Program-made: the position numbers and the translations under genes
Source: Acorus gramineus
Lineage: Eukaryota; Streptophyta; Magnoliopsida; Acorales; Acoraceae
Direction of reading: 5' to 3'
Assembly: GCA_030737835.1 (NCBI GenBank)
Contig: CM060850.1
Span: 26,385,385 to 26,449,384 of the forward strand
DNA length: 64,000 bases
Shown here: one piece after another, positions 1-64,000 of the stretch
Numbering within the stretch: position 1 is the stretch's first letter
How the letters are laid out: each line of letters opens with the position of its first letter
Notes under the pieces: model-generated
Seen by the model: the letters and a program-made list of their open reading frames with translations, nothing else
The model's database searches: none
What the model was told of the DNA's origin: nothing

Positions 1-357
1 TCAATTTCAGGCCACCCTATAACTTACAATTCATTTTTAACTCTTAAAAACAGCTGTCATTTCTGAATAATTTTGAATGCTAAAACAACCATACCAAAGA
101 ATTAATATATATTTGATGATGTTCCAGCGGAGGAGAAAACAGAGATGAATTAAAGCAGTAGAAGAGTATATGTTGAAATGAAACTTGGAAAGTGTGTCCG
201 ATCCACTTAAATTATTCGGGCCAAACAAAAGTTACGTATATTGTTCAACTAAAAATAACAGATTACAACATATATAAATTATTACCAAAACACAAATAAA
301 GTGCCTACTAAGCGCAGTACCCCATCAAACCAACCCCAATGCCAATAACCATCAGAA
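1..357. other. Gene-free flank
   Basis: AT-rich sequence downstream of the broken ubiquitin-like gene at 358. I see no coding frame, RNA gene or repeat in it. Confidence 0.5.
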
Positions 358-1026
358 TCAGAACAACATACGGATTTTGGCCGCGTGACCGATGCCAAGT
401 TCCAACATAGTCTGAGGGCCCCGGAGCAACGTCCTGCCAAATCTGAGCCTGAACCCCCTCCCACTCGTCACCGCAAACCACTCCTGCCTCCGCAGGACCG
501 CCATCAGCGTGTACACAGTATCTGATGTCTCCAGCTCTACCTCCCCCACGTCGTTCACCTCGTCATCTTCGATCGTGACCTTGAATGTTACCTCAGGGTC
601 CCGGGCCCTCTCCGCCAAGAGCACTGTATACTCCGACGTGTGCCAATAGTCCCTGATGACGTCGACGTGGTGCATAGGCGCGCCATTCGCCGACAGTATC
701 TGCCGGCCAAGCAATCAATGTGTCCCTTGAGGGTACCCACGGTCTCACGGCCGTTTAAGGAAACTGGAAAGATGTTCCCGTTGTCAATCCGCGTGACATT
801 GATGCAGAACAAGTGGTCTGGATTTCATGTACAAGCTGATGGCTTCGTCAGATGGAAAGTCATTGAGCGTTATCCTGTGGTCGTGTAGGAGGATTTGTTC
901 CCCATATGAAACTTTGCCAATGGCCGCTATCGCATTTTTGAGGTCTCTGACCGTCACCCCGAAATTGACAAGGTTCAAGAGCTGTCGATCCGAGGTGTTC
1001 ATGTCCACAACCTTTAGAGCAACCAT
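358..1026 (-). pseudogene. Broken class A triple ubiquitin-like gene
   Basis: This is a decayed sister of the intact gene at 3417-4136. The start (ATG at 1026-1024) opens a first ubiquitin-like domain with KVVDMNTSD, matching NVVDMNTAD of the sister. The second domain (INVTRIDNGN...) continues in another frame from about 812, and the rest of domain two plus domain three (ILSANGAPM, then ELGIGHAAKIRMLF at the end) lies in a third frame from about 714. At least two frameshifts therefore separate the domains, near 806 and near 710, and the end of domain one is degraded. The third domain is well kept, including the DTVYTLMAVLRR segment that corresponds to DTVFTLMRALRR in the sister. Upstream sequence also resembles that of the sister gene, so it arose by tandem duplication including the promoter. 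No function is expected for the full protein. Confidence 0.78.
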
Positions 1027-1426
1027 TTTGTTTTTTTTTAATTACTATTTTATTTTGTTTTCAGTTCTTGATTTTAGGTTGCAGTGGTCTTTTTAAGATG
1101 TATTATATTAGTCGTGATATTCTCTCATTGTTTCTGCATGAGAATTTGATCATGGAGCTTAAAATTAACATGACAGCATACATGCAAAACTTACTGGATG
1201 CTTACCTCTACTGAATGATTTTGGAGTCTGTGTGACAGTGACAATACAAGTTCCGGCCCTCTCAGTTGTGGGTGGACAACTCCAATTTACAGTACAAGGG
1301 AGGGAGAACAAGCGCCTGCCTATGTTATTATTAAACATTTAGCCCCGTCTGGATAGAAGAATAAAAATGAAATTAGATGCAATATAGGTAAATAAATTCT
1401 AATATATATTTGAATGAAAGAAATAA

Positions 1427-2074
1427 ATGATTATAATTATGTCAAAATGGGTTGCAGAGGTTGCAAAGACTTCTGGGCGGACCATCAACCATTTAGAACT
1501 AATGGCAATCGGGCAATGCATGAAATTGGCATTGGAGCTTGGCATTCAAAGTCTTTGGGTGGAAAGTGAGTCAAAAGTTGCACTATTGTGGGTCATGGTC
1601 AGTGCGAAGGCTGGTAAATTCAATTCAAAATGACTGCATATCTTTCTCCAACATTAAGTTCTCACACATCCATAGGGAGGGCAACTGCCCGGCAGATTTG
1701 TTAGCCAACACGCAAGGTCATCTGGGGGTATCTCGGTTCAACCCATCTCATGTTTAGCCAGAACTGAAAGCTCTCATTGACAGAGATAGAAGTGGAATTC
1801 CATACCTCAGGGAAAAGCTTATGTAGCCTACTTTATATTACCGTTGTTGCATTGTAATTGATCTCCCTTTCTTTTTGTATAATCAGGTGGTTTGAAAAGG
1901 GGTGGGGTGGATACACATATTCAGGTTACTGAGTTTGTTCCCTCGCCACACCTTTCTTTCCCTCCAACCTGGTTAAAATGGCATCTCATTGTAACTACAT
2001 ACACTTTTTATACATTTGCCATATAGTTTTGAGGAATACACTTTTGAACTTACCAACCAAAAAAAAAAAAAAAT
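1427..2074 (+). mobile_element. LINE 3' fragment with RNase H-like domain
   Basis: The plus strand encodes pieces of the RNase H-like domain found at the C-terminus of plant LINE polyproteins: ELMAIGQCMKLALELGI, then LWVESESKVALLWV and, in the next frame, HIHREGNCPADLLAN. The frame shifts once near 1630. A 3' untranslated stretch follows and ends in a run of A at 2060-2073, as expected for a LINE 3' end. It is 5'-truncated and decayed. An isolated host RNase H-like gene is possible but less likely given the poly-A end. Confidence 0.65.
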
Positions 2075-3416
2075 GGGTTGCATCTCACAAATTGAACATT
2101 TTATATATATATCTGATCCCAATATTTAAATTCTCATGATTCACCAACAGGTTTTAGTGGGACCTGGGTAACCCCGCATGTCACCTCAAACCAAATCCAT
2201 ATTGATATGCACAAAGTTTATCTACCATAAGTATTCAACGAAGATTTCATTAATTGGCAGGATGCGTATGCTAGGATGACAATGGAACTGTTCCAACAAG
2301 ACACCCGACGGGTCCGGTTTGAGTTTGGATTTGGGGCGGGTTTATGATAGATAAAATAAAACTCGACAATCTTAAGATGGAAAATGAGTTTGCTTAGCAA
2401 AACCTGTTCCGAAGCCACTCCAGTTGCTATTTATAATAGGATTAAATATTTATTATAATAATTACATAATTTATATTTGTTATTTGGTATTTCAAAAAAA
2501 ATATTAAAAAAATGAATAAATTGAAACGCTAATTGAAATTTGAAATCATATAAACATCCACGAGTTGTCTTTTGGTATTTAAAAAAAAAAACATTATATT
2601 CATCACTTGTTATGGAAATTGAAAGTTTATCTTTCTTATTTTGTAGGATTTATTCTAATAAATATTTATTTTATTTAAAATTTTAATTTAGATTAAATAT
2701 TACATAAATCCGACCTAAATGGAACGGGTCAGGGCGGGTTCGGGTTTTTTACATACTTGTTGGGACGGGGCAGGTTGGGATGGATTTTGTGAATCCCAAT
2801 CTCAGACCCGCTCTCAAAATCTTGTCCCAAACCTGTGACGGGTTTAGTTTTTTTATTCCAAACCCGTCCTAACAAGTATGTAAAAAATCCGAACCCTCCC
2901 CGACCCGTTCCATTAATACAGTAAAAGTATAGTAGAGATAATTAAGATTTTTATAAATATTTTCTAATCATTAATACAAAAAACACATATTAATTAATAC
3001 TTTTTATTGGATGTACGGTAAAGGTAGCAAGACAAGGAAGATTAATTTTTTAAATTATAAAAAATATGATAAATCATTCAAATTAAATGGGTAGACAAAA
3101 CTTTGTGGTGGTAGAGTAAAAAAGGTAAAATTGAGAGTCTCACCTAAAGAGAGCATCTAGCATTTATTTTAAAGGTGCTGTACTTTGGGGGGGGGGGGCG
3201 GGGCGGGTGGGGTGTGGTGGTGGTGGTGGTTGTTTAAAAACCTTTTTACTCTACCACCACATCCGTTCTTCTTGCATGTTATTTTTTTTTGTTCTATTTT
3301 CTCTTCATCACTATTTAAACGTGGTCTATTTAATATAAATGTATATGCTCACATTTTTATCTTAAAAAAAAAAAAAACCAATAATAATCCATCATACCAA
3401 CTCACACCAACAACCT
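2075..3416. other. Gene-free interval with foldback and G run
   Basis: AT-rich intergenic DNA. It holds the foldback listed at 2720-2912 and a G-rich simple repeat near 3187-3235. No credible coding frame is seen; the short frame starting near 3185 is built from the G run. Confidence 0.5.
2720..2912. repeat. Foldback (inverted repeat), MITE-like
   Basis: Two arms of about 50 bp are near-perfect reverse complements. The left arm runs from 2720 (TGGAACGGGTCAGGGCGGGT...) through ACATACTTGTTGGGACGGG, and the right arm is the reverse complement ending at 2912. The loop is about 90 bp. The arms are GC-rich against AT-rich surroundings, which suggests a small foldback transposon. Related GGGTC/GGGCGGGTT sequence also occurs at 2310-2345. 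Confidence 0.6.
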
Positions 3417-4136
3417 TCAGAAGAACATACGGATAAAGTCTGCTTCACCGATGCCAAGCTCCGCCATTGTCTCGGGGCCCTGAAGCCGCCTTCCCTTAAA
3501 CCATAGCCAGAACATCCTCCTCTTCGTCACTGGAAACCACTCCCTCCTCCGCAGCGCACGCATCAGCGTGAACACCGTATCACGGGGCTCCACTTCTTCC
3601 CATCCCACAATGGCGCCGTTCAACTCGTCGTTTTCGATCATAACCATAAACGTCGTCTCCGCATCCCGGGGCTCCGCGTACTGCACCACCGAGTACACCC
3701 ATTTGTGCGAATAGTCCCTGATAGCATCGCTGTCACGCATCACCGCCCCGTTCGCCGTCAGTACCTGGCGCAAGGGGGGCACGCCTGTTATGTAGTTGAT
3801 CTGATTCTTGAGCACGCGCACCGTCTCGCAGCCGCTTATGATGACTGGGATGCTGTTCTGGTCTCCAATGCCTACGACATTGATGCGAAACAACCGGGCG
3901 TTGGTCTTCCTGTGCAGGTGGATGAAGTCGCCTGCTTTAATACCGAACTTAGACAACGGGTCTTGGTCATAGTGTACAAGGCAGCCTCGGAAGAAGAGGA
4001 TCTGTTCACTACATGGTGCCCCTACAATGCCCGCGATCGCAGTTCTCAGGTCCGACACCGTCTCCCCGAAATCGAGTATCACGAAGACCTTTTGATCCGC
4101 GGTGTTCATGTCCACAACATTCAGATGTTCTGCCAT
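3417..4136 (-). CDS. Class A triple ubiquitin-like protein (239 aa)
   Basis: Intronless gene of 239 codons, apparently intact. Three ubiquitin-like folds follow one another at about residues 1-78, 79-155 and 156-239. Domain two carries the ubiquitin-type block GVPPLRQVLTANGAVMRDSD followed by AIRDY, which corresponds to IPPDQQRLIFAGKQLED...DYN in ubiquitin. Domain one has SEQILFFRG and domain three has FWLWFKGRRLQGPETMAELGIG. There is no C-terminal diglycine (the end is FIRMFF), so covalent attachment as a modifier is unlikely. Nearest relative in the window is the broken gene at 358-1026; the two-domain genes at 41214 and 52615 share the VVDMxT start. A TATA-like ATATATGA lies about 80 bp upstream of the ATG. 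The molecular role is unknown; binding partners of ubiquitin-like folds are an inference only. Confidence 0.85.
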   Translation of the reverse strand: MAEHLNVVDMNTADQKVFVILDFGETVSDLRTAIAGIVGAPCSEQILFFRGCLVHYDQDPLSKFGIKAGDFIHLHRKTNARLFRINVVGIGDQNSIPVIISGCETVRVLKNQINYITGVPPLRQVLTANGAVMRDSDAIRDYSHKWVYSVVQYAEPRDAETTFMVMIENDELNGAIVGWEEVEPRDTVFTLMRALRRREWFPVTKRRMFWLWFKGRRLQGPETMAELGIGEADFIRMFF

Positions 4137-4368
4137 TGTATTTTTTTCTTCACGGTTTGATATGTTTGTTTAGTTTTTTAGTTCTTGATCAATTGAGGTT
4201 GCAGTGATATGTGTATCGTCATATATTCTTTCATGGGTTCTGTACTAGAATGTAAGATGGAGCATTGGATGAACGTGGTGTACAAATACAAAACGGATGG
4301 GAGGCTCGCCTTTACTGTGTGATTTTTTTTTTTTTTTTAAATTTTATGTCTGGGTTTGATTAAATTTA
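4137..4368 (-). promoter_or_regulatory. Upstream region of the class A gene at 3417
   Basis: This stretch resembles the upstream region of the broken sister at 358-1026: both contain a T-rich leader, then TTCTTGAT...GGTTGCAGTG. The likely TATA box (ATATATGA on the minus strand) is near 4217-4225. It ends where the Mutator-like element begins. Confidence 0.4.
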
Positions 4369-5456
4369 GGGAAAATTGTTCAAATACCCCTTGACTAAGG
4401 GTTAAATTATTTTTTTGTCCCTAGACATTTTTTTATTTTTTATTTGCTCCTGAAATCTGGTCCTATTTTTTTTTGCCCCTTAATTTTCATAATACCCGAA
4501 CTATCCCTTATAGATAGAGTTACAGAAATACAGAAATATAATGTGATACATACAGAAATTATATATATAGTTACAGATATTTAATAGTTATCTACAAAAA
4601 TATTAAAGTACACAAAGATGTTTATACACAATATGGTCATATATACATTCTCAATGTCATTACATTATCATCTGTAAATGCATTCAGTGTACACAAAATT
4701 GTTATAGATACAATCTCAAAGTTTCGTTAAAATAGATACATCAATTGTTTGAATTACAACGTTTTCTTCAAATCTTAATGATTAATTGTTATCTCCCCTT
4801 AATTATTTTCATGTTCTCTTGGATAAAATAAAACAAGATTATCGAATTAGATATTCAATATACTTCATAACGAATGACGGATTTTTCAAGCTATATAAAA
4901 AATACAACAATCACACTTAAATAAATTTTTATTTAGCAATATGAACAAAATTAGTAATAGCATGAATCTGAACTGAAAATTTATAAACAATTGTAATATT
5001 TTAATAAAATTATTTCTTGATCCATGTACTTAACAATTATTGAAATTAACATTTACATAACAACTACAACAAAAACTACCAATGTGATGCCCAATGACAT
5101 AATCTACTATTTATATAATAGAAATGTAATATCTTTTATTATTCTTATAACAATTACAATAGAAATTACAAAAACTATAATTTACACAACAAATATGTAA
5201 CATCATACATAAAACTATACTAAGGACATGTAAATTATAGAAATGTAATAACAGATTACAGCAATGTAACGATCAATTACAGAAATGTAATACTAATTTA
5301 TAGATGGGGTTAGTTTAGGTATAAAAAATGAGGTGGCACATGTCTAAGGACAAAAAAAAAATAAGACCAAATTTCAAGGGTAAATAAAAAATAAAAAAAG
5401 TATAGGGATAGAAAAAAATTAGACCCTTAGTCAAGGAGTATTAAAACAATTTCCCC
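4369..5456. mobile_element. Non-autonomous Mutator-like element (MULE)
   Basis: A 1088-bp element with terminal inverted repeats of about 115 bp. The left end is GGGAAAATTGTTCAAATACC and the right end, read on the other strand, is GGGGAAATTGTTTTAATACT; both continue with CCTTGACTAAGGGT. Exact 9-bp direct repeats TTAAATTTA flank it (4360-4368 and 5457-5465), the size typical of Mutator insertions. The interior is AT-rich with no transposase frame, so it depends on enzymes from elsewhere. Confidence 0.85.
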
Positions 5457-5465
5457 TTAAATTTA

Positions 5466-6188
5466 AGAACTTCTTCGGGAATCAGTTTTACGTGGTTAGA
5501 ATCTATACGTCTCTGTTGATCGAATGGGAATATTCGTCTGTGTTTTCTATTTGCGTCCCTCTAAATTGTAAGTATACTTCTCTTAAATAGATTTTATTAG
5601 TAAAAATTCATTTAGTTTTTTCTAATAAATAAGTCTCTTAATAGATATGTCCATCTAATTTTTTTAGAATTATCTTTGACTAACATTCCTTTATTGAACA
5701 CACCCACCATCTCCCCATAGTTGTACTAGCAAGACATATTTTGTGAAGAACCCAAGAGCCGGCTTATCAAGGAGATTTTTTTTATATACATGAAATCAAT
5801 TAGGAAAACATGTTGTAGGCAGATTTGTTGCCAAATGCATGAGAATCATCATTAGAAAAATATATAAAAACCCACAGTGTCATTAAAAAAAATAAAAATA
5901 AAAACACACCTCTGCCCGTATTTTTTTAATACCTCGGCGAAAGTGGAATGAACGGCAAAATAAGAGCATACAAGCAAAATGAAACAGAGTATGTTTCAGT
6001 TGACCGTATTGGGAGCAAAATCATATAAGCAAAATAAAACATGATGACCAAAAAAAAAATGTTATCAAACTATGATTATGCAATACTATTCCCCATGCCA
6101 CTAATACTACTTGTACTCCTAAAATATCTAAAAGAAAAGAAGCAAACACAAGCACCAACCCCCCTAACTCATGCGTATCAAACCAGCA
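5466..6188. other. Gene-free interval
   Basis: AT-rich sequence between the Mutator-like element and the broken ubiquitin-like gene. I see no coding frame or repeat that I can support. Confidence 0.4.
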
Positions 6189-6650
6189 TCAGTTACACGG
6201 CCTAGAAGGATAGAACAAAAGGATCAAAGCTTGATCACCAATGCCAGCTTGTTCCATGGTATCAGTCTCCAGTAGCCGATTCCCATTGAAAGTGAGATAA
6301 AACTCTCTCCCCCGCACCACTTCCCACCAACGCGCACGCCGCAAGGCAGCGGTCAGCGTGTACATGGTGTCACGCGCTTCCACCTCACTTTCTGCAATTC
6401 GATGTTCCAATACATGTCTCGTATCGACACCATGAAAGTTGTCCCCTCGTCCCGCGGATGCACCTGCACCGCCACCTCAAGATGTGGAGCAAGGGTGTAG
6501 TCCCTGACCGCATCGGAGTCGCACATCTCCATGCCTCACGCCCAGAGCGTCAGGCGCACGGGGGGCACGCCAGACTTGCGGTTGATGATCAGCTTGAGGC
6601 ACGCGACGCAGTGAAGGCTGCCGATGTCGACGGTGAAGCTGAGTAAGGTG
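6189..6650 (-). pseudogene. Broken class A ubiquitin-like gene, domains 2-3 only
   Basis: The second ubiquitin-like domain is readable on the minus strand from about 6645: SFTVDIGSL, then LKLIINRKSGVPPVRLTLWA, closely matching the genes at 41214 (INRETGVPSARQRLWA) and 52615. An in-frame TGA follows LWA, then GMEMCDSDAVRDYT resumes in the same frame. Near 6410 the frame shifts, and the third domain (EVEARDTMYTLTAALRRARWW to ALILLFYPS) is readable to 6189. Domain one is absent: similarity starts abruptly at about 6645. So it is a partial copy with a stop, a frameshift and a missing N-terminus. It shows that the two-domain genes at 41214 and 52615 had a three-domain ancestor, because this close relative keeps domain three. 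Confidence 0.75.
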
Positions 6651-6849
6651 CATAAGGAAAAAACAAAAATCATGGTTTAGTTCTGTATTACCTAGTAGGT
6701 GAAGGTAGTCTGTGTTCATATGTAAACTCAATTTTTAGACACATTTTAACAATGACCATTTAGAGGAAAGCATACAACTATTAATTCATTTCCTTTCATA
6801 TTGAAACCAAATTCTATTTTGCATAGTTTTATGTACCACAACATCTGCC

Positions 6850-7310
6850 AGAGTTTGGATTGAGATAGACTACACCACAGCTCTGGCTTGACTACAAGAC
6901 AAAGGCAAGATCCCGTGGACTGTCATCAGATGACTCAAGCGCACTCGTCAGGGTCTGACACTTTTGGAAGACTGGAGGGCCTCTCACATTCATCGAGAGG
7001 GCAACACTCCCGCAGATCTACTAGATGCCTAACAGTCCATAAAAGGAGAGATCATAGTAAGACCGGAGCAATTATGACGTGAAATCCAGGATGCAATTGA
7101 GCATGACAAGTTAATGCATGGCTACATTCGCAAGAGGTAATCCATGTTAAACAGAGAAGACTATGAATATGGGATGATCCTTCATTTTGAGAGCAGGTGA
7201 GGCTTACATGTGATGAGTTCCCCTAGTTAGTCTAACTTTGTAAAACATGTGTATTTATAAAGCATAAGATCTTACAACAATACAACTTTTGATTACCCAT
7301 AAATGAAAAA
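6850..7310 (+). mobile_element. LINE 3' fragment with RNase H-like domain
   Basis: The plus strand encodes VWIEIDYTTALA, then after stops LEDWRASHIHREGNTPADLLDA, the RNase H-like C-terminus of a plant LINE. The following 3' region ends with ACAATACAACTTTTGATTAC and an A-rich tail near 7300. The fragment carries several stops and is 5'-truncated. It resembles the fragments at 1427 and 61170. Confidence 0.65.
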
Positions 7311-7758
7311 CATCTATTAATGTGACCTTTCCAAGGCAGTGCCTAGACTTCATTTTGAGCACACTGAAGTGAAATTTTTAATAAAACTTTTACTCAATAA
7401 TAACCTAATTAAAGAAGTATGTTCATATTTAAAATATACACATATTTAAAATATACACAAGATAAGTGATTTTGGTACACATCTAGTAAACTACCACTCT
7501 TCTCCCAAACCAACAAATAACTAAGCTATACATATTCTCTATCTGACTACTCTCCCCTTCTGTTTTTTTGAAAAACAGTAAGCATTCAACCTTAATTTTA
7601 AAGCATATATGCAAAAGCGAAAGGGGAGGGGGGAGGGAATGGGTATAGAATTTAACCACGACTAAATGACCGGTAGAAGAGATGTCTACCGGGTATACCT
7701 AGCCCCGACCCTCACTGTTGTCTGCGGCATACCTGGCCCTACCCGGTAGAAGAGGTAT
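7311..7758. other. Gene-free interval with short direct repeats
   Basis: AT-rich to about 7660, then two copies of CCGGTAGAAGAG (near 7671 and 7743) lie just downstream of the class C gene stop. No gene is seen. Confidence 0.4.
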
Positions 7759-8466
7759 CTAAAGAGGGTCCTCGACTACTCTCCCATTGAAAATCTCAAT
7801 CACATCCTTATGCTTCACATTGTGCCAATCGAAAGACTCCTCCTCCATCATCAAGTTTTGCTTATGAATGAAGAAGTACTCACCCCCCTGCACAGAGAAA
7901 TCCATAATGCGTTGCACCCTCTCAACCTCCTTCCTCAGCTCCCTCACCTTATCCATGGGGTTCACCTCCACCACACACCTTTTCCCCCGTGCCGGTTGGA
8001 GCACCACTTTCAACCGAAAGAAGACCCAAACCTCCATTCCATCCGACAACCCGTACTCGGTCAATCTCTTGTTGTCATCCAATTCCAATAGCCCGGCAAA
8101 GACAACCATCCTTCTGTTCGTTGTCGTCGTGGTGCCCTCCAATTCACGCACTTTATCTTTCACCCTGGCAACGGTGTCCTTCGGGTACACCTCCAAGGAA
8201 AACTTGCGTTTCAGGTGAGGTACCTTGACTAGTATTCTCATGGGCCGTCGCTCGCTTACTTGAATCCTTGAACCTTGGAGAACCCCGTAGTACTCTGTGT
8301 CGTGCTCGTTCAACATGAAAATGCCATCGAAGATGAGGGTCTGTTCCGAGATCGGAATGCCAATGTACTTCTGGACCTTCTCCTTCATCTCAAGGACCGT
8401 GGCGAAGAACCACACCTCGATTTCATACTCCTTCCCGTCTCTTATTGTTTCAAATATCACATCCAT
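7759..8466 (-). CDS. Class C divergent triple ubiquitin-like protein (235 aa)
   Basis: Intronless gene. I take the ATG at 8466-8464 (MDVIFETIRDG), because it places the first ubiquitin fold at the N-terminus; the longer open frame upstream is proline- and histidine-rich and comes from a poly-G tract. Three folds are visible: residues about 1-76 (EMKEKVQKYIGIPISEQTLI, clearly like the ubiquitin helix and IPPDQQRLIF block), about 77-150 (VARVKDKVRELEG, then RRMVVFAGLLELDDNKRLTE) and about 151-235. The end (VVEDPL) has no diglycine. It is nearer to ordinary ubiquitin than the class A and B proteins and lacks their VRDY/RGLN signatures, so it may resemble the ancestral form. It is divergent from the class B gene at 9268. 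Function unknown. Confidence 0.8.
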   Translation of the reverse strand: MDVIFETIRDGKEYEIEVWFFATVLEMKEKVQKYIGIPISEQTLIFDGIFMLNEHDTEYYGVLQGSRIQVSERRPMRILVKVPHLKRKFSLEVYPKDTVARVKDKVRELEGTTTTTNRRMVVFAGLLELDDNKRLTEYGLSDGMEVWVFFRLKVVLQPARGKRCVVEVNPMDKVRELRKEVERVQRIMDFSVQGGEYFFIHKQNLMMEEESFDWHNVKHKDVIEIFNGRVVEDPL

Positions 8467-8599
8467 TGAGAGGGGGGGGGGGGGGTGGTGATAGCAAGTA
8501 TGAGTGAGTGAGAGTCTCCAAGGACCAATTTTAAGGTGCTCTTTATTGGGTTTATGGTGTGTGTTTGTGTGGGGGGGGGGGGGGGCGGCGTTCATTCGC

Positions 8600-8628
8600 T
8601 CTCATGGCATTAGTGTGATTGGAGAGGC
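8600..8628 (-). promoter_or_regulatory. Conserved CCAAT module, class C gene
   Basis: Read on the minus strand this is CCAATCACACTAATGCCATG, the same module found upstream of the class B genes at 12278 and 13461. It lies about 140 bp upstream of the chosen ATG. Poly-G runs (8471-8486 and 8570-8586) lie between. Confidence 0.55.
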
Positions 8629-9139
8629 CGATTAGGATTTCGGAATGTGATATTTATGCATATGTACGCATGAGTTTTTTTAAAAAAAAATCAAATAAAA
8701 ATGCAGCGATAAACATTGCTGATTGGTCATACAGATTGTCACGAAACTTGCAACTTATACTCCAAAACACATTCATACTATTGTGATTGAAAATTAAATC
8801 GGACATGCAAGTTCTCTCTCAGTTACTCCAAAACAAAAGCAGGTTTGTTATTCAGATGTAAAAATCCATTCATGCATAAAGGATGAAACCCAATCAAAAA
8901 TCAAATATTTGGAGCACCAATCTTAAAAAATCCATTCATCCGATTGGCTCTTCCTTCATATATAAACTGGCATTCAAATGTCTTATTCTTAATTTACTGG
9001 ATTAATTTTTTATTCTAAAATAACTTATTTCATTATCCAAACAAGACTTAGAATAATATAAAAAAAACTACTCATGCAATGCATGCCAATATATCATTAG
9101 ATATCACACATTCTTCATCCTTCACCATCCCACGCAAAA

Positions 9140-9188
9140 AATATGAGAAACCCAATCGCAAAAATACCCCCTAAACCTCTTTATATAA
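9140..9188 (+). promoter_or_regulatory. CCAAT module and TATA box, class B gene at 9268
   Basis: ATGAGAAACCCAATCGCAAA (9144-9163) is followed by TTTATATAA near 9180-9188, about 80 bp before the ATG. The same ATGAGAAACCCAATC block stands upstream of the gene at 15353-16072 in the opposite orientation. Confidence 0.6.
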
Positions 9189-9267
9189 CACCCTCTCCCA
9201 CAAAAAGTATCCCAATCTCCTCCCCTTGAAACCAACTCAAAAACACAAAACTCTTAGCACACCGAAG

Positions 9268-9984
9268 ATGATCTCTGTGACAGTGAAGAACATGGCATGG
9301 ACCCACAGGCATTCTGAGATCATAACGGGTGAATTCACGACCGTGGCTGAACTGAAGCGGGAAGTCCACCGCGTCTGTCGCGCCATGTACGACATGCAGC
9401 TCATCGTCCACGACGGCAAACTCATCCACGACGAGGAGGCGCACCCGTCACGCTACTGCGTCGGGCAGGGCTCGTTGATATACCTCTACAAGAAAGTTCA
9501 GGTCCACAAAAATGTACTGCTCAACTTTGAATACCGTGGCAGTACCTACCCAATGACCGTCGAGAGCCAACACTTGATCCGGCGACTGAAGGACCGGATC
9601 GATACCCAAATCGGCTTGCCACCGCACCGGCAGGAGCTCATGTACATGGGGGCCCTCATGCGCGATGGTGACCTCGTGTGTGATTATGTGATCGGTGAAG
9701 CCCCGACGGAAGACATCAAGATAATCGAGCTTCCACGGGACGAGCTGAGGACGTTCGAGATCGAGGTTCATAACATGGACACGGGAGAGTGCGAGATGAT
9801 GACGGTGGATCCGATGGACACGGTGAACACTGTGTGCGCGGAGATGCGACGGAGGGGCTTGCATGGAGGGAAGGATTTCTGTATCGCGTATAAAAATCAA
9901 ATGTGTAGTTGGGGCACTTTGGAGTCCAATGGAATCCGGGAGACTGGGATTATTCTTCAAATGCGTTGTTCTTCTATTTTTTGA
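9268..9984 (+). CDS. Class B triple ubiquitin-like protein (238 aa)
   Basis: Intronless, intact frame of 238 codons. The start MISVTVKNM aligns with all other class B genes; the open frame upstream begins with a TTG and is not used. Three ubiquitin-like folds occupy about residues 1-77, 78-155 and 156-238. Signature blocks are LIVHDGKLIHDEEAHPSRY in domain one, LPPHRQELMYMGALMRDGD followed by VCDYVI in domain two, and EMMTVDPMDTVNTV then EMRRRGLHGGKDFCIAYKN in domain three. The C-terminus (MRCSSIF) lacks diglycine. It is the only intact class B gene on the plus strand in the left half and is divergent from the class C gene. Codon use is GC-rich compared with the flanks. Role unknown. Confidence 0.87.
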   Translation: MISVTVKNMAWTHRHSEIITGEFTTVAELKREVHRVCRAMYDMQLIVHDGKLIHDEEAHPSRYCVGQGSLIYLYKKVQVHKNVLLNFEYRGSTYPMTVESQHLIRRLKDRIDTQIGLPPHRQELMYMGALMRDGDLVCDYVIGEAPTEDIKIIELPRDELRTFEIEVHNMDTGECEMMTVDPMDTVNTVCAEMRRRGLHGGKDFCIAYKNQMCSWGTLESNGIRETGIILQMRCSSIF

Positions 9985-10399
9985 GGGAGAGTTTGCTGGT
10001 TTTGGGAGTGTGGTGGGGTTACTGGTTATTTAATAAAGACACTTTACCTTGTTAATTTTAAATGTAAAGTTTTATATATATATATATATATAAAGTTTCA
10101 TTTACTGCTTTTAGTTTTATCAAGGGCTGAATAATGACAATACAATTTGATTTTTTCTTGACTTCGTAAATACGAGTGCATTCGTTCTGTAATCTTGTAT
10201 TTGGTATGGCAACACAATTTATTTACCAGTAAAAGAAAAGTATATACAATAGTTTTACTAAGACATAGTAGTTCGTGGTCAACCTCGTATTGAAGTGGTT
10301 TCCTTGATACGAGACACATCCACGGACTCTCAGCACGCCATAAATCCAATTGAAAATATTGCAGTTAGGGAGCCCCTCGGCCGCATTGATTTTTAATTA
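9985..10399. other. Gene-free flank with AT dinucleotide run
   Basis: 3' flank of the class B gene with an (AT)n tract near 10074-10092. No gene is seen before the LTR element begins. Confidence 0.4.
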
Positions 10400-10696
10400 T
10401 GTTAAATATGTTAGATTATATATCTGTTTGTTAGTGTGTTATATGTGTAACACTATTTTGTACTATTATATAAAAGACTTTAGTTCTTCTTTAATAGAAA
10501 AAGGTTTTTAACTGTCGTCTTCGCTCCGTCACACCTCGCCGTCTGTGCTATTGCCGCTGTCCATGGCACGCAGAGGCGACGACGACGACGACAACGATAG
10601 CGCACGGTTGTCCCTGCGAGCCGTTTCCGAGCGCTGCCGTCCGTGAAGATGGAGGAAGTGCTCGTGAAGATGTTCGAGAGCACGAATTTTGGGAGG

Positions 10697-10820
10697 TGAA
10701 ATTGGTGGAGTCCTTGCTGACGTTCTTCACCGAGATGTCACCCAGTTCGGCCTCCGGCTTCTTCACGTTGGCCACCTTTTCAGAAACCCAGTTCTTTGCC
10801 TTGTCCACTAGCTGTGCCAT
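10697..10820 (-). pseudogene. Captured fragment of a LEA14-like gene
   Basis: On the minus strand, starting at an ATG at 10820-10818, the frame reads MAQLVDKAKNWVSEKVANVK then KPEAELGDISVKNVSKDS. This matches from memory the N-terminus of Lea14-A type late-embryogenesis-abundant proteins (M(S/A)QLxDKAKNFVxEKVANxxKPEA). Only about 40 residues are present, plus probable 5' UTR beyond 10820. The WHy domain core is missing. It lies inside the LTR element, antisense to it, so it is a captured host fragment and not a working gene. Confidence 0.65.
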
Positions 10821-10901
10821 CTTCTTTCTTGTTTGTTGCCTGTTTGTTTGTTGATCAGTGTCTTTTATTTGAGACAGATGCCCAGTTTCTTCTCCTGGCA
10901 G

Positions 10902-10982
10902 ATTGATCAGATGGAGAGGTGGTATGAGAAATTTAGGGGGCATGGGATCGAGCCGGAGACGAGGATGTTTAATATATTGATT
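10902..10982 (+). pseudogene. Captured fragment of a PPR gene
   Basis: Plus-strand codons read IDQMERWYEKFRGHGIEPET and then RMFNILI, the typical run of a P-class pentatricopeptide repeat (helix, xGIxPxxxTFNILI). The fragment starts right after TCTTCTCCTGGCAG, which looks like a 3' splice site, so a piece of intron plus exon may have been captured. It is 27 codons long, inside the LTR element and in the same direction as it. Confidence 0.55.
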
Positions 10983-11315
10983 AGATCTCTTTCTTCTTTG
11001 AGATCCTGTTTGTAGCGCTATCGTCTTCACGCGCTACTGTCGTTGTCTTCTCCGCGTGCCATCGTCTTTGCACGCCGTCGTCGTTCTTCTTTTCTTTGGA
11101 TCTCCTTCTTTTTGAGATCCGTCATCTTCGTCGTCATTCGCCAAGTGGCGTCTTTTAAATGCAACATAGCTACCTCCGCACACTTCTTATTTATGTGCGA
11201 TCGTCATTCTTCTCTTCCTTAGATCTCCTTTTTCCTTTGAGATCCACTATCGCCGTCGTCTACGCGCAGCACCGTTGTCTTTGTGCGCCGTCGTCTCCAT
11301 CCACTAACACTCTGA

Positions 11316-11453
11316 CTGACTCAACGAGCTGGAGCAACTCCGACTGACTCAAGAAAAGCAGGAGCAGCTTCGACTGACTTAATAAGCGGGAGCGACTCCG
11401 GCTGACTCAATAAGCGGGAGCGATTCCGACTGACTCAACGAGCGGGAGCGAAG
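11316..11453 (+). repeat. Tandem repeat, about 30 bp x 5
   Basis: Five diverged units of the type CTGACTCAAYRAGCGGGAGC plus GAYTCCGA lie in the interior of the LTR element, just before its 3' non-coding part. Confidence 0.65.
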
Positions 11454-11789
11454 TGATGGATTCCAAAACACAGGCGACGACTCAAAATTACCCTTCAGAG
11501 TTTGAGAGGGATGTTAAATAAGTATTAGGATATTTTAGTGATTTTAGTCTAATGGTACTTATGTTTGTTAGGATTTTAGTTTATCATCTTTGTGTAAACT
11601 CTAAGGATATTACCCTTCAGAGTTTGGAAGAGGGTGTTAAATGTGTTAGATTATATATCTGTTTGTTAATATATTAATTTGTTATAATATTAGTTTGTTA
11701 GTGTGTTACACGTGTAATACTATCTTGTACTATTATATAAAGGGCTTTAGTCACTCTCTGATAGAACAAACATTTTAAGGTTTCTGATA

Positions 11790-12228
11790 GGTAGATGAAA
11801 GGCTTGGATGGAATAGTTTTGGGTGGAGTGTTTTGAGTATTGCAAGGGAATGGATTGGTTGGTTGGTAAGAGTAGAGGAAAAGATTTCAGTGACAAAGAA
11901 GTGTTTATTACAAGTTGAGAGGAGTAGTACAAAGGATTGAGTGGTCTTGCTTATAGCATATATTACAATGAGCCACCTCTCACCTATTTATAGCCCTATG
12001 GTGACTACTCCACTTAGTTGTAGACAATTCTAGATGTTACTAGTACTCCACCATATCCTTGGTAGAGATATTTTAGTACAACATCTAGATATTTCTTACA
12101 TATATGCCAAGTGAAAGTACCTGAACTTTCTCCTTATACAAAGTGGTTTGTAGAATTGAGTAGAAGCTTCATCAAAAAATGTATTATTTTTAACAGTTTC
12201 ATTATTATTTTCTCTCTTGTTTCTAACA
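11790..12228 (-). mobile_element. Possible solo LTR
   Basis: Read on the minus strand the segment starts TGTTAGAAACAAGAGAG at 12228. It contains CTATAAATAG near 11990 and TTGTAATAAAC near 11905, in the order expected of an LTR with promoter and polyadenylation region. I cannot find a target-site duplication or the exact other end. It separates the broken class B gene from the LTR element at 10400-11772. Confidence 0.3.
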
Positions 12229-12239
12229 AATTATAAGAC

Positions 12240-12814
12240 ATGTCAAGATCAGTCCCCTCCGCCGCAATTCCAACGGATCAACTGTCATGATTTTGTGTTG
12301 TACCTTGCGCATTATGAACCTCGGTTTCAACTGACCTTTGCTCGTCTCGTGAAAGCTCGCTCAGATGGATGGCTTGTGTCGGGTCCTCCTCGATCAAATA
12401 ACCATACAAAAGGTCGTCGTCACGCATGGTGGCCCCCATGTAAGTGAGCCGCTGCAGGTGCGGAGGCAGACCGACGCACAAGTGAATGGCCTTCTTCAGG
12501 TCCTTGATCGGTCGGTGGCTCAGTACTTTCACCGGGAAGGCGTCCCCGCGGTACTCGACCATGAGTGTTAGCTTTACGTAGGGCGCCACCTCATAGTGGA
12601 AGTCGATCAACGCTCCATCCCCGACACCGTAGCGCGACGGGTGCGCCACCTCATCGTGCATCAGTTTTCCGTCGTGGACGAGGAGCAGGTCATTCTCGAT
12701 GCGGCAGTGGCGGTGGATCTCCTGCTTGAGTGTACCCACGGTGTGGAATTCACCCTTCAGGGTCTGAACGGGCCGCCTCGGATATGCCATGTTCCTCAAT
12801 TTTAAGAAGATCAT
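12240..12814 (-). pseudogene. Class B ubiquitin-like gene with lost third domain
   Basis: From the ATG at 12814 (MIFLKLRNMAYPRRP) a frame of 178 codons covers ubiquitin-like domains one (LLLVHDGKLMHDEVAHPSRY) and two (LPPHLQRLTYMGATMRDDDL). It then reaches EVHNAQGTTQNHDS and stops at 12278. Beyond the stop, remnants of domain three are readable in other frames (MTVDPLE..., LRRRG), so a frameshift and a deletion have broken it. The remnant ends near 12240, next to an LTR-like segment. The promoter module is intact, so a two-domain protein could still be made, as in the genes at 41214 and 52615. I rate it more likely a decaying copy. Confidence 0.65.
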
Positions 12815-12869
12815 GTTGGCTGTGCTGAGTGTGTGTGTTGTGTGTGTGTTTTTTAGATTGGTGGAATGC

Positions 12870-12948
12870 TAGGTGATGTATTTATGGGAGAGTGTTATTT
12901 GTTCTCATGGCATTAGTGTGATTGGGTTTCACATGGTTTTTGCATTGG
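12870..12948 (-). promoter_or_regulatory. CCAAT module and TATA-like box, gene at 12814
   Basis: On the minus strand: CCCAATCACACTAATGCCATGAGAAC (12901-12926), then ATAAATA near 12880, about 65 bp before the ATG. It matches the modules at 8600 and 14273. Confidence 0.5.
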
Positions 12949-13088
12949 CTGGGAAGGAATATGTGATTTTTGCATGTGATATTTTTGGTCTCCTTTCTCT
13001 CGCACCAAGCCTAAATGTCAGGAGTTGGAGAAGCAGTGGTCCCACTGGGTCTTATAGACATGTCATGTACCTCTCACCTCCTTCCTAG

Positions 13089-13460
13089 ATCATTTTTTAA
13101 ATATATGTTACACCTTGTCTTATATAATTTAACAAAATGAGATATATATTTTCATAATTTTTTTTACATTTGTTAAAAAAAAGTTTATTTAATTTAAAAT
13201 AAAACGATATATATTTTTAATTAAACATATTTTTCATTAAATAATTTTTACTATTTGTTAAAAAAATTAAAAAATAAGGAATACATATGGGGCTGTCTAG
13301 AAGACTGTCCAAACATTTAAAAAAAAAAACAAAGAGGGACAAAATATTTTATCATACATTAAGTTATATTCATTTCTGGTTCAATTCAAAGAAATTATTA
13401 CAATCATACGCGGCATGCGATAATATCTCTGTAAAATGTCAACTCTATATCAATTATATT
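13089..13460. other. Gene-free AT-rich interval
   Basis: Very AT-rich sequence between two class B genes. No gene or clear repeat is seen. Confidence 0.4.
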
Positions 13461-14177
13461 TCATTGTGTTAGATATAACAAATCAATTTTTGTCCCCATC
13501 GTCGGGAATCCAATGTCCTCCAATGTGGTGTCCAAAGAAAGACCAAGTCCATTAAAAGCGATAATAAAATTTTGTTCTTGATTCAAGCCCCTCCGCCGCA
13601 TCTCCACGACCACAGTACCCGCAGTGTCCAATGGATCCACCGTCATGATCTCAAACTCCCCGTTGTGCGTGTTACGAACCTCAAGGTTGAATATTCTCCG
13701 CTCGTCTCGTGGAAGCTCTACCAGCTGGACAGCTTCAGTCGGTGTTTCACTAATCAGATAATCGCGCAAGAGGTCATCATCGCGCATGAGAGCCCCCATG
13801 TACGTGAGCCGCTGCCTGTGCGGAGGCAAGCCAACGTAGTAGTTGATCGGTCTCCTTAAATGATTTATCATTGTGTTGCTCTCGAGGGCCATGGAGATGG
13901 TGGTGTCGTGGTACTCGATCTTGAATGTTACGCTCTCGCGCATTGGCAGCTTCACATGGAGGTCAATCGACGCGCCATCTCCAACCCCATAATCAGATGG
14001 ATGCACCGCATCATCGTGCATCAGTTTGCCGTCATGGACGAGGAGTTGTTGGCGGCATAAGATGCCACTGGCGCGGTGGAGCTCTCGCTTGAGTTCATCG
14101 ACCGTGAGGTATTCCCCAGTCAGCGTCTCAACGGGCCAGCCGGTCCATGTCATGTTCGTAACGGTCACAGAGATCAT
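13461..14177 (-). CDS. Class B triple ubiquitin-like protein (238 aa)
   Basis: Intact intronless frame. I choose the ATG at 14177-14175 (MISVTVTNMTWTG), because the TATA-like box is near 14243-14250, which leaves the alternative upstream ATG at 14285 outside the transcript. Domains are about 1-77 (QQLLVHDGKLMHDDAVHPSD), 78-155 (LPPHRQRLTYMGALMRDDDL, then RDYLI) and 156-238 (EIMTVDPLDTAGTV, EMRRRGLNQEQNFIIAFNG). It ends LLYLTQ with no diglycine. The closest relative in the window is the neighbour at 15353-16072, in the same orientation, suggesting local tandem duplication. Partners and role are unknown. Confidence 0.87.
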   Translation of the reverse strand: MISVTVTNMTWTGWPVETLTGEYLTVDELKRELHRASGILCRQQLLVHDGKLMHDDAVHPSDYGVGDGASIDLHVKLPMRESVTFKIEYHDTTISMALESNTMINHLRRPINYYVGLPPHRQRLTYMGALMRDDDLLRDYLISETPTEAVQLVELPRDERRIFNLEVRNTHNGEFEIMTVDPLDTAGTVVVEMRRRGLNQEQNFIIAFNGLGLSLDTTLEDIGFPTMGTKIDLLYLTQ

Positions 14178-14242
14178 TTTGGGTTTGATGAGAGTTTTAA
14201 GTTTTGGATATGATTTGGCTAGTTTTTGTTGGAGAGAGTGGT

Positions 14243-14320
14243 ACATAAAGAGATTTGTTTGGGGTGGTAATTGTTCTGAAGGCATTAGCGTGATTGTGTT
14301 CGTAATAGTTTTCGCATGGG
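14243..14320 (-). promoter_or_regulatory. CCAAT-type module and TATA-like box, gene at 14177
   Basis: On the minus strand ACAATCACGCTAATGCC (about 14283-14299) precedes CTCTTTATGTA near 14243-14252. The CCAAT core is changed to ACAAT here. A TGCATG (RY-like) motif lies near 14355. Confidence 0.45.
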
Positions 14321-14673
14321 GCTGAGCAGGAACGTGTGACTTCTAAGGATATTTTTGCATGTATCGCATGAGTTGTAAATTGTAATGCATGTAATGTGTG
14401 ATTTCTAATGGAATCCCCGGTCTGATTTAGGCATTCCGAACTTAAACAAGCAACGGATGTAATTTTTCGAGCGAGGAATAAAGTTATTTGAGATAAATAA
14501 TAACTATATAAGAGAGAGTTATACCAGTAGAATAAAAGTTTTTAAGTTTGTTGGCATTTTATCTTATCCGTGTTAGAAATGTGAAAGTGAGGTGTTTTTT
14601 GTTTTGATTGGCCTTAAATAAATTACTAATAAGTTGAATGAGTGTGAATAAAGAGTTATAAAATCTGAATAAT

Positions 14674-14846
14674 AGTGTTAAGGGTGGGTCTTGGATTCGA
14701 GTCTTGGCGTTGATTTACCCATCTATTTGTTGACGATTATTTGAAAGAATTTTTTGTGGGATCGGGACAAACATGCGAAGATAGCCTTCCCAGCTCGACA
14801 GTAAAGTCAACCACGGGGGTCCCCCCAATATAAAAAAAAAAATATT
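14674..14846 (+). mobile_element. tRNA-derived SINE, copy 1
   Basis: About 170 bp with a tRNA-like head (GGATTCGAGTC as the B box, 14693-14703) and a body shared with 52058-52232: GTTGA(T)TTACCCA(T/C)CTRTTTGTT followed by GACGATTATTTGAAAGAATT. It ends in an A run. An 8-bp direct repeat TGAATAAT flanks it (14666-14673 and 14847-14854), which supports retroposition. Confidence 0.75.
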
Positions 14847-14854
14847 TGAATAAT

Positions 14855-15352
14855 GTGTGAATTAGTTTTTTTTTTAATAAAAGAGAGTATATTGAAAAAC
14901 ACATGGGCTGTGCTTTTCTGAAAACTTTGAGGAATGTATATGCCTTGTATTATAATGTGTTTACCCTTGATTTGGTAAAATTGATAAGTAGTTTTTTTAT
15001 GCTTGAGTTGGGAATCTTTTGTTTTTCAAACGCAGAATCTTTCAAATGTCGATCCAAACGCAGCTTTATCTTGTACAAAGTGTATATAATCACTTTTTTT
15101 ATATATCTTTTGACATTTCATGACAATACAAGTTTTGATTATTTATAAAAAAATAAAATAAAGAAAAACACAAAAAAAAATGAATCTTTTTGCATTTTTT
15201 TTTCTTGTAATTGTAAGGTATTTTCATATATTGGATCACGAACATTAAGTCAAACGTACTTCATATTTATAAAGCTATATCCTATTTAAGAAATTATCAC
15301 AATCACATGCACGAACAAGATAATATCATCTCTATATAAGTATATAACCATT
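14855..15352. other. Gene-free AT-rich interval
   Basis: AT-rich. A phrase near 15118-15150 (ACAATACAAGTTTTGATTAT plus A run) resembles the LINE tails at 7276 and 61645, so an old LINE 3' end may lie here. No gene is seen. Confidence 0.35.
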
Positions 15353-16072
15353 TCATTGTGGCAACGGATAAATCATCTCAAGACTGCTCCTCCCCTCCCG
15401 GATTCCATTCTCCTCCAAAGTGGTGCGCCCATATAGCACTCGACCACGAAGCGCGATGAAGAAATAGTTCTCCTGATTCAACCCCCTCTGTCGCATCTCC
15501 GCCGCCACAGTATTCATGGTGTCCAACGGATCCACCATCATGATCTCTGACTCCCCGGTGTGCATGTTACGGACCTCCACTTCAAACATTTTCTGCTCGT
15601 CCCGTGGGAGCTCAATCAATTGAACAACTTCAGTCGGGGCTTCACTGATCACATAATCGCACACAAGGTCATCGTCGCGCATGAGAGCCCCCATGTAAGT
15701 GAGCTGCTGTCGATGCAGAGGCAGACCAATGCAGTAGTTGATGGCGTTCTGCAGGTGCTTGATCGGGTAGCAGCTGTCGACGGCCATGGGGAAGGGGTTG
15801 CCGAGGAACTCGACCGTGAGCGTCACGTTCTTGTAGGGGGGGACCTGCACGTGAAGGTCGATCGACGCGCCGTCCACTACGCCATAGAGCGACGGGTGTG
15901 ACACGTCGTCGTGCATGAGTTTTCCGTTGTGGACGAGGAGCTGCAGGTCGGACACGACGCGGCAGACGCGGTGGACCTCCCGCTTGAGTTCGCCCACCGA
16001 GGGGAACTCGCCCGTCAGGGTCTCGACGGGCCAGTTGGTCCATGTCCTGTTCGTCACCGTCACGGTAATCAT
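15353..16072 (-). CDS. Class B triple ubiquitin-like protein (239 aa)
   Basis: Intact intronless frame from the ATG at 16072-16070 (MITVTVTNRTWTN). A strong TATA box (TCTCTTTATATACC on the minus strand, about 16112-16124) sits some 45 bp upstream, which rules out the ATG at 16204. Domains: about 1-77 (LQLLVHNGKLMHDDVSHPSL), 78-155 (LPLHRQQLTYMGALMRDDDL, VCDYVI) and 156-239 (EIMMVDPLDTMNTVAAEM, RGLNQENYFFIALRG). The C-terminus is EMIYPLPQ, with no diglycine. The promoter of this gene is duplicated at 21931-22080 next to the second SKIP30-like copy, but its coding part is not. Confidence 0.88.
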   Translation of the reverse strand: MITVTVTNRTWTNWPVETLTGEFPSVGELKREVHRVCRVVSDLQLLVHNGKLMHDDVSHPSLYGVVDGASIDLHVQVPPYKNVTLTVEFLGNPFPMAVDSCYPIKHLQNAINYCIGLPLHRQQLTYMGALMRDDDLVCDYVISEAPTEVVQLIELPRDEQKMFEVEVRNMHTGESEIMMVDPLDTMNTVAAEMRQRGLNQENYFFIALRGRVLYGRTTLEENGIREGRSSLEMIYPLPQ

Positions 16073-16111
16073 ATTGGAGTTTGTGATCGATTTTGGATTG
16101 GTGGAACATAA

Positions 16112-16199
16112 AGAGAGTGGTATATAAAGAGACTTGTTGGGGGTGTTTATTGTTCTCAAGACCGCATTTGCGTGATTGGGTTTCTCATAAATTTTGCGT
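16112..16199 (-). promoter_or_regulatory. CCAAT module and TATA box, gene at 16072
   Basis: On the minus strand: ATGAGAAACCCAATCACGCA (about 16168-16187), then TCTCTTTATATACC near 16112-16124. The ATGAGAAACCCAATC block also stands before the gene at 9268, and the whole module recurs at 21931-22080. Confidence 0.6.
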
Positions 16200-17049
16200 G
16201 GCATGTTAGACTCAATATTTTTAATAATCTAAAAGGAATATCACGTGTGTTTTTATTTATTTTTAAATAATAAATATTATTTAACTATATATATGATTTA
16301 ATTAATAATGTATATCATTCTATTTCAAATTGAGTATATTTATTTTTAATAAATATATAAAAAAAAATTAACAATGCATATATTTCATCTACATGTATAT
16401 ACTTCATTAAATTTTTATAGATACATATATGACTATATTTAAATTATAAAAAAAGATTGAGTTAACAACATCATAATCTTTATCATAAGAGGGAATGAAA
16501 CATTTATTTTGTAACTTTGAACATCACCCATATACACCAACTTGCATGAAAATGAACATAGCGTATTCTTTTGCGGCGGCAGTGACTTACTGACCTTCCA
16601 CCCATCATGTATTCACTCCACCCCTTTTTTTCACCACCCAAACAATTTTTTACATTGTGCAACCCCACCCCATAATATATATACATAATTGTATACCGTG
16701 CAAAACCCAGCCACACCGACCTCAGCAGTCAGCTCCCTCCTCTCTCTCTCCGCAATAGAAATTATAGCTGTGGTAATAGCTGCTACGATGATTCACAAAT
16801 TATAGAATAAGATAGTCGTCTATCATAGTTCTTGACCCCCAATATATATTTCTATAACACATTTAACAAGTTTAAGAACAACAATCCAGATGCCACTCAA
16901 ATTTAAGGCACTGTCAACTTCCACAACAACAACAAAAATATATATATATATATACAGGGGAACTTACAATATATGCCAATGACCCTATTCACTTCTGCAC
17001 TGCACCCAACTCCACTTCAGAAAAAGATTGTTCCAGAATGTTAGTCATT

Positions 17050-18090
17050 CTAAATCGTCAGCACCGCGCACCCAAGGACGTTGCCTCGACACAGAGACAT
17101 GGGCTTCACCTTCTGCCAAGTTGGCGTCACCCTTCGAACATTCAAAACATCAACGTCAGATGACAGCTTGATGAACTGATTAGGGCGCACGATCACCCCA
17201 CCGACCACATAGATGGCATCCTCCAAACCGATCACCCCGAACTCTATCCGGCTCAGCAAGTCCTCAGGCAATGGGAACTCCTTCCTCGCACCCTGCTCTC
17301 CCATGTCCTGCTTAAACACAACTACATTGTTCAACACATAGAGCTCCCCCCGGACCACTGCCATCGGACCTTGGGGCAAACTATAGTCCTTGACGGTCCA
17401 CCGATCCTTTCCGTCCTCTAAAATCTGGACCGATGACAGCCTCTTGTGGAATACATGCATCTTACTGCCTATCACCACCCCGGAACAGGCAGAGTCATCT
17501 GTGTGAGTGAGGTCTGGCAGGGGTTCCCACACATCCTTCTCGGGATCATATATCTCTGACTTCAGTATTGATTCCCGAGGTGTTGTGAAGCCACCTGTGA
17601 CAACTATCTTCCCACCCAAAGCACAGCACGCGAACATGGCTCGCCGAAAAAGCATTGGGGCCCTCCGTGCCCATGACCGGAGAAGTGGGTCATAAGCCCA
17701 GACCTCATTCGTCGCAAAAATCCTGTTACGGTCTCCGGTTGACCAGACAACACCATCACTGCCCCCACCAAGCACAAAGAGCTTTCCATGGAGACTGACA
17801 ACGCCAAAGCGAGCCAGATGTCTTACCTGAGTTGGTAAGACTGGGAGGGTAATCCAATTGTCCATTGAGGGGTCGTAGAGCTGCCACACATTGTCAGGCT
17901 CAAAAGCTAAGACACAAAGAAAGTCCTCAAAAGCATTGGTCTCTTGACGGGCCTTGAGGAAATCTGGACTGCGGAGAGCATCCCGCCACGAGTGGCAGAC
18001 AATCTGGAGTTGAAGGTGGTGGAAAAATGGCACGCGTGCGAGGCACTGGAGGGCAATTGCATCAGGGATTCCATCAATAAGGCCGGACAT
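17050..18090 (-). CDS. SKIP30: F-box/kelch-repeat protein, SKIP30-like, copy 1 (346 aa)
   Basis: Single-exon coding region of 346 codons. The N-terminus MSGLIDGIPDAIALQCLARV and following VCHSWRDALRSPDF form an F-box, which binds SKP1/ASK adaptors in SCF E3 ubiquitin ligases. Kelch repeats follow: KLFVLGGGSD near residue 105, ATNEVWAYDPLLRSW, KIVVTGGFTTPRESILKSEI near 165, YDPEKDVWEPLPDL, and DAIYVVGGVI near 295. The ending RGNVLGCAVLTI matches the Arabidopsis SKIP30 type (RGTILGCTxL(T/R)I), known from memory. It presumably selects substrates for ubiquitination; the target is unknown. An intron in the 5' UTR is inferred (18165-21202). The near-identical neighbour at 22503-23549 is a segmental duplicate. 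Confidence 0.9.
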   Translation of the reverse strand: MSGLIDGIPDAIALQCLARVPFFHHLQLQIVCHSWRDALRSPDFLKARQETNAFEDFLCVLAFEPDNVWQLYDPSMDNWITLPVLPTQVRHLARFGVVSLHGKLFVLGGGSDGVVWSTGDRNRIFATNEVWAYDPLLRSWARRAPMLFRRAMFACCALGGKIVVTGGFTTPRESILKSEIYDPEKDVWEPLPDLTHTDDSACSGVVIGSKMHVFHKRLSSVQILEDGKDRWTVKDYSLPQGPMAVVRGELYVLNNVVVFKQDMGEQGARKEFPLPEDLLSRIEFGVIGLEDAIYVVGGVIVRPNQFIKLSSDVDVLNVRRVTPTWQKVKPMSLCRGNVLGCAVLTI

Positions 18091-18573
18091 GATGCCTGCC
18101 TTACATCACACTTGGGAAGCCCTTTGTATGATGCGTTGAGTTAGTACAATAAGGAATCATTAACCTGCAAGATGGGAAAAGATTGCATTATCAGTGGTTA
18201 ATTGATGTATTTCATCACCCACAAGAAATCATTCCATTTATTAGACATTTTTAATCTGAAGACTTGATGGGTAAAGAAGTAAAGGGAATTAGGACTGAAA
18301 TCCAACGGATATTAACAATCTGGATTCCAATTTGGAGAACCAACAAAACTATTTCTTTTCTACAACAATAGGTTTGCTCAAAACTGGATTCACTTTTTAG
18401 TTCCTCGAGAATATGTTCTAACACAATAATAGCAAATGAATGTTAAACTGTAACTACAAAATAAAACTAAAATTGGAGCAATGAATGATTCCAGGACGTT
18501 TGCAAACAATCAAGCTTACTACAAATAAGTAAGTTTTGTGGAGCAACTGGAAGTTCAATATTAATAAATAGAG

Positions 18574-18647
18574 GCCTTTCGGAGTTTGTAATTCGAATTC
18601 AGTAAATGAAATCGGGTTGCAAACATCTACCTTTTCTTCAAAAAAAA
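18574..18647 (+). mobile_element. Short retroposed insertion with 11-bp target duplication
   Basis: A 74-bp insert ending in an A run is flanked by exact 11-bp repeats AATAAATAGAG (18563-18573 and 18648-18658). The matching place in copy 2 (near 23998) lacks it. It is probably a 5'-truncated SINE or LINE end. Confidence 0.6.
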
Positions 18648-19891
18648 AATAAATAGAGACTTATACAACCAAGCTGACTGAAAAAATGATAAAGGCAGCA
18701 TTAAAAAGTAAAGATGGGATCTAAAAGGTCATTTTGTGTTGCTCGACAATGGACTATAGAGAAAGTCCAATTTTAAAACAAACTGAGAGCCTGGAAACGG
18801 TTTGGAATATTTTGCTGAATTAGGAATGGGGCTCACAAATGTTTTCTGTGTTGGATATGGATATATGTGTGATAAAAATATAGTCACCAAGTCCAACCAG
18901 TTCACAGAGGGGCATTGATCCACCAATCAGTCACTTCAGTTCACATAGTGTAACCAATGTTAGTGCCATTGCAAATTGGGAAAAATAACAATATATGTAG
19001 ACTTGACTAGGTAGTGCAGATACATGGCATGGTATGGAATAGTGCAGTAGGATCCATCATGGATCCACCACTTGTGGCACTTGCAATGAAAAGAGATGCA
19101 TCAAAGACACTTTGTATGATAAATTTATGATCCTACAACAGATACATGATTCTCTTCATTAATATTAGAGCTTACAAAGTGATACATCATTTGCAGCTAA
19201 TGGCACATAATTTTCAATCATACGGTCCAATGGTATGATCCAATGTGAATCGATATTCATACCATAATTAATGCATCCCCTCACTAACTAGCCTTTCCTT
19301 GTGAGTCACAAAAAGTGTTTACTAGTAAACATTCAAAGGATTTAGCAGTTAGGATCCTTACAATGCAATACTCCCATTATGAAATACACTCAAACAGTCA
19401 TGTTAAAACATTATGATGTTAAGTTTTTATATATTCTATCAATGAAATCATCAGATAACCAGAGGTCTTGTAACAAAATTTCCAAATTTAGAAAAGGTGA
19501 AGTGTGTGATAACATGCAAATCTGATAAGGAAATGGAGTATGGGTTTAGCACTTGTTTTGATATTGATGTCTCATGACAAATATCAATCTATAACAAGGT
19601 TAACATCACCAGACTACAATAGCAAGATAAATAAATTGTGATCAACATAGCAGGGCGACATAATATGCATTTTCAATACCCCAACTAAAAGTTTTATCTA
19701 CAAAAAAAATGGCATGAAACAAATGAAATATTAAACTGCAGTTTACAGTTCAACACGCTGATCAATAATGAAATTTGACATGGTAAGGTACTCTGTTTCA
19801 TAGCTAAAGTGGGAGAATAGTTATGCGGATCAACATAACATCCAATAAAAATTCAATTGAATATAAGCATTCACTTCATTAAGACTACATA

Positions 19892-20592
19892 GTACATGTT
19901 TGTTAAAACTTATAAGATGCATATTATAGATTTTAATTTAAAATAAGCAGTTGTTACATATTTATTTAAAATCTTATTAGAACTTATTTAAGTTAAAAAC
20001 AGTTTTAAAAAGTCATAATCTCTAAACTAAGAAAGGGATGCTTTTGAGATTACAGCTTATAAAAAGCATTAAATTTTTTTTATTTTGGACACTCATGCTC
20101 TTAATCTTTTTTTCTAATAATATGTGTATCTATTTTTTTTTCTATTACACAAAAAAATCACTAAACCACCTTTCATCTTCTCAATTTTTTTACAATTACA
20201 AAAAATACATTATCAATTTTTTTTTTTATAATTCCATTTGTCACTCAAATCATTAAAATTCTATAATGTAATATTTGAAAAATATTACAGTGATTTTGAA
20301 ATATTATTTATGTTAATTTAATTTTCTTTTAAATAGTTATAAAATTAATTTTATATGTATAAATCAACTTATTTAATCAAACATAAATCAATTTTTTACT
20401 TCTAAAGTTAAGGGTTATTTTTTACAATTGTACAACAAAACTGTTTTACAACTTATTAAACAAACATCCACTACTGTTTATTTACTGTTTTTAAACAGTT
20501 ACAACAAACATGTCAACTTATCAGAAAAGTTATAATCTATAATTTATAAATTATAATTTATAATTTATAAATTTAAATTGCAACAAACATGA
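19892..20592. mobile_element. AT-rich MITE-like insertion, about 700 bp
   Basis: The ends are inverted repeats: CATGTTTGTTAAAACTTATA on the left and, read on the other strand, CATGTTTGTTGCAATTTAAA on the right. Copy 2 has the empty site near 25545 (ACATAGCATTTAAGAG). The interior is AT-rich and has no coding frame. Confidence 0.6.
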
Positions 20593-21455
20593 CCATAACA
20601 TTTAAAAGACCCATCAGAGCCACAAAAAATTTCAACTGAATAGACTTCACATACCATAGCAGTTAGCACACACGTGTATAATCTTATAAAATAAACATTT
20701 CTTTAAAAGGATGGCTATTTATCCCAAAATGAAGAACTAGAAGCCTAGAATGAGAAGCCCTTCAAATCCAGGCATATCTCCACCACATTAAAAAAAAAAG
20801 AAAAAAAAAGGTACTTGCTAAAACTTGGACCTGTAAATTTCTTCAACACAATATAACAAAGGCCTACATCTTGAATTACAAAGAATAAAAATAAAAAAAT
20901 GAACCACAAACATACACCCATAAAAAATTATGATCCCCAATAGTATACCAATCCAGACACCAAAACCCAATCTAAAATCGATTCATCCACATCCAATAGA
21001 AGAGACCCTTAATACAACTTAAACCGAACTAAGATTTCATAAGAAGAATCAAAAGACATCTAACAATTTCACATATAAAACCTACTGGGGGAGCGAATCA
21101 TGGCCCAGACAGAAGCGAGGAAGTAATCCGAACCAACAACCCACAAGAAAAGGCAACCTTAACGATCAATTAAAAATTTAGAGAAGCGACGGATTTTGGA
21201 ACCTTGATTACTCGAATTTGTTAGATTTTCTTTGATTCAGAGAGAGAGAGAAGGAGGAAGAGGAGTGAGACAGCACTTAACTACTGAATGGATATGATAG
21301 GCATCTCTAAATATGCGGACGTGCTTTATTTCGGTATACAATATGTGTGTTTTATGTTGCATACAGAATACGCAAGCCTAATTGAAGGTACACCGATCGA
21401 ACGGTAAAAAATTGGTGGATTCCACGCGGGACTGCTCTTTAATGCCCAGATTACA

Positions 21456-21666
21456 TTTGAGGGGTCTGAAATCATTGTGGAAGATGTTATAGGAGCATCT
21501 AATCCGAAAAAAAAGCAAAAATCAGATTAGATTTGAGGGGTCTGAAATCATTGTGGAAGATGTTATAGGAGCATCTAATCCGAAAAAAAAAAAAGCAAAA
21601 ATCAGATTAGATTTGAGGGGTCTGAAATCATTGTGGAAGATATTAGAGAAGCATCTAAACCGAAAA
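21456..21666 (+). repeat. Tandem repeat, 76-80 bp x 2.7
   Basis: Three successive units begin TTTGAGGGGTCTGAAATCAT at 21456, 21532 and 21612 and differ mainly in the length of an A run. The third is partial. It lies at the junction between the two SKIP30 duplication copies. Confidence 0.85.
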
Positions 21667-21930
21667 AAGAATCATCCCACGTAGGTTTTACCCAAAAAAA
21701 TATTAAAAAATCCCACGTAAGGGTAGGGCCGTAGAGGCCATCAAAGAGGATCAGCGAACATCAAGCTTACAGAAAACGAAGGGGTGAATGGGTTTTAAAG
21801 GGCAAAAAGAAAAATGTATGTTTTATGTTTCTTATGTTGTTTTAATTGAAAAAAATTTACTTTTTAATTATTTCATTCAAAATGATGGAAAACTGATACG
21901 CACAATCCTAATCATATTTATAGTTTTACC

Positions 21931-22080
21931 TACTGTTTGTGATTTTGTGTGGGTGGAATGGGAGGTTTGGTACATAAAGATGTTTGTTGGGGGTGTTAAT
22001 TGTTCTCAAGGCCGCGTTAGCATGATTGGGTTTCTCATAATTCTAGCATAGGCTGAGGAATGTGATATATTTTTTGTGAT
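21931..22080 (-). promoter_or_regulatory. Orphan ubiquitin-like gene promoter
   Basis: The stretch matches 16080-16200, the promoter of the class B gene at 15353: GTTTGTGAT, a TACATAAAGA TATA region, then TTGTTGGGGGTGTT(A)ATTGTT, CTCAAGGCCGCGTTAGCATG and ATTGGGTTTCTCATAA. No ubiquitin-like coding sequence lies to its left. The match breaks off close to where the start codon should be. Confidence 0.7.
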
Positions 22081-22502
22081 ATTCTTTTAACATAAGAGGG
22101 AATGAAACCTTTATCCTGTGACTCTGAACATCAAAAAAAATATCCAGATTCGCATGAAAATGAACATAGCATGTTCTAAAATGATAGTATATATAGATCA
22201 CCAGCTGCCCTAACAGCTGCTACAATGATTTACAAATTATAGAACAGGATTGCCATTTATCATAGTTCTCGGTCCCAAATATATATTTAGAAAAGACATT
22301 ATCCATGTTGACATATATACCATCCTATCTTTCATCGTTTCAGAACAACAATCCAGAGGCCACTCAAATGATAAAGGCATTGTCAACTTCCACAACAACA
22401 ACAACAAAAAAGGGGGAATTTCCAATGTACAAAGACCCTTATTCATTTCTACACCGGGCCAACTCCACTGCCGAAAAAGATAGTTCCAGAATGTTAGTCA
22501 TT

Positions 22503-23549
22503 CTAAATTGTCAGCACCGCGCACCCAAAAACGCTGCCTCGACACCGAGACATGGGCTTCACCTTCCTCCAAGTTGGCATCGCCCTTTGAACATTCAAAA
22601 CATCAACGTCAGATGACAGCTTGAGGAGCAGATTAATGCGTGCTGGTCCGATCACCCCGCCGACCACATAGATGACATCCCCCAAACCGATCATCCCAAA
22701 CCCTATCCGGCTTCCCCAGTCCTCGGGCAATGGGAACTCCCTCCTCACACCCTGCTCCCCTGTGTCCTGCTTAAACACAACTCCATTGCTCAACACATAG
22801 AGCTCTCCCCGGACCACTGCCATCAGACCCTGGGGCCAACCGTAGTCCTTGACGGTCCACCGATCCTTTTCATCGTCTAAAATCTGGACAGTTGACAGCT
22901 TCTTGTGGAATACGTGCATCTTACCACCAATCACCACCCCGGAACAGGGAGAATTGTCTGTGTAATTGAGGTCTGGAAGGGGCTCCCACACATCCCTCTC
23001 GGGATCATATATCTCCGACTTCAGTATTGAATCCCAAGGTCTTGTGAAGCCACCTGTGACAACTATCTTCCCATCCAAAGCACAGCACGCGAATGTGGAT
23101 CGCGGAAAAAGCATTGGGGCCCCCCGTGCCCACAACCGGAGAAGTGGGTCATAAGCCCACACCTCATTCGTCGCAAAAGTCCCATCACGCTCTCCAGTTA
23201 ACGGGTGAACATTATCACTGCCACCACCAAGCACAAAGAGTTTTCCATGGAGAGTGACAACGCCAAAGCGAACCAGATGTCTCACCTGAGTTGGTAAGGC
23301 TGGGAGGGTAATCCAGTCATCCATCAATGGGTCGTAGAGCTGCCACACATTGTCAGGCTCAAAGGCTAAGACACAAAGAAGGTCCTGTGAAGCATTGGTC
23401 TCTTGACGAGCCTTGAGGAAATTTGGACTGCGGAGAGCATCCCGCCACGAGTGGCAGACAAGCTGGAGTTCAAAGTGGCGGAAAAATGGCACGCGTGCGA
23501 GGCATAGGAGGGCAATTGCATCAGGGATTCCATCGATCAGGCCAGACAT
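22503..23549 (-). CDS. SKIP30: F-box/kelch-repeat protein, SKIP30-like, copy 2 (348 aa)
   Basis: Single-exon coding region of 348 codons, closely similar over its whole length to the protein of 17050-18090. The F-box (MSGLIDGIPDAIALLCLARV, LVCHSWRDALRSPNF) and kelch repeats (KLFVLGGGSDNVHPLTGERD, KIVVTGGFTRPWDSILKSEI, DVIYVVGGVIGPARINLLLK) are intact, and it ends RGSVFGCAVLTI. It keeps the GVIGP residues of SKIP30-type proteins that copy 1 has changed to GVIVRP, so copy 2 may be nearer the ancestral form. It probably acts as an SCF substrate receptor; the substrate is unknown. Its 5' UTR intron is inferred at 23624-26088. Confidence 0.9.
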   Translation of the reverse strand: MSGLIDGIPDAIALLCLARVPFFRHFELQLVCHSWRDALRSPNFLKARQETNASQDLLCVLAFEPDNVWQLYDPLMDDWITLPALPTQVRHLVRFGVVTLHGKLFVLGGGSDNVHPLTGERDGTFATNEVWAYDPLLRLWARGAPMLFPRSTFACCALDGKIVVTGGFTRPWDSILKSEIYDPERDVWEPLPDLNYTDNSPCSGVVIGGKMHVFHKKLSTVQILDDEKDRWTVKDYGWPQGLMAVVRGELYVLSNGVVFKQDTGEQGVRREFPLPEDWGSRIGFGMIGLGDVIYVVGGVIGPARINLLLKLSSDVDVLNVQRAMPTWRKVKPMSRCRGSVFGCAVLTI

Positions 23550-23623
23550 GATGCCTGTCTTACATCACACTTGCGTCGTGCTTGGTATGATGCGTTGAAT
23601 TAGTACAATAAGGAATTATTAAC

Positions 23624-26088
23624 CTGCCAGATGGGAAAAGATTGCATTATCAGTGGCTAATTGATGTATTTCATCACCCACAAGAAATCATTCCATTTAT
23701 TAGACATCTTTAATATGAAGACTTGATGAGTAAAGAAGTCAAGGGAATTAGGACTGAAATCGAACAAATATTAACAATCTGGATTCCAATTGGAGAACCA
23801 ATAAAACTTATTCTTTTGTACAACAATAGGCGTGCTCAGAACTGCATTCACTTTCTAGTTGCTCGAGAATATGTTTTTAACACAATAATAGCAAATGAAT
23901 GTCAAACTGCAACTACAAAATAAAACTAAAATTGGAGCAATGAATGATAACAACAAATAAGTTTGTTTTGTGGAGTAACTGGAAGTTCAACAGCAATAAA
24001 GACTTTAAACAACCAAGCTGACTGAAAAAATGATAAAGGCAGCATTAAAAAAAAAAGATGGGATCTAAAAGGTCATTTTCCAAGTTGCAACAGCTGTGAG
24101 ATCTCCCAGACATCGACAGTGGACTATAGAGAAAGTCCAATTTTAAAATCAAATTGAGAGTCCGGAAACGGTTTGGAAAATTTTGCCGAATTAGTATTGG
24201 GGTTCACAAATGTTTTTTGTTGTATATGGATATATGTGTGATAAAAATATAGGCACCAAATCCAACCAGTTCACAGAGGGGCTTTCATCCACCATTCAGT
24301 CGCTTCGGTTCACATGGTATAACCAATGTTAGTGCCATTGCATATTGGGAAAAACAACCATACATGTAGACTTGACTAGGTAGTGCAGATACATGGCATG
24401 GTATGGAATAGTGCAATAGGATCCACCATGTGTGGCACTTGTGATGAAAAGAGATGCATCAAAGCTACTTTGTTTGATAAATTCATGATCCTCCAACAGA
24501 TACATGGTTCTCTTCATTAATGTTAGAGCTTACAAAGTGATACATCATTTGCAGCTAATGGCACATAATTTTCGATCGTACGGTCCAATTTGAATCGATA
24601 TTCATCCCATAATTAAATGCATCCTCTCATTAACTAACCTTTCCTTGTGAGTCACAAAAAGTGTTTACTAGTAAACATTCAAAGGATTTAGGCATTTAGC
24701 AGTTAGGATCCTTACAATGCAATACTCCCATTGTGAAATACACTCAACAAGTCACATCATAGATGTTTTTTAACAGTGAACCTTACCCAAAATAAATAGT
24801 AATTCAAGTTCACAATGACAAACATTCACAGCAGTCCCAAGATGCCCAACTCAAATGTGTCATGAAACATATCTATCACGTAAGTGATGAATTTAATACC
24901 TGAAGAGATTCTTATTAAAGCTTTTGAGGATTGAGGAGACTTCATAATTATTATCAACAGATCAGTTTACTTTTACTGTTATTCTTCATAGATTACATCT
25001 TACACAAGAGACTAAATAAAATAATGAAATTTTGGCATAATTACATTTAAAAATCACATTAAAACATTATGATGTTAAGTTTTATATATTCTATCAATGA
25101 AATCATCAGATAACCAGAGGTCTTGTAGCAAAATTTCCAAATTTAGAACAGGTGAAGTGTGTGATAACATGCAAATCTGATAAGGAAATGGAGTATGGGT
25201 TTAGCACTTGTTTTCAGATTAATGTATCATGACAAATATTAATCAATAACAAAGTTAACATCACCAGACTACAATAGCAAGATAACTAAATTGCAATCAC
25301 CATAGCAGCGCGACATAATATGCATTTTCAAGACCCTAACTAAAAGTTTTATCTAAAAAAAGTGACATGAAACAAATGAAATACTAAACTGCAGTCTACA
25401 GTGCAACATGCTAATCAAATAATAAAATTTGACATGATAAGGTATTCTGTTTCATAGCTAAAGTGGGGGAGTAATTATGCAGATCTACATAACATCCAAT
25501 ACAAATTCAATTGATTATAAGCATCCACTTCATTAAGACAACATAGCATTTAAGAGATCCATCAGACCCACAAAAAAATTGTGTATAATCTGATAAAATA
25601 AACATTTCTTTAAAGGATGTCAATTTATCCCAAAATGAAAAGATGTAAAGAATGAGAAGCCCTTCAAATCCAGGCCATTTTTAAAAAAAACGACAAAAAC
25701 TTGGACCTTTAAATTTCTTGAACACAATATAACAAAGGCCTACATCTTGAATTACAGAGAATAAAAATAAAAAAATGAACCACAAAAATACACCCATAAA
25801 AAATTATGATCCCCAATAGTATACCAATCCAGTCACCAAAGCCCAATTTAAAATCGATTCATCCACATCCAATAGAAGAGACCCTTAATACAACTTAACC
25901 CAACCAAGATTTCATTAGAAAAATCAAAAGGCATCTAACAATTTCATATATAAAACCTACTGGAGGAGTGAATCATAGCCCAGACATAAACAAAGAAGTA
26001 ACCCGAACCAACAACCCACAAGAAAAGGCAACCTCAACATTTCATGAGACGATCAATTAAATTTGAGAGAAGCGACAGATTTTGGTAC
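23624..26088 (-). other. SKIP30: 5' UTR intron of SKIP30-like copy 2 (inferred)
   Basis: The donor ATCGAG|GTACCA at 26088 and acceptor CATCTGGCAG|GTTAATA at 23624 are collinear with those of copy 1. Length about 2.5 kb. No coding frame is seen inside. Confidence 0.55.
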
Positions 26089-26329
26089 CTCGATTGCTCG
26101 AATTTCATAGATTTTAATTGAGAGAGAGTACTTGTGGATATGATAGGCGGCTCTAAATATGCGGACGTGCGTTTCTTCGGTATACAATGTGTATATATGT
26201 ATTTTAAGTTTCATACAGCATACGCAAGACCAATTAGCGCCAAAAAGGTACACCGATCGAACTGTAAAAAATTTGGTGGACTCAATGCGGTGTTCCCATT
26301 AAAGGTCCAGATTTGAGGTGCAGATGAAG

Positions 26330-26930
26330 ATGTTACTTTACACATAATCCATCCTAACCGTCTAAAATCCAGAGAGTAGATTTTTATTTTTTTAAAATTA
26401 TATATCTTATTTAATATGTGTATTTTTATAAAAAATAAAATATATATTTTAATGATATTAAAATATATAAAATTGTTTTTGTAATTAGAAAAAAAAAAAA
26501 AAATGATTGGGGGAGGTTTGAAACTTGGAAGGGAACACAAGAGAGAGAGAGAGAGAGAGAAGAGGATGGCGGTGGCACAGGTGCTGTAGCGGAGAAAGGG
26601 AGAGAAAGTGGGAGAGAGAGAGTCGGGGAAGGGGCAAAGACTAAAGAGTGCAAGAGAGTGGAGGTGGGTGGCGAGTGGAGGGGAGAGAGAAAGAGAAGGA
26701 AAGAATTGTGACCCGCTGACCTTTCTGCTCTATCCCCCCCCCCCCTGGTGTATCCTCCGATTATCGCCTCCTTCTGTCCTACCGCCCGTCACCCTCCAAA
26801 AATGTGTTTTGAAGTAGAAATATGTCACTCTCATGACAACATATACAACCAATCGATCAAAATTTTCACTTGCTTTTCTATTGAAGAGCAGCTCACGCAT
26901 TTCATCTAAAAATGTAGTTAGAAATATCAC
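26330..26930. other. Gene-free interval with GA-rich simple repeats
   Basis: AT-rich then GA-rich sequence with (GA)n near 26542-26560, GAGAGAGA runs to 26700 and a C run near 26738. Short frames here are built on these repeats and I do not call them genes. Confidence 0.45.
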
Positions 26931-26934
26931 ATTC

Positions 26935-26990
26935 TTGCTGATCCCATACAAAAACAATGAGAAAACCCAATCACACCGAACAATTAACAC
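26935..26990 (+). promoter_or_regulatory. CCAAT module, broken gene at 27058
   Basis: AATGAGAAAACCCAATCACAC (26956-26976) matches the shared class B module; a TATA-like TATATAG is near 26998. It is still recognisable although the gene is broken. Confidence 0.5.
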
Positions 26991-27057
26991 CCCAATTATA
27001 TAGCCCAATCACATCCCATTCCAACAATTCCAAAACATAACTCTTAGCTAACCCAAT

Positions 27058-27345
27058 ATGATCTCCGTGACCGTGACGAACAGGACATCGACCAACCCCA
27101 CGGTGGTTGAACTCAAGCAAGAGTTCCACCGCGTCAGTGGCATCTTATACGGCCAACAGCTCCTCGTCCATCATGGCAAACTGATGCACGATGATTCGGT
27201 GCACCCTTTTCACTACAGTATCGGACCTCTATGTGAAGCTGTCGAGGCAATTGAAACGAGCTGAGAACGTTCAACATCATGGAGATGCGTCTATTTTCAT
27301 TGAAGGACAAAGGAATCCCCAGGGAATAATCTTCATTTATCTTAA
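27058..27345 (+). pseudogene. Internally deleted class B ubiquitin-like gene
   Basis: From MISVTVTNRTSTN the plus strand encodes most of domain one (QQLLVHHGKLMHDDSVHPFH). Only scraps of later parts follow, joined directly: DLYVKL, then bases equal to DELRTFNI of domain three, then EMR, then a segment like GIRETGIILQ near 27313-27333. The 68-codon frame ends at 27264. Domain two and most of domain three are deleted. A Mutator-like element begins at its 3' end. The promoter module upstream survives. Confidence 0.75.
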
Positions 27346-28429
27346 GGCACGTCTATTTTCACCCACCAATTGATTAATATCACCAATGAAAAAATAAAAA
27401 AATCATAATTCAAACAACACTAATCTCACCAATCCTTCGAGAGTCTCCCTGTCAATTACTGTTTAACCCATTCGACAGATTCCCTGTTGATCACTGTTTA
27501 AACCATTCGATAAACTATTTGTCAACCTTCTTTTAAAACTTTCGACGGTTGGTTTTATCGACCTGAGAAGACCATTTAAATTTGTTTAGCTTTATTGTTG
27601 TTTGCATTTGATGTTGATTAATTGGTTGGGCTTTGTATAGAGAACTTTTGGGTTGAACAAATCCACATGTGTATTGTTTGGATTTGGAGTTAAAGATGAA
27701 TTTTGGGTGCAATTCTGTGTATGGTATGAGGAATTGATTGTTGCATTGAGTATTTCAATTTTCTTTGTTGTTTGCATAATGCGTGTAGTTAGATTTAGGG
27801 TTATTAGTGTTTAAGAATACCAAATTTAGATAGATTCATATGATGATATAATGATTGGCTATCAATTGAATATGATTTTGTTAGATTTTTTAAGGTGCAT
27901 AACTAACCTCTTGATCTTAAATCGAATATGATTTTGTTAGATTTTTGAGGTGCATGACTAACTTCATTATTTTTTTCTCTAGTAATGGTAGTTTTGATTT
28001 GTCTAATATTTAATTTAATTGAATTGCCTGGTTGTAATACTTTTAAAGTTCACATTGTTACAATTATGTTTATGTTTTTTTTTAATGTGTCAAAAGTTGA
28101 GTGAATATATTGTAAATGTTGAATGAAATGTGAATATGATTGAGAATGCGTTTATATTTTAATGTACATGGAATGTTGAATGTGATCGAATGTGTCTCAA
28201 GTCGATAGGCCAATTATCAAAAATTTTAAAGAAAGATTGATAAAAACGTATGTCAAATATTTTAAATGGTGATTGAGAGACCTCCTGTCGATTATTTTAA
28301 ATAAATGTTGACAAAAAATCTGTCAAATGGTTAATAGATTTGGTTAATAGAATTAGTGCTGTTCAAATTATGATTTTTTTTTTTTTTTGATGAGATTAGT
28401 TAATTGGTCAGTGAAAATAGACTTCCCTT
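27342..28429. mobile_element. Mutator-like element with long inverted repeats
   Basis: Inverted repeats of about 230 bp form the ends. The left one begins AAGGCACGTCTATTTTCACC; the right one, read on the other strand, begins AAGGGAAGTCTATTTTCACT. Both continue with ACCAATT..TAAT and later GACAGATT and TATCGAC(C/T)TGAGA. The interior is AT-rich with a short internal duplication (27869-27965) and no transposase. Long inverted ends suggest the Mutator group. Flanks TTCATTTATCT and TTCATCATATCT are similar but not a clean target duplication. Confidence 0.6.
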
Positions 28430-29124
28430 CATCATATCTAACATAATGAAATGCATTTAAAGTTGACATTTTACAGAGACGATAGTATCTTATGCATATA
28501 ATTGTAATAATTTCTTAAATTGGACATGGCTTAATGCATCTGAAGTAGATATAGCTTAATGCACATGATAAAAAAATTTATATATAATTTTTGGTTTGTA
28601 AAAACAAATTGTATTCCAGTATAGTGCTCACAAAAAAATACAAAAATTCAAGAGATCATGAGCCTAAGCTGGATAGGTGATCTGGAAAGGAGAAAAGGGT
28701 AGAAGAAAAACAAATATTGAGCCCTTGCATCCTAACAGCCCTACCAGCTTAATATGAAAGTCTTCCTGGGAATGCACATGGAGGAAAAAAACAAGAAAAA
28801 AAGGGATTTATCATGACTCAAAATCCTTAAGATTGTTCGCAAAAGTACGAGGCAATGATGAACCGAATGATCTATTTAAAATTTTCTCACTGGTACGAGA
28901 TTCCCGCTTTGATGGTGCGGAAAAATGGTCGAGGAACCAAGCAGCAAACGGTGGCCCGCTAGATGATCCGCTAGCATGTTGGCTTTGGATGTTGAGAACC
29001 AAAATCTACAAGTCCAGAAAAAGCTAAAAATGTACAAATTCCATCTTCGCACCATAACCTCTCCATCATCTACATCATTGATGGAGAAAAACATTTAGAA
29101 GCAGCACCATATCAACTTGTGGAA
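28430..29124. other. Gene-free interval
   Basis: Downstream of the bL32m gene. A minus-strand frame near 28811-29094 has phrases such as NMLADHLAGHRLL but I do not recognise it; it may be a transposon scrap. Confidence 0.35.
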
Positions 29125-32122
29125 TCATTCTTCCCACTGCTGCTGCTCCCTCTCCCCACTGCAGCAGTAGAAGTGTGGCAGCTTCACTGCTTTGCAACTC
29201 CTGCAAATGTCAAGCAAAACCCATTTATTCATAAGCCAAGGACCCAATTAAAAAAAAAAAACTATAATTGAGATGAGGAAATTGGTCTCTTTACATCCCA
29301 GTTCTAAATGTTCATGTTTGCTTTCCCAAGGTGGATAAGGGAGAAATAAACTTAATTCTGAACAAACATGTTTGTTTAGCATAATAAGCCGTAATAGTTA
29401 ATTTTGACTGAGTTAGGAAAACCTTGTTAGCCATACCAAGGAGGCTTGTATAGTTTATTCCTGCTTGTCCATCGAACTATAACTATATTAATAACTACGA
29501 AACAAAAAATCATATAATTCTCCTCCATTCCCTTATAACTATTTTATGTTTGGATAAACAATCCTCAATGCGGGAGGAGGGAAAGAATCATAACTTGAAT
29601 AGGAATTTGGAATTCGATTATTCATATTAAATATATATAATGTCCAGGTTGACAGGTTCATGATTCAACATATCTCATGGTAAGTACCATAACTGAGATA
29701 TTTTATTGTTTGTAGGTGGTGTCACCCCATATGTCTGAAATATTGAACTCAGTTCCTTGAATTCCTCTCTAAAACTTATAGTGAGGGTGAGTTCATCATC
29801 TCAGTGGATAGAACTACAGAAGATTTGAATTTCCCGTGCATACCTCTCAAAATGGAAGATTTTATTATATGGACAAAAGGAATGGAAGCAGTTTGTGGAA
29901 TGAAAATTGGAGATAAGGTGGAAATGGAAGACATCAATCCATAAAAGTATCTGCATGTATGGAGAATGGGGTTGAAATCAAATGAGAGAACTAGTATAAA
30001 CTGATAATAATGATCAGATAGAGGGCACAAAAAAGACATATAAAATGCAATATTATAACATATGTTGTCTTCAGAAGTTGGTCATGTGCTCATTCTCTAA
30101 GTTTAATCATTCAACAGAACTGAAATTTTCAAGTGATCAGGTGCTTGCAATACATGCATTGGAGAGTTTATTCATTGGATCATTGGAAAATTTCCAAGGT
30201 GTCGCTCCTTAAGTCTTTCTCCCCCTAACCACTGTTCTGATCCCCAAAACAAGCTTCCTCATGGAATGGCTCTTCTGAGGAAGCTCTCCAATAATCAATA
30301 CAACGTCTAGGCTGTGATTAGCAATACATGGGCAGGTGGGAATTTTTTTAGAATGCTCGTTACAATTTCTAAGCTGTGGTGCTGCACATAATCAAAGAAA
30401 AGGACATTACAATGTCTGGCACCCCCAAGCACATAAAACTAATGGAATAATACCCCCAACATTTTTTTGGCAAAAAAAAAAAAAACCATGCAAAAGTAAC
30501 CAACATGTGGAGAATCTAGAATCCAATATCGTACAACAGCATGTGGGTGATCGCGCACAGAAAAGCTCACATCACTGTCCATCCCAGAAGAAATATACAT
30601 AAGCTTAGATCTTGGAAATCGGTGTGGATAATCGCGGGAGTTATAATGGAACAAAAGGAGGGCAACTGGGCAAGGGCCCAACTAGTGGATAGTTGGAGTT
30701 CAGCAATAAAGAAAGGAAGATTTTCTATATAAAGACCTTGAAATTCTAGAGGCAGTGCAAGGCATGGCCAACGAACATGGAATTATAAGAAAGAAGAGAC
30801 AGAGCCAAGGGTGGAATCATTTAGGGGTCCTGGAAGAACATTCATGATAAAGACTTGGGGAAGGATTTACAGATCTAGAATTGTGAGAGAAAAAAAGTAG
30901 TAAAATAATCAATGGGGTATTCATACATTTGCTTATATGGGAAAACTAGCAAACAGGAGAAGAAGATACAAAGAACACCATTCAAATTCCAATGCATTCT
31001 GAATAAACGAACCAGGTCAGAGATGCTAATTAGAGAGATTGGCCAAAAACCACTGTGATGCCAGTATGCTAGGAGAGGACACTAATTCATGCATTAGATG
31101 AATATCCATGCATTAGATGAATATAAATTAAATTCTCTAAAAAAAGGACGATTGATAACACGTTTAAGAAATCCATGATGCAGTTAGTAGTGACATTTAA
31201 AATTTTAATAGATGATAAGTAAACACGCACTGCATACCTAGGTTTCAAGAGGAACCAAAGATGGAAAGAGGAACCAAAGATGGATTATCAAAACTCTTAC
31301 TTGCATCTTATGATCACTGGAACAGGCTTCAGAGCCTTGGGACCGTTTCTCAGGCGCCTTTTATGGGGTGAAATCTGCAGCACATCATACCCTTTATCAA
31401 AAAAAATAAAACTTCCACAATGAGAACAGCATTGAACCGCTTAAGATTATTCTAAGTATTTGAGACAAAGTTTCTCTTCAAACACTCGCATTACATCTTG
31501 AAAAAAACCTTCATGAACTGAACTTTGAGAAGCAAGAGCAACAAAAGGCCCAACTTTTCCAACCCCTGAAAGAATTCAAATTCTATAAGAGAATCTAAAA
31601 TAAAAGCAAAAACGGCATACGCTTCTTACACGCCCCCCCCCAAAAAAAAAAAAAAAAAAAATTCCACACCAATCTATTAAAACATTCTGTACCCTATGAA
31701 AACAACAATACCCAGATGAACACACTAAGACCCTAACTTCTGAAACGATAACGATCCATATTAAACCAAACCCAGATAACTAAAACTTTTCAATAAGCCA
31801 GAACAACGCCCCCCCCCCCCCCCCAAAAGATCTAACTTTGCCTGGCCCAAATGAGTGTGTGTGTGAGGGAGAGAGATTCTCAAGGAACCTTCGTTTTAGG
31901 GACTGCCATCAATTCCATGAAACCATCGAAGGTCAACCCCTGATCGGACTCCGGAATGACAGGCCGAGGAGCACCCGGAGAGGGAGGAGAGACGATCGCA
32001 GAAGACCCCTCCAACGAAGACGGAAGGGCAAAAGAGAGAGAAGGAAAGGCCGAAGAGGAGTACCACATCGACCCGACTCGGCGAATCGATACGACGCTCC
32101 GCATCGCCATCGCCATCGCCAT
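29125..32122 (-). CDS. Mitochondrial large-subunit ribosomal protein bL32m (127 aa, 3 exons)
   Basis: Coding exons on the minus strand are 32122-31889, 31374-31301 and 29200-29125; both introns are GT-AG, and the total is 384 nt (127 codons plus stop). Exon one starts MAMAMAMRSVVSIRRVGSMW, an Arg-rich, acid-free stretch fit for a mitochondrial targeting peptide, and ends FMELMAVPKTK. Exon two gives SPHKRRLRNGPKALKPVPVI and IRCK. Exon three gives SCKAVKLPHFYCCSGE, completing a CxxC...CC zinc-ribbon-like motif. SPHKRxxRNGPKALKPVPVI and KLPHFYCC are hallmarks of plant mitochondrial bL32, recalled from memory of the family. The protein is a structural part of the mitoribosome. The start lies about 125 bp from the divergent U6 gene. 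The second intron is 2.1 kb with no gene inside. Exon structure is inferred from frame and splice sites. Confidence 0.85.
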
Positions 32123-32183
32123 CTTTAGTTCCTCGTCATGGTTTGGGGAAGTTTATCTGTTTATGTGGGTTTTTTCAAAGATA

Positions 32184-32227
32184 GTCCCACATCGCTTAAA
32201 TTTAAAGGTATTTGTTTCTTTATTAAA
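32184..32227 (+). promoter_or_regulatory. U6 promoter: USE and TATA box
   Basis: GTCCCACATCG (32184-32194) is the plant snRNA upstream sequence element. TATTAAA at 32221-32227 is the TATA box. The gap of about 26 bp between them and about 20 bp to the transcript start fit the RNA polymerase III spacing of plant U6 genes. Confidence 0.8.
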
Positions 32228-32247
32228 CGTTAAAGAACAGACCAGTT

Positions 32248-32265
32248 GTCCTTCGGGACATCCGA

Positions 32266-32297
<32 letters not shown>

Positions 32298-32343
32298 GGC
32301 CCCTGCGCAAGGATGACACGCACAAATCGAGAAATGGTCCAAA
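32248..32343 (+). ncRNA. U6: U6 spliceosomal snRNA
   Basis: The sequence has the invariant U6 body: GATACAGAGAAGATTAGCAT (with the ACAGAGA box that pairs with the 5' splice site and the region forming the U6/U2 and intramolecular helices), GGCCCCTGCGCAAGGATGAC, then ACGCACAAATCGAGAAATGG. The 5' end GTCCTTCGGGACATCC forms the 5' stem-loop; it is one base pair shorter than the usual plant GTCCCTTCGGGGAC, with both strands of the stem changed together. USE, TATA and a T-run terminator are all in place, so the gene is probably active. Confidence 0.93.
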
Positions 32344-32351
32344 TTTTTTTT
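32344..32351 (+). terminator. RNA polymerase III terminator of U6
   Basis: Eight consecutive T directly follow the U6 3' end, the normal polymerase III stop signal. Confidence 0.85.
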
Positions 32352-34430
32352 CGACCGTCCGATTTGGCTTTCCTCTACTGTCAACCGTCCGATCGATGGG
32401 GTTTCGTACTTAAAGGGGAGGGTCGTCTCAAATGGGCGGTGTAGATTCGTGGGATTACGTGGGCTTCTAGTAAAAGGCCCATACAACCATCAGCCGTCAG
32501 ATTCTTTTTTCCCCAATTCTAAACCGTCGGTTCGATGGACTTTATTTTGGGGGTTTATCTTTTCATATTTTTTCTAATTAAATATATATAATTACAAAAA
32601 TCGTGTATTTGATTTTGAATGTAAAAATTCGTTGCAAGACATGATCTTTTTGGATGATGGTCATTCAAATATTTTGTATTAACACATGTTTAATATAATA
32701 TATATTGATTAGATCCAAGATTTATTTTTGAATTTCTCATTCAACTAGCATTCTTAATATTAAAAGCCTTGAAGAGGAGCAAAACCTTTATGCTCTTTAG
32801 TATGAAGTTTTTTTTTTTAATTTTTTTTCTTAAGAGAAAGTAGTTTATTCATAACTGAAAAAAAGTTATAAAAGTCTGAATTGAATTGTGTACAAAAAAA
32901 AATAAGCAGGGTCACAAGAGATTTGCAACTCTATCCATCAGTACAAAATAAAAAAAAAGGGGAACATGCAGCAGAGAGAACGGCAAGCAGGGGGAAGGGG
33001 GAAAAGGAAGCCACTCAAAACAAAGCACTAAATCGCGATAAGTAAACCTTCTCTAGAGAAAAAAAACTAGCTTCGCCCCCGCCAAATCACGCCTCACTCT
33101 CTAATGAGGAACACTATGGACTTTCAAAGATTATCAAAATAAAATCGCTAGTCATATTTCTTGTGCGCCATGAAGCCCATAAAGTCGCTGGGAAAACTAA
33201 CATCTTCACCCTCGCACCAATACTATTGTCCCCCCTCTTAGCAAGAAATTATTAGTGAGAAAAGAAAATCTAGTATGTAATGATTCTTATTTTCAATTTG
33301 TTTAAGATCTTGTATTTTAATTGAAAAACATATCACGTTGATTCCTTTTTAAAACTTCATTTGTAGTCCACATAAGTGATTTATTTTTAAAATAGAGAAT
33401 ATTTATATTTTATAACGTTGAAATACATACATGTATGAATTAAATACATGTATTTTAAATTTTTTGTATGACATATATATTGAGATCATGGATTGTATAT
33501 CGTATTACGTGTTCTAATTCACTGTGTTAGTGATGTGCGGACTGTCGACTGTAACTAAAACTAAAAAAATTGTGTGCTACCGCTCTTCCGATAGAACAAC
33601 CTAGCTTTTCCCATTGCTTGCAGTGTGTGAAAAAGAATACATGAACATGAAAATAATTTTAAGTCCTATACTCCTGTGTGCAATGCTGGTCAGAGTCTTC
33701 ATCATTTTTTTAACAATATTATAATAAAACGTGAAGTATATACTAAAATGTATTAGTATTTTTTTAAAATTAAAAATATAAAATATCAATGTCTCGAAGA
33801 AAAATGATATGTCCATCCCCAATTGCAGCCCATTTGTGGTACACACCATTTTTTTCTTTTTTGTTTAACCCCATTGAAGTGCATAAAGTTATATGAAATG
33901 AAATATATATTGAGATACAATAGTCTTTTTTTTAAAAAAAAAAAGTACTTTTATATGGGCTCTGTTACACCCGGATCCATTTCCAGCCCCAATTCCAGCC
34001 ATATATGCGTCGATAGATTTCTATTGACGTATATGCTCATGTTAACAAGGCATATGTTTCAAAAAAAAAATTACATTTTTTATAAATGCATCCATGCAAT
34101 TCATTGAAGTATATGTTTCATTTTTTATAAAAACATGTACTTTATTATAGAGGTATACTATTTTTAAAAAAATTAAAACACATATAGACTGCAATTGAGA
34201 CCCGAAATGGGGCTGGATGTAACATTATCCTTTTAATATACTATTATAGAAGCCCATATCTCCTAATGTATCAGCTCTCCTCTCAAATTCCAGCCCAACC
34301 CGGCCCATTCAACACCTGCCAAGGGCTTCGTTTTCAAATTCAAAACACAAGAGAGCTGTTACAATAAATCGGATTGAATATCGGTTTCGGATCCAAGTCA
34401 TATTCATCTTCTTTTTGACAAAAAAGCCCC
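32352..34430. other. Gene-free interval
   Basis: Right after U6, a motif of the type (A)CCGTC(C/G)GATCGATGG recurs (near 32353, 32388 and 32522). Then AT-rich DNA follows; 32815-32960 looks on the minus strand like a LINE 3' tail (TTATGAATAAACTACTTTCT then A-rich). A possible small inverted repeat with TGTTACA ends spans about 33964-34230. No gene is seen. Confidence 0.35.
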
Positions 34431-34440
34431 CCAATTTCGA

Positions 34441-34520
34441 CCGTTCACCCCTGTTTTTGAAGTCTCAATTGGTCTTTCTTTCTTTAATTCTACAAAATTT
34501 CCAAAATCCTCCTCAAACGG
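34441..34520 (+). promoter_or_regulatory. Two AACGG cores upstream of MAP65-3
   Basis: AACGG occurs on the minus strand at 34441-34445 and on the plus strand at 34516-34520 (TCAAACGGTCGAA). AACGG is the core of the M-phase-specific activator element bound by three-repeat MYB factors, which drive cytokinesis genes at G2/M. The match outside the core is imperfect. A (CT)n tract (34526-34552) follows in the probable 5' UTR. Confidence 0.35.
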
Positions 34521-34918
34521 TCGAATCTCTCTCTCTCTCTCTCTCTCTCTCTTCCCGTCCTCGTCGGCAAAATTAGGGCAAATTTGGGCATTTTTGTTTC
34601 CTTCGACGAGGTGAGCTATGTCTCACTGATTCTTTCCTTCTTTCGCTTCTTGATCTGAAAAGAGTTTCTAATTAGAAGATTTAGTCATATCTTTGGTTCA
34701 AATAAGTCTGGACTTCTTTGATTTCTTCTTAATTGTATGTTTGATGGATCAAATACATGTAATGTCGTCTCCAAAAACTCAAGTGATATTGAATGCTTGA
34801 AATCTATTTTTTGAACCGTTGTGATCCATAAATATGATTGTTGTTTTATGTTTCACTGTCCATTTTAATTGATCTGTGATATTTATATATTTTTTTCACG
34901 GGTAATTCAGATCCAGAT

Positions 34919-37900
34919 ATGTTAAAGCTTCCAGGTGATCAGATTTTGCAAATGGAGACGACTTGCGGGTCTCTTCTATACGAACTTCAGGTCATGACCT
35001 TCTTTGGAATATGAAAGAAACGATCTTTTGAATTATTTGCTTTCTTAATGGGGTTTATAATTTGGGCTTGGAAAAATTAACAGATAATTTGGGATGAAGT
35101 CGGCGAATCGGATTCGGATAGGGATAAGATGCTCCTTGAGCTGGAGCAGGAGTGTCTGGAGGTTTACAGAAGAAAAGTCGATCTAGCGAGCCGTTGCAGG
35201 GCTCAGCTACGGCAAGCAATCGCCGATTCGGAGGCGGAGCTGGCAGCCATTTGTTCTGCAATGGGCGAGCGCCCCGTGCTTCTCAGGAAGGTGCACATTT
35301 GCAACTTGATGCGATTTTTTTTATTATTATAATTGAAGAAAAGATGTTGTTACGCATATTCCTGACTTGTAGCCCCGCGTGGTCTCCCAACACCAACGAG
35401 GTATATGCTTTGTTAGATGAAACGTATAGCTTTTTTACGTTTTCTGTAAGCCCACACAATTTTATTTGAACACTTTCTTACCTTCATAAAAACCAAAGTA
35501 TGTGAGGACTGCACGTGGAGCTACATGTGAAACTGCCCCTAAAATTATTCTTATTGAAATGTTGTCTCACATTCTTAAGAGAACAAATTTGGGTTCTTTT
35601 TTTAATGGGTGTGTTCAGTCTGATCAGGGTGGAGGTGGAAGCCTGAAGGCAGAGCTTAATGCTATTGTGCCACAACTAGAGGAGATGCATAAGAGGAAAT
35701 CTGATCGGAGTCGTCAGTTTCTCGAAGTCTTGGAGCATATACAGAAACTCTCTGCGGAGATTGCACCTGTAAATTATAATCCATCCATGATTGTTGTGGA
35801 CGATAGTGATTTATCAGTGAGAAGGCTTGAAGAGCTGCAGAAACAACTACAGGCACTCCAGAAGGAAAAGGTTTGTCAATTGCACTTTGGTTTCTGTCAT
35901 CTGGTTGTTTGAGTTCATTTATGAGTTCTACCTTTGCATGTGCTTTGTCACCGGTTTGGAATTCGAGAAGCAAGGATAAATATTCACAATTTGGTAATAT
36001 TTGGGTTTAGTTCGGGAAAAATTTGGGGAAAATCCATCAAAATAGAAAAATGTTTATGACATATGAAAACCACCAATATTAAACCAAAGTCATGATTCTC
36101 AATGATGTTACAACATCAAAACATGACAAAGACTTCTGAATAACAGTTATAACATTAAAAGTTAGGCAAGATCTGACAATTCTAACTAGCACAACAAAGG
36201 CTAGTCAAGCATTTTTTCCCTTTTTGGTTAAATTCTGTAGCACAAGTTTCTCAAAATAAATAAATAAAATCTGTAGCACAAGTAAAATATATATAATGCA
36301 ACTAGTTCATATTTAGTTCATCAAATACGTGAATTATTGTCTAAATTTTTCATCAAATATATAAGACATTTATTGTCAATCAAATGATTCATATTTGAAT
36401 TAAATTTATAACTATTAGCTCACTTTAATATGTGAATTAATCAATAATTCACAAGGTGCATATGTCTGTCTTGCAGGCGGATCGCCTAAACAAGGTGCTG
36501 GGGCACTTGAGTAGTTTGAATTCACTATGTCTTGTTCTTGGTATGGATTTCAAATGTATTGTAGAAGAAGTTCACCCGAGTTTAGGTGAATCTGATGGAT
36601 CGAAGAATATCAGCAATGATACAATTGAGAGGCTGGGAATTGTGATAGAGAGGTTGCAGGAAATTAAGATGCAAAGAATGCAGAAGGTAAGAGAAGTGCT
36701 TTCATTTTTGCGATGGTTTCATGAACTATCTCCTTTATCCATTCCCGGACTCTTGTTGCAGCTTCAAGATCTGGCAACTGCCATGGTGGAATTGTGGAAT
36801 TTGATGGACACACCGATGGAGGAGCAACAGATGTTTCGGAGTGTTACCCGTCATATAGCTGCATCAGAAGATGAGATAACAGAAGCAGGAACTCTGTCAA
36901 TAGACTTCCTTAACTATGTGTGTACTGCTTCTATTCCTGTATATTCTTAGTCTTTCAGAGTGTTACTTTATATATATTTTTGTTTAGGTGGAGGCAGAGG
37001 TTTCTAGGTTGGAAGAACTGAAAGAAGGCAAAATGAAAGAGCTTGTTTTAAAGAAGAAGGCAGAGTTACAGGAGCTCCGCAGACGGACACACATGGTGGT
37101 GGAAACAGAGGGTGCAATGGAGTATGCAATAGAGGCTATTGAATCTGGTAGGATTCTGATATTAGTCGTCTTCAAGTTCCACACTATATTTTATGAGGTT
37201 TTATCCACCAAAGTCTTTATGCTGTCATTCCAAATACAGGAGCTGTAGATCCAGGTTGCATCTTGGAGCAGATAGAGGATCAAATTTCCAGTGTCAAGGA
37301 GGAAGCCTTTAGCAGGAAAGAAATTCTTGAGAAGGTTGAGAAATGGTTGGCTGGATGTGAGGAGGAGAGCTGGCTCGAGGAGTACAACAGGGTCAGTCAT
37401 TTGGATTTTCTTTTCTGAAGTAAAATTCATCATTTATAATTTTTGTCTAACTGGATTTCATACATGAATTTTTAGGATGAAAATCGCTACAATGCTGGAC
37501 GAGGTGCACATCTGACGCTCAAACGTGCAGAGAAAGCTCGTGCTACTGTCAACAAATTGCCCGGTATGCATCTACTAAGGTTAACCTACAACCTCTGGTT
37601 GTTTTCTCCTGAGAATCTCTATATGCCTTAATAATGAAAAGACATGTTGAAATCAAATTGTTTACTTGGAATGATAAACTCTGGTATTTTGTGTTATGTG
37701 TGGATCAGCCATTGTTGATGCATTGGTATCTAGGACCACTGCATGGGAGAGGGAAAGAGGCTCGGAATTCAAATATGATGGTGTAAGAACTCCCCTTGTT
37801 TCCATGTTTGTGTAAATTTTTTTGTTCATCACGTCAAACCCTCTTATATTTTCCTTCGTCACAGATTCGCCTGCTCTCCATGCTTGAAGAGTATACTATT

Positions 37901-38859
37901 TTGAGGCAGGAGAAAGAACAGGAAAGGCGCAGGCAAAGGGTATTCATCTGCTTAGTACAACTTTTCATGATCTTGATTGGATAGTGTGTTGTGTTCTAAA
38001 TTCATCTGCTTAGTACAACTTTTCATGATCTTGATTGGATAGTTTTGTTGTGTTCTAAATTCATATGAAATTCTTTGACCAATACAGGACCAGAAGAAAC
38101 TTCAGGGGCAACTGATTGCAGAGCATGAGGTGCTCTATGGTTCAAAGCCTAGCCCTTCAAAAACCCCAAGTGCGAAAAAAGTTCCCAGGATGTCCACAGG
38201 TGGTGCAAACAGAAGGCTGTCCTTAGGAGGAACAATGTTGCAGCCTCTCCCAAAATTTGACTCGTCGCATTCCACAAGATCTAATCATGTTTCCCACCCA
38301 GCAAAGAAATTGGATGAGGGTTCAGCACTATCAGCTGGTCAGTTTTCTCTACTCCTCTTTGAATTGTTTCTGGTGGCCTGTTTATATGATTAACTTCATG
38401 TGCACAATAGGTACAAGAAGTTTGGATGTCGCCCCTCTTTCAAAAAAGAAGCACTCTATTAATGCCCCAAGTGCCCGGGAAACAGATGCGCCTGTTCTAC
38501 GGAGACCATTTACTCCAGTAACCCCAGCACACTCTGAGACCATCGGAAGAGGCCTCATTGAAGATCCAAATAGGGCAAATATTGGGTCCCCATTAAAGAC
38601 ACCCTCGAAATTGAGCTCACATATTTCTAATGAAGAGATCAGGACTCCGAAGATGATGCAAATTCCAGCACCAAAGACACCAATGACGGTGTCTGTGCCA
38701 ATGCAAACTACAGAAATCACTCCTTCCCCGATTGTATCTTCTCATTTTGGAAATACTGCAGTTAGAGAGATAACAGAAGATGAAATTGAGTATTCTTTTG
38801 AGGAGAGAAGAGCCGGTTTCATCCTTCCGAGAATAAACTTCAAGGTGGTGCATGTGTGA
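34919..38859 (+). CDS. MAP65-3: 65-kDa microtubule-associated protein, MAP65-3/PLEIADE-like (714 aa)
   Basis: Twelve coding exons: 34919-34990, 35084-35290, 35619-35870, 36477-36686, 36762-36917, 36988-37147, 37240-37391, 37476-37563, 37709-37782, 37865-37939, 38088-38337 and 38411-38859, all GT-AG and in phase, giving 714 residues. A non-coding first exon ends at 34610. The start [20 protein letters not shown] with [12 protein letters not shown] and the conserved core [15 protein letters not shown], then [12 protein letters not shown], are MAP65 hallmarks. [28 protein letters not shown] and the end [13 protein letters not shown] point to MAP65-3, known in Arabidopsis to cross-link antiparallel microtubules in the phragmoplast midzone (PLEIADE, about 707 residues). 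The N-terminal two thirds are coiled coil for dimerisation; the C-terminal part is basic and binds microtubules. No defects are seen. Confidence 0.93.
37942..38058 (+). repeat. Tandem duplication in a MAP65-3 intron
   Basis: Two successive near-identical copies of 58 bp beginning ATTCATCTGCTTAGTACAAC (37942 and 38000) lie across the donor-side part of the intron after the 75-nt exon. Confidence 0.8.
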
Positions 38860-39111
38860 GATGTACTATAGTTGGTAGATACCACTTCGGAGTTTGAATT
38901 AGATTGTTTGCTACATTTTCCCCTACACGGTTTTTTTTTCACTCTCTTAAGTCAATTTTAATTGGCTTTTTCTATAGTGTACATATATGGCCTACAAACT
39001 GAGAGAGCGGGTATATATATATATGGCATATGAAATTCATTTCAGAAGTGTTATGTCCAACCATTCTTTTTAAGCTGTGAAGACCATGCTGAAATGATGA
39101 ATGAAGTCTAT

Positions 39112-39286
39112 TTATTATGAATAATCTGTTTATTAGATTGACAAAAAAGCGCTGCACTTCCTAATTCAATTCTGTTGACACTAATGTCATTGAGGTCAAT
39201 TTATTTTGAATAATCTCTTTATTGGATTTACAATGAAGCACTGCACTTCCGAATTCAATTCTGTTGACAGTAATGTCATTGATTCA
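39112..39286 (+). repeat. Tandem repeat, 89 bp x 2
   Basis: Two units begin TTATT(A/T)TGAATAATCT at 39112 and 39201 and share GCACTTCC(T/G)AATTCAATTC then TGTTGACA(C/G)TAATGTCATT. They lie downstream of MAP65-3. Confidence 0.8.
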
Positions 39287-40379
39287 TTTTTTGGCTTACC
39301 TAAATATGTAATGTGTTCTGATAGGCCTTATGTATAACATGGTACCTCAATTTCTGCATTGTATGTGGAAAATTGTGTTAAGTTTTTTGAAATTATGTCT
39401 TGTCTACAACTGAAATTTGTTTTGCTATCAATTGATACATTCATCTACGAAGGTCAAAGTGAACCTTAGCACTGATAGTTTTGTTATCCTATGCAGTACT
39501 TCATGTTGGCTGAAGTACTGTTTTCTGCATGCAAGGCATCTAATGACATTTTTCCCATAACAGTAAAACTTTGAGAGAAATTTTTTTTTTATCAGTAATA
39601 CAGACGTGTATTCAATTACTAAGTAGTAGACTTGTACAAAAAGGGTATGTAAATACAGAGAGTGCAAGAAGAGGGAATGTATCAATTGAAAGCAGTTTTT
39701 TGTTGGGGTGTTGATGAGGGTCATCCACCTCACTCTTCTTGCACTGTATTATTTTTCTTTTTTCATCTCCTCTCATGTGCTACCAATTCGGACATTCCTT
39801 TTGAAATAGAAATGCTCACAATTTCACTAAAAAAATCAATTGAAAGTTGAACAAATTTCAGCTATGATGTAGGTTGATTGTTGATTGATTAATGACAACA
39901 CTAGATGCTGAAAGTGCATCTTTCCTTAAATCCTTAATCCAGCCAACCGCATTACAGTATCAACTGATGTTACAGAAAAAATAAAACTCGTAAAAAGGAT
40001 TCCTTAACTAGTTCTTTGATGGATATCCCTTTTAATGTTCATCTAATGTGAGACACCAATGATTAATCTGAGGTTGCCCTGGGAATGGAATGTCTTTACT
40101 CTCTAGTCAGCCACTAAACTACAGTTTGAAAATGTCTCAAGCCATACATGAGTGAACCACTTTTGGATAGCCAAATTTAGACCAATATATAGACCTTCCA
40201 ATTTGAAGATGTTTATGGACTTCATCTGACATATAGCAGCAACAGCAGAGATGAGTAACACCAGAAGAAGGGGATATCAGTAGAGAGGAACCCATCCGAA
40301 TTCTGGGAAATCATTTAGTTTTATGGAGTGAAGGTGGCATGGATGCTGCAGTGACTTATTTTGAGCTTGATATCAAAGA

Positions 40380-40720
40380 GAATAATCTTCAGGAGGGCAG
40401 TCTTATGGGAGTGCTTTGACTGGAATACTCTTCTATTTCTTTCTGCCCAGTTGCAATAGATGTGGTGTAGAGAATCTCTTTTGATAGCTTTCTTGAGAGA
40501 ACTAGCATGAAAGTCCTTTCAAAGAGTTCAATTTCTTGCTTAAGTGAACTTCCTGTTTTTCTTTTGATGCCAATCTTAAACAGACTTGACTTCAAAATGA
40601 TGGAAGCATAGCTCCAAGAGAAGTATAAATGTTGGTCATCTTCAATGCCTGATGAATAGAAAAGACACACAGCATTGGATCCTATTGCTTTCTTCTGTGA
40701 GGAAGACAAGGTGGGAATTC
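40380..40720 (-). mobile_element. LINE fragment with reverse-transcriptase zinc-binding region
   Basis: A minus-strand frame reads SNAVCLFYSSGIEDDQHLYF and SWSYASIILKSSLFKIGIKR, typical of the zinc-binding segment (C..C...D.HLFF.C) after the reverse transcriptase of plant LINEs. One Cys is changed (FSW where FSC is usual). The stretch to 39581, which starts with TTTTTTTTTATCAGTAATAC (an A-tail on the minus strand), may be the rest of the same 5'-truncated element. Confidence 0.55.
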
Positions 40721-41106
40721 TATTTAGTAATGCATGTCTCCCTAATATGCTCCCAGGCCTCTCTCATTGATATACCCCCTGTTTTACTTGGATTCCATAT
40801 GAATTCCATACAACTTTAATCCTAGCCCACCCCTGACCAAAAAAAGAAGAAGAAAAAAAAAAGCTACAGCATAATTAATCACATTAAGCATGAAATCCGA
40901 AATCCGATGTGGAACACTAGAATTTGACAAATGGACCCACAATCTAACAAAGTTAAAAAATCAATCCCACTCCACACGTGTAGAAAACCATACGAAGAGG
41001 CAAGCATCCCATTTGTTTTACATTTCCCATCATGTCAATCTCACACTCTCATCTCATATTCATTTTGCACATACCATATGCCAGAATATCACAACTAATT
41101 CACTCC

Positions 41107-41146
41107 ATTATATATGCATTGCAGATTCTCACATGAATGCAATAAA
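41107..41146 (+). promoter_or_regulatory. TATA region, class A gene at 41214
   Basis: AATAAAGGCCTACAGACCCA (41139-41158) aligns with CATAAAAGGCCTACAAACCC (52550-52569) upstream of the sister gene at 52615, so it is the likely TATA box. TATATATG near 41107 is an alternative. Farther up, AAGCATCCCATTTGTTTTAC is shared with the sister as well. Confidence 0.5.
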
Positions 41147-41213
41147 GGCCTACAGACCCATCTCACATTTCCAATTCCTCCTCTCATTTTTTTTTTTTCC
41201 AAAAAGAAACAAA

Positions 41214-41720
41214 ATGATTCAAAATCTGAAAGTGTTGGACATGAACACAGACAATCAGGAGTGCTTAAAGATCAACAGGGACGTCGCGGTGGTGTCTGAT
41301 GTCAAAACTGTGATCGCGAACGTGGGACTGGCCACATATGAGGATCAGATCCTTTATTTCCAGTGCATCCTACTACATGACGACGAGCAAGAGCTCTCCA
41401 ACTACCGCATCAAGGACGAAGACGTCCTCCACCTCTATAGAAAGACTAAAGCCCCGTTGATCAAAGTCAAGGTCCTGCGCCCACATCCATTCAGATACAG
41501 CGTCACCGTCGATCTCCCTGGCCTTGCACGCGTTGCATCTCTGAGGGTCATTATCAACCGTGAGACAGGTGTGCCCTCAGCACGCCAGAGGCTTTGGGCG
41601 AAAGGCGTGGAGATGCGCGACAATGACGCTGTCAGGGACTATACGCACACGCAGGAGCTTACGGTGGCGATGACAGGCACACGTGCTGATGGACGCTCAG
41701 GGGGTACTAATGTAGCTTAA
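41214..41720 (+). CDS. Class A two-domain ubiquitin-like protein (168 aa)
   Basis: Intronless. I choose the ATG at 41214 (MIQNLKVLDMNTDN), which aligns with the other class A starts and lies about 70 bp after the probable TATA box; the open frame extends upstream to 40890 but is not conserved. Two ubiquitin-like folds: about 1-78 (YEDQILYFQCILLHDDEQEL, LHLYRKTKAP) and 79-150 (VASLRVIINRETGVPSARQR, LWAKGVEMRDNDAVRDYTHT). The frame then ends after a short glycine-rich tail (ADGRSGGTNVA), so the third domain seen in the gene at 3417 is absent. The closest relative is the gene at 52615. It is convergent with the class B gene at 42583. Role unknown. Confidence 0.82.
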   Translation: MIQNLKVLDMNTDNQECLKINRDVAVVSDVKTVIANVGLATYEDQILYFQCILLHDDEQELSNYRIKDEDVLHLYRKTKAPLIKVKVLRPHPFRYSVTVDLPGLARVASLRVIINRETGVPSARQRLWAKGVEMRDNDAVRDYTHTQELTVAMTGTRADGRSGGTNVA

Positions 41721-42582
41721 TCATAGTTTTATAACAATAGTACTGGACCAATTATGTAGACCAATCAAGAATCTTAAAAGGCTTGAAAATATTGTCAGAT
41801 GTTACATTATATTTGCTTAGTATATAATTTATTTGTGTAGTGTGTAATCAAGGATTTAATGTGCTATTGTACAACTTTCAACCACAAATTCAATTTGGCA
41901 AGAATTACATTACTTGGCTGGCATCTATGGCATTTACAGTTACAAAAACTTGGTGTTTTTATTCCTGCTATTTCGACTCAATTTCAAATGGCTTTAATGA
42001 AATTCATTTCAAAACGACATACATCTAACAATGTAATTCTTTTAAGCTGTAAGTACCCAAGTTGAATGTCTGTCTTCTTAATCAAGAAATGCACATCCAT
42101 AATGAACGTGAAAAAGCAATTCGATCACAATAAATTTTTTTTGGCTTGGTATATAATTTTTAACTATGGAGATGATTTACAAATGTACATCACATAAAAA
42201 AAGATATAACTTAGGACAAAGACATTGCCACAAAGTTTAACACTGATGCATTTTACAGAAGGCCAGTTAAAAAGAGGAGTAATCTCAGAAAAGCAAACTT
42301 GAAGACTAGGCTATCCCTTCTTTTTCTTCTTCTTTGATCAACTTCCTACTTTCACTCCATAAATGGCTCCGTTCAAGGAAGGAGGCTCCCATAGAAGATT
42401 GCACTCTCTAAACAAATGAGATATTTTCCATTCACTAATTTGTTCACTAATTAATGAATAGAAGAATGGTCCCCTTACTACAATAAATATTTTATGTTCA
42501 CATTAATTAAAAATATGTGATAATACCATATATCAAGCCAGTACATTAGATAACGATCCAAACAAAATTATCACGTCAAATT

Positions 42583-43383
42583 TCATGTTTGAGAAGACCC
42601 AGCTTTCTCGAACGCGGAATTCACCACGACGGTCCCAATCGGACCCTTAATAATCATTTGAATCGAGTCACCATTCTTGATCTTGTAGTCCGCCATGTCA
42701 CTGTTCTCTGGGAGCCGACTTTCTTTAAACATGAGATAAAAATCCTCCCCTCTATTCAACCCTCTGCGCCGCATCTCGGCACTCACAGTACTCACAGTGT
42801 CCCAAGGTTCCACCCCCATGGTCTCACCCTCCTTGGTCACCACATTAACAACATCAATGAAAAGCATGCACTTCCTCTCCCTCGGCGACTCGAACAACTG
42901 CACCGTCGGCGTCGAATCAATCACGTAATCGTACATTCTCTCCTCGTCCTTCATCATGGCTCCCATGTATTCGAGGTTCTGACGGAGCGGGGGCACGCCG
43001 ATGTGCTTGTCGATCTCGCGCTTCAGGTCTCCGACAGACCACTTTGTCTCGACATTTGTCAGGGTGATTTGCCCGTCGCGGTGTTCGACCATGACCGTTA
43101 AGGGCTTGTAGGAGCGATGGAAGGGGTCGGGCGTGTCTTTCTGGTGGAGGTCGATGGACGCGCCGTCTTCGATGCCGTAGTAGTCTAGGTCCGCGTGGGT
43201 CTTGTGGAGGAGATATCCGTCGTGGACGAGGAGCTGGTCGTCGGGGTGGATGCCCCAGACAAGCTGGATCTCCCGCTTGAGATCGTTCATTGTGCTAAGT
43301 TCGCCGTCCATTAGTGTTACTGAAGTTGAGGCGGGGATGGTTTTGCGTATCACTGTCAGGGTGAAGATGTTGGGTTCTTCCAT
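42583..43383 (-). CDS. Class B triple ubiquitin-like protein (266 aa)
   Basis: Intronless, intact, the longest of the array. Start MEEPNIFTLTVIRKTIPAST; the class B start block is extended by a few residues here. Domains: about 1-88 (DDQLLVHDGYLLHKTHADLD, then IEDGASIDLHQKD), 89-170 (VPPLRQNLEYMGAMMKDEER, MYDYVIDSTPTV) and 171-245 (EGETMGVEPWDTVSTVSAEM, RRRGLNRGEDFYLMFKE, IKNGDSIQM). A tail of about 20 residues follows (VVNSAFEKAGSSQT) that other members lack. No diglycine. It is most like the gene at 50636-51394, and the pair with its class A neighbour at 41214 parallels the pair 50636 and 52615, suggesting duplication of a two-gene block followed by rearrangement. Confidence 0.87.
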   Translation of the reverse strand: MEEPNIFTLTVIRKTIPASTSVTLMDGELSTMNDLKREIQLVWGIHPDDQLLVHDGYLLHKTHADLDYYGIEDGASIDLHQKDTPDPFHRSYKPLTVMVEHRDGQITLTNVETKWSVGDLKREIDKHIGVPPLRQNLEYMGAMMKDEERMYDYVIDSTPTVQLFESPRERKCMLFIDVVNVVTKEGETMGVEPWDTVSTVSAEMRRRGLNRGEDFYLMFKESRLPENSDMADYKIKNGDSIQMIIKGPIGTVVVNSAFEKAGSSQT

Positions 43384-43457
43384 TCAGTGTTTGGGTTTTG
43401 ATTGATTGGGGGAGTGGGACGTGATCAGTGAGACTCGCTGGATGGATGGTTTTGTTG

Positions 43458-43489
<32 letters not shown>

Positions 43490-46400
43490 TGGTAGAGGTT
43501 GTTATTGATTTCACAGTTAAGTTTTAATGGCGTGGACATTAGGGTTTTTATGTATGACCTGAGAATGAATATGTTTGGTGTTTCTCATATTTCGTGCTGC
43601 TTTATTTGTGTTGTTCGATGCATTAAAATGGTGGTGTCGACGCAAATCCCATGAGATCGAGGGCTGCAATGGCATGATTGAATGATATGTGCATGTACTC
43701 GATTCATTTACATTTTTTTTTTTCCAAATAAAGCTCATAGAAGAACACTATCATAATAAATTGGATGGCTCAAATCTTAAAGTATGCCTCCTTTTTTTAA
43801 CCTACTCCTCCATTGAGCATTTAATTTAGAAGTCCCAAGTATTTTTTAAACCCTTGAATAAATTGATCTGTGCACCCCTTTAATTCTCTCCCACAAAAAA
43901 AAAAGTCATATTTAATCATTTTACAGTCTAAAACGCATACTTTACATTATTTTATTTTTTAAAAAATCATATAATCTCATCGAATAAAGTATATGTTTTT
44001 ATAAAATATAAAGTATATATTTTAATTATTTAAATAATATTATTTATAAAAAATATAAAAAAAATTTAAAGAGTTATATATATACTTCATTACAATGAAT
44101 ATACAAGGTTAATGAGATATACATAGCTGTTTTTAAGACTACGAAAATGAATATCACTCTTCACCAAAACGTCAATCAAATGGCTGGAACAATTTTGGCT
44201 TATAAGACTCATCTCTTCATTGGGTCTTAAAAAGATTTGATTTCTTAGTGGTTTTAGGGGGTGAAAGGTGGAGGTCTCTGATGGGGGAATTGTTCGTGTT
44301 TCACCGCCTCTCCAAAGGAAGCGAAATGTCACTCCCACAGCGTTTCAGCTTCACGTGCTTATTGGGTTTTAATTTATATTTGGGTATTGTTTCTTTGTGG
44401 ATATTTTTACCCTGGAATTCGCATTTTGGGTTCACTTTTGTGCCGGAAAAGATTGAGTTTTTCCCAGAGGTGTTCTTTATGTATTATATAGAAATTGCAT
44501 ACCTTTCATGTTCTTGGTAATTCTAAATTTTATTTATGTAGGTATTTATACTGTGTTTTGTCAGAGCTTGTGATTTACATGGAATTGGTGTTTATTTTTC
44601 TTTCACTGTTTTTCATCATATCTTCCCAATACATACATGAATAATTAAGATAATAATAATGATTTTTAAGCCTCAATTGATAGACTATATTCCAAGTCCC
44701 ATGAGGTGGCAAGTGAAATACTTATATTACCCCCCTCCCTAATTAATCGTTTTAGTATTCCATAACCGTCCCATTAATCCCGAGGTAGTTATGATTTGTG
44801 ATATCTTTCCGTTTTTGAATATTTGTTTTCAATTTGACGTCCAAAAAATTTACGATTCTCTATTTCTGATTTGTTAATGATCGGCTGATAGGAAAACAAA
44901 TATGAATTTCATTTTTTATTCAGATCTAGTTGGTGTATACGAGGTGAATTCACGATTTTTTTTCTTCTATGCGATCTGATTCTGGTGCAAACAGAAATTG
45001 ATAGATCCAAGTTAGGTTTTTTCGGATCCCAAAAATTACAATATTTTACGATTTTTTAGTTTTCAGATGGATGGATTTGAAAACAAACATCGAATTTTAT
45101 TTTTGTTTCAGTTCTATTGGTGGAGAAGAGAAGAATTTAATTCATTTAGTTTTATTTGTGAGCAGTTTGTGGTGCAAACAATGACGATCCATTCAAGCTA
45201 GTCCTTTTTAGATCTGAATAAATTATATTGATTTTTTGTTATTCCTTTGAATCATCATATACATGTATTGAATCTGAATTTAATTTTGAATTCAAATACA
45301 TGGCTTGTATCTTGATTTATATGCATTGTTGTGTACCAGGTATGATCTGTACAATCGTTTTATGATTGTGTGTTTGTGTATAATTATGCATAATGTGTCA
45401 TTCATTATATTTTTTAGCGTTGTATGAGCATTATTCGACTCATTCAAATTAAGATTTTCAAATACAGTGCACATTCACTTGTATGGAATGTGTATTTGAT
45501 AATTCAAATTCCAGATACACTTGTATCTGAATTTGATATCCAACCCATTTTGAAGGTTGTTATTTATACTTCTATGGATTTAATTAATATATAGCTGATT
45601 AATATCTAATTGCTTATTGTTGGTATTTTGAAGACCTTTTATGAATTTTCTATGCAGTGCTTAGTAGCATGTAGACCATAATTGTACATTTGGATTTTCA
45701 GATACATTACTATATCTTAATTTGATAATATGTGGTTGATGTTCTGATTTTTCACCAGGTAGTGATGGTGATTTTATAGAGGACACATGCGAAGACTCAA
45801 TTCATTTGGACGACATCAATGATTCATGTTCTGTGAAAACCAGTTTGCCGAATGTATTATTTGTTGTGGCTAGTCAGCAAAATGTATACAAGATGCAACT
45901 TGTTTTTGAAGATGCGGAAATCGCGGCAACAAAAAAGCTACTGTGAAGCTTTAGAAACAAGTTGATGAACATGGTTGATCAACATGTTTTATACAACAAT
46001 TTCAGATACAGTTGATTCAGATACATAAAGTGTTTACAAAACATTAAGACATTTTCATCAAGAGATTTAGATATGTTTTATAGAACATGAGTACAACATT
46101 TCAGATACAGTTGAGTATTCCAAATTATAAGTTTGAAGATATTAATACAGTATACATTTTGATTCACGGCACATACAACTTCTTAATAGCATGTAATGTG
46201 ACTAATGAGATCTCTGTTTCTACATAATTGCTTCAGATTCAGATATATTTCGTTAACAGGTTTTCAGATACAAATACAATTGATTCAGATATATACATTG
46301 TTTACAAAAACATTAAGATATTTTTATCAAACTCAATATATTATAATTACCAAATATAAGATAATAATACATGATCTACATTTATGACATTTCAAACATT

Positions 46401-46924
46401 TCACTTGGTTATTTTCAATTGTTCATTCAATCAGATTTTGTTTCACTGAATTAAGAAACAATTGCATATTATATACATTTTCAGATACATGTCTCTGACT
46501 TATGTATTCGTTCATCAGTTTTTTGTTTCCTCAAAAAATGAATTGTGTACACGAGAAATCCTACAGTTTTTGAAAAATGTCAATGTTTTTTCTTTAATCT
46601 AGATACACTGGTAGATAAAGACAATGTAGCAGAAATAATTTCGTTATATATTAGAGATTTAGCACATGCTGCCAAACTTAAAAAAAAAATTCAGATTTTG
46701 TTTGGATTCAGATACATGTATCTGAAACACTGATTTCAAACAAATCTTTTTTAGATTTCAGATGCACGTATTTGAAACATTGATTTTTTAAATGGATTTT
46801 AGATTCAATCAGATTAACAAGATATCAGAAAACAGAAGGGAATCGTTTCATATTTAATTTTGAAAACTAGATATTTTTGTCTTATAAGAAGTGTGCAAAA
46901 AATTAATCTAAATTGAATTGTTTA
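43384..46924. other. Gene-poor interval
   Basis: The first 350 bp hold the promoter of the gene at 43383 (a TG/GA simple repeat near 43456-43490). The rest is AT-rich. A plus-strand frame at about 45750-45945 (GDFIEDTCEDSIHLDDIND, LPNVLFVVASQQNVYKMQL) is acidic and protein-like, but I do not recognise it; it could be an exon remnant of an old transposon. Phrases like CAGATACA recur many times from 45480 to 46760. Confidence 0.35.
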
Positions 46925-47107
46925 TGTTAAAGATCAATCATTATTAGGATAATATTATATCTTTATTGTCATTATTGTGATATTATTAGTTTCCTAGTTT
47001 TCCTAGATTCCTTATCTGTATTTTAGGGTTTCCTCTATGTATCTATAAATAGAGCCATTTGGCTCCTCTAATATAATAACAATAATTCCCTTTTCTTTAT
47101 TCTAACA
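46925..47107 (+). repeat. 5' LTR
   Basis: 183-bp left terminal repeat of the element, with TG...CA ends and a TATAAATAG promoter. Confidence 0.9.
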
Positions 47108-48221
47108 TGGTATCAGAGCCTCCACCTCAAAAATCCTAGATCCACAAAAGCTTCTCTTTCTCTTCCCTGCTTCGATTGAAGAGTCTTCAATCGGAGCGGG
47201 GGAGGAATTTTGCTCGCGAGATCTAAAAACACCCCTTGGTATCCTCCTTGCCGTCGCAGTCGTGCCCTTGCCGTCGCCGTCGCCGTCGCCGTCGTGCCCT
47301 TGCCGTCGCCGTCGTGCCCTTGCCGTCGCTGTTGCCGTCGTGCCCTTGCCGTCGTCGTCGCCGTCGTGCCCTTGCTGTCGTCGTCGCCGTCGTGCCCTTT
47401 GCCGTCGCCGTCGCCGTCGTGCCAGCTGCCGGCGCTGCGCCTGCCGCTGCCGGCGCCGCCCTGCCGCTGCTCGCCCGGGCCTGCCGCGCCCAGCCCTTGC
47501 CCTGCCGTGCCCTGCCGTCGCGCCCTGCCAGCCCTGCCAGGGCGTGCCAGCGCTCCCGGATATCCCGGGATCTGCCCTGCCAGCGCGTGCCAGCGCTCCC
47601 GGACATCCCGGGATCTGCCCTGCCAACGCTCTCGGATCTCTCGGGATCTGTCCTGCCAGGGCGTGCCAGCCCGGATATCCCGGGATCTGCCCTGCCAGCG
47701 CGTGCCAGCGCTCCCGGATATCCCGGGATCTGCGCGTGCCAGCACTCTCGGGTCTCCCGGGATCCTGTCCGGGACGCCTCCCCAGCGCGCCCCATATGCG
47801 TCCCGGAGCCAGCGTGCACCACCAGCGGCTGCCGCTCTCCTCTGCCGGCACCAATCTCCGCCGTCCTCCGGCCGCCCTCCGCCGCCTCCGGCCACTCTTC
47901 GCTTCCGGCTCCTCCGGTCACCTCCGGCCACCCTCTGCCGCCTCCAGCCACTCTCCGCCGCCTCCGGCCGCTCTCCGCCTCCGGCTCCTCCGGTCACCTC
48001 CGGTTGCCGTCCGGCTCCTCCGGCCGCCCTCTACCGCCCTGCCGCCACCTCCGGCCGCCCTCCGGCACCTCCTTGAGATTTCAAAAATCACTAAATCGGT
48101 CATAACTTCCTCTCCGGAAGTCCGATTAAGGTGTTCCAGGGGTCCATTTTGCTCGATTTTTTGTTCTCTATGCATCTGTGTGATTCTTTTCTTCATTCGA
48201 GATCTCTATGATCCTCCTCAC

Positions 48222-48599
48222 AGATTTGCACACCTCCGCGCATCTCCTTGCGGCATCGACCGCTCTCGCGCTCTTCGTGCAATCTCGCTACTTCTCTTGC
48301 TCCCTCTACGCATGTCTTCTTTTATGTGCGCTCTTTCTCTTTTTCGTAGATTTGCACACCTCCGCGCATCTTCTTACGGCATCGATCGCTCTCGCGCTCT
48401 TCGTGCAATCTCGCTACTTCTCTTGCTCTCTCTACGCATGTCTTCTTCTATGTGCGCTCTTTCTCTTTTTCGCAGATTTGCACACCTCCGCGCATCTCCT
48501 TGCGGCATCGATCGCTCTCGCGCTCTTCGTGCAATCTCGCTACTTCTCTTGCTCCCACTACGCATGTCTTCTTCTATGTGCGCTCTTTCTCTTTTCGCA
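48222..48599 (+). repeat. Tandem repeat, 126 bp x 3, inside the LTR element
   Basis: Units start AGATTTGCACACCTCCGCGC at 48222, 48348 and 48474, spaced exactly 126 bp. The period is a multiple of three, so open frames run through it, but the predicted peptide is low-complexity and I do not take it for a protein. Confidence 0.9.
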
Positions 48600-48749
48600 G
48601 CATTGCGGCCACCACACGTGCCTCTGCAGAGCCCTTATCGTGCCTTTGTTGCACCCCTGCCGCGCCTGCACGTGCTGTCACCAGCCTTCGCCACCTTCTC
48701 ATTTTTGTCCAAACTCTAAGGGTTCTACCTTTCAGAGTTTGGGAGGGGG

Positions 48750-48929
48750 TGTTAAAGAATCATTATTAGGATAATATTATATCTTTATTGTCATTATTGT
48801 GATATTATTAGTTTCCTAGTTTTCCTAGATTCCTTATCTGTATTTTAGGGTTTCCTCTATGTATCTATAAATAGAGCCCTTTGGCTCCTCTAATATAATA
48901 ACAATAATTCCATTTTCTTTATTCTAACA
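48750..48929 (+). repeat. 3' LTR
   Basis: 180-bp right terminal repeat, nearly identical to 46925-47107. Confidence 0.9.
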
Positions 48930-48934
48930 GTTTA

Positions 48935-48951
48935 TATCGCCCCCCACCCCA

Positions 48952-48982
<31 letters not shown>

Positions 48983-50635
48983 AAAAAAAAAAAAAAACCG
49001 CGACGGTGAAGTTTCGATTGTGGCTAGAAATCTAACGTTTTTTTTCGTCATGGTTGACGATCTGTTTGAGAAAGAGAATTAGATGATATGAACTATTCAT
49101 AGTTGATTTTTTTTTTATTCGTATGGTTTTGCCCAATTTGAAAACCCGAAGTTTTAAATTTTTTTTGAAATATATTCAGTCGGAGGAGAAAATTCAATGA
49201 TCTTCCTTTTTTTGGGCTAAGATTAATGATGGGGAGAGGATTCAATGAAGATAAACAGTTTTAAGAGTGCATGAGATAATAAACCAGATTTTATTTGGGT
49301 TTTAGGGGCGTATAAATCAGATAGATTTAAATGGAACTTTTATAATATAATTCGTTTAAGAGGAACATATTTAAATATTTGAGGGATGAAAATCAAGCGA
49401 CCCTAATAAATTACAAATAGTGTAGATGAATCAACCCTCAAACCTACTGTTGTAAGACAAGATTCTACAACCCAGCCAACCTTACATAACCTCTTTGTTA
49501 CCCATTTGAGAAAGAAAAAAAAATTGCGCTTCTCATTTTCATACTCAAATACAATGCACCCCTTTTTTATTTTTTAAAGAAATGATATATTTCGTGTAAT
49601 AGGGTACATACTTTTGTAAATGATAAAATATATGTTATGAATTGTATAGACTCAATTATTTCAATGAAGGCTAGTCACATAAATTAACTTTTATATGTAA
49701 CTAAATCTCTTTGAAACCCTGTTTGTGATTTTTCAAAAATTCATCTTCAAACCCGGCATCTGAAAAGCATTAATTTGACAGACAAACATTGGATTTTTTG
49801 TGAAGAATAAGTGAAATGCGTCTTAGATGTTGAATGCTCATTTTTGTGTGGATTGCAGCATTTAATTTACATAGTTAAATTCATCCCACTGGGGATCCAA
49901 ATAGGATTTGACTACAAATTCTTTATTATAAAAAAGAAATAAAAACACAGAGCATGCACACTAAATAGTGAAGTCTTTTTCAAACTATATTTAGTGCACA
50001 CCAAATAAGTTTTGATAAAAAGTTTTTATCGCTTTATTTCATGTTGAATGAAACTATTTTTAGCAAGTCATTAGATTTCTAATAAAGTATATAAAATTGC
50101 ATTTTGATTGATAAAATTAATTGAGGGTAACAATACCCTTATGATTAACATAGTCATGGAACATACATTTTGTACCAAATAGAAAATGAATTGAAGGTAA
50201 GTGATAGAAATGGAAAATTTTCACTCTGACCATTCAAAATTTTAGTGTTTATGCCAAACAATAGAAAGAAAAAAATTTCTATCTCTTTCCCTCTTCTATT
50301 CTGTCTTATTAAAAAAGTGAGAAAAAATTTTCTCATAAAAGAGAATTTAGAAGATAATAATTAGAAAATTTTTCTACCACATGCACAAACAACATGTTAG
50401 TCAAAGAAATTTTTTTTTTTACTTTCTATCACTTTCCTTTTACCAAAATTCTTTCAGTTTCTCTTATTTTTCTTTCAAACATGTGCACAAACACCCTAAA
50501 CATAAAATGGATTTTCTATAGTCCTTTTCATTTATCTAAGAATATAAATCATACAACCTCTAAAAGACTATTTTAAAACCCTCAACAATATGCTTAGTAG
50601 ACACATATCTCTAAAAAACTATAATAAGCACATCT
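48935..50635. other. Gene-free interval with C and A homopolymers
   Basis: Starts with a C run (about 48953-48972) and an A run (about 48975-48998) directly after the LTR element. The rest is AT-rich with no gene that I can support. Confidence 0.45.
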
Positions 50636-51394
50636 CTAAGAGATACCAACATAACGCAGATTTAGACCCACAGAGTCATCACAAACTTCATCAACAACCA
50701 ATTGAATCGAGTCACCGTTCTTGATCCTATTGTCCTCTATGGTGCTGTTCTCACGCAGTCGATTCCAATTGAACATGAGAAAGAAATCCTTCCCTCCATT
50801 CAAGCATCTGCGCTGCATCTCCACGCGCACGGTACTAACAGTGTCCCTCTCTTCCACCCTCATGATCTCGTGTTCTTCGGTCAACATGTTCACAACATCG
50901 ATAAAGAACGACCTCTCCCTCTCCTGAGGCAATTCGATCAGCTTCACTGTCGGCGTCTCATCGATCAGATAATCACTCATCCGTTCATGCTCCTCCATCA
51001 CGGCTCCCATGTACTCGAGGCGCTGACGGTGCGGGGGCACGGCAATGTGCGAGTCGATCTGGCACTTCAGATCTCTGATCGACCAGTGATTCTCTGCATT
51101 TGTCACATTGATAAACCCATCATCATGGTGTTCGACCGTGACCTTTACAGGCTTGTTGTCCGGCGCCTTCTGGTAGAGGTCGATGGATGCCCCGTCCACG
51201 ACCCCGTAGTGTGAGAGTTCCGCACGCGCATCGTGCATCAGTTTTCCGTCATGGACGAGGAGCAGGCGGTGGTGCATGATGCCCCAGACGCGCTCGACCT
51301 CCTGCTTGAGTTCTTCCACGGTGCGGAATTCCCCGGTCAATGTTTCTGCGGCCGAGTCCGGAGAGGTTCCGCTCACCACTGTCACGGTGATCAT
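50636..51394 (-). CDS. Class B triple ubiquitin-like protein (252 aa)
   Basis: Intronless, intact. Start MITVTVVSGTSPDS at 51394, with a TATA box (ACTATATAAAA on the minus strand) near 51471-51481. Domains: about 1-77 (LLLVHDGKLMHDARAELSHY, VVDGASIDLYQKAP), 78-155 (VPPHRQRLEYMGAVMEEHER, MSDYLIDETPTV) and 156-236 (EEHEIMRVEERDTVSTV, EMQRRCLNGGKDFFLMFNWN, IKNGDSIQLV), with a tail to VGIS. No diglycine. The arginine/glycine of the RRRGLN signature is changed to RRCLN. It resembles the gene at 42583 more than the other members. It is divergent from the class A gene at 52615. Confidence 0.87.
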   Translation of the reverse strand: MITVTVVSGTSPDSAAETLTGEFRTVEELKQEVERVWGIMHHRLLLVHDGKLMHDARAELSHYGVVDGASIDLYQKAPDNKPVKVTVEHHDDGFINVTNAENHWSIRDLKCQIDSHIAVPPHRQRLEYMGAVMEEHERMSDYLIDETPTVKLIELPQERERSFFIDVVNMLTEEHEIMRVEERDTVSTVRVEMQRRCLNGGKDFFLMFNWNRLRENSTIEDNRIKNGDSIQLVVDEVCDDSVGLNLRYVGIS

Positions 51395-52057
51395 CTTAGG
51401 TTTTGGTTGGGGTGGATTTTAATTGATTGGTGGAATGGAAGGTGAGTGAGCCTCTGGATGTGAGTTTCTATTTTATATAGTGGAGGTTGTTATTGGCTTA
51501 AGTAAGTTTCAATGGCATTAGTAAGGTTGTTTTTGCGTGACCTGTTGCATATGACTAATGTTTGGTGTGTTATTCTATTTCATGCATGTTATTTTTGTAT
51601 TATTCCATTAGGGTACTCAAATGGTGCTCACAGGCAAAACTATGGTTTTGTTTTTGCATGTTATTATAAAGTGTCTTGTATTCTAGCATAATAAACAAAC
51701 ATGTGTGGTAGAAACAATATTTTAGAATTTTTTTTAGAGTTATTTTAATATTTTTTTCTTATTTTTACTATATTTATTTATTTACTCTTTCTTATCCTAA
51801 CTAAAGAGAGCAAATTTGCGACAGAGTTGTATCATGGTTTTGTTGAGAGAGGGGTGATGCTGAGGAGAGAGAAAAAAATGATAGGGTTTTGTGTATCTAA
51901 ATCACTCGTGTATCCATTTTTCTTGTGGATGTAGAAACTTTGATCATAAAACTCTTTGTTCTCTCATGTAAATTCATTTTCGTTATTATTTTTTAGATAT
52001 TGAAATATCGTAGTGTCAACACGTGTAAAACAGTCTTCAATAATCATAGTATAATGA

Positions 52058-52232
52058 TTCAGGGTTCAGCGGTGTTACCGATAGACCATGGGTTCTAGTC
52101 TTAGCGCTGACTTACCCACCTGTTTGTTAGCGATTATTCGAAAGAATTTTCTGTAGGATCGAGACAAACAGGCAAAATAACCTTCCCAACCCGATCATAA
52201 GATCAGTCACAGTATAAAAAAAAAAAAAAACC
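52058..52232 (+). mobile_element. tRNA-derived SINE, copy 2
   Basis: Head GTTCAGCGGTGTTACCGATA and B-box-like GGGTTCTAGTC, then a body shared with 14674-14846 (GACTTACCCACCTGTTTGTT, AGCGATTATTCGAAAGAATT, GGATCGAGACAAACA), and an A tail at 52216-52230. No clear target duplication was found. Confidence 0.7.
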
Positions 52233-52550
52233 ATATGTAAAACATCTTATGTAATGGCATGAACAGAAATATATATGTATGCGGTGGACCCATTTTTAAT
52301 CAATTTTTTTCCAACAAAACTCATATCTGACAAGAACTCTGTCATAATAATTAGGTGTCACATGAATCAATCGCGGTAGAGAAATTAAAGCTTAGATTTA
52401 CTTAAAAAAAATCATACAAACAGACAAGCATCCCATCCGTTTACATTTCTATCATGATCATCTCATGTTCTTCACATCCACAAACCATGCGAGAATATCA
52501 CAACTATTTTCATATGTAATCCAGCTTCCAACATGAATCCATCTTTACCC

Positions 52551-52558
52551 ATAAAAGG
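52551..52558 (+). promoter_or_regulatory. TATA box, class A gene at 52615
   Basis: ATAAAAGG about 60 bp before the ATG, conserved with the sister gene at 41214. Confidence 0.5.
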
Positions 52559-52614
52559 CCTACAAACCCCCACCTCACTTGTCAATTATAAAATCTGGAA
52601 AAACAACAAACAAA

Positions 52615-53118
52615 ATGGTTGAAAATCTGAAAGTGGTCGACATGGACACCGACAATGAGGACAACAGCTTTGACATCACCGAAGACATTGCGTTGGTATC
52701 CGATATGAAAGCTGTGATCGCCGACACGAGGGGGGTTCCATACGAGGATCAGATCCTTTATTTCGTGTCCATCCTACTACACGGTGACGAGCGAGAGCTC
52801 TCCGACTTCCACATCAAGAGCGACATGTTATTTCCAATACTGCTTCATAGGAAGACCAAAGCCCAGTGGATCAAAGTCGAGGTACTGTGTGTGTGGCCAT
52901 ACCGACGAAGCTTCACGGCCGACGTCTCTGGCCTCGACTGCGTGGCGTCCCTCAAAGCCATCATCAACGGCGTGGTCGGCGTGCCCCCCGCGAACCAGGT
53001 TCTTTGGGCGCACGGTGTGGAGATGCGCGACAGGGATGCGATCAGGGACTATACGTACACGCAGAAGCTTATGGTGTCGATGATGGTTTGCGGCCACTTC
53101 TCGCCTTCCAGGGTTTGA
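52615..53118 (+). CDS. Class A two-domain ubiquitin-like protein (167 aa)
   Basis: Intronless. The ATG at 52615 (MVENLKVVDMDTDN) is chosen by alignment with class A starts; the 12 codons upstream begin with TTG. Two ubiquitin-like domains: about 1-80 (PYEDQILYFVSILLHGDERE) and 81-155 (VASLKAIINGVVGVPPANQV, LWAHGVEMRDRDAIRDYTYT). It stops shortly after QKLMVSMM with a short tail (CGHFSPSRV), so the third domain is missing, as in the gene at 41214. Promoter stretches (AAGCATCCCAT, the TATA region) are shared with that gene. The closest three-domain relatives are at 3417 and the broken copy at 6189. Role unknown. Confidence 0.82.
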   Translation: MVENLKVVDMDTDNEDNSFDITEDIALVSDMKAVIADTRGVPYEDQILYFVSILLHGDERELSDFHIKSDMLFPILLHRKTKAQWIKVEVLCVWPYRRSFTADVSGLDCVASLKAIINGVVGVPPANQVLWAHGVEMRDRDAIRDYTYTQKLMVSMMVCGHFSPSRV

Positions 53119-53473
53119 GTTCTGAGGGTTGCTTGTTTTCTATTAATGTGTTTAGTAACACGAGTTATTAGTATCATTGAAGTATAATTTCTTTTGGGTA
53201 AATAAGTAGAATATTACAAATGTGCATTAGAACAAAAGAGGATAGCAGGGGATAGTTATAAAAAAAAAACAACAAATTACCTATCCTAAGCTCTTTTAAT
53301 GCTGATGCTATATGGGAAAGCTACGGTGCCATTTAGATAGAAACATAAATTATTTTAAAATTTATAATTATTATAAGAATATATAACTATATCAGTTGAA
53401 TAAATCTGTTTGGCTGTGTTTTTAATTATTGTCATCTTGATAACCACATGAACCAAACAATAATATTGCCCTT

Positions 53474-53544
53474 TAATTATATTTAAACCAAACATATGAT
53501 AACACCATTGAACCTCTTATTATATGTTGATTTAAATATAATTA
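53474..53544. repeat. Hairpin-forming inverted repeat, conserved in both units
   Basis: TAATTATATTTAAACCAAAC and its near complement GTTGATTTAAATATAATTA form a stem of about 29 bp. The same hairpin is at about 55928-55999 in the other unit. It lies about 215 bp after the stop of the class B gene. Confidence 0.6.
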
Positions 53545-53758
53545 ACTCAAAGTTACTTGAAAAAACAAAAGAGCTACTTTACTAGGCATACATAGAAGTC
53601 CAAAAGATGTAGTAACAGAACTACCAATCATGGTTAATTTATAATCCATCAACAAGAACAATAAAGGATCACATATTTTTGTTAGTTAAGCTATAAACAT
53701 AATCTCATAGAGAGGATCCTAAACTAGCACATTATTGTAAAATCAAAACCTACACATA

Positions 53759-54472
53759 CTAGAGCTTGGCTTGTGGGATACAACACATTTTAAGAACAGT
53801 ACTCTCATGGATTCCGACAGACAACAAAGTCGCACCCATAAAGAGCTCTTCGACAATATGCACGAAACAGAAATCTCGTCCTTGATTCAAGCCTCTCCGT
53901 CGCATCTCCGCAGCCACTGTGTACAGTGTGTCCATCTCGTCCACTGTCATCTCCTCCACATTTCCGCTTTCCATGTTAACAACCCTGATCTCGAATATCG
54001 GGCTCAATAATCTCGGAAGCTCGGTCAGGCGCACAATCGGCCTTATGTCGATCACGTAATCTATTAGTTTGTGGCATTCTTCCATAAGGGCTCCCATGTA
54101 CTCGAGTAGTTGCCGGTGTCGGGGAACGCCAATGTGCATGTCGATCAGGTCCATAAGATGTGTGATCGGCCACTGGGTCTCGGCGACCACCACCAGGCTC
54201 GGCCCGTAGTGGTGCTCGACTGTGATGTTGATGTGTGTGTGATGAGGAAACTTCACCCGAAGGTCGATGAAGTCGAAGTCTTTCACGCCATAGCGTAACA
54301 GGTCAGATTCACTGTGGATCAGTTTGCCATCGTAGACGAAGAGTTGAAGGTCATGCGGGATGCCCCAGATGCGCGCCACCTCCTGCTTGAGTATCTGGAT
54401 GAGGGTCTCCCTGTTCGCGGTTATCTGATACAATCTGTTGTTCACTACGTTCCTCACAGTCAGGGAGATCAT
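53759..54472 (-). CDS. Class B triple ubiquitin-like protein (237 aa)
   Basis: Intronless, intact. Start MISLTVRNVVNNRLYQ at 54472. Domains: about 1-75 (LQLFVYDGKLIHSESDLLRY, VKDFDFIDLRVKFP), 76-153 (VPRHRQLLEYMGALMEECHK, LIDYVIDIRPIV) and 154-237 (NVEEMTVDEMDTLYTVAAEM, RRRGLNQGRDFCFVH, GIHESTVLKMCCIP). No diglycine (ends PQAKL). It is the tandem twin of 56222-56932 and belongs to the right-hand subgroup with 60079 and 61757, marked by an RRRGLN(Q/R)GRD block. The promoter has a shared GGCTTTAGTGTGATTG module at 54593-54608. Confidence 0.87.
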   Translation of the reverse strand: MISLTVRNVVNNRLYQITANRETLIQILKQEVARIWGIPHDLQLFVYDGKLIHSESDLLRYGVKDFDFIDLRVKFPHHTHINITVEHHYGPSLVVVAETQWPITHLMDLIDMHIGVPRHRQLLEYMGALMEECHKLIDYVIDIRPIVRLTELPRLLSPIFEIRVVNMESGNVEEMTVDEMDTLYTVAAEMRRRGLNQGRDFCFVHIVEELFMGATLLSVGIHESTVLKMCCIPQAKL

Positions 54473-54592
54473 CTTGTTTGGTTTGGATTGTTGGAATATA
54501 TGGGAGGTTTCTTGGAATACAGTGGGACGGAACTAGTATATGTAGAGAGAGAGATGTATGTAGAGGTTCATTGGGGCTTCATGACATGGCTT

Positions 54593-54608
54593 GGCTTTAG
54601 TGTGATTG
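54593..54608 (-). promoter_or_regulatory. CAATCACACTAAAGCC module, gene at 54472
   Basis: The minus strand reads CAATCACACTAAAGCC about 120 bp upstream of the ATG, a variant of the module at 8600 and 12901. A TGCATG motif is near 54690. Confidence 0.45.
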
Positions 54609-54790
54609 AATTGACCTCATCATGAATGTGTGATGTTCTTTTAGAACCAAATCGCATGGCGTGAATTGAAATTGGTGTGATTAGGGTTCTAATATTTTGC
54701 ATGGCCTGAGAATGAAAACATTGTTCTCCTCTCTTTCTAAAACTTTCAATTCGATCATATTCGTGTGATACCACTAAATTTATGGTCCCT

Positions 54791-55769
54791 TATTACTGCA
54801 ACATACCCATACCTAATATGTGAAGGCATCAGTTTTGATATTTTTGTAAATCTTATGACAATCTATATATACCAATAATCAGTCAATGTTTAACTTCTCT
54901 TTTTTTTTGTTGGTGTGTTTAACTATATTAGTTTTAATAAAAAGCAACTCATGACTTGAAAACATTTCACTGTTAGCTTGAAATTTCAGCCGACCTTGTA
55001 TGAAGCACCGAACACACATTCTGTTTTTCTAAGAATTTTTTTTAATGAAACACCAACCATAGACTCCACCTAGGTTTGTCAACGGGCCATTGGTCGATCC
55101 GGACTAATAAAAGACTTAAAATACTCAATTGAAAGATCCGAGATTTAATATGAATCCAACTATCCAAACGGAACAGGTCCAAGTTTATTCTGACCCAATC
55201 TGAACCCGGAACCGTAATTATTTTGCTTCCATGACCTAAGTCCAAATCATATATATGTTTCTTATAAATTAAAAACTTTATAAATATATACGTATTTCAG
55301 TTAAATAATAATAATTTAAAATACTTACGAGAACAACTAAATTCCATCGTCTTGCCTTAACGGAAAAAAACTAGATTCCACATAAAAAAAAAACTAAATT
55401 CCACCGTCTTATCAATGTATATTACATCCGAGGCGACTACGGATCCCTCCTTTTTTTTGGTCCCTAGCTACTGTAATTGTTTTTGGCTCACTAACTATAT
55501 ATAACTAATATAAGCCTTAGTTGGAGGCCTTTTCAAAAAAAAAAAAAAAAATTCATGAATCATATTTTCCCCAAAACAAATCCATCTAAACCCACTCCGC
55601 GTAGCACCAGACCACCAACGACTCCCAGTCCCAGACCCAACCTGACTCTCTCTCACACTCTCTCTCCCTCTCTGAAAAAACAAAAAAGTCACAAAGACTT
55701 TCATTGAAGCCTCCTTCCCTGATCTTCCGAGATCAAAAACAACTCTTCTTAACCCTTATATAGAGAGGA
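54791..55769. other. Gene-free interval between duplicated units
   Basis: AT-rich with several A runs (for example 55538-55553). No gene or clear element is seen. Confidence 0.4.
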
Positions 55770-56221
55770 AAGCTACGATTATGTCATTTAGATAGAGACG
55801 TAAACCATTTGAGGATTTATGACTATTCAAATAATATATAACTATATCAATAAGTAATTTTATGTTTGGTTATATTTTAGTTATTCTTGCCTGGATAACC
55901 ACACTCACTGGACAATATTATTGTCTCTAAATTATATTTAAACTAATATGTAATAACACCATTAAACCCATTATTATATGTTGGTTTAAATATAATTAAC
56001 TCAAAGTTACTTGAAAAAACAAATTAAAATAGTGACTATTTATTAAGCCTATGTAGATATGTCCAAAAGATGTAACAACAGAACTATCAATCATGGTTAA
56101 TTTATAATCCATCAACAAGAACAACAAAGGATAATATATTAATTTTTGTTAGTTAAGCTTTATAATCCTATAGAGAGCATCCTAAACTAGCACATCATTG
56201 TAAAATCAAAACCCACACATA

Positions 56222-56932
56222 CTAGAGATTGGATTGTGGGATACAACACATCTTAAGAACAGTTTTCCCATGGATTCCGACTGACAACAAAGTCGCGCTC
56301 ATAAGGAGCTCTTCGACAGTATGCACGAAAAAGAAATCTCGTCCTTGATTCAAGCCTCTCCGTCGCATCTCCGCAGCCACTGTGTACAAGGTGTCCATCA
56401 CATCCACTGTCATCTTCTCGCCCTTTTCGCTTTCCATGTTAACAACCCTGATCTCGAATATCTGCCCCGATCTTGGAAACTCGGCCAGGCGCACAGTCGG
56501 CCTTATGTCGATCACGTAATCCACTAGTCTTTGTCCCACGTCCATGAGGGCTCCCATGTACTCAAGTAGTTGCCGGTGTGGGGGAACGCCAATGTGCATA
56601 TGGATCAGGTCCATAAGATGTGTGATCGGCCACTCGGTCTTGGCGCACACAACCAGGCTCGGCCCGTAGTGGTGCTCGACTGTGATGGCGATCCGCATGT
56701 CGAAAGGAAACTTCACCCGGAAGTCTATGAAGTCATAGTCCTTGATGCCATAGCGAGACAGGTCATTCTGGTTTTTTATCAGTTTTCCATTGTAGACGAA
56801 GAGTTGAAAGTGACACGGAGTGCCCCAGATGCGCGCCACCTCCTGCTTGAGTGTCTGGAAGAGGGTTTCCCTGTGCACGGTTATCTGATGCAATTCGTTG
56901 AACAATACTTCCCTCACAGTCAGGGAGATCAT
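56222..56932 (-). CDS. Class B triple ubiquitin-like protein (236 aa)
   Basis: Intronless, intact, close twin of 53759-54472. Start MISLTVREVLFNELHQ at 56932, with a TATA box (CTCTATATATATACTAG on the minus strand) near 56988-57002. Domains: about 1-75 (LQLFVYNGKLIKNQNDLSRY), 76-153 (VPPHRQLLEYMGALMDVGQR, LVDYVIDIRPTV) and 154-236 (GEKMTVDVMDTLYTVAAEM, RRRGLNQGRDFFFVH, LKMCCIPQSNL). No diglycine. The twin has a changed residue in the conserved PPHRQ (PRHRQ), kept here. Substitutions between the twins keep the frame throughout, so both are probably under selection, though this has not been measured. Confidence 0.87.
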   Translation of the reverse strand: MISLTVREVLFNELHQITVHRETLFQTLKQEVARIWGTPCHFQLFVYNGKLIKNQNDLSRYGIKDYDFIDFRVKFPFDMRIAITVEHHYGPSLVVCAKTEWPITHLMDLIHMHIGVPPHRQLLEYMGALMDVGQRLVDYVIDIRPTVRLAEFPRSGQIFEIRVVNMESEKGEKMTVDVMDTLYTVAAEMRRRGLNQGRDFFFVHTVEELLMSATLLSVGIHGKTVLKMCCIPQSNL

Positions 56933-57048
56933 CTTGGGTGTTGGTTTGATATATGGGAGGCTTGTTGGAATACAGTGGGACAGAACTAGTATATATATAG
57001 AGAGAGAGATGAATGTAGAGGTTCATTGGGTCTTCATGACATGGTTTT

Positions 57049-57065
57049 GGCTTTAAGCGTGATTG
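57049..57065 (-). promoter_or_regulatory. CAATCACGCTTAAAGCC module, gene at 56932
   Basis: The minus strand reads CAATCACGCTTAAAGCC about 120 bp upstream of the ATG, matching the position in the twin gene. Confidence 0.45.
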
Positions 57066-57419
57066 ACCTCATCATGAATGTGTGATGTTCTTTTAGAATC
57101 AAATCGCATGGCGTGAAATTGGTGTGATTGGGGTTATGATATTTTGCATGTATGAGAATGATGATATTGCTCTGCTCCCTTTCTAAAAGATAAAGTGCGG
57201 CCATTGCAATGAATCAAATTTTTGTATTTATCAAATTCATCAAGAGAATGAAGTTCAGGTTGAACCAGAAGCAGATGACATATATAATGGGGTCGAGTTC
57301 ACGTTATTTTCTGTTATTTATTTATTTTGCTTCTTTATTTTAATCTCATGTCATTTATATATAAAAAAAATCCATGCAATACATGCAGGCTGTTGAAACA
57401 ACATATTAATGACACATTT

Positions 57420-57575
57420 AATTTGGTAGCTAACGGAGATAGGTATATAGACGGGATGCTTAGCTGCCATCTGGCGTATTCTCCTCCTTTCTCATCCTTT
57501 TGAATCGTGCATTTGTAAAATTTCTACATTATAACAACACAAAACTTTGATCATTACCTATAAAAAAAAAAAAAA
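57420..57575 (+). mobile_element. LINE 3' tail
   Basis: TTGGTAGCTAACGG... to ACAACACAAAACTTTGATCA then TTACCTATAAAAAAAAAAAA resembles the 3' end of the LINE fragment at 61170-61690 (ACAAAACTTTTAATTACC plus A run). Only the non-coding end is present. Confidence 0.5.
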
Positions 57576-58281
57576 AATTTGACGACACAGTTATTGGCAT
57601 CAATGGAGAGAATAATATGAACACGCATTTGTGGTCAAAGTTGCAATCATGACAATAACATTACTCAATCATAAAAGTTAACATTACTTTTTCTAAACTC
57701 GTGATTAGAAAATATTGTATTATTATTACTATAAAAAAAATTGTTAAGAAAATACAACTCTCTGATGAGATCAATTTCCAGTGTATTTTCTATGGCAGCT
57801 ACACTCAGGCTGTCACGTAATTGGTGTAAAAAAAATTATTTATTTTTTTAATAAATTTTTATCGTTAAGAATCTATTGAAACTTATATTCATTTTTTTTA
57901 AAAGACTCTTATTTTTACATGACAGCATCTGTGTTACTGTCCTCACACTTGATCAAGCAAAAGAAATCAAGAGGAAATGCAAACAATAGCTTTACATTAG
58001 CTCTGTCTTCATGCATGATTTGGAGTGAATCATCACAGATAAGGGACGGATCATAGATGATTGTCATTGGTGGTTGAGCAGCTGCAAGGATGTCAGCCGC
58101 CCCCAGGATTTTTTTTTTTAAAAGAAAAAAATCCAAATAACTCTTTGTAAACTGATTGAAATCCATATAACTCTTTTACTTTCTTAAAATCCATATAACT
58201 CCTTGAAAATACTTACATAAATCTAAATAATCCCTGAGTTAAATTTAATTTCATTGACAAATGAGAAATATTATGCGAATA

Positions 58282-58504
58282 TTTGGTTTGATTAATCCTA
58301 ACTAAGAATACGATATACCAAAAAACCTCTACCAATTGTTTAAAATGCGAAAGGTTCTCTATGAATGACGATTTACCCCTCCAGAGAGATTATAAAACTC
58401 TATTCAGAGAGGTAATGTCATCAATTATAGAGGATTATCTACATATTTAATACATTGTGGGGGAGGTTTGATATACTATGTTTTCAGCTAGGATAAACCA
58501 GACA
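58282..58504. mobile_element. Small foldback element (MITE-like)
   Basis: The ends are inverted repeats of about 50 bp: TTTGGTTTGATTAATCCTAA on the left and, on the other strand from the right end, TCTGGTTTATCCTAGCTGAA, both continuing to a GTATATC/GATATAC phrase and AACCTC. Length about 220 bp. Confidence 0.5.
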
Positions 58505-58570
58505 TTATTCACAAAATTACTTCATTTGAGCATGATATCAGAGAGGATGATTTTAGTTGATCATTTTCCC

Positions 58571-59814
58571 TAGGACGGATCCATGATTTAAAACAAGGGG
58601 GCGGTGAAGATCTCAAAAATTATGACAAAATATATTTGAATATATTGTGACCAAACAATATATTTGAAAAAAATTATGATAAAATATAAATATAAAGATG
58701 ATAATTTAAAACAAAAAATTATAATTCAAGTAATTCATTAATAATTCAATGCACCGGTGAAGATCTCATTAATATTTTCTTATAATAGTTACAAAAATTA
58801 ATAGTTCTTAGATGTTTAGGTGAAAGACTTCATTAACTAGAGGTGGATTTACTTGAGAAAAAAAAAAGGAAGTGAATCAGTTTTGGGGTTGTAGTAATTT
58901 CTATTAAAGAATGAGCCAATCGTTTTAAACTTGCTCATGATTAACCTGAAAGTTCAATTGAAAATCAATAAAATAAATAAATAATTCTATCCATATAAAA
59001 TAAATAATAAATAAATATTTTTATGAAAGCTTATATCTCGTTAATGTGAGTATATGCTCCAATGATTTTTTATTGATGCATATAAAACTAAAATTAGCTC
59101 TGGAAAAAAAATAAACAAAAATTACTCGTACATAAACCCGAAGAATTGAAGATGAACTTAATATTTTCAAATCTCCTAATTTAATCAATAAAAATAAATA
59201 AAATCCACCAAAAGAAAATAAACTCAAATACAAAGAAAAAAAAATCAAAACCGAGTATTCAAAATATGCATCATTAAAAAAAAAATTAAACATATGATGT
59301 TGCGAGAGACAACGCCATAACAACACAATTTCATTTGTTTTCGGTTGTGTGTGGGGAGTGGACATGAGGTATTATTATTAGGTTTTTTATATGAGTGCTG
59401 GTACACTCATTTTGCAATTCAAATTGCAGTCCTCGTAACATATTCAATGAAGCATATATCGTGTTAGACGGTGTTTATTATTTTTTAAAAAATGAAAATA
59501 TGTGTCATCTGAGTTTTGGTTATTAAAAATGACTGAGTTTAACATTTTTTTTTAAATGTTAGACTCAGTTTGTTTTATCAACCAAAACTCAGACCAAACA
59601 TGTTTTTATTTTTTTAAAATAATAAGCATCATCTAATGAAGTATATACTTTGATAAAAAGTGTATATATCTTTATTTTAAATTAAATAAACCCATTTTTA
59701 ATAAGTATAAAAAAATATGTAATGAGATATATACAATATCTAACGAGGTATATATTTTACTGCATTTCTAACAAGGAGGGGAGCCCAGACCGCCCCCGCC
59801 TAGGTCCGGCCCTG
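58571..59814. mobile_element. Non-autonomous hAT-like DNA transposon
   Basis: 1244 bp, flanked by exact 8-bp direct repeats ATTTTCCC (58563-58570 and 59815-59822), the size typical of hAT elements. The right end, on the other strand, reads CAGGGCCGGACCTAGGCGGG, and the left reads TAGGACGGATCCATG with GGGGGCGG further in. The interior is AT-rich with no transposase. A foldback element is nested at 59465-59635. Confidence 0.7.
59465..59635. repeat. Long foldback nested in the hAT-like element
   Basis: The two halves are near reverse complements over about 80 bp each: the left has TAGACGGTGTTTATTATTTT ... CTGAGTTTTGGTT ... TGACTGAGTTTAACATTT, and the right is its complement ending CATCTA. The predicted transcript would be a nearly full-length hairpin. 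Confidence 0.7.
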
Positions 59815-60078
59815 ATTTTCCCTCCACCTGAATCTCCATTGCACCAACGCAACAAACTACCCTTTTAAAATAAATAAATAAGAAAAAACAAATGTCCCCT
59901 TAACCTTTATTCCAAATATCAAACTCACACTGTCCTAATTAGATGGAGAAAAGAGAAACAAAAGATGAAAGTCATGGTCATGGTCATCTACTCATCATCA
60001 TCATAAAACCACATCACAAGTATAGTTCCACCAACAATTTGGTAGTCCTCTAACGTGGCACGCATATAAAGATCTTCA

Positions 60079-60690
60079 TCATCCTCTAACGTGACGAAGA
60101 TCTCGCCCTTGATTCAGACCTCTTCTTCCCATCTCCGCCGCCACTGTATTCAGGGTGTCCCTCCGATCCACCATCATCGTCTCCCTCCTTCCACTATTGT
60201 TGGCAACGCAGATCTCAAACGGCATGTCCCGTTGACGCTCAATCAGGAACACAGTTGGTCGCGTGCTTATCACGTAATCCAGCATAATGTCGTCGTCATG
60301 CATGGGGGCTTCCATGTACATGAGCCTCTGCCGGTGTGGGGGAACACCAATTCGCTTGTCGATCATGACTTTAAGATATGCAATCGACCACTGGGTCTCG
60401 GCGTCCACCACCTCGACGAGTCCATTCTTGTGCTGGACCGTGACAGTGAGAAGCTTGTAGTAAGGGAACTTCACATAGAGGTCGATCGAGTGGGAGTCCC
60501 CCACCCTGTAGTAAGACAGGTCATCCAAGTAATGCATAAGTTGGCCGTTGAAGACGAGGAGCTGAAGGTGTTTCGGGATGCCACAGAAGTTCTCGACCTC
60601 CTGCATGAGTGTCGTGACGCCGAATTCACTGGTCAATGTTACCGAGTAACAGCTGTTTTTGAATACGTGCATCACAGTCAGGGTCATCAT
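60079..60690 (-). CDS. Class B ubiquitin-like protein, third domain cut short (203 aa)
   Basis: Intronless frame. I choose the ATG at 60690 (MMTLTVMHVFKNSC); a TATA box (CTCTATATATTAG on the minus strand) near 60737-60749 excludes the ATG at 60768. Domains one (LQLLVFNGQLMHYLDDLSYY) and two (VPPHRQRLMYMEAPMHDDDI, MLDYVISTRPTV) are complete. Domain three starts normally (RRETMMVDRRDTLNTVAAEM, GRRGLNQGRD) but then reads LRHVRG and stops, about 30 residues before the usual end. A direct repeat TCCTCTAACGTG stands at the break (about 60048 and 60083), suggesting a small deletion or rearrangement. It may be a young pseudogene or a shortened but working protein. EAPMHD replaces the usual GA(L/V)M.D. 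Confidence 0.7.
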   Translation of the reverse strand: MMTLTVMHVFKNSCYSVTLTSEFGVTTLMQEVENFCGIPKHLQLLVFNGQLMHYLDDLSYYRVGDSHSIDLYVKFPYYKLLTVTVQHKNGLVEVVDAETQWSIAYLKVMIDKRIGVPPHRQRLMYMEAPMHDDDIMLDYVISTRPTVFLIERQRDMPFEICVANNSGRRETMMVDRRDTLNTVAAEMGRRGLNQGRDLRHVRG

Positions 60691-60778
60691 CTTGGGTACT
60701 GCTAGTTTGGAATATTGATGGAATGCATGGGAGATTACTAATATATAGAGAGAAATGTGGGTCTCCATGGCATGGCAT

Positions 60779-60795
60779 GGCTTTAGTGTAATTTG
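60779..60795 (-). promoter_or_regulatory. Degenerate CAAT module, gene at 60690
   Basis: The minus strand reads CAAATTACACTAAAGCC, a weakened form of the module in the two genes to the left. Confidence 0.35.
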
Positions 60796-61169
60796 AGCTC
60801 TTCATGAAATGTGTGATGTTCTCTTTTTATTCCATATTGTGCAGCATGAAGAGATTCTGTAGAAACAAATCACGTGGCGTGAAATTGGTGTGATTGAGAT
60901 TGTGATAATCTTACATGGTTTGAAAATGAAATTAGTGTTTTCTGCTCCGTACAAATTGCAAGCATAGTTTTTAACCTTTCTGTGTCCTTTGGGCTGCAAA
61001 CAAAAGAAAAAATGAACAGCCATGCATAATCAGTCACATAGTTACCTCGTGCCATCATACAGAATAGCAGGGCTAATTTTATCATAGGGCTGGTGTCATC
61101 TTGACCTAACCTCTATAACCTAGAACATAAGGCTATTGAGAAAGGAGTATGGCTGGGAATCCCCACTGG

Positions 61170-61690
61170 TGTTTCGAAGTTATGGATTGAATCAGATTCC
61201 ACAACTGCACTGGCATGAGTTCATGGCAAAGGCAACGTCCCCTGGACAGCACTCAGGAAATTTCACCGGGACTATGAGAAGCTGCAATGTTGGAAAGCAA
61301 CACACATCTATAGAGAAGGAAACACTCATGTGGACTTGGCTGTGGCTTATCAGTCATTAAGAGTAGAGATTAAATTGCGTCCTAAGCAGCTATGGGAGGA
61401 AATCAGAGCAGCCATCGAACAGGACAGGCTAATGGAAGGCTATCAATGTAAAATCTAGAATATGGACTAAGCTGGAACTGGATTTGTTTTTGGCAGCAGA
61501 CGGAACAGAGGAACCAGAGGAGATTGTGAAAGGGAAAGTTTTTTTTTTTATGTGCATAAGCATTAAGGGATGGATGCCTACCACATCTGTTTGGTAGCTT
61601 CCATTTGGCCAATCTCTCGCTACGTTTAAATTTCTTTACTATAGCAATACAAAACTTTTAATTACCAATAGCAAAAAAACATAACTTCAT
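61170..61690 (+). mobile_element. LINE 3' fragment with RNase H-like domain
   Basis: The plus strand encodes KLWIESDSTTALA, a stop, then VHGKGNVPWTALRKFHRDYE, KATHIYREGNTHVDLAVAYQ and LWEEIRAAIEQDRLMEGYQ: the RNase H-like C-terminus of a plant LINE with one in-frame stop. The 3' region ends in ATTACCAATAGCAAAAAAAC near 61680. It is the best preserved of the LINE ends in the window. Confidence 0.72.
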
Positions 61691-61756
61691 ACTTGAGAAA
61701 GGGAACTGGCATATGCTTTTAAATTTAACCTACACATAATACTATCCACTTCATTA

Positions 61757-62470
61757 TTAGAACCTCGATCGTCGTATATAATAATGCATTTCAACTATAG
61801 CTTCTCCATGGATTCCGATGTGTCCTAAAACACTGTTCATGGAGAGCCCACGTCCGAAGTGCATGAAATAAAAATCTCGTCCTCGATTCAAGCCTCTTCG
61901 TCGCATCTCCGCAGCCACTGTACAAAGTGTGTCCATCTCATCCACCTCCATCATCTCATAATATCCGTCGCCCATGTTAACAACCCTGATATTGAACAAC
62001 ATCCCTTCTCTCTGAAGCTCGATAAGGGAGATGATTGGACTCGAGGTGATCACATAATCCAGTAAGCGGTCATGGTCTTCCATGACGGCTCCCATGTACT
62101 CAAGCCGCTGCCGATGTGGTGGAACACCGATGTTGTTGTCGATCAGGAATTTAAGATCTCCGATAAACACTTCGGCCTTGGTGTCTAAAAGTCTGAGCCC
62201 ATAATAGCACTCGACTGCAAGCACGATGAGCCTGTAAGGGAGCTTCACATGGAGCTCGATCAAGTCTGAGTACTTCACCCCATAGTGAGACAGGTCCACG
62301 AATTTGTCATGCATCAGTTTGCCTTCGAAGACGAGGATCTGATGCTCCGGCAGGATGTCCCAGATGAGCTGGAGCTCCAGCATGAGTGTCCAAACGGTGT
62401 GTTCCCTTGACCTGATGATTAACTGGTGCGATATCTTCTGCAACATGTGCCTCACAGTTAGGGAGAACAT
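61757..62470 (-). CDS. Class B triple ubiquitin-like protein (237 aa)
   Basis: Intronless, intact. Start MFSLTVRHMLQKIS at 62470, with a TATA box (CTATATATTAG on the minus strand) near 62532-62542. Domains: about 1-78 (HQILVFEGKLMHDKFVDLSH), 79-155 (VPPHRQRLEYMGAVMEDHDR, LLDYVITSSPII) and 156-237 (YYEMMEVDEMDTLCTVAAEM, RRRGLNRGRDFYFMH, GIHGEAIVEMHYYI). No diglycine (ends RRSRF). It belongs to the right-hand subgroup with 53759, 56222 and 60079 and is the last member of the array in this window; more may lie beyond 64000. Confidence 0.87.
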   Translation of the reverse strand: MFSLTVRHMLQKISHQLIIRSREHTVWTLMLELQLIWDILPEHQILVFEGKLMHDKFVDLSHYGVKYSDLIELHVKLPYRLIVLAVECYYGLRLLDTKAEVFIGDLKFLIDNNIGVPPHRQRLEYMGAVMEDHDRLLDYVITSSPIISLIELQREGMLFNIRVVNMGDGYYEMMEVDEMDTLCTVAAEMRRRGLNRGRDFYFMHFGRGLSMNSVLGHIGIHGEAIVEMHYYIRRSRF

Positions 62471-62590
62471 CTTGGGTGTTTATTTCGTTTGTTGGAATAT
62501 ATGGGAGGTTTATTGGATCAGAGGGAGAAAACTAATATATAGAGGGATGTGTAGAGGTTTCCATTGGGTCTCCATGGCATGGCATTCAAA

Positions 62591-62605
62591 GATTTAGTGT
62601 GATTG
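62591..62605 (-). promoter_or_regulatory. CAATCACACTAAATC module, gene at 62470
   Basis: The minus strand reads CAATCACACTAAATC about 120 bp upstream of the ATG. A TGCATG motif lies near 62668. Confidence 0.4.
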
Positions 62606-62689
62606 ACCTCAGCATGAATGTGTGTGTTGTAGAACCAAATTGCATGCGATGGTGTGATTGGGATCTGATATTTTTTGCATGAGCTTAAA

Positions 62690-64000
62690 AAATGTTTTTT
62701 TCTTTTACTACCACTTTCCCATGCTATTTAACAAATTAATCACACAGTTATTGTTAGACAGACTAATATGAACACGCTTTTGTAGCCGAAGTTGTCAATC
62801 TATGACAGAGAAACTAACAATGTGTTTTCTCCTCGCTCTAGAATTAATTGTTTTGTAAATTTACTCCTTTTTGGGAGTCAAAGGAAGACAAGGAAGGCCG
62901 TTTTCAGTTCAGGCTACGCTAAATCCTTGGGGGTCTCGGCTTGGCTCTCTGTTATTTTCTCGTCGTCCCCTGTTTTCTTTTTCAACCTTTCCCAATCTGC
63001 TACGGCATCGGGTGAATATATCTTCCACCCCACTGAATCCTCTCTACTGGGCCTTTTTACAGTGTACATTTGTCCATTTTTAACTTTCTGAAAGGCAATA
63101 CATATTAGTCTAATTACCAAGAAAAAAAAATTCTTAGGTGTGTTTGACAGCGACGGAAAGAGGATTTTAAGTGTTAATTAATAAGTGCAGAAAGATATTA
63201 TAATAATAATCTTTAAGAGTTTTGAAAAAAAAACTTTTGGTTTAGTGAAAAATATTAAGCAGTTATTTAGATAAGTGTGTTTGGTTGACCATTTAACATA
63301 TGTGCTTATTGGAAGGGTATTTTAGACCATTTTATAAGTGCTGAATGTTATTTTGATGTTTGGTTGAAATGAAGAAAACATATTTTATTTGGAGATATTA
63401 AAGATTATTCTTTCTTAACATGTTAAAAATACATCAACCATTCTTACCCTTTGAAGAACAAAAAATTATACTGTCTGGATACCCACACGTTGAAAAACAA
63501 TATATTGTTTGCTTAATCCGTTGAAAACTCGCATAATTATATTTTTCCACCTATTGCATAGGATTACAAAGACTTTACAGATGAGGTATTCTTAATATGT
63601 TACAAAATGACTGCTCTATAGTGATGTTTATAATGTTATACAGACATGCGTAGGTTAATGGAACTTCTACATTTACTTGATAGCTAGGATTAAAAGCAAA
63701 AAAAAGATAACAAACACCAACAACATTATACAAAATTTACACAACATCCGAAAATCATTAAACCCGTTGATCGTGGTCCGGCATTGTCCTTCTCCACCTT
63801 CCTAATGATTTGTGGTTGGTTATCTTGAAACTCTCCCGTCCTGGGCAATGTATCATTTTTGGACTCCATGAAGCCCTACCACACCTCGATTCCATAATCT
63901 ACCTTTAAAAAAAAATGGTATGAGTTTCAGTCCAATATCAAACTTCAGCAACTTTTGTGCACCACATCAATCCTATCTTAAAGATCACAGACAAACCAAA
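62690..64000. other. Gene-free right edge
   Basis: The part 62860-63130 reads like a LINE 3' region (T-rich, ending GGCAATACATATTAGTCTAA then TTACCAAGAAAAAAAAA). AT-rich DNA follows. On the minus strand 63869-63726 is a 47-codon open frame (MESKNDTLPRTGEFQDNQPQ...) that could be the last exon of a gene outside the window, but I cannot identify it. Confidence 0.3.

What the first reader, a model, noticed from the sequence alone, without database searches (positions are those of the whole stretch)
358..62470. Birth-and-death tandem array of 17 poly-ubiquitin-like loci
Seventeen related loci, in three classes and both orientations, cover nearly the whole window: 12 apparently whole, one shortened and four broken in different ways (frameshifts, stop, deletion, transposon next to the break). 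Such turnover over 62 kb is typical of fast-evolving families in conflict or reproduction, and is unusual for ubiquitin-fold genes. From memory, Arabidopsis also has uncharacterised ubiquitin-like genes clustered near UBQ10 on chromosome 4, but I know of no described function.
Basis: partly seen in the sequence, partly recalled or inferred. Interest (0 to 1): 0.85.

Follow-up and report, generated by a model that had tools for sequence, protein, structure and literature searches.

The report
Plant array of triple ubiquitin-like genes
A stretch of a plant chromosome carries about twenty related genes and gene remnants whose whole copies encode three ubiquitin-shaped beads in a row without the usual cutting and attachment signals; the array is real and mostly old, and its whole copies look preserved by selection, but it resembles gene clusters already listed in Arabidopsis rather than something wholly new.

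Summary
The array is real. The window (plant genome, G000:C4:26385385-26449384) holds 16 loci plus two short fragments related to ubiquitin: 10 whole three-domain genes, two open two-domain genes, one truncated, three broken. It continues about 4 kb left and 10 kb right. Pfam matches, AlphaFold models of two members (pLDDT 90 and 92) and Foldseek hits to linear tri/tetra-ubiquitin show three ubiquitin folds in line. None of 24 full-length family proteins has Gly-Gly at a domain junction or end, so they are not polyubiquitin precursors but fixed tri-UBL proteins. "Birth and death" holds partly: the class A subclades predate a block duplication dated by a linked MAP65 gene (C4/C10 dS 0.54-0.64); only two pairs look young. 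"Conflict" is not shown: whole-gene dN/dS is 0.30-0.81 in 19 pairs, and between two inferred haplotypes nine whole genes carry 1 nonsynonymous and 6 synonymous differences, nonsynonymous changes being far rarer than changes in the array's broken copies (p about 1e-6). A modest site-model signal of diversification exists in class A. Most likely function: non-covalent adaptor or scaffold UBL proteins (inferred). Related to known plant UBL clusters (Arabidopsis At4g05230-05310); I found no functional study in the listings I saw.

The parts
355..1100 (-). u01, broken class B gene: domains 1 and 3 recognisable, stops and frame change in domain 2; split by an LTR retrotransposon on contig C121
3417..4136 (-). 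u02, whole class B gene, 239 aa, three UBL domains (AlphaFold pLDDT 92.5)
6189..6640 (-). u03, broken class B gene (domains 2 and 3 in different frames, stop)
7759..8466 (-). u04, class C gene, 235 aa, one open frame; nearest relative is a gene with a predicted intron beside a polyubiquitin gene on C1
9268..9984 (+). u05, whole class A (subclade A1) gene
12200..12814 (-). u06, truncated A1-like gene: domains 1-2 open, domain 3 broken
13461..14177 (-). u07, whole A1 gene
15353..16072 (-). u08, whole A1 gene
17050..18090 (-). F-box/kelch gene 1 (neighbour, not a family member)
21932..22039 (-). fragment 1, A1-like upstream/leader remnant
22503..23549 (-). F-box/kelch gene 2, twin of gene 1
26950..27246 (+). 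fragment 2, A1-like domain 1 remnant
34317..39101 (+). MAP65 gene shared with the C10 block; used to date the block duplication
41214..41720 (+). u09, class B-like open frame with two UBL domains, no domain 3
42583..43383 (-). u10, whole class A (subclade A2) gene, 266 aa
50636..51394 (-). u11, whole A2 gene, 252 aa (AlphaFold pLDDT 90.1)
52615..53118 (+). u12, class B-like open frame with two UBL domains, no domain 3
53759..54472 (-). u13, whole class A (subclade A3) gene
56222..56932 (-). u14, whole A3 gene, young twin of u13
60079..60690 (-). u15, A3-like gene with a frame change in domain 3; twin of u17 outside the window
61757..62470 (-). u16, whole A3 gene

Best explanation
This is an old tandem array of single-open-frame genes for stand-alone tri-UBL proteins: three ubiquitin folds in one chain, with no Gly-Gly at the joints or at the end. 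Shown: the architecture, the absence of the usual processing and conjugation signal, the family tree, and constraint on the whole copies that could be compared. Inferred: each protein works as a fixed, deubiquitinase-resistant, ubiquitin-chain-shaped module that binds partners non-covalently, as other non-conjugated UBL-domain proteins do. Binding would use surfaces other than the canonical Ile44 patch: candidates are the conserved face of domain 2 (consensus VPPHRQ-x-L-x-YMGA) and the arginine-rich end of the first helix of domain 3 (EMRRRGLN, exact in 7 of 10 class A proteins). Copies arose by occasional local duplication, diverged under relaxed or mildly diversifying selection, and were then held by purifying selection or broken.
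For: Pfam ubiquitin hits; AlphaFold of u11 and u02, three ubiquitin folds each; for each model the six best Foldseek hits are chains of linear tetra- or tri-ubiquitin over 234-239 alignment columns, E 3e-19 to 7e-16. No protein of 24 ends in GG, and GG pairs present in 8 of 24 lie inside domains, not at the joints; position 44 of domain 2 is E/T/M/A in class A. Constraint: between haplotypes nine whole genes (8 of the 10 in the window plus uA) show 1 nonsynonymous and 6 synonymous differences (binomial p=0.0007), and all nine stay open; nonsynonymous 1 in 5,074 sites versus 18 in 3,490 bases of the other loci (p=1.1e-6) or 14 in 2,281 without u09 and u12 (p=8e-7), while the synonymous rate does not differ from those (p=0.82 and 0.50). 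GC3 is 0.61-0.83 in the 24 coding copies against 38% GC in the window. Age: C10 block with MAP65, t1 and t2.
Against: No expression or binding data exist here; the adaptor role is inference by fold and by elimination. Whole-chain TM-scores of the six best hits are low (0.28-0.41 by query), so the relative placing of the beads is not shown to match a ubiquitin chain. Young twins have high omega (u13/u14 0.67, a05/a06 0.81), so constraint on each copy may be weak. The haplotype test rests on seven differences in one individual; the broken-copy yardstick is uneven (fragment 2 has 6 of 283, u01 0 of 663); C121 as an allele is inferred from collinear pieces mostly 95-99% identical. The conserved surfaces were read from alignments, not mapped on the model.
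Confidence: 0.55

Rival explanations
1. Conflict-driven repertoire: the copies diversify against pathogen effectors or in reproduction, and turnover is adaptive.
For: Class A site models on trimmed columns: M1a/M2a p=0.003; null simulations as large 0 of 31 and 1 of 41. M8a/M8 p=0.002-0.003 on trimmed columns for class A and for the second array, without a null simulation. MK-like contrast: u13/u14 70 N to 28 S against 1 N to 6 S between haplotypes, p=0.004; u07/u08 p=0.04. Several broken copies.
Against: Whole-gene omega is below 1 in 19 of 19 UBL pairs. M1a/M2a for the second array is not significant on trimmed columns (p=0.09; null as large 4 of 31 and 1 of 41). The linked kelch twins show a similar MK-like shift (74:40 against 4:9, p=0.03), so relaxation after duplication explains it as well. 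The subclades are old. No expression data.
Confidence: 0.15
2. Decaying polyubiquitin genes or neutral debris of the ubiquitin family.
For: Several copies broken; only 10-29% identity to ubiquitin per domain.
Against: 10 whole frames of 235-266 aa in the window, high GC3, and nonsynonymous differences between haplotypes about 25 times rarer than differences in the other loci.
Confidence: 0.07
3. Precursors of new ubiquitin-like modifiers, cut and conjugated like polyubiquitin.
For: Head-to-tail ubiquitin folds, as in polyubiquitin.
Against: 0 of 24 proteins has Gly-Gly at a joint or at the end.
Confidence: 0.03
4. Proteasome shuttle or proteasome-binding UBL proteins of RAD23/DSK2 type.
For: UBL folds without Gly-Gly, as in shuttle factors (recalled); domain 1 keeps V, L, I or F at position 44.
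Against: No UBA was found by Pfam. The Ile44-type patch is not kept: positions 8, 68 and 70 vary, and position 44 of domain 2 is E or T in 7 of 10 class A proteins.
Confidence: 0.15

Closest known systems
Arabidopsis 'ubiquitin-like superfamily' genes At4g05230-At4g05310 (structure 2kk8 = AT4g05270)
   Same: Uncharacterised UBL genes with neighbouring locus numbers, 129-415 aa (table in PMC9400066, passages seen); u04 matches the solved AT4g05270 domain, E=9.6e-7.
   Different: No Arabidopsis sequences could be aligned in full; copy numbers, orthology and domain counts are not tested. AT4g05270 is not u04's best match in the PDB: ubiquitin chains and some ubiquitin variants score higher.
Polyubiquitin / linear (Met1) ubiquitin chains
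   Same: Head-to-tail ubiquitin folds; the best fold and profile matches are linear ubiquitin chains.
   Different: No Gly-Gly joints, 10-29% identity to ubiquitin per domain, domains mutually divergent.
Animal tandem-UBL proteins ISG15, FAT10, OASL C-terminal UBLs
   Same: Two UBL folds in one chain; ISG15 and OASL appear among fold hits, ISG15 and FAT10 among profile hits.
   Different: Two beads rather than three; ISG15 and FAT10 are conjugated through Gly-Gly (recalled); no orthology implied.
Plant ubiquitin/UBL ('ubiquiton') family studied by Hua et al. 2018 in 50 plant genomes
   Same: Same superfamily and the same question of duplication patterns (described in PMC6605638 and PMC6651606, passages). 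A 2026 study of Pinus massoniana reports 30 ubiquitin/UBL genes with tandem duplicates (PMC13074694, passages).
   Different: Hua et al. 2018 is not held, so whether this family is in its groups is untested.

Membership tests
Ubiquitin-fold (UBL) proteins | Beta-grasp ubiquitin fold, Pfam PF00240 | tested here: met
   (14 of 16 over cut-off); models of two members
Polyubiquitin precursors | Gly-Gly at every unit junction and end | tested here: not met
   0 of 24 proteins
Polyubiquitin precursors | Near-identical ubiquitin units | tested here: not met
   10-29% identity to ubiquitin per domain
Proteasome shuttle UBL-UBA proteins | UBA domain beside the UBL | tested here: not met
   no UBA in Pfam scans of 16 u-proteins at E<=0.1
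Proteasome shuttle UBL-UBA proteins | Ile44-type hydrophobic patch | tested here: not met
   by alignment only
Birth-and-death gene family | Duplicated, retained and broken copies side by side | tested here: met
Birth-and-death gene family | Lineage-specific expansion relative to other species | not testable with these tools
   no other plant genome is held; the internal C10 block suggests that the subclades are older than the block duplication
Positively selected conflict family | dN/dS above 1 or well-supported sites above 1 | tested here: inconclusive
   whole-gene pairs below 1; class A sites p=0.003, second array p=0.09 on trimmed columns
Arabidopsis At4g05230-05310 type cluster | Orthology or synteny | tested here: inconclusive
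   u04 to AT4g05270 domain E=9.6e-7; C1 relative beside polyubiquitin; the Arabidopsis position of UBQ10 is recalled

The most novel reading that the evidence does not exclude
A plant has evolved a diversified set of uncleavable, chain-shaped triple ubiquitin mimics that act as decoys or scaffolds for readers, erasers or pathogen proteins that recognise linear ubiquitin chains: a plant parallel to the animal tandem-UBL proteins ISG15, FAT10 and OASL.
Probability: 0.1. Interest if true: 0.8.

Novelty: new member of a known kind. Interest (0 to 1): 0.42.

Why it matters
Divergent UBL genes in clusters are listed in more than one plant, yet in the listings and passages I saw no study says what such proteins do. 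This array offers a clean system: whole and broken copies side by side, two haplotypes for most of it, a duplicated block dated by a MAP65 gene, and conserved surfaces that differ from ubiquitin's. It makes the question 'what do non-conjugable tri-UBL proteins bind?' directly testable.

Tried and rejected
Polyubiquitin precursor: rejected for lack of Gly-Gly. Neutral debris: rejected for the nine whole copies compared between haplotypes. Absence of u14-u18 on C121 as a true haplotype deletion: not claimed. C121:74001-83280 is largely repeated sequence found elsewhere in the genome, and no allelic copy of window 55500-64000 was seen in the held assembly (a search that scores only its best candidates); the contig may hold an insertion or a misjoin. 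Recent burst: rejected for most splits by dS. Literature: one search listed 2 irrelevant papers; one search listed 8 papers naming Arabidopsis cluster genes, of which I saw passages in two; one search listed 13, of which I saw passages in four; one search listed 15 of 138, one search listed 12 of 3,027 and one search listed 2, seen as listings only. No functional study showed up in these. Hua et al. 2018 is not held. Organism: not identified; a plastid-like rbcL fragment matches 1wdd best (1wdd is rice as I recall), with margins too small to decide.

Limits of the statistics: pairwise dN/dS is NG86 and the dS values near or above 1 are saturated; M1a/M2a/M8a/M8 are my own implementation with branch-length proportions fixed from IQ-TREE and a short optimiser (searches give 2dlnL 20.4 and 23.2 for the same untrimmed class A data). 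In one search the null data sets got one optimiser start and the real data two, which favours the real data; I repeated it with equal starts (class A 1 of 41, second array 1 of 41 as large). Recombination between paralogues was not modelled. Dropped rows: the haplotype counts used only reverse-strand BLAST pieces of at least 400 bases and 94.5% identity; the 'pseudogene' set also holds u09 and u12, which are open, and one search leaves them out; the codon trees left out u04, class B, partial genes and columns with more than one gap; the second MAP65 dS used only exons of at least 75% identity (407 codons, 0.64, against 0.54 for all 903). The whole-genome family search scored 150 of 219 candidates, so its counts are lower bounds.
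Full report
What is there. The window is G000:C4:26385385-26449384 in a plant assembly of 398.6 Mb in 137 contigs. Searching 100 kb around it with ten whole proteins found 18 related places inside the window and four more outside (uA, uB, u17, u18), so the array runs from about window -3978 to 74467. Inside are 10 whole three-domain genes, two open two-domain genes (u09, u12), one truncated gene (u06), three broken genes (u01, u03, u15) and two fragments. Pfam ubiquitin is matched by 15 of the 16 u-proteins scanned at E<=0.1, 14 of them over the curated cut-off.

Fold. AlphaFold models of u11 (class A; pLDDT 90.1, pTM 0.83) and u02 (class B; pLDDT 92.5, pTM 0.85) each show three ubiquitin folds in a row. 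For both, the six best Foldseek hits are linear tetra- and tri-ubiquitin, aligned over 234-239 columns with E between 3e-19 and 7e-16; linear di-ubiquitin, ISG15 and OASL tandem domains follow. The whole-chain TM-scores are low (0.28-0.41 by query for those six), so the beads match one by one while their mutual placing does not. Class C and the second array were not modelled.

Not polyubiquitin. Of 24 full-length proteins (12 of this array, 10 of the second array, 2 from C10) none ends in Gly-Gly, and the Gly-Gly pairs present in 8 of them lie inside domains. Identity to ubiquitin is 10-29% per domain. In class A, position 44 is V in domain 1 but E, M, T or A in domain 2; positions 8, 68 and 70 vary. 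What is conserved instead in class A is the VPPHRQ-x-L-x-YMGA face of domain 2 and the helix EMRRRGLN of domain 3 (exact in 7 of 10); two of three class B proteins have LRRR there.

Family tree and age. The protein tree (24 proteins) separates class B (u02, uA and t1 on C10), class A with subclades A1 (u05, u07, u08), A2 (u10, u11 and t2 on C10) and A3 (u13, u14, u16, u17), u04 on a long branch, and the second array at C4:8.29-8.31 Mb (12 loci, 10 with whole frames, all on one strand). The grouping of t2 with u10 and u11 has support 80 in the protein tree and 100 in the class A codon tree; the deeper order of A1, A2 and A3 is weak in the protein tree (41). On C10 a MAP65 gene lies between t1 and t2, as a MAP65 gene lies inside this array. 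The MAP65 pair has dS 0.64 over 407 well-aligned codons (0.54 over all 903), and A2 to t2 has 0.66; A1-A2, A1-A3 and A2-A3 average 1.04-1.17, A1-t2 0.85 and A3-t2 1.03. So the three subclades probably existed before the block was duplicated. On C10 only t1, t2 and one A1-like fragment were found, so A3 seems lost there. u10/u11 (0.65) is about as old as the block; A1 members differ by 0.72-0.85. Young events are u13/u14 (dS 0.21) and u15/u17 (82.7% DNA identity over 928 bases).

u04. Its nearest relative in the genome is on C1:14249822-14251295, 60-61% identical, in two pieces separated by an AT-rich stretch with stops, which I read as an intron near the domain 1/2 junction. That gene lies about 1.5 kb from a polyubiquitin gene. 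u04 is one open frame, so it may be a retrocopy (inference). u04 also matches the solved AT4g05270 domain (E 9.6e-7, not its best PDB match).

Selection. NG86 omega is 0.67 for u13/u14, 0.30 for u07/u08 and 0.30-0.81 over 19 UBL pairs; of 15 one-third-gene values one exceeds 1 (a05/a06 middle third, 1.47). Between C4 and the collinear contig C121, nine whole genes (eight of the ten in the window plus uA; for u14 and u16 no second copy was seen) differ by 7 of 6,579 bases, against 18 of 3,490 in the other array loci (14 of 2,281 without the open u09 and u12), 36 of 2,693 in the 300 bases upstream, 25 of 2,271 in the 300 downstream and 713 of 44,506 elsewhere. Of the 7, 6 are synonymous and 1 is not. 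The synonymous rate does not differ from that of the other loci (p=0.82; 0.50 without u09 and u12), the nonsynonymous rate is far below it (p=1.1e-6; 8e-7). The broken copies vary: fragment 2 has 6 of 283, u03 5 of 452, u01 0 of 663. All nine frames are open on both copies. These whole copies therefore look constrained today. Against this reading, the young twins have high omega, and a McDonald-Kreitman-like contrast is significant for u13/u14 (p=0.004) and u07/u08 (p=0.04), though the linked kelch twins show the same trend (p=0.03). Site models on trimmed columns give class A M1a/M2a p=0.003 (null as large 0 of 31 with unequal and 1 of 41 with equal optimiser starts) and the second array p=0.09 (4 of 31 and 1 of 41); untrimmed data give smaller p.

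Mechanism. The evidence supports fixed tri-UBL proteins without the usual conjugation signal, under constraint. The step from there to a non-covalent adaptor is inference from the fold, from the absence of any Pfam domain of another kind over its cut-off in the 16 u-proteins (all such matches are ubiquitin-like models), and from conserved surfaces that are not those of ubiquitin. I hold the adaptor reading at moderate confidence and the decoy reading at about one in ten.

Known or new. Divergent UBL genes with neighbouring locus numbers are listed for Arabidopsis (table in PMC9400066, passages seen), and a 50-genome study of the plant ubiquitin and UBL family exists (Hua et al. 2018, cited in PMC6605638 and PMC6651606, passages; the paper itself not held). 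I found no functional study of such genes in the listings, most of which I saw as titles and abstract openings only. I therefore file this as a new member of a known kind.

Noticed in passing
window 16870-21246 and 22337-26115: A tandem segment with an F-box/kelch gene duplicated within the array (pieces 86-92% identical; kelch dS 0.18, omega 0.54); a third copy at C7:17279007, 73% identical.
   Followed up: partly
window 876-898; C121 contig about 135015-139958: On C121 the already broken u01 is split by a 4.9 kb copia-type LTR retrotransposon with end repeats of about 394 bases, 98.7% identical.
   Followed up: partly
window 46926-49247: A block with GC-rich tandem repeats has only about 500 bases in its place on C121, so it is probably a haplotype-specific insertion.
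   Followed up: no
window 10551-10851: An open-frame region with 16 mismatches in 301 bases (5.3%) between C4 and C121, far above the surroundings; unexplained.
   Followed up: no
C4:8289900-8313900 (L014-L016): A second tandem array of 12 tri-UBL loci, all on one strand, 10 whole.
   Followed up: yes
C9:10222400, C11:16243600, C3:12254500 (L029-L031): Separate open frames of 292-405 aa with several divergent UBL units, the best of them scoring higher against the ubiquitin model than this family.
   Followed up: no
C6:15749600 (L033) and C9:15058900 (L034): A tri-UBL-like open frame and a relative with one stop; the protein searches listed no further members beside them.
   Followed up: no
window 41214-41720 and 52615-53118: u09 and u12 lose similarity to class B at about the same point, the end of domain 2, and may be a two-domain form rather than independent breakages.
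   Followed up: partly
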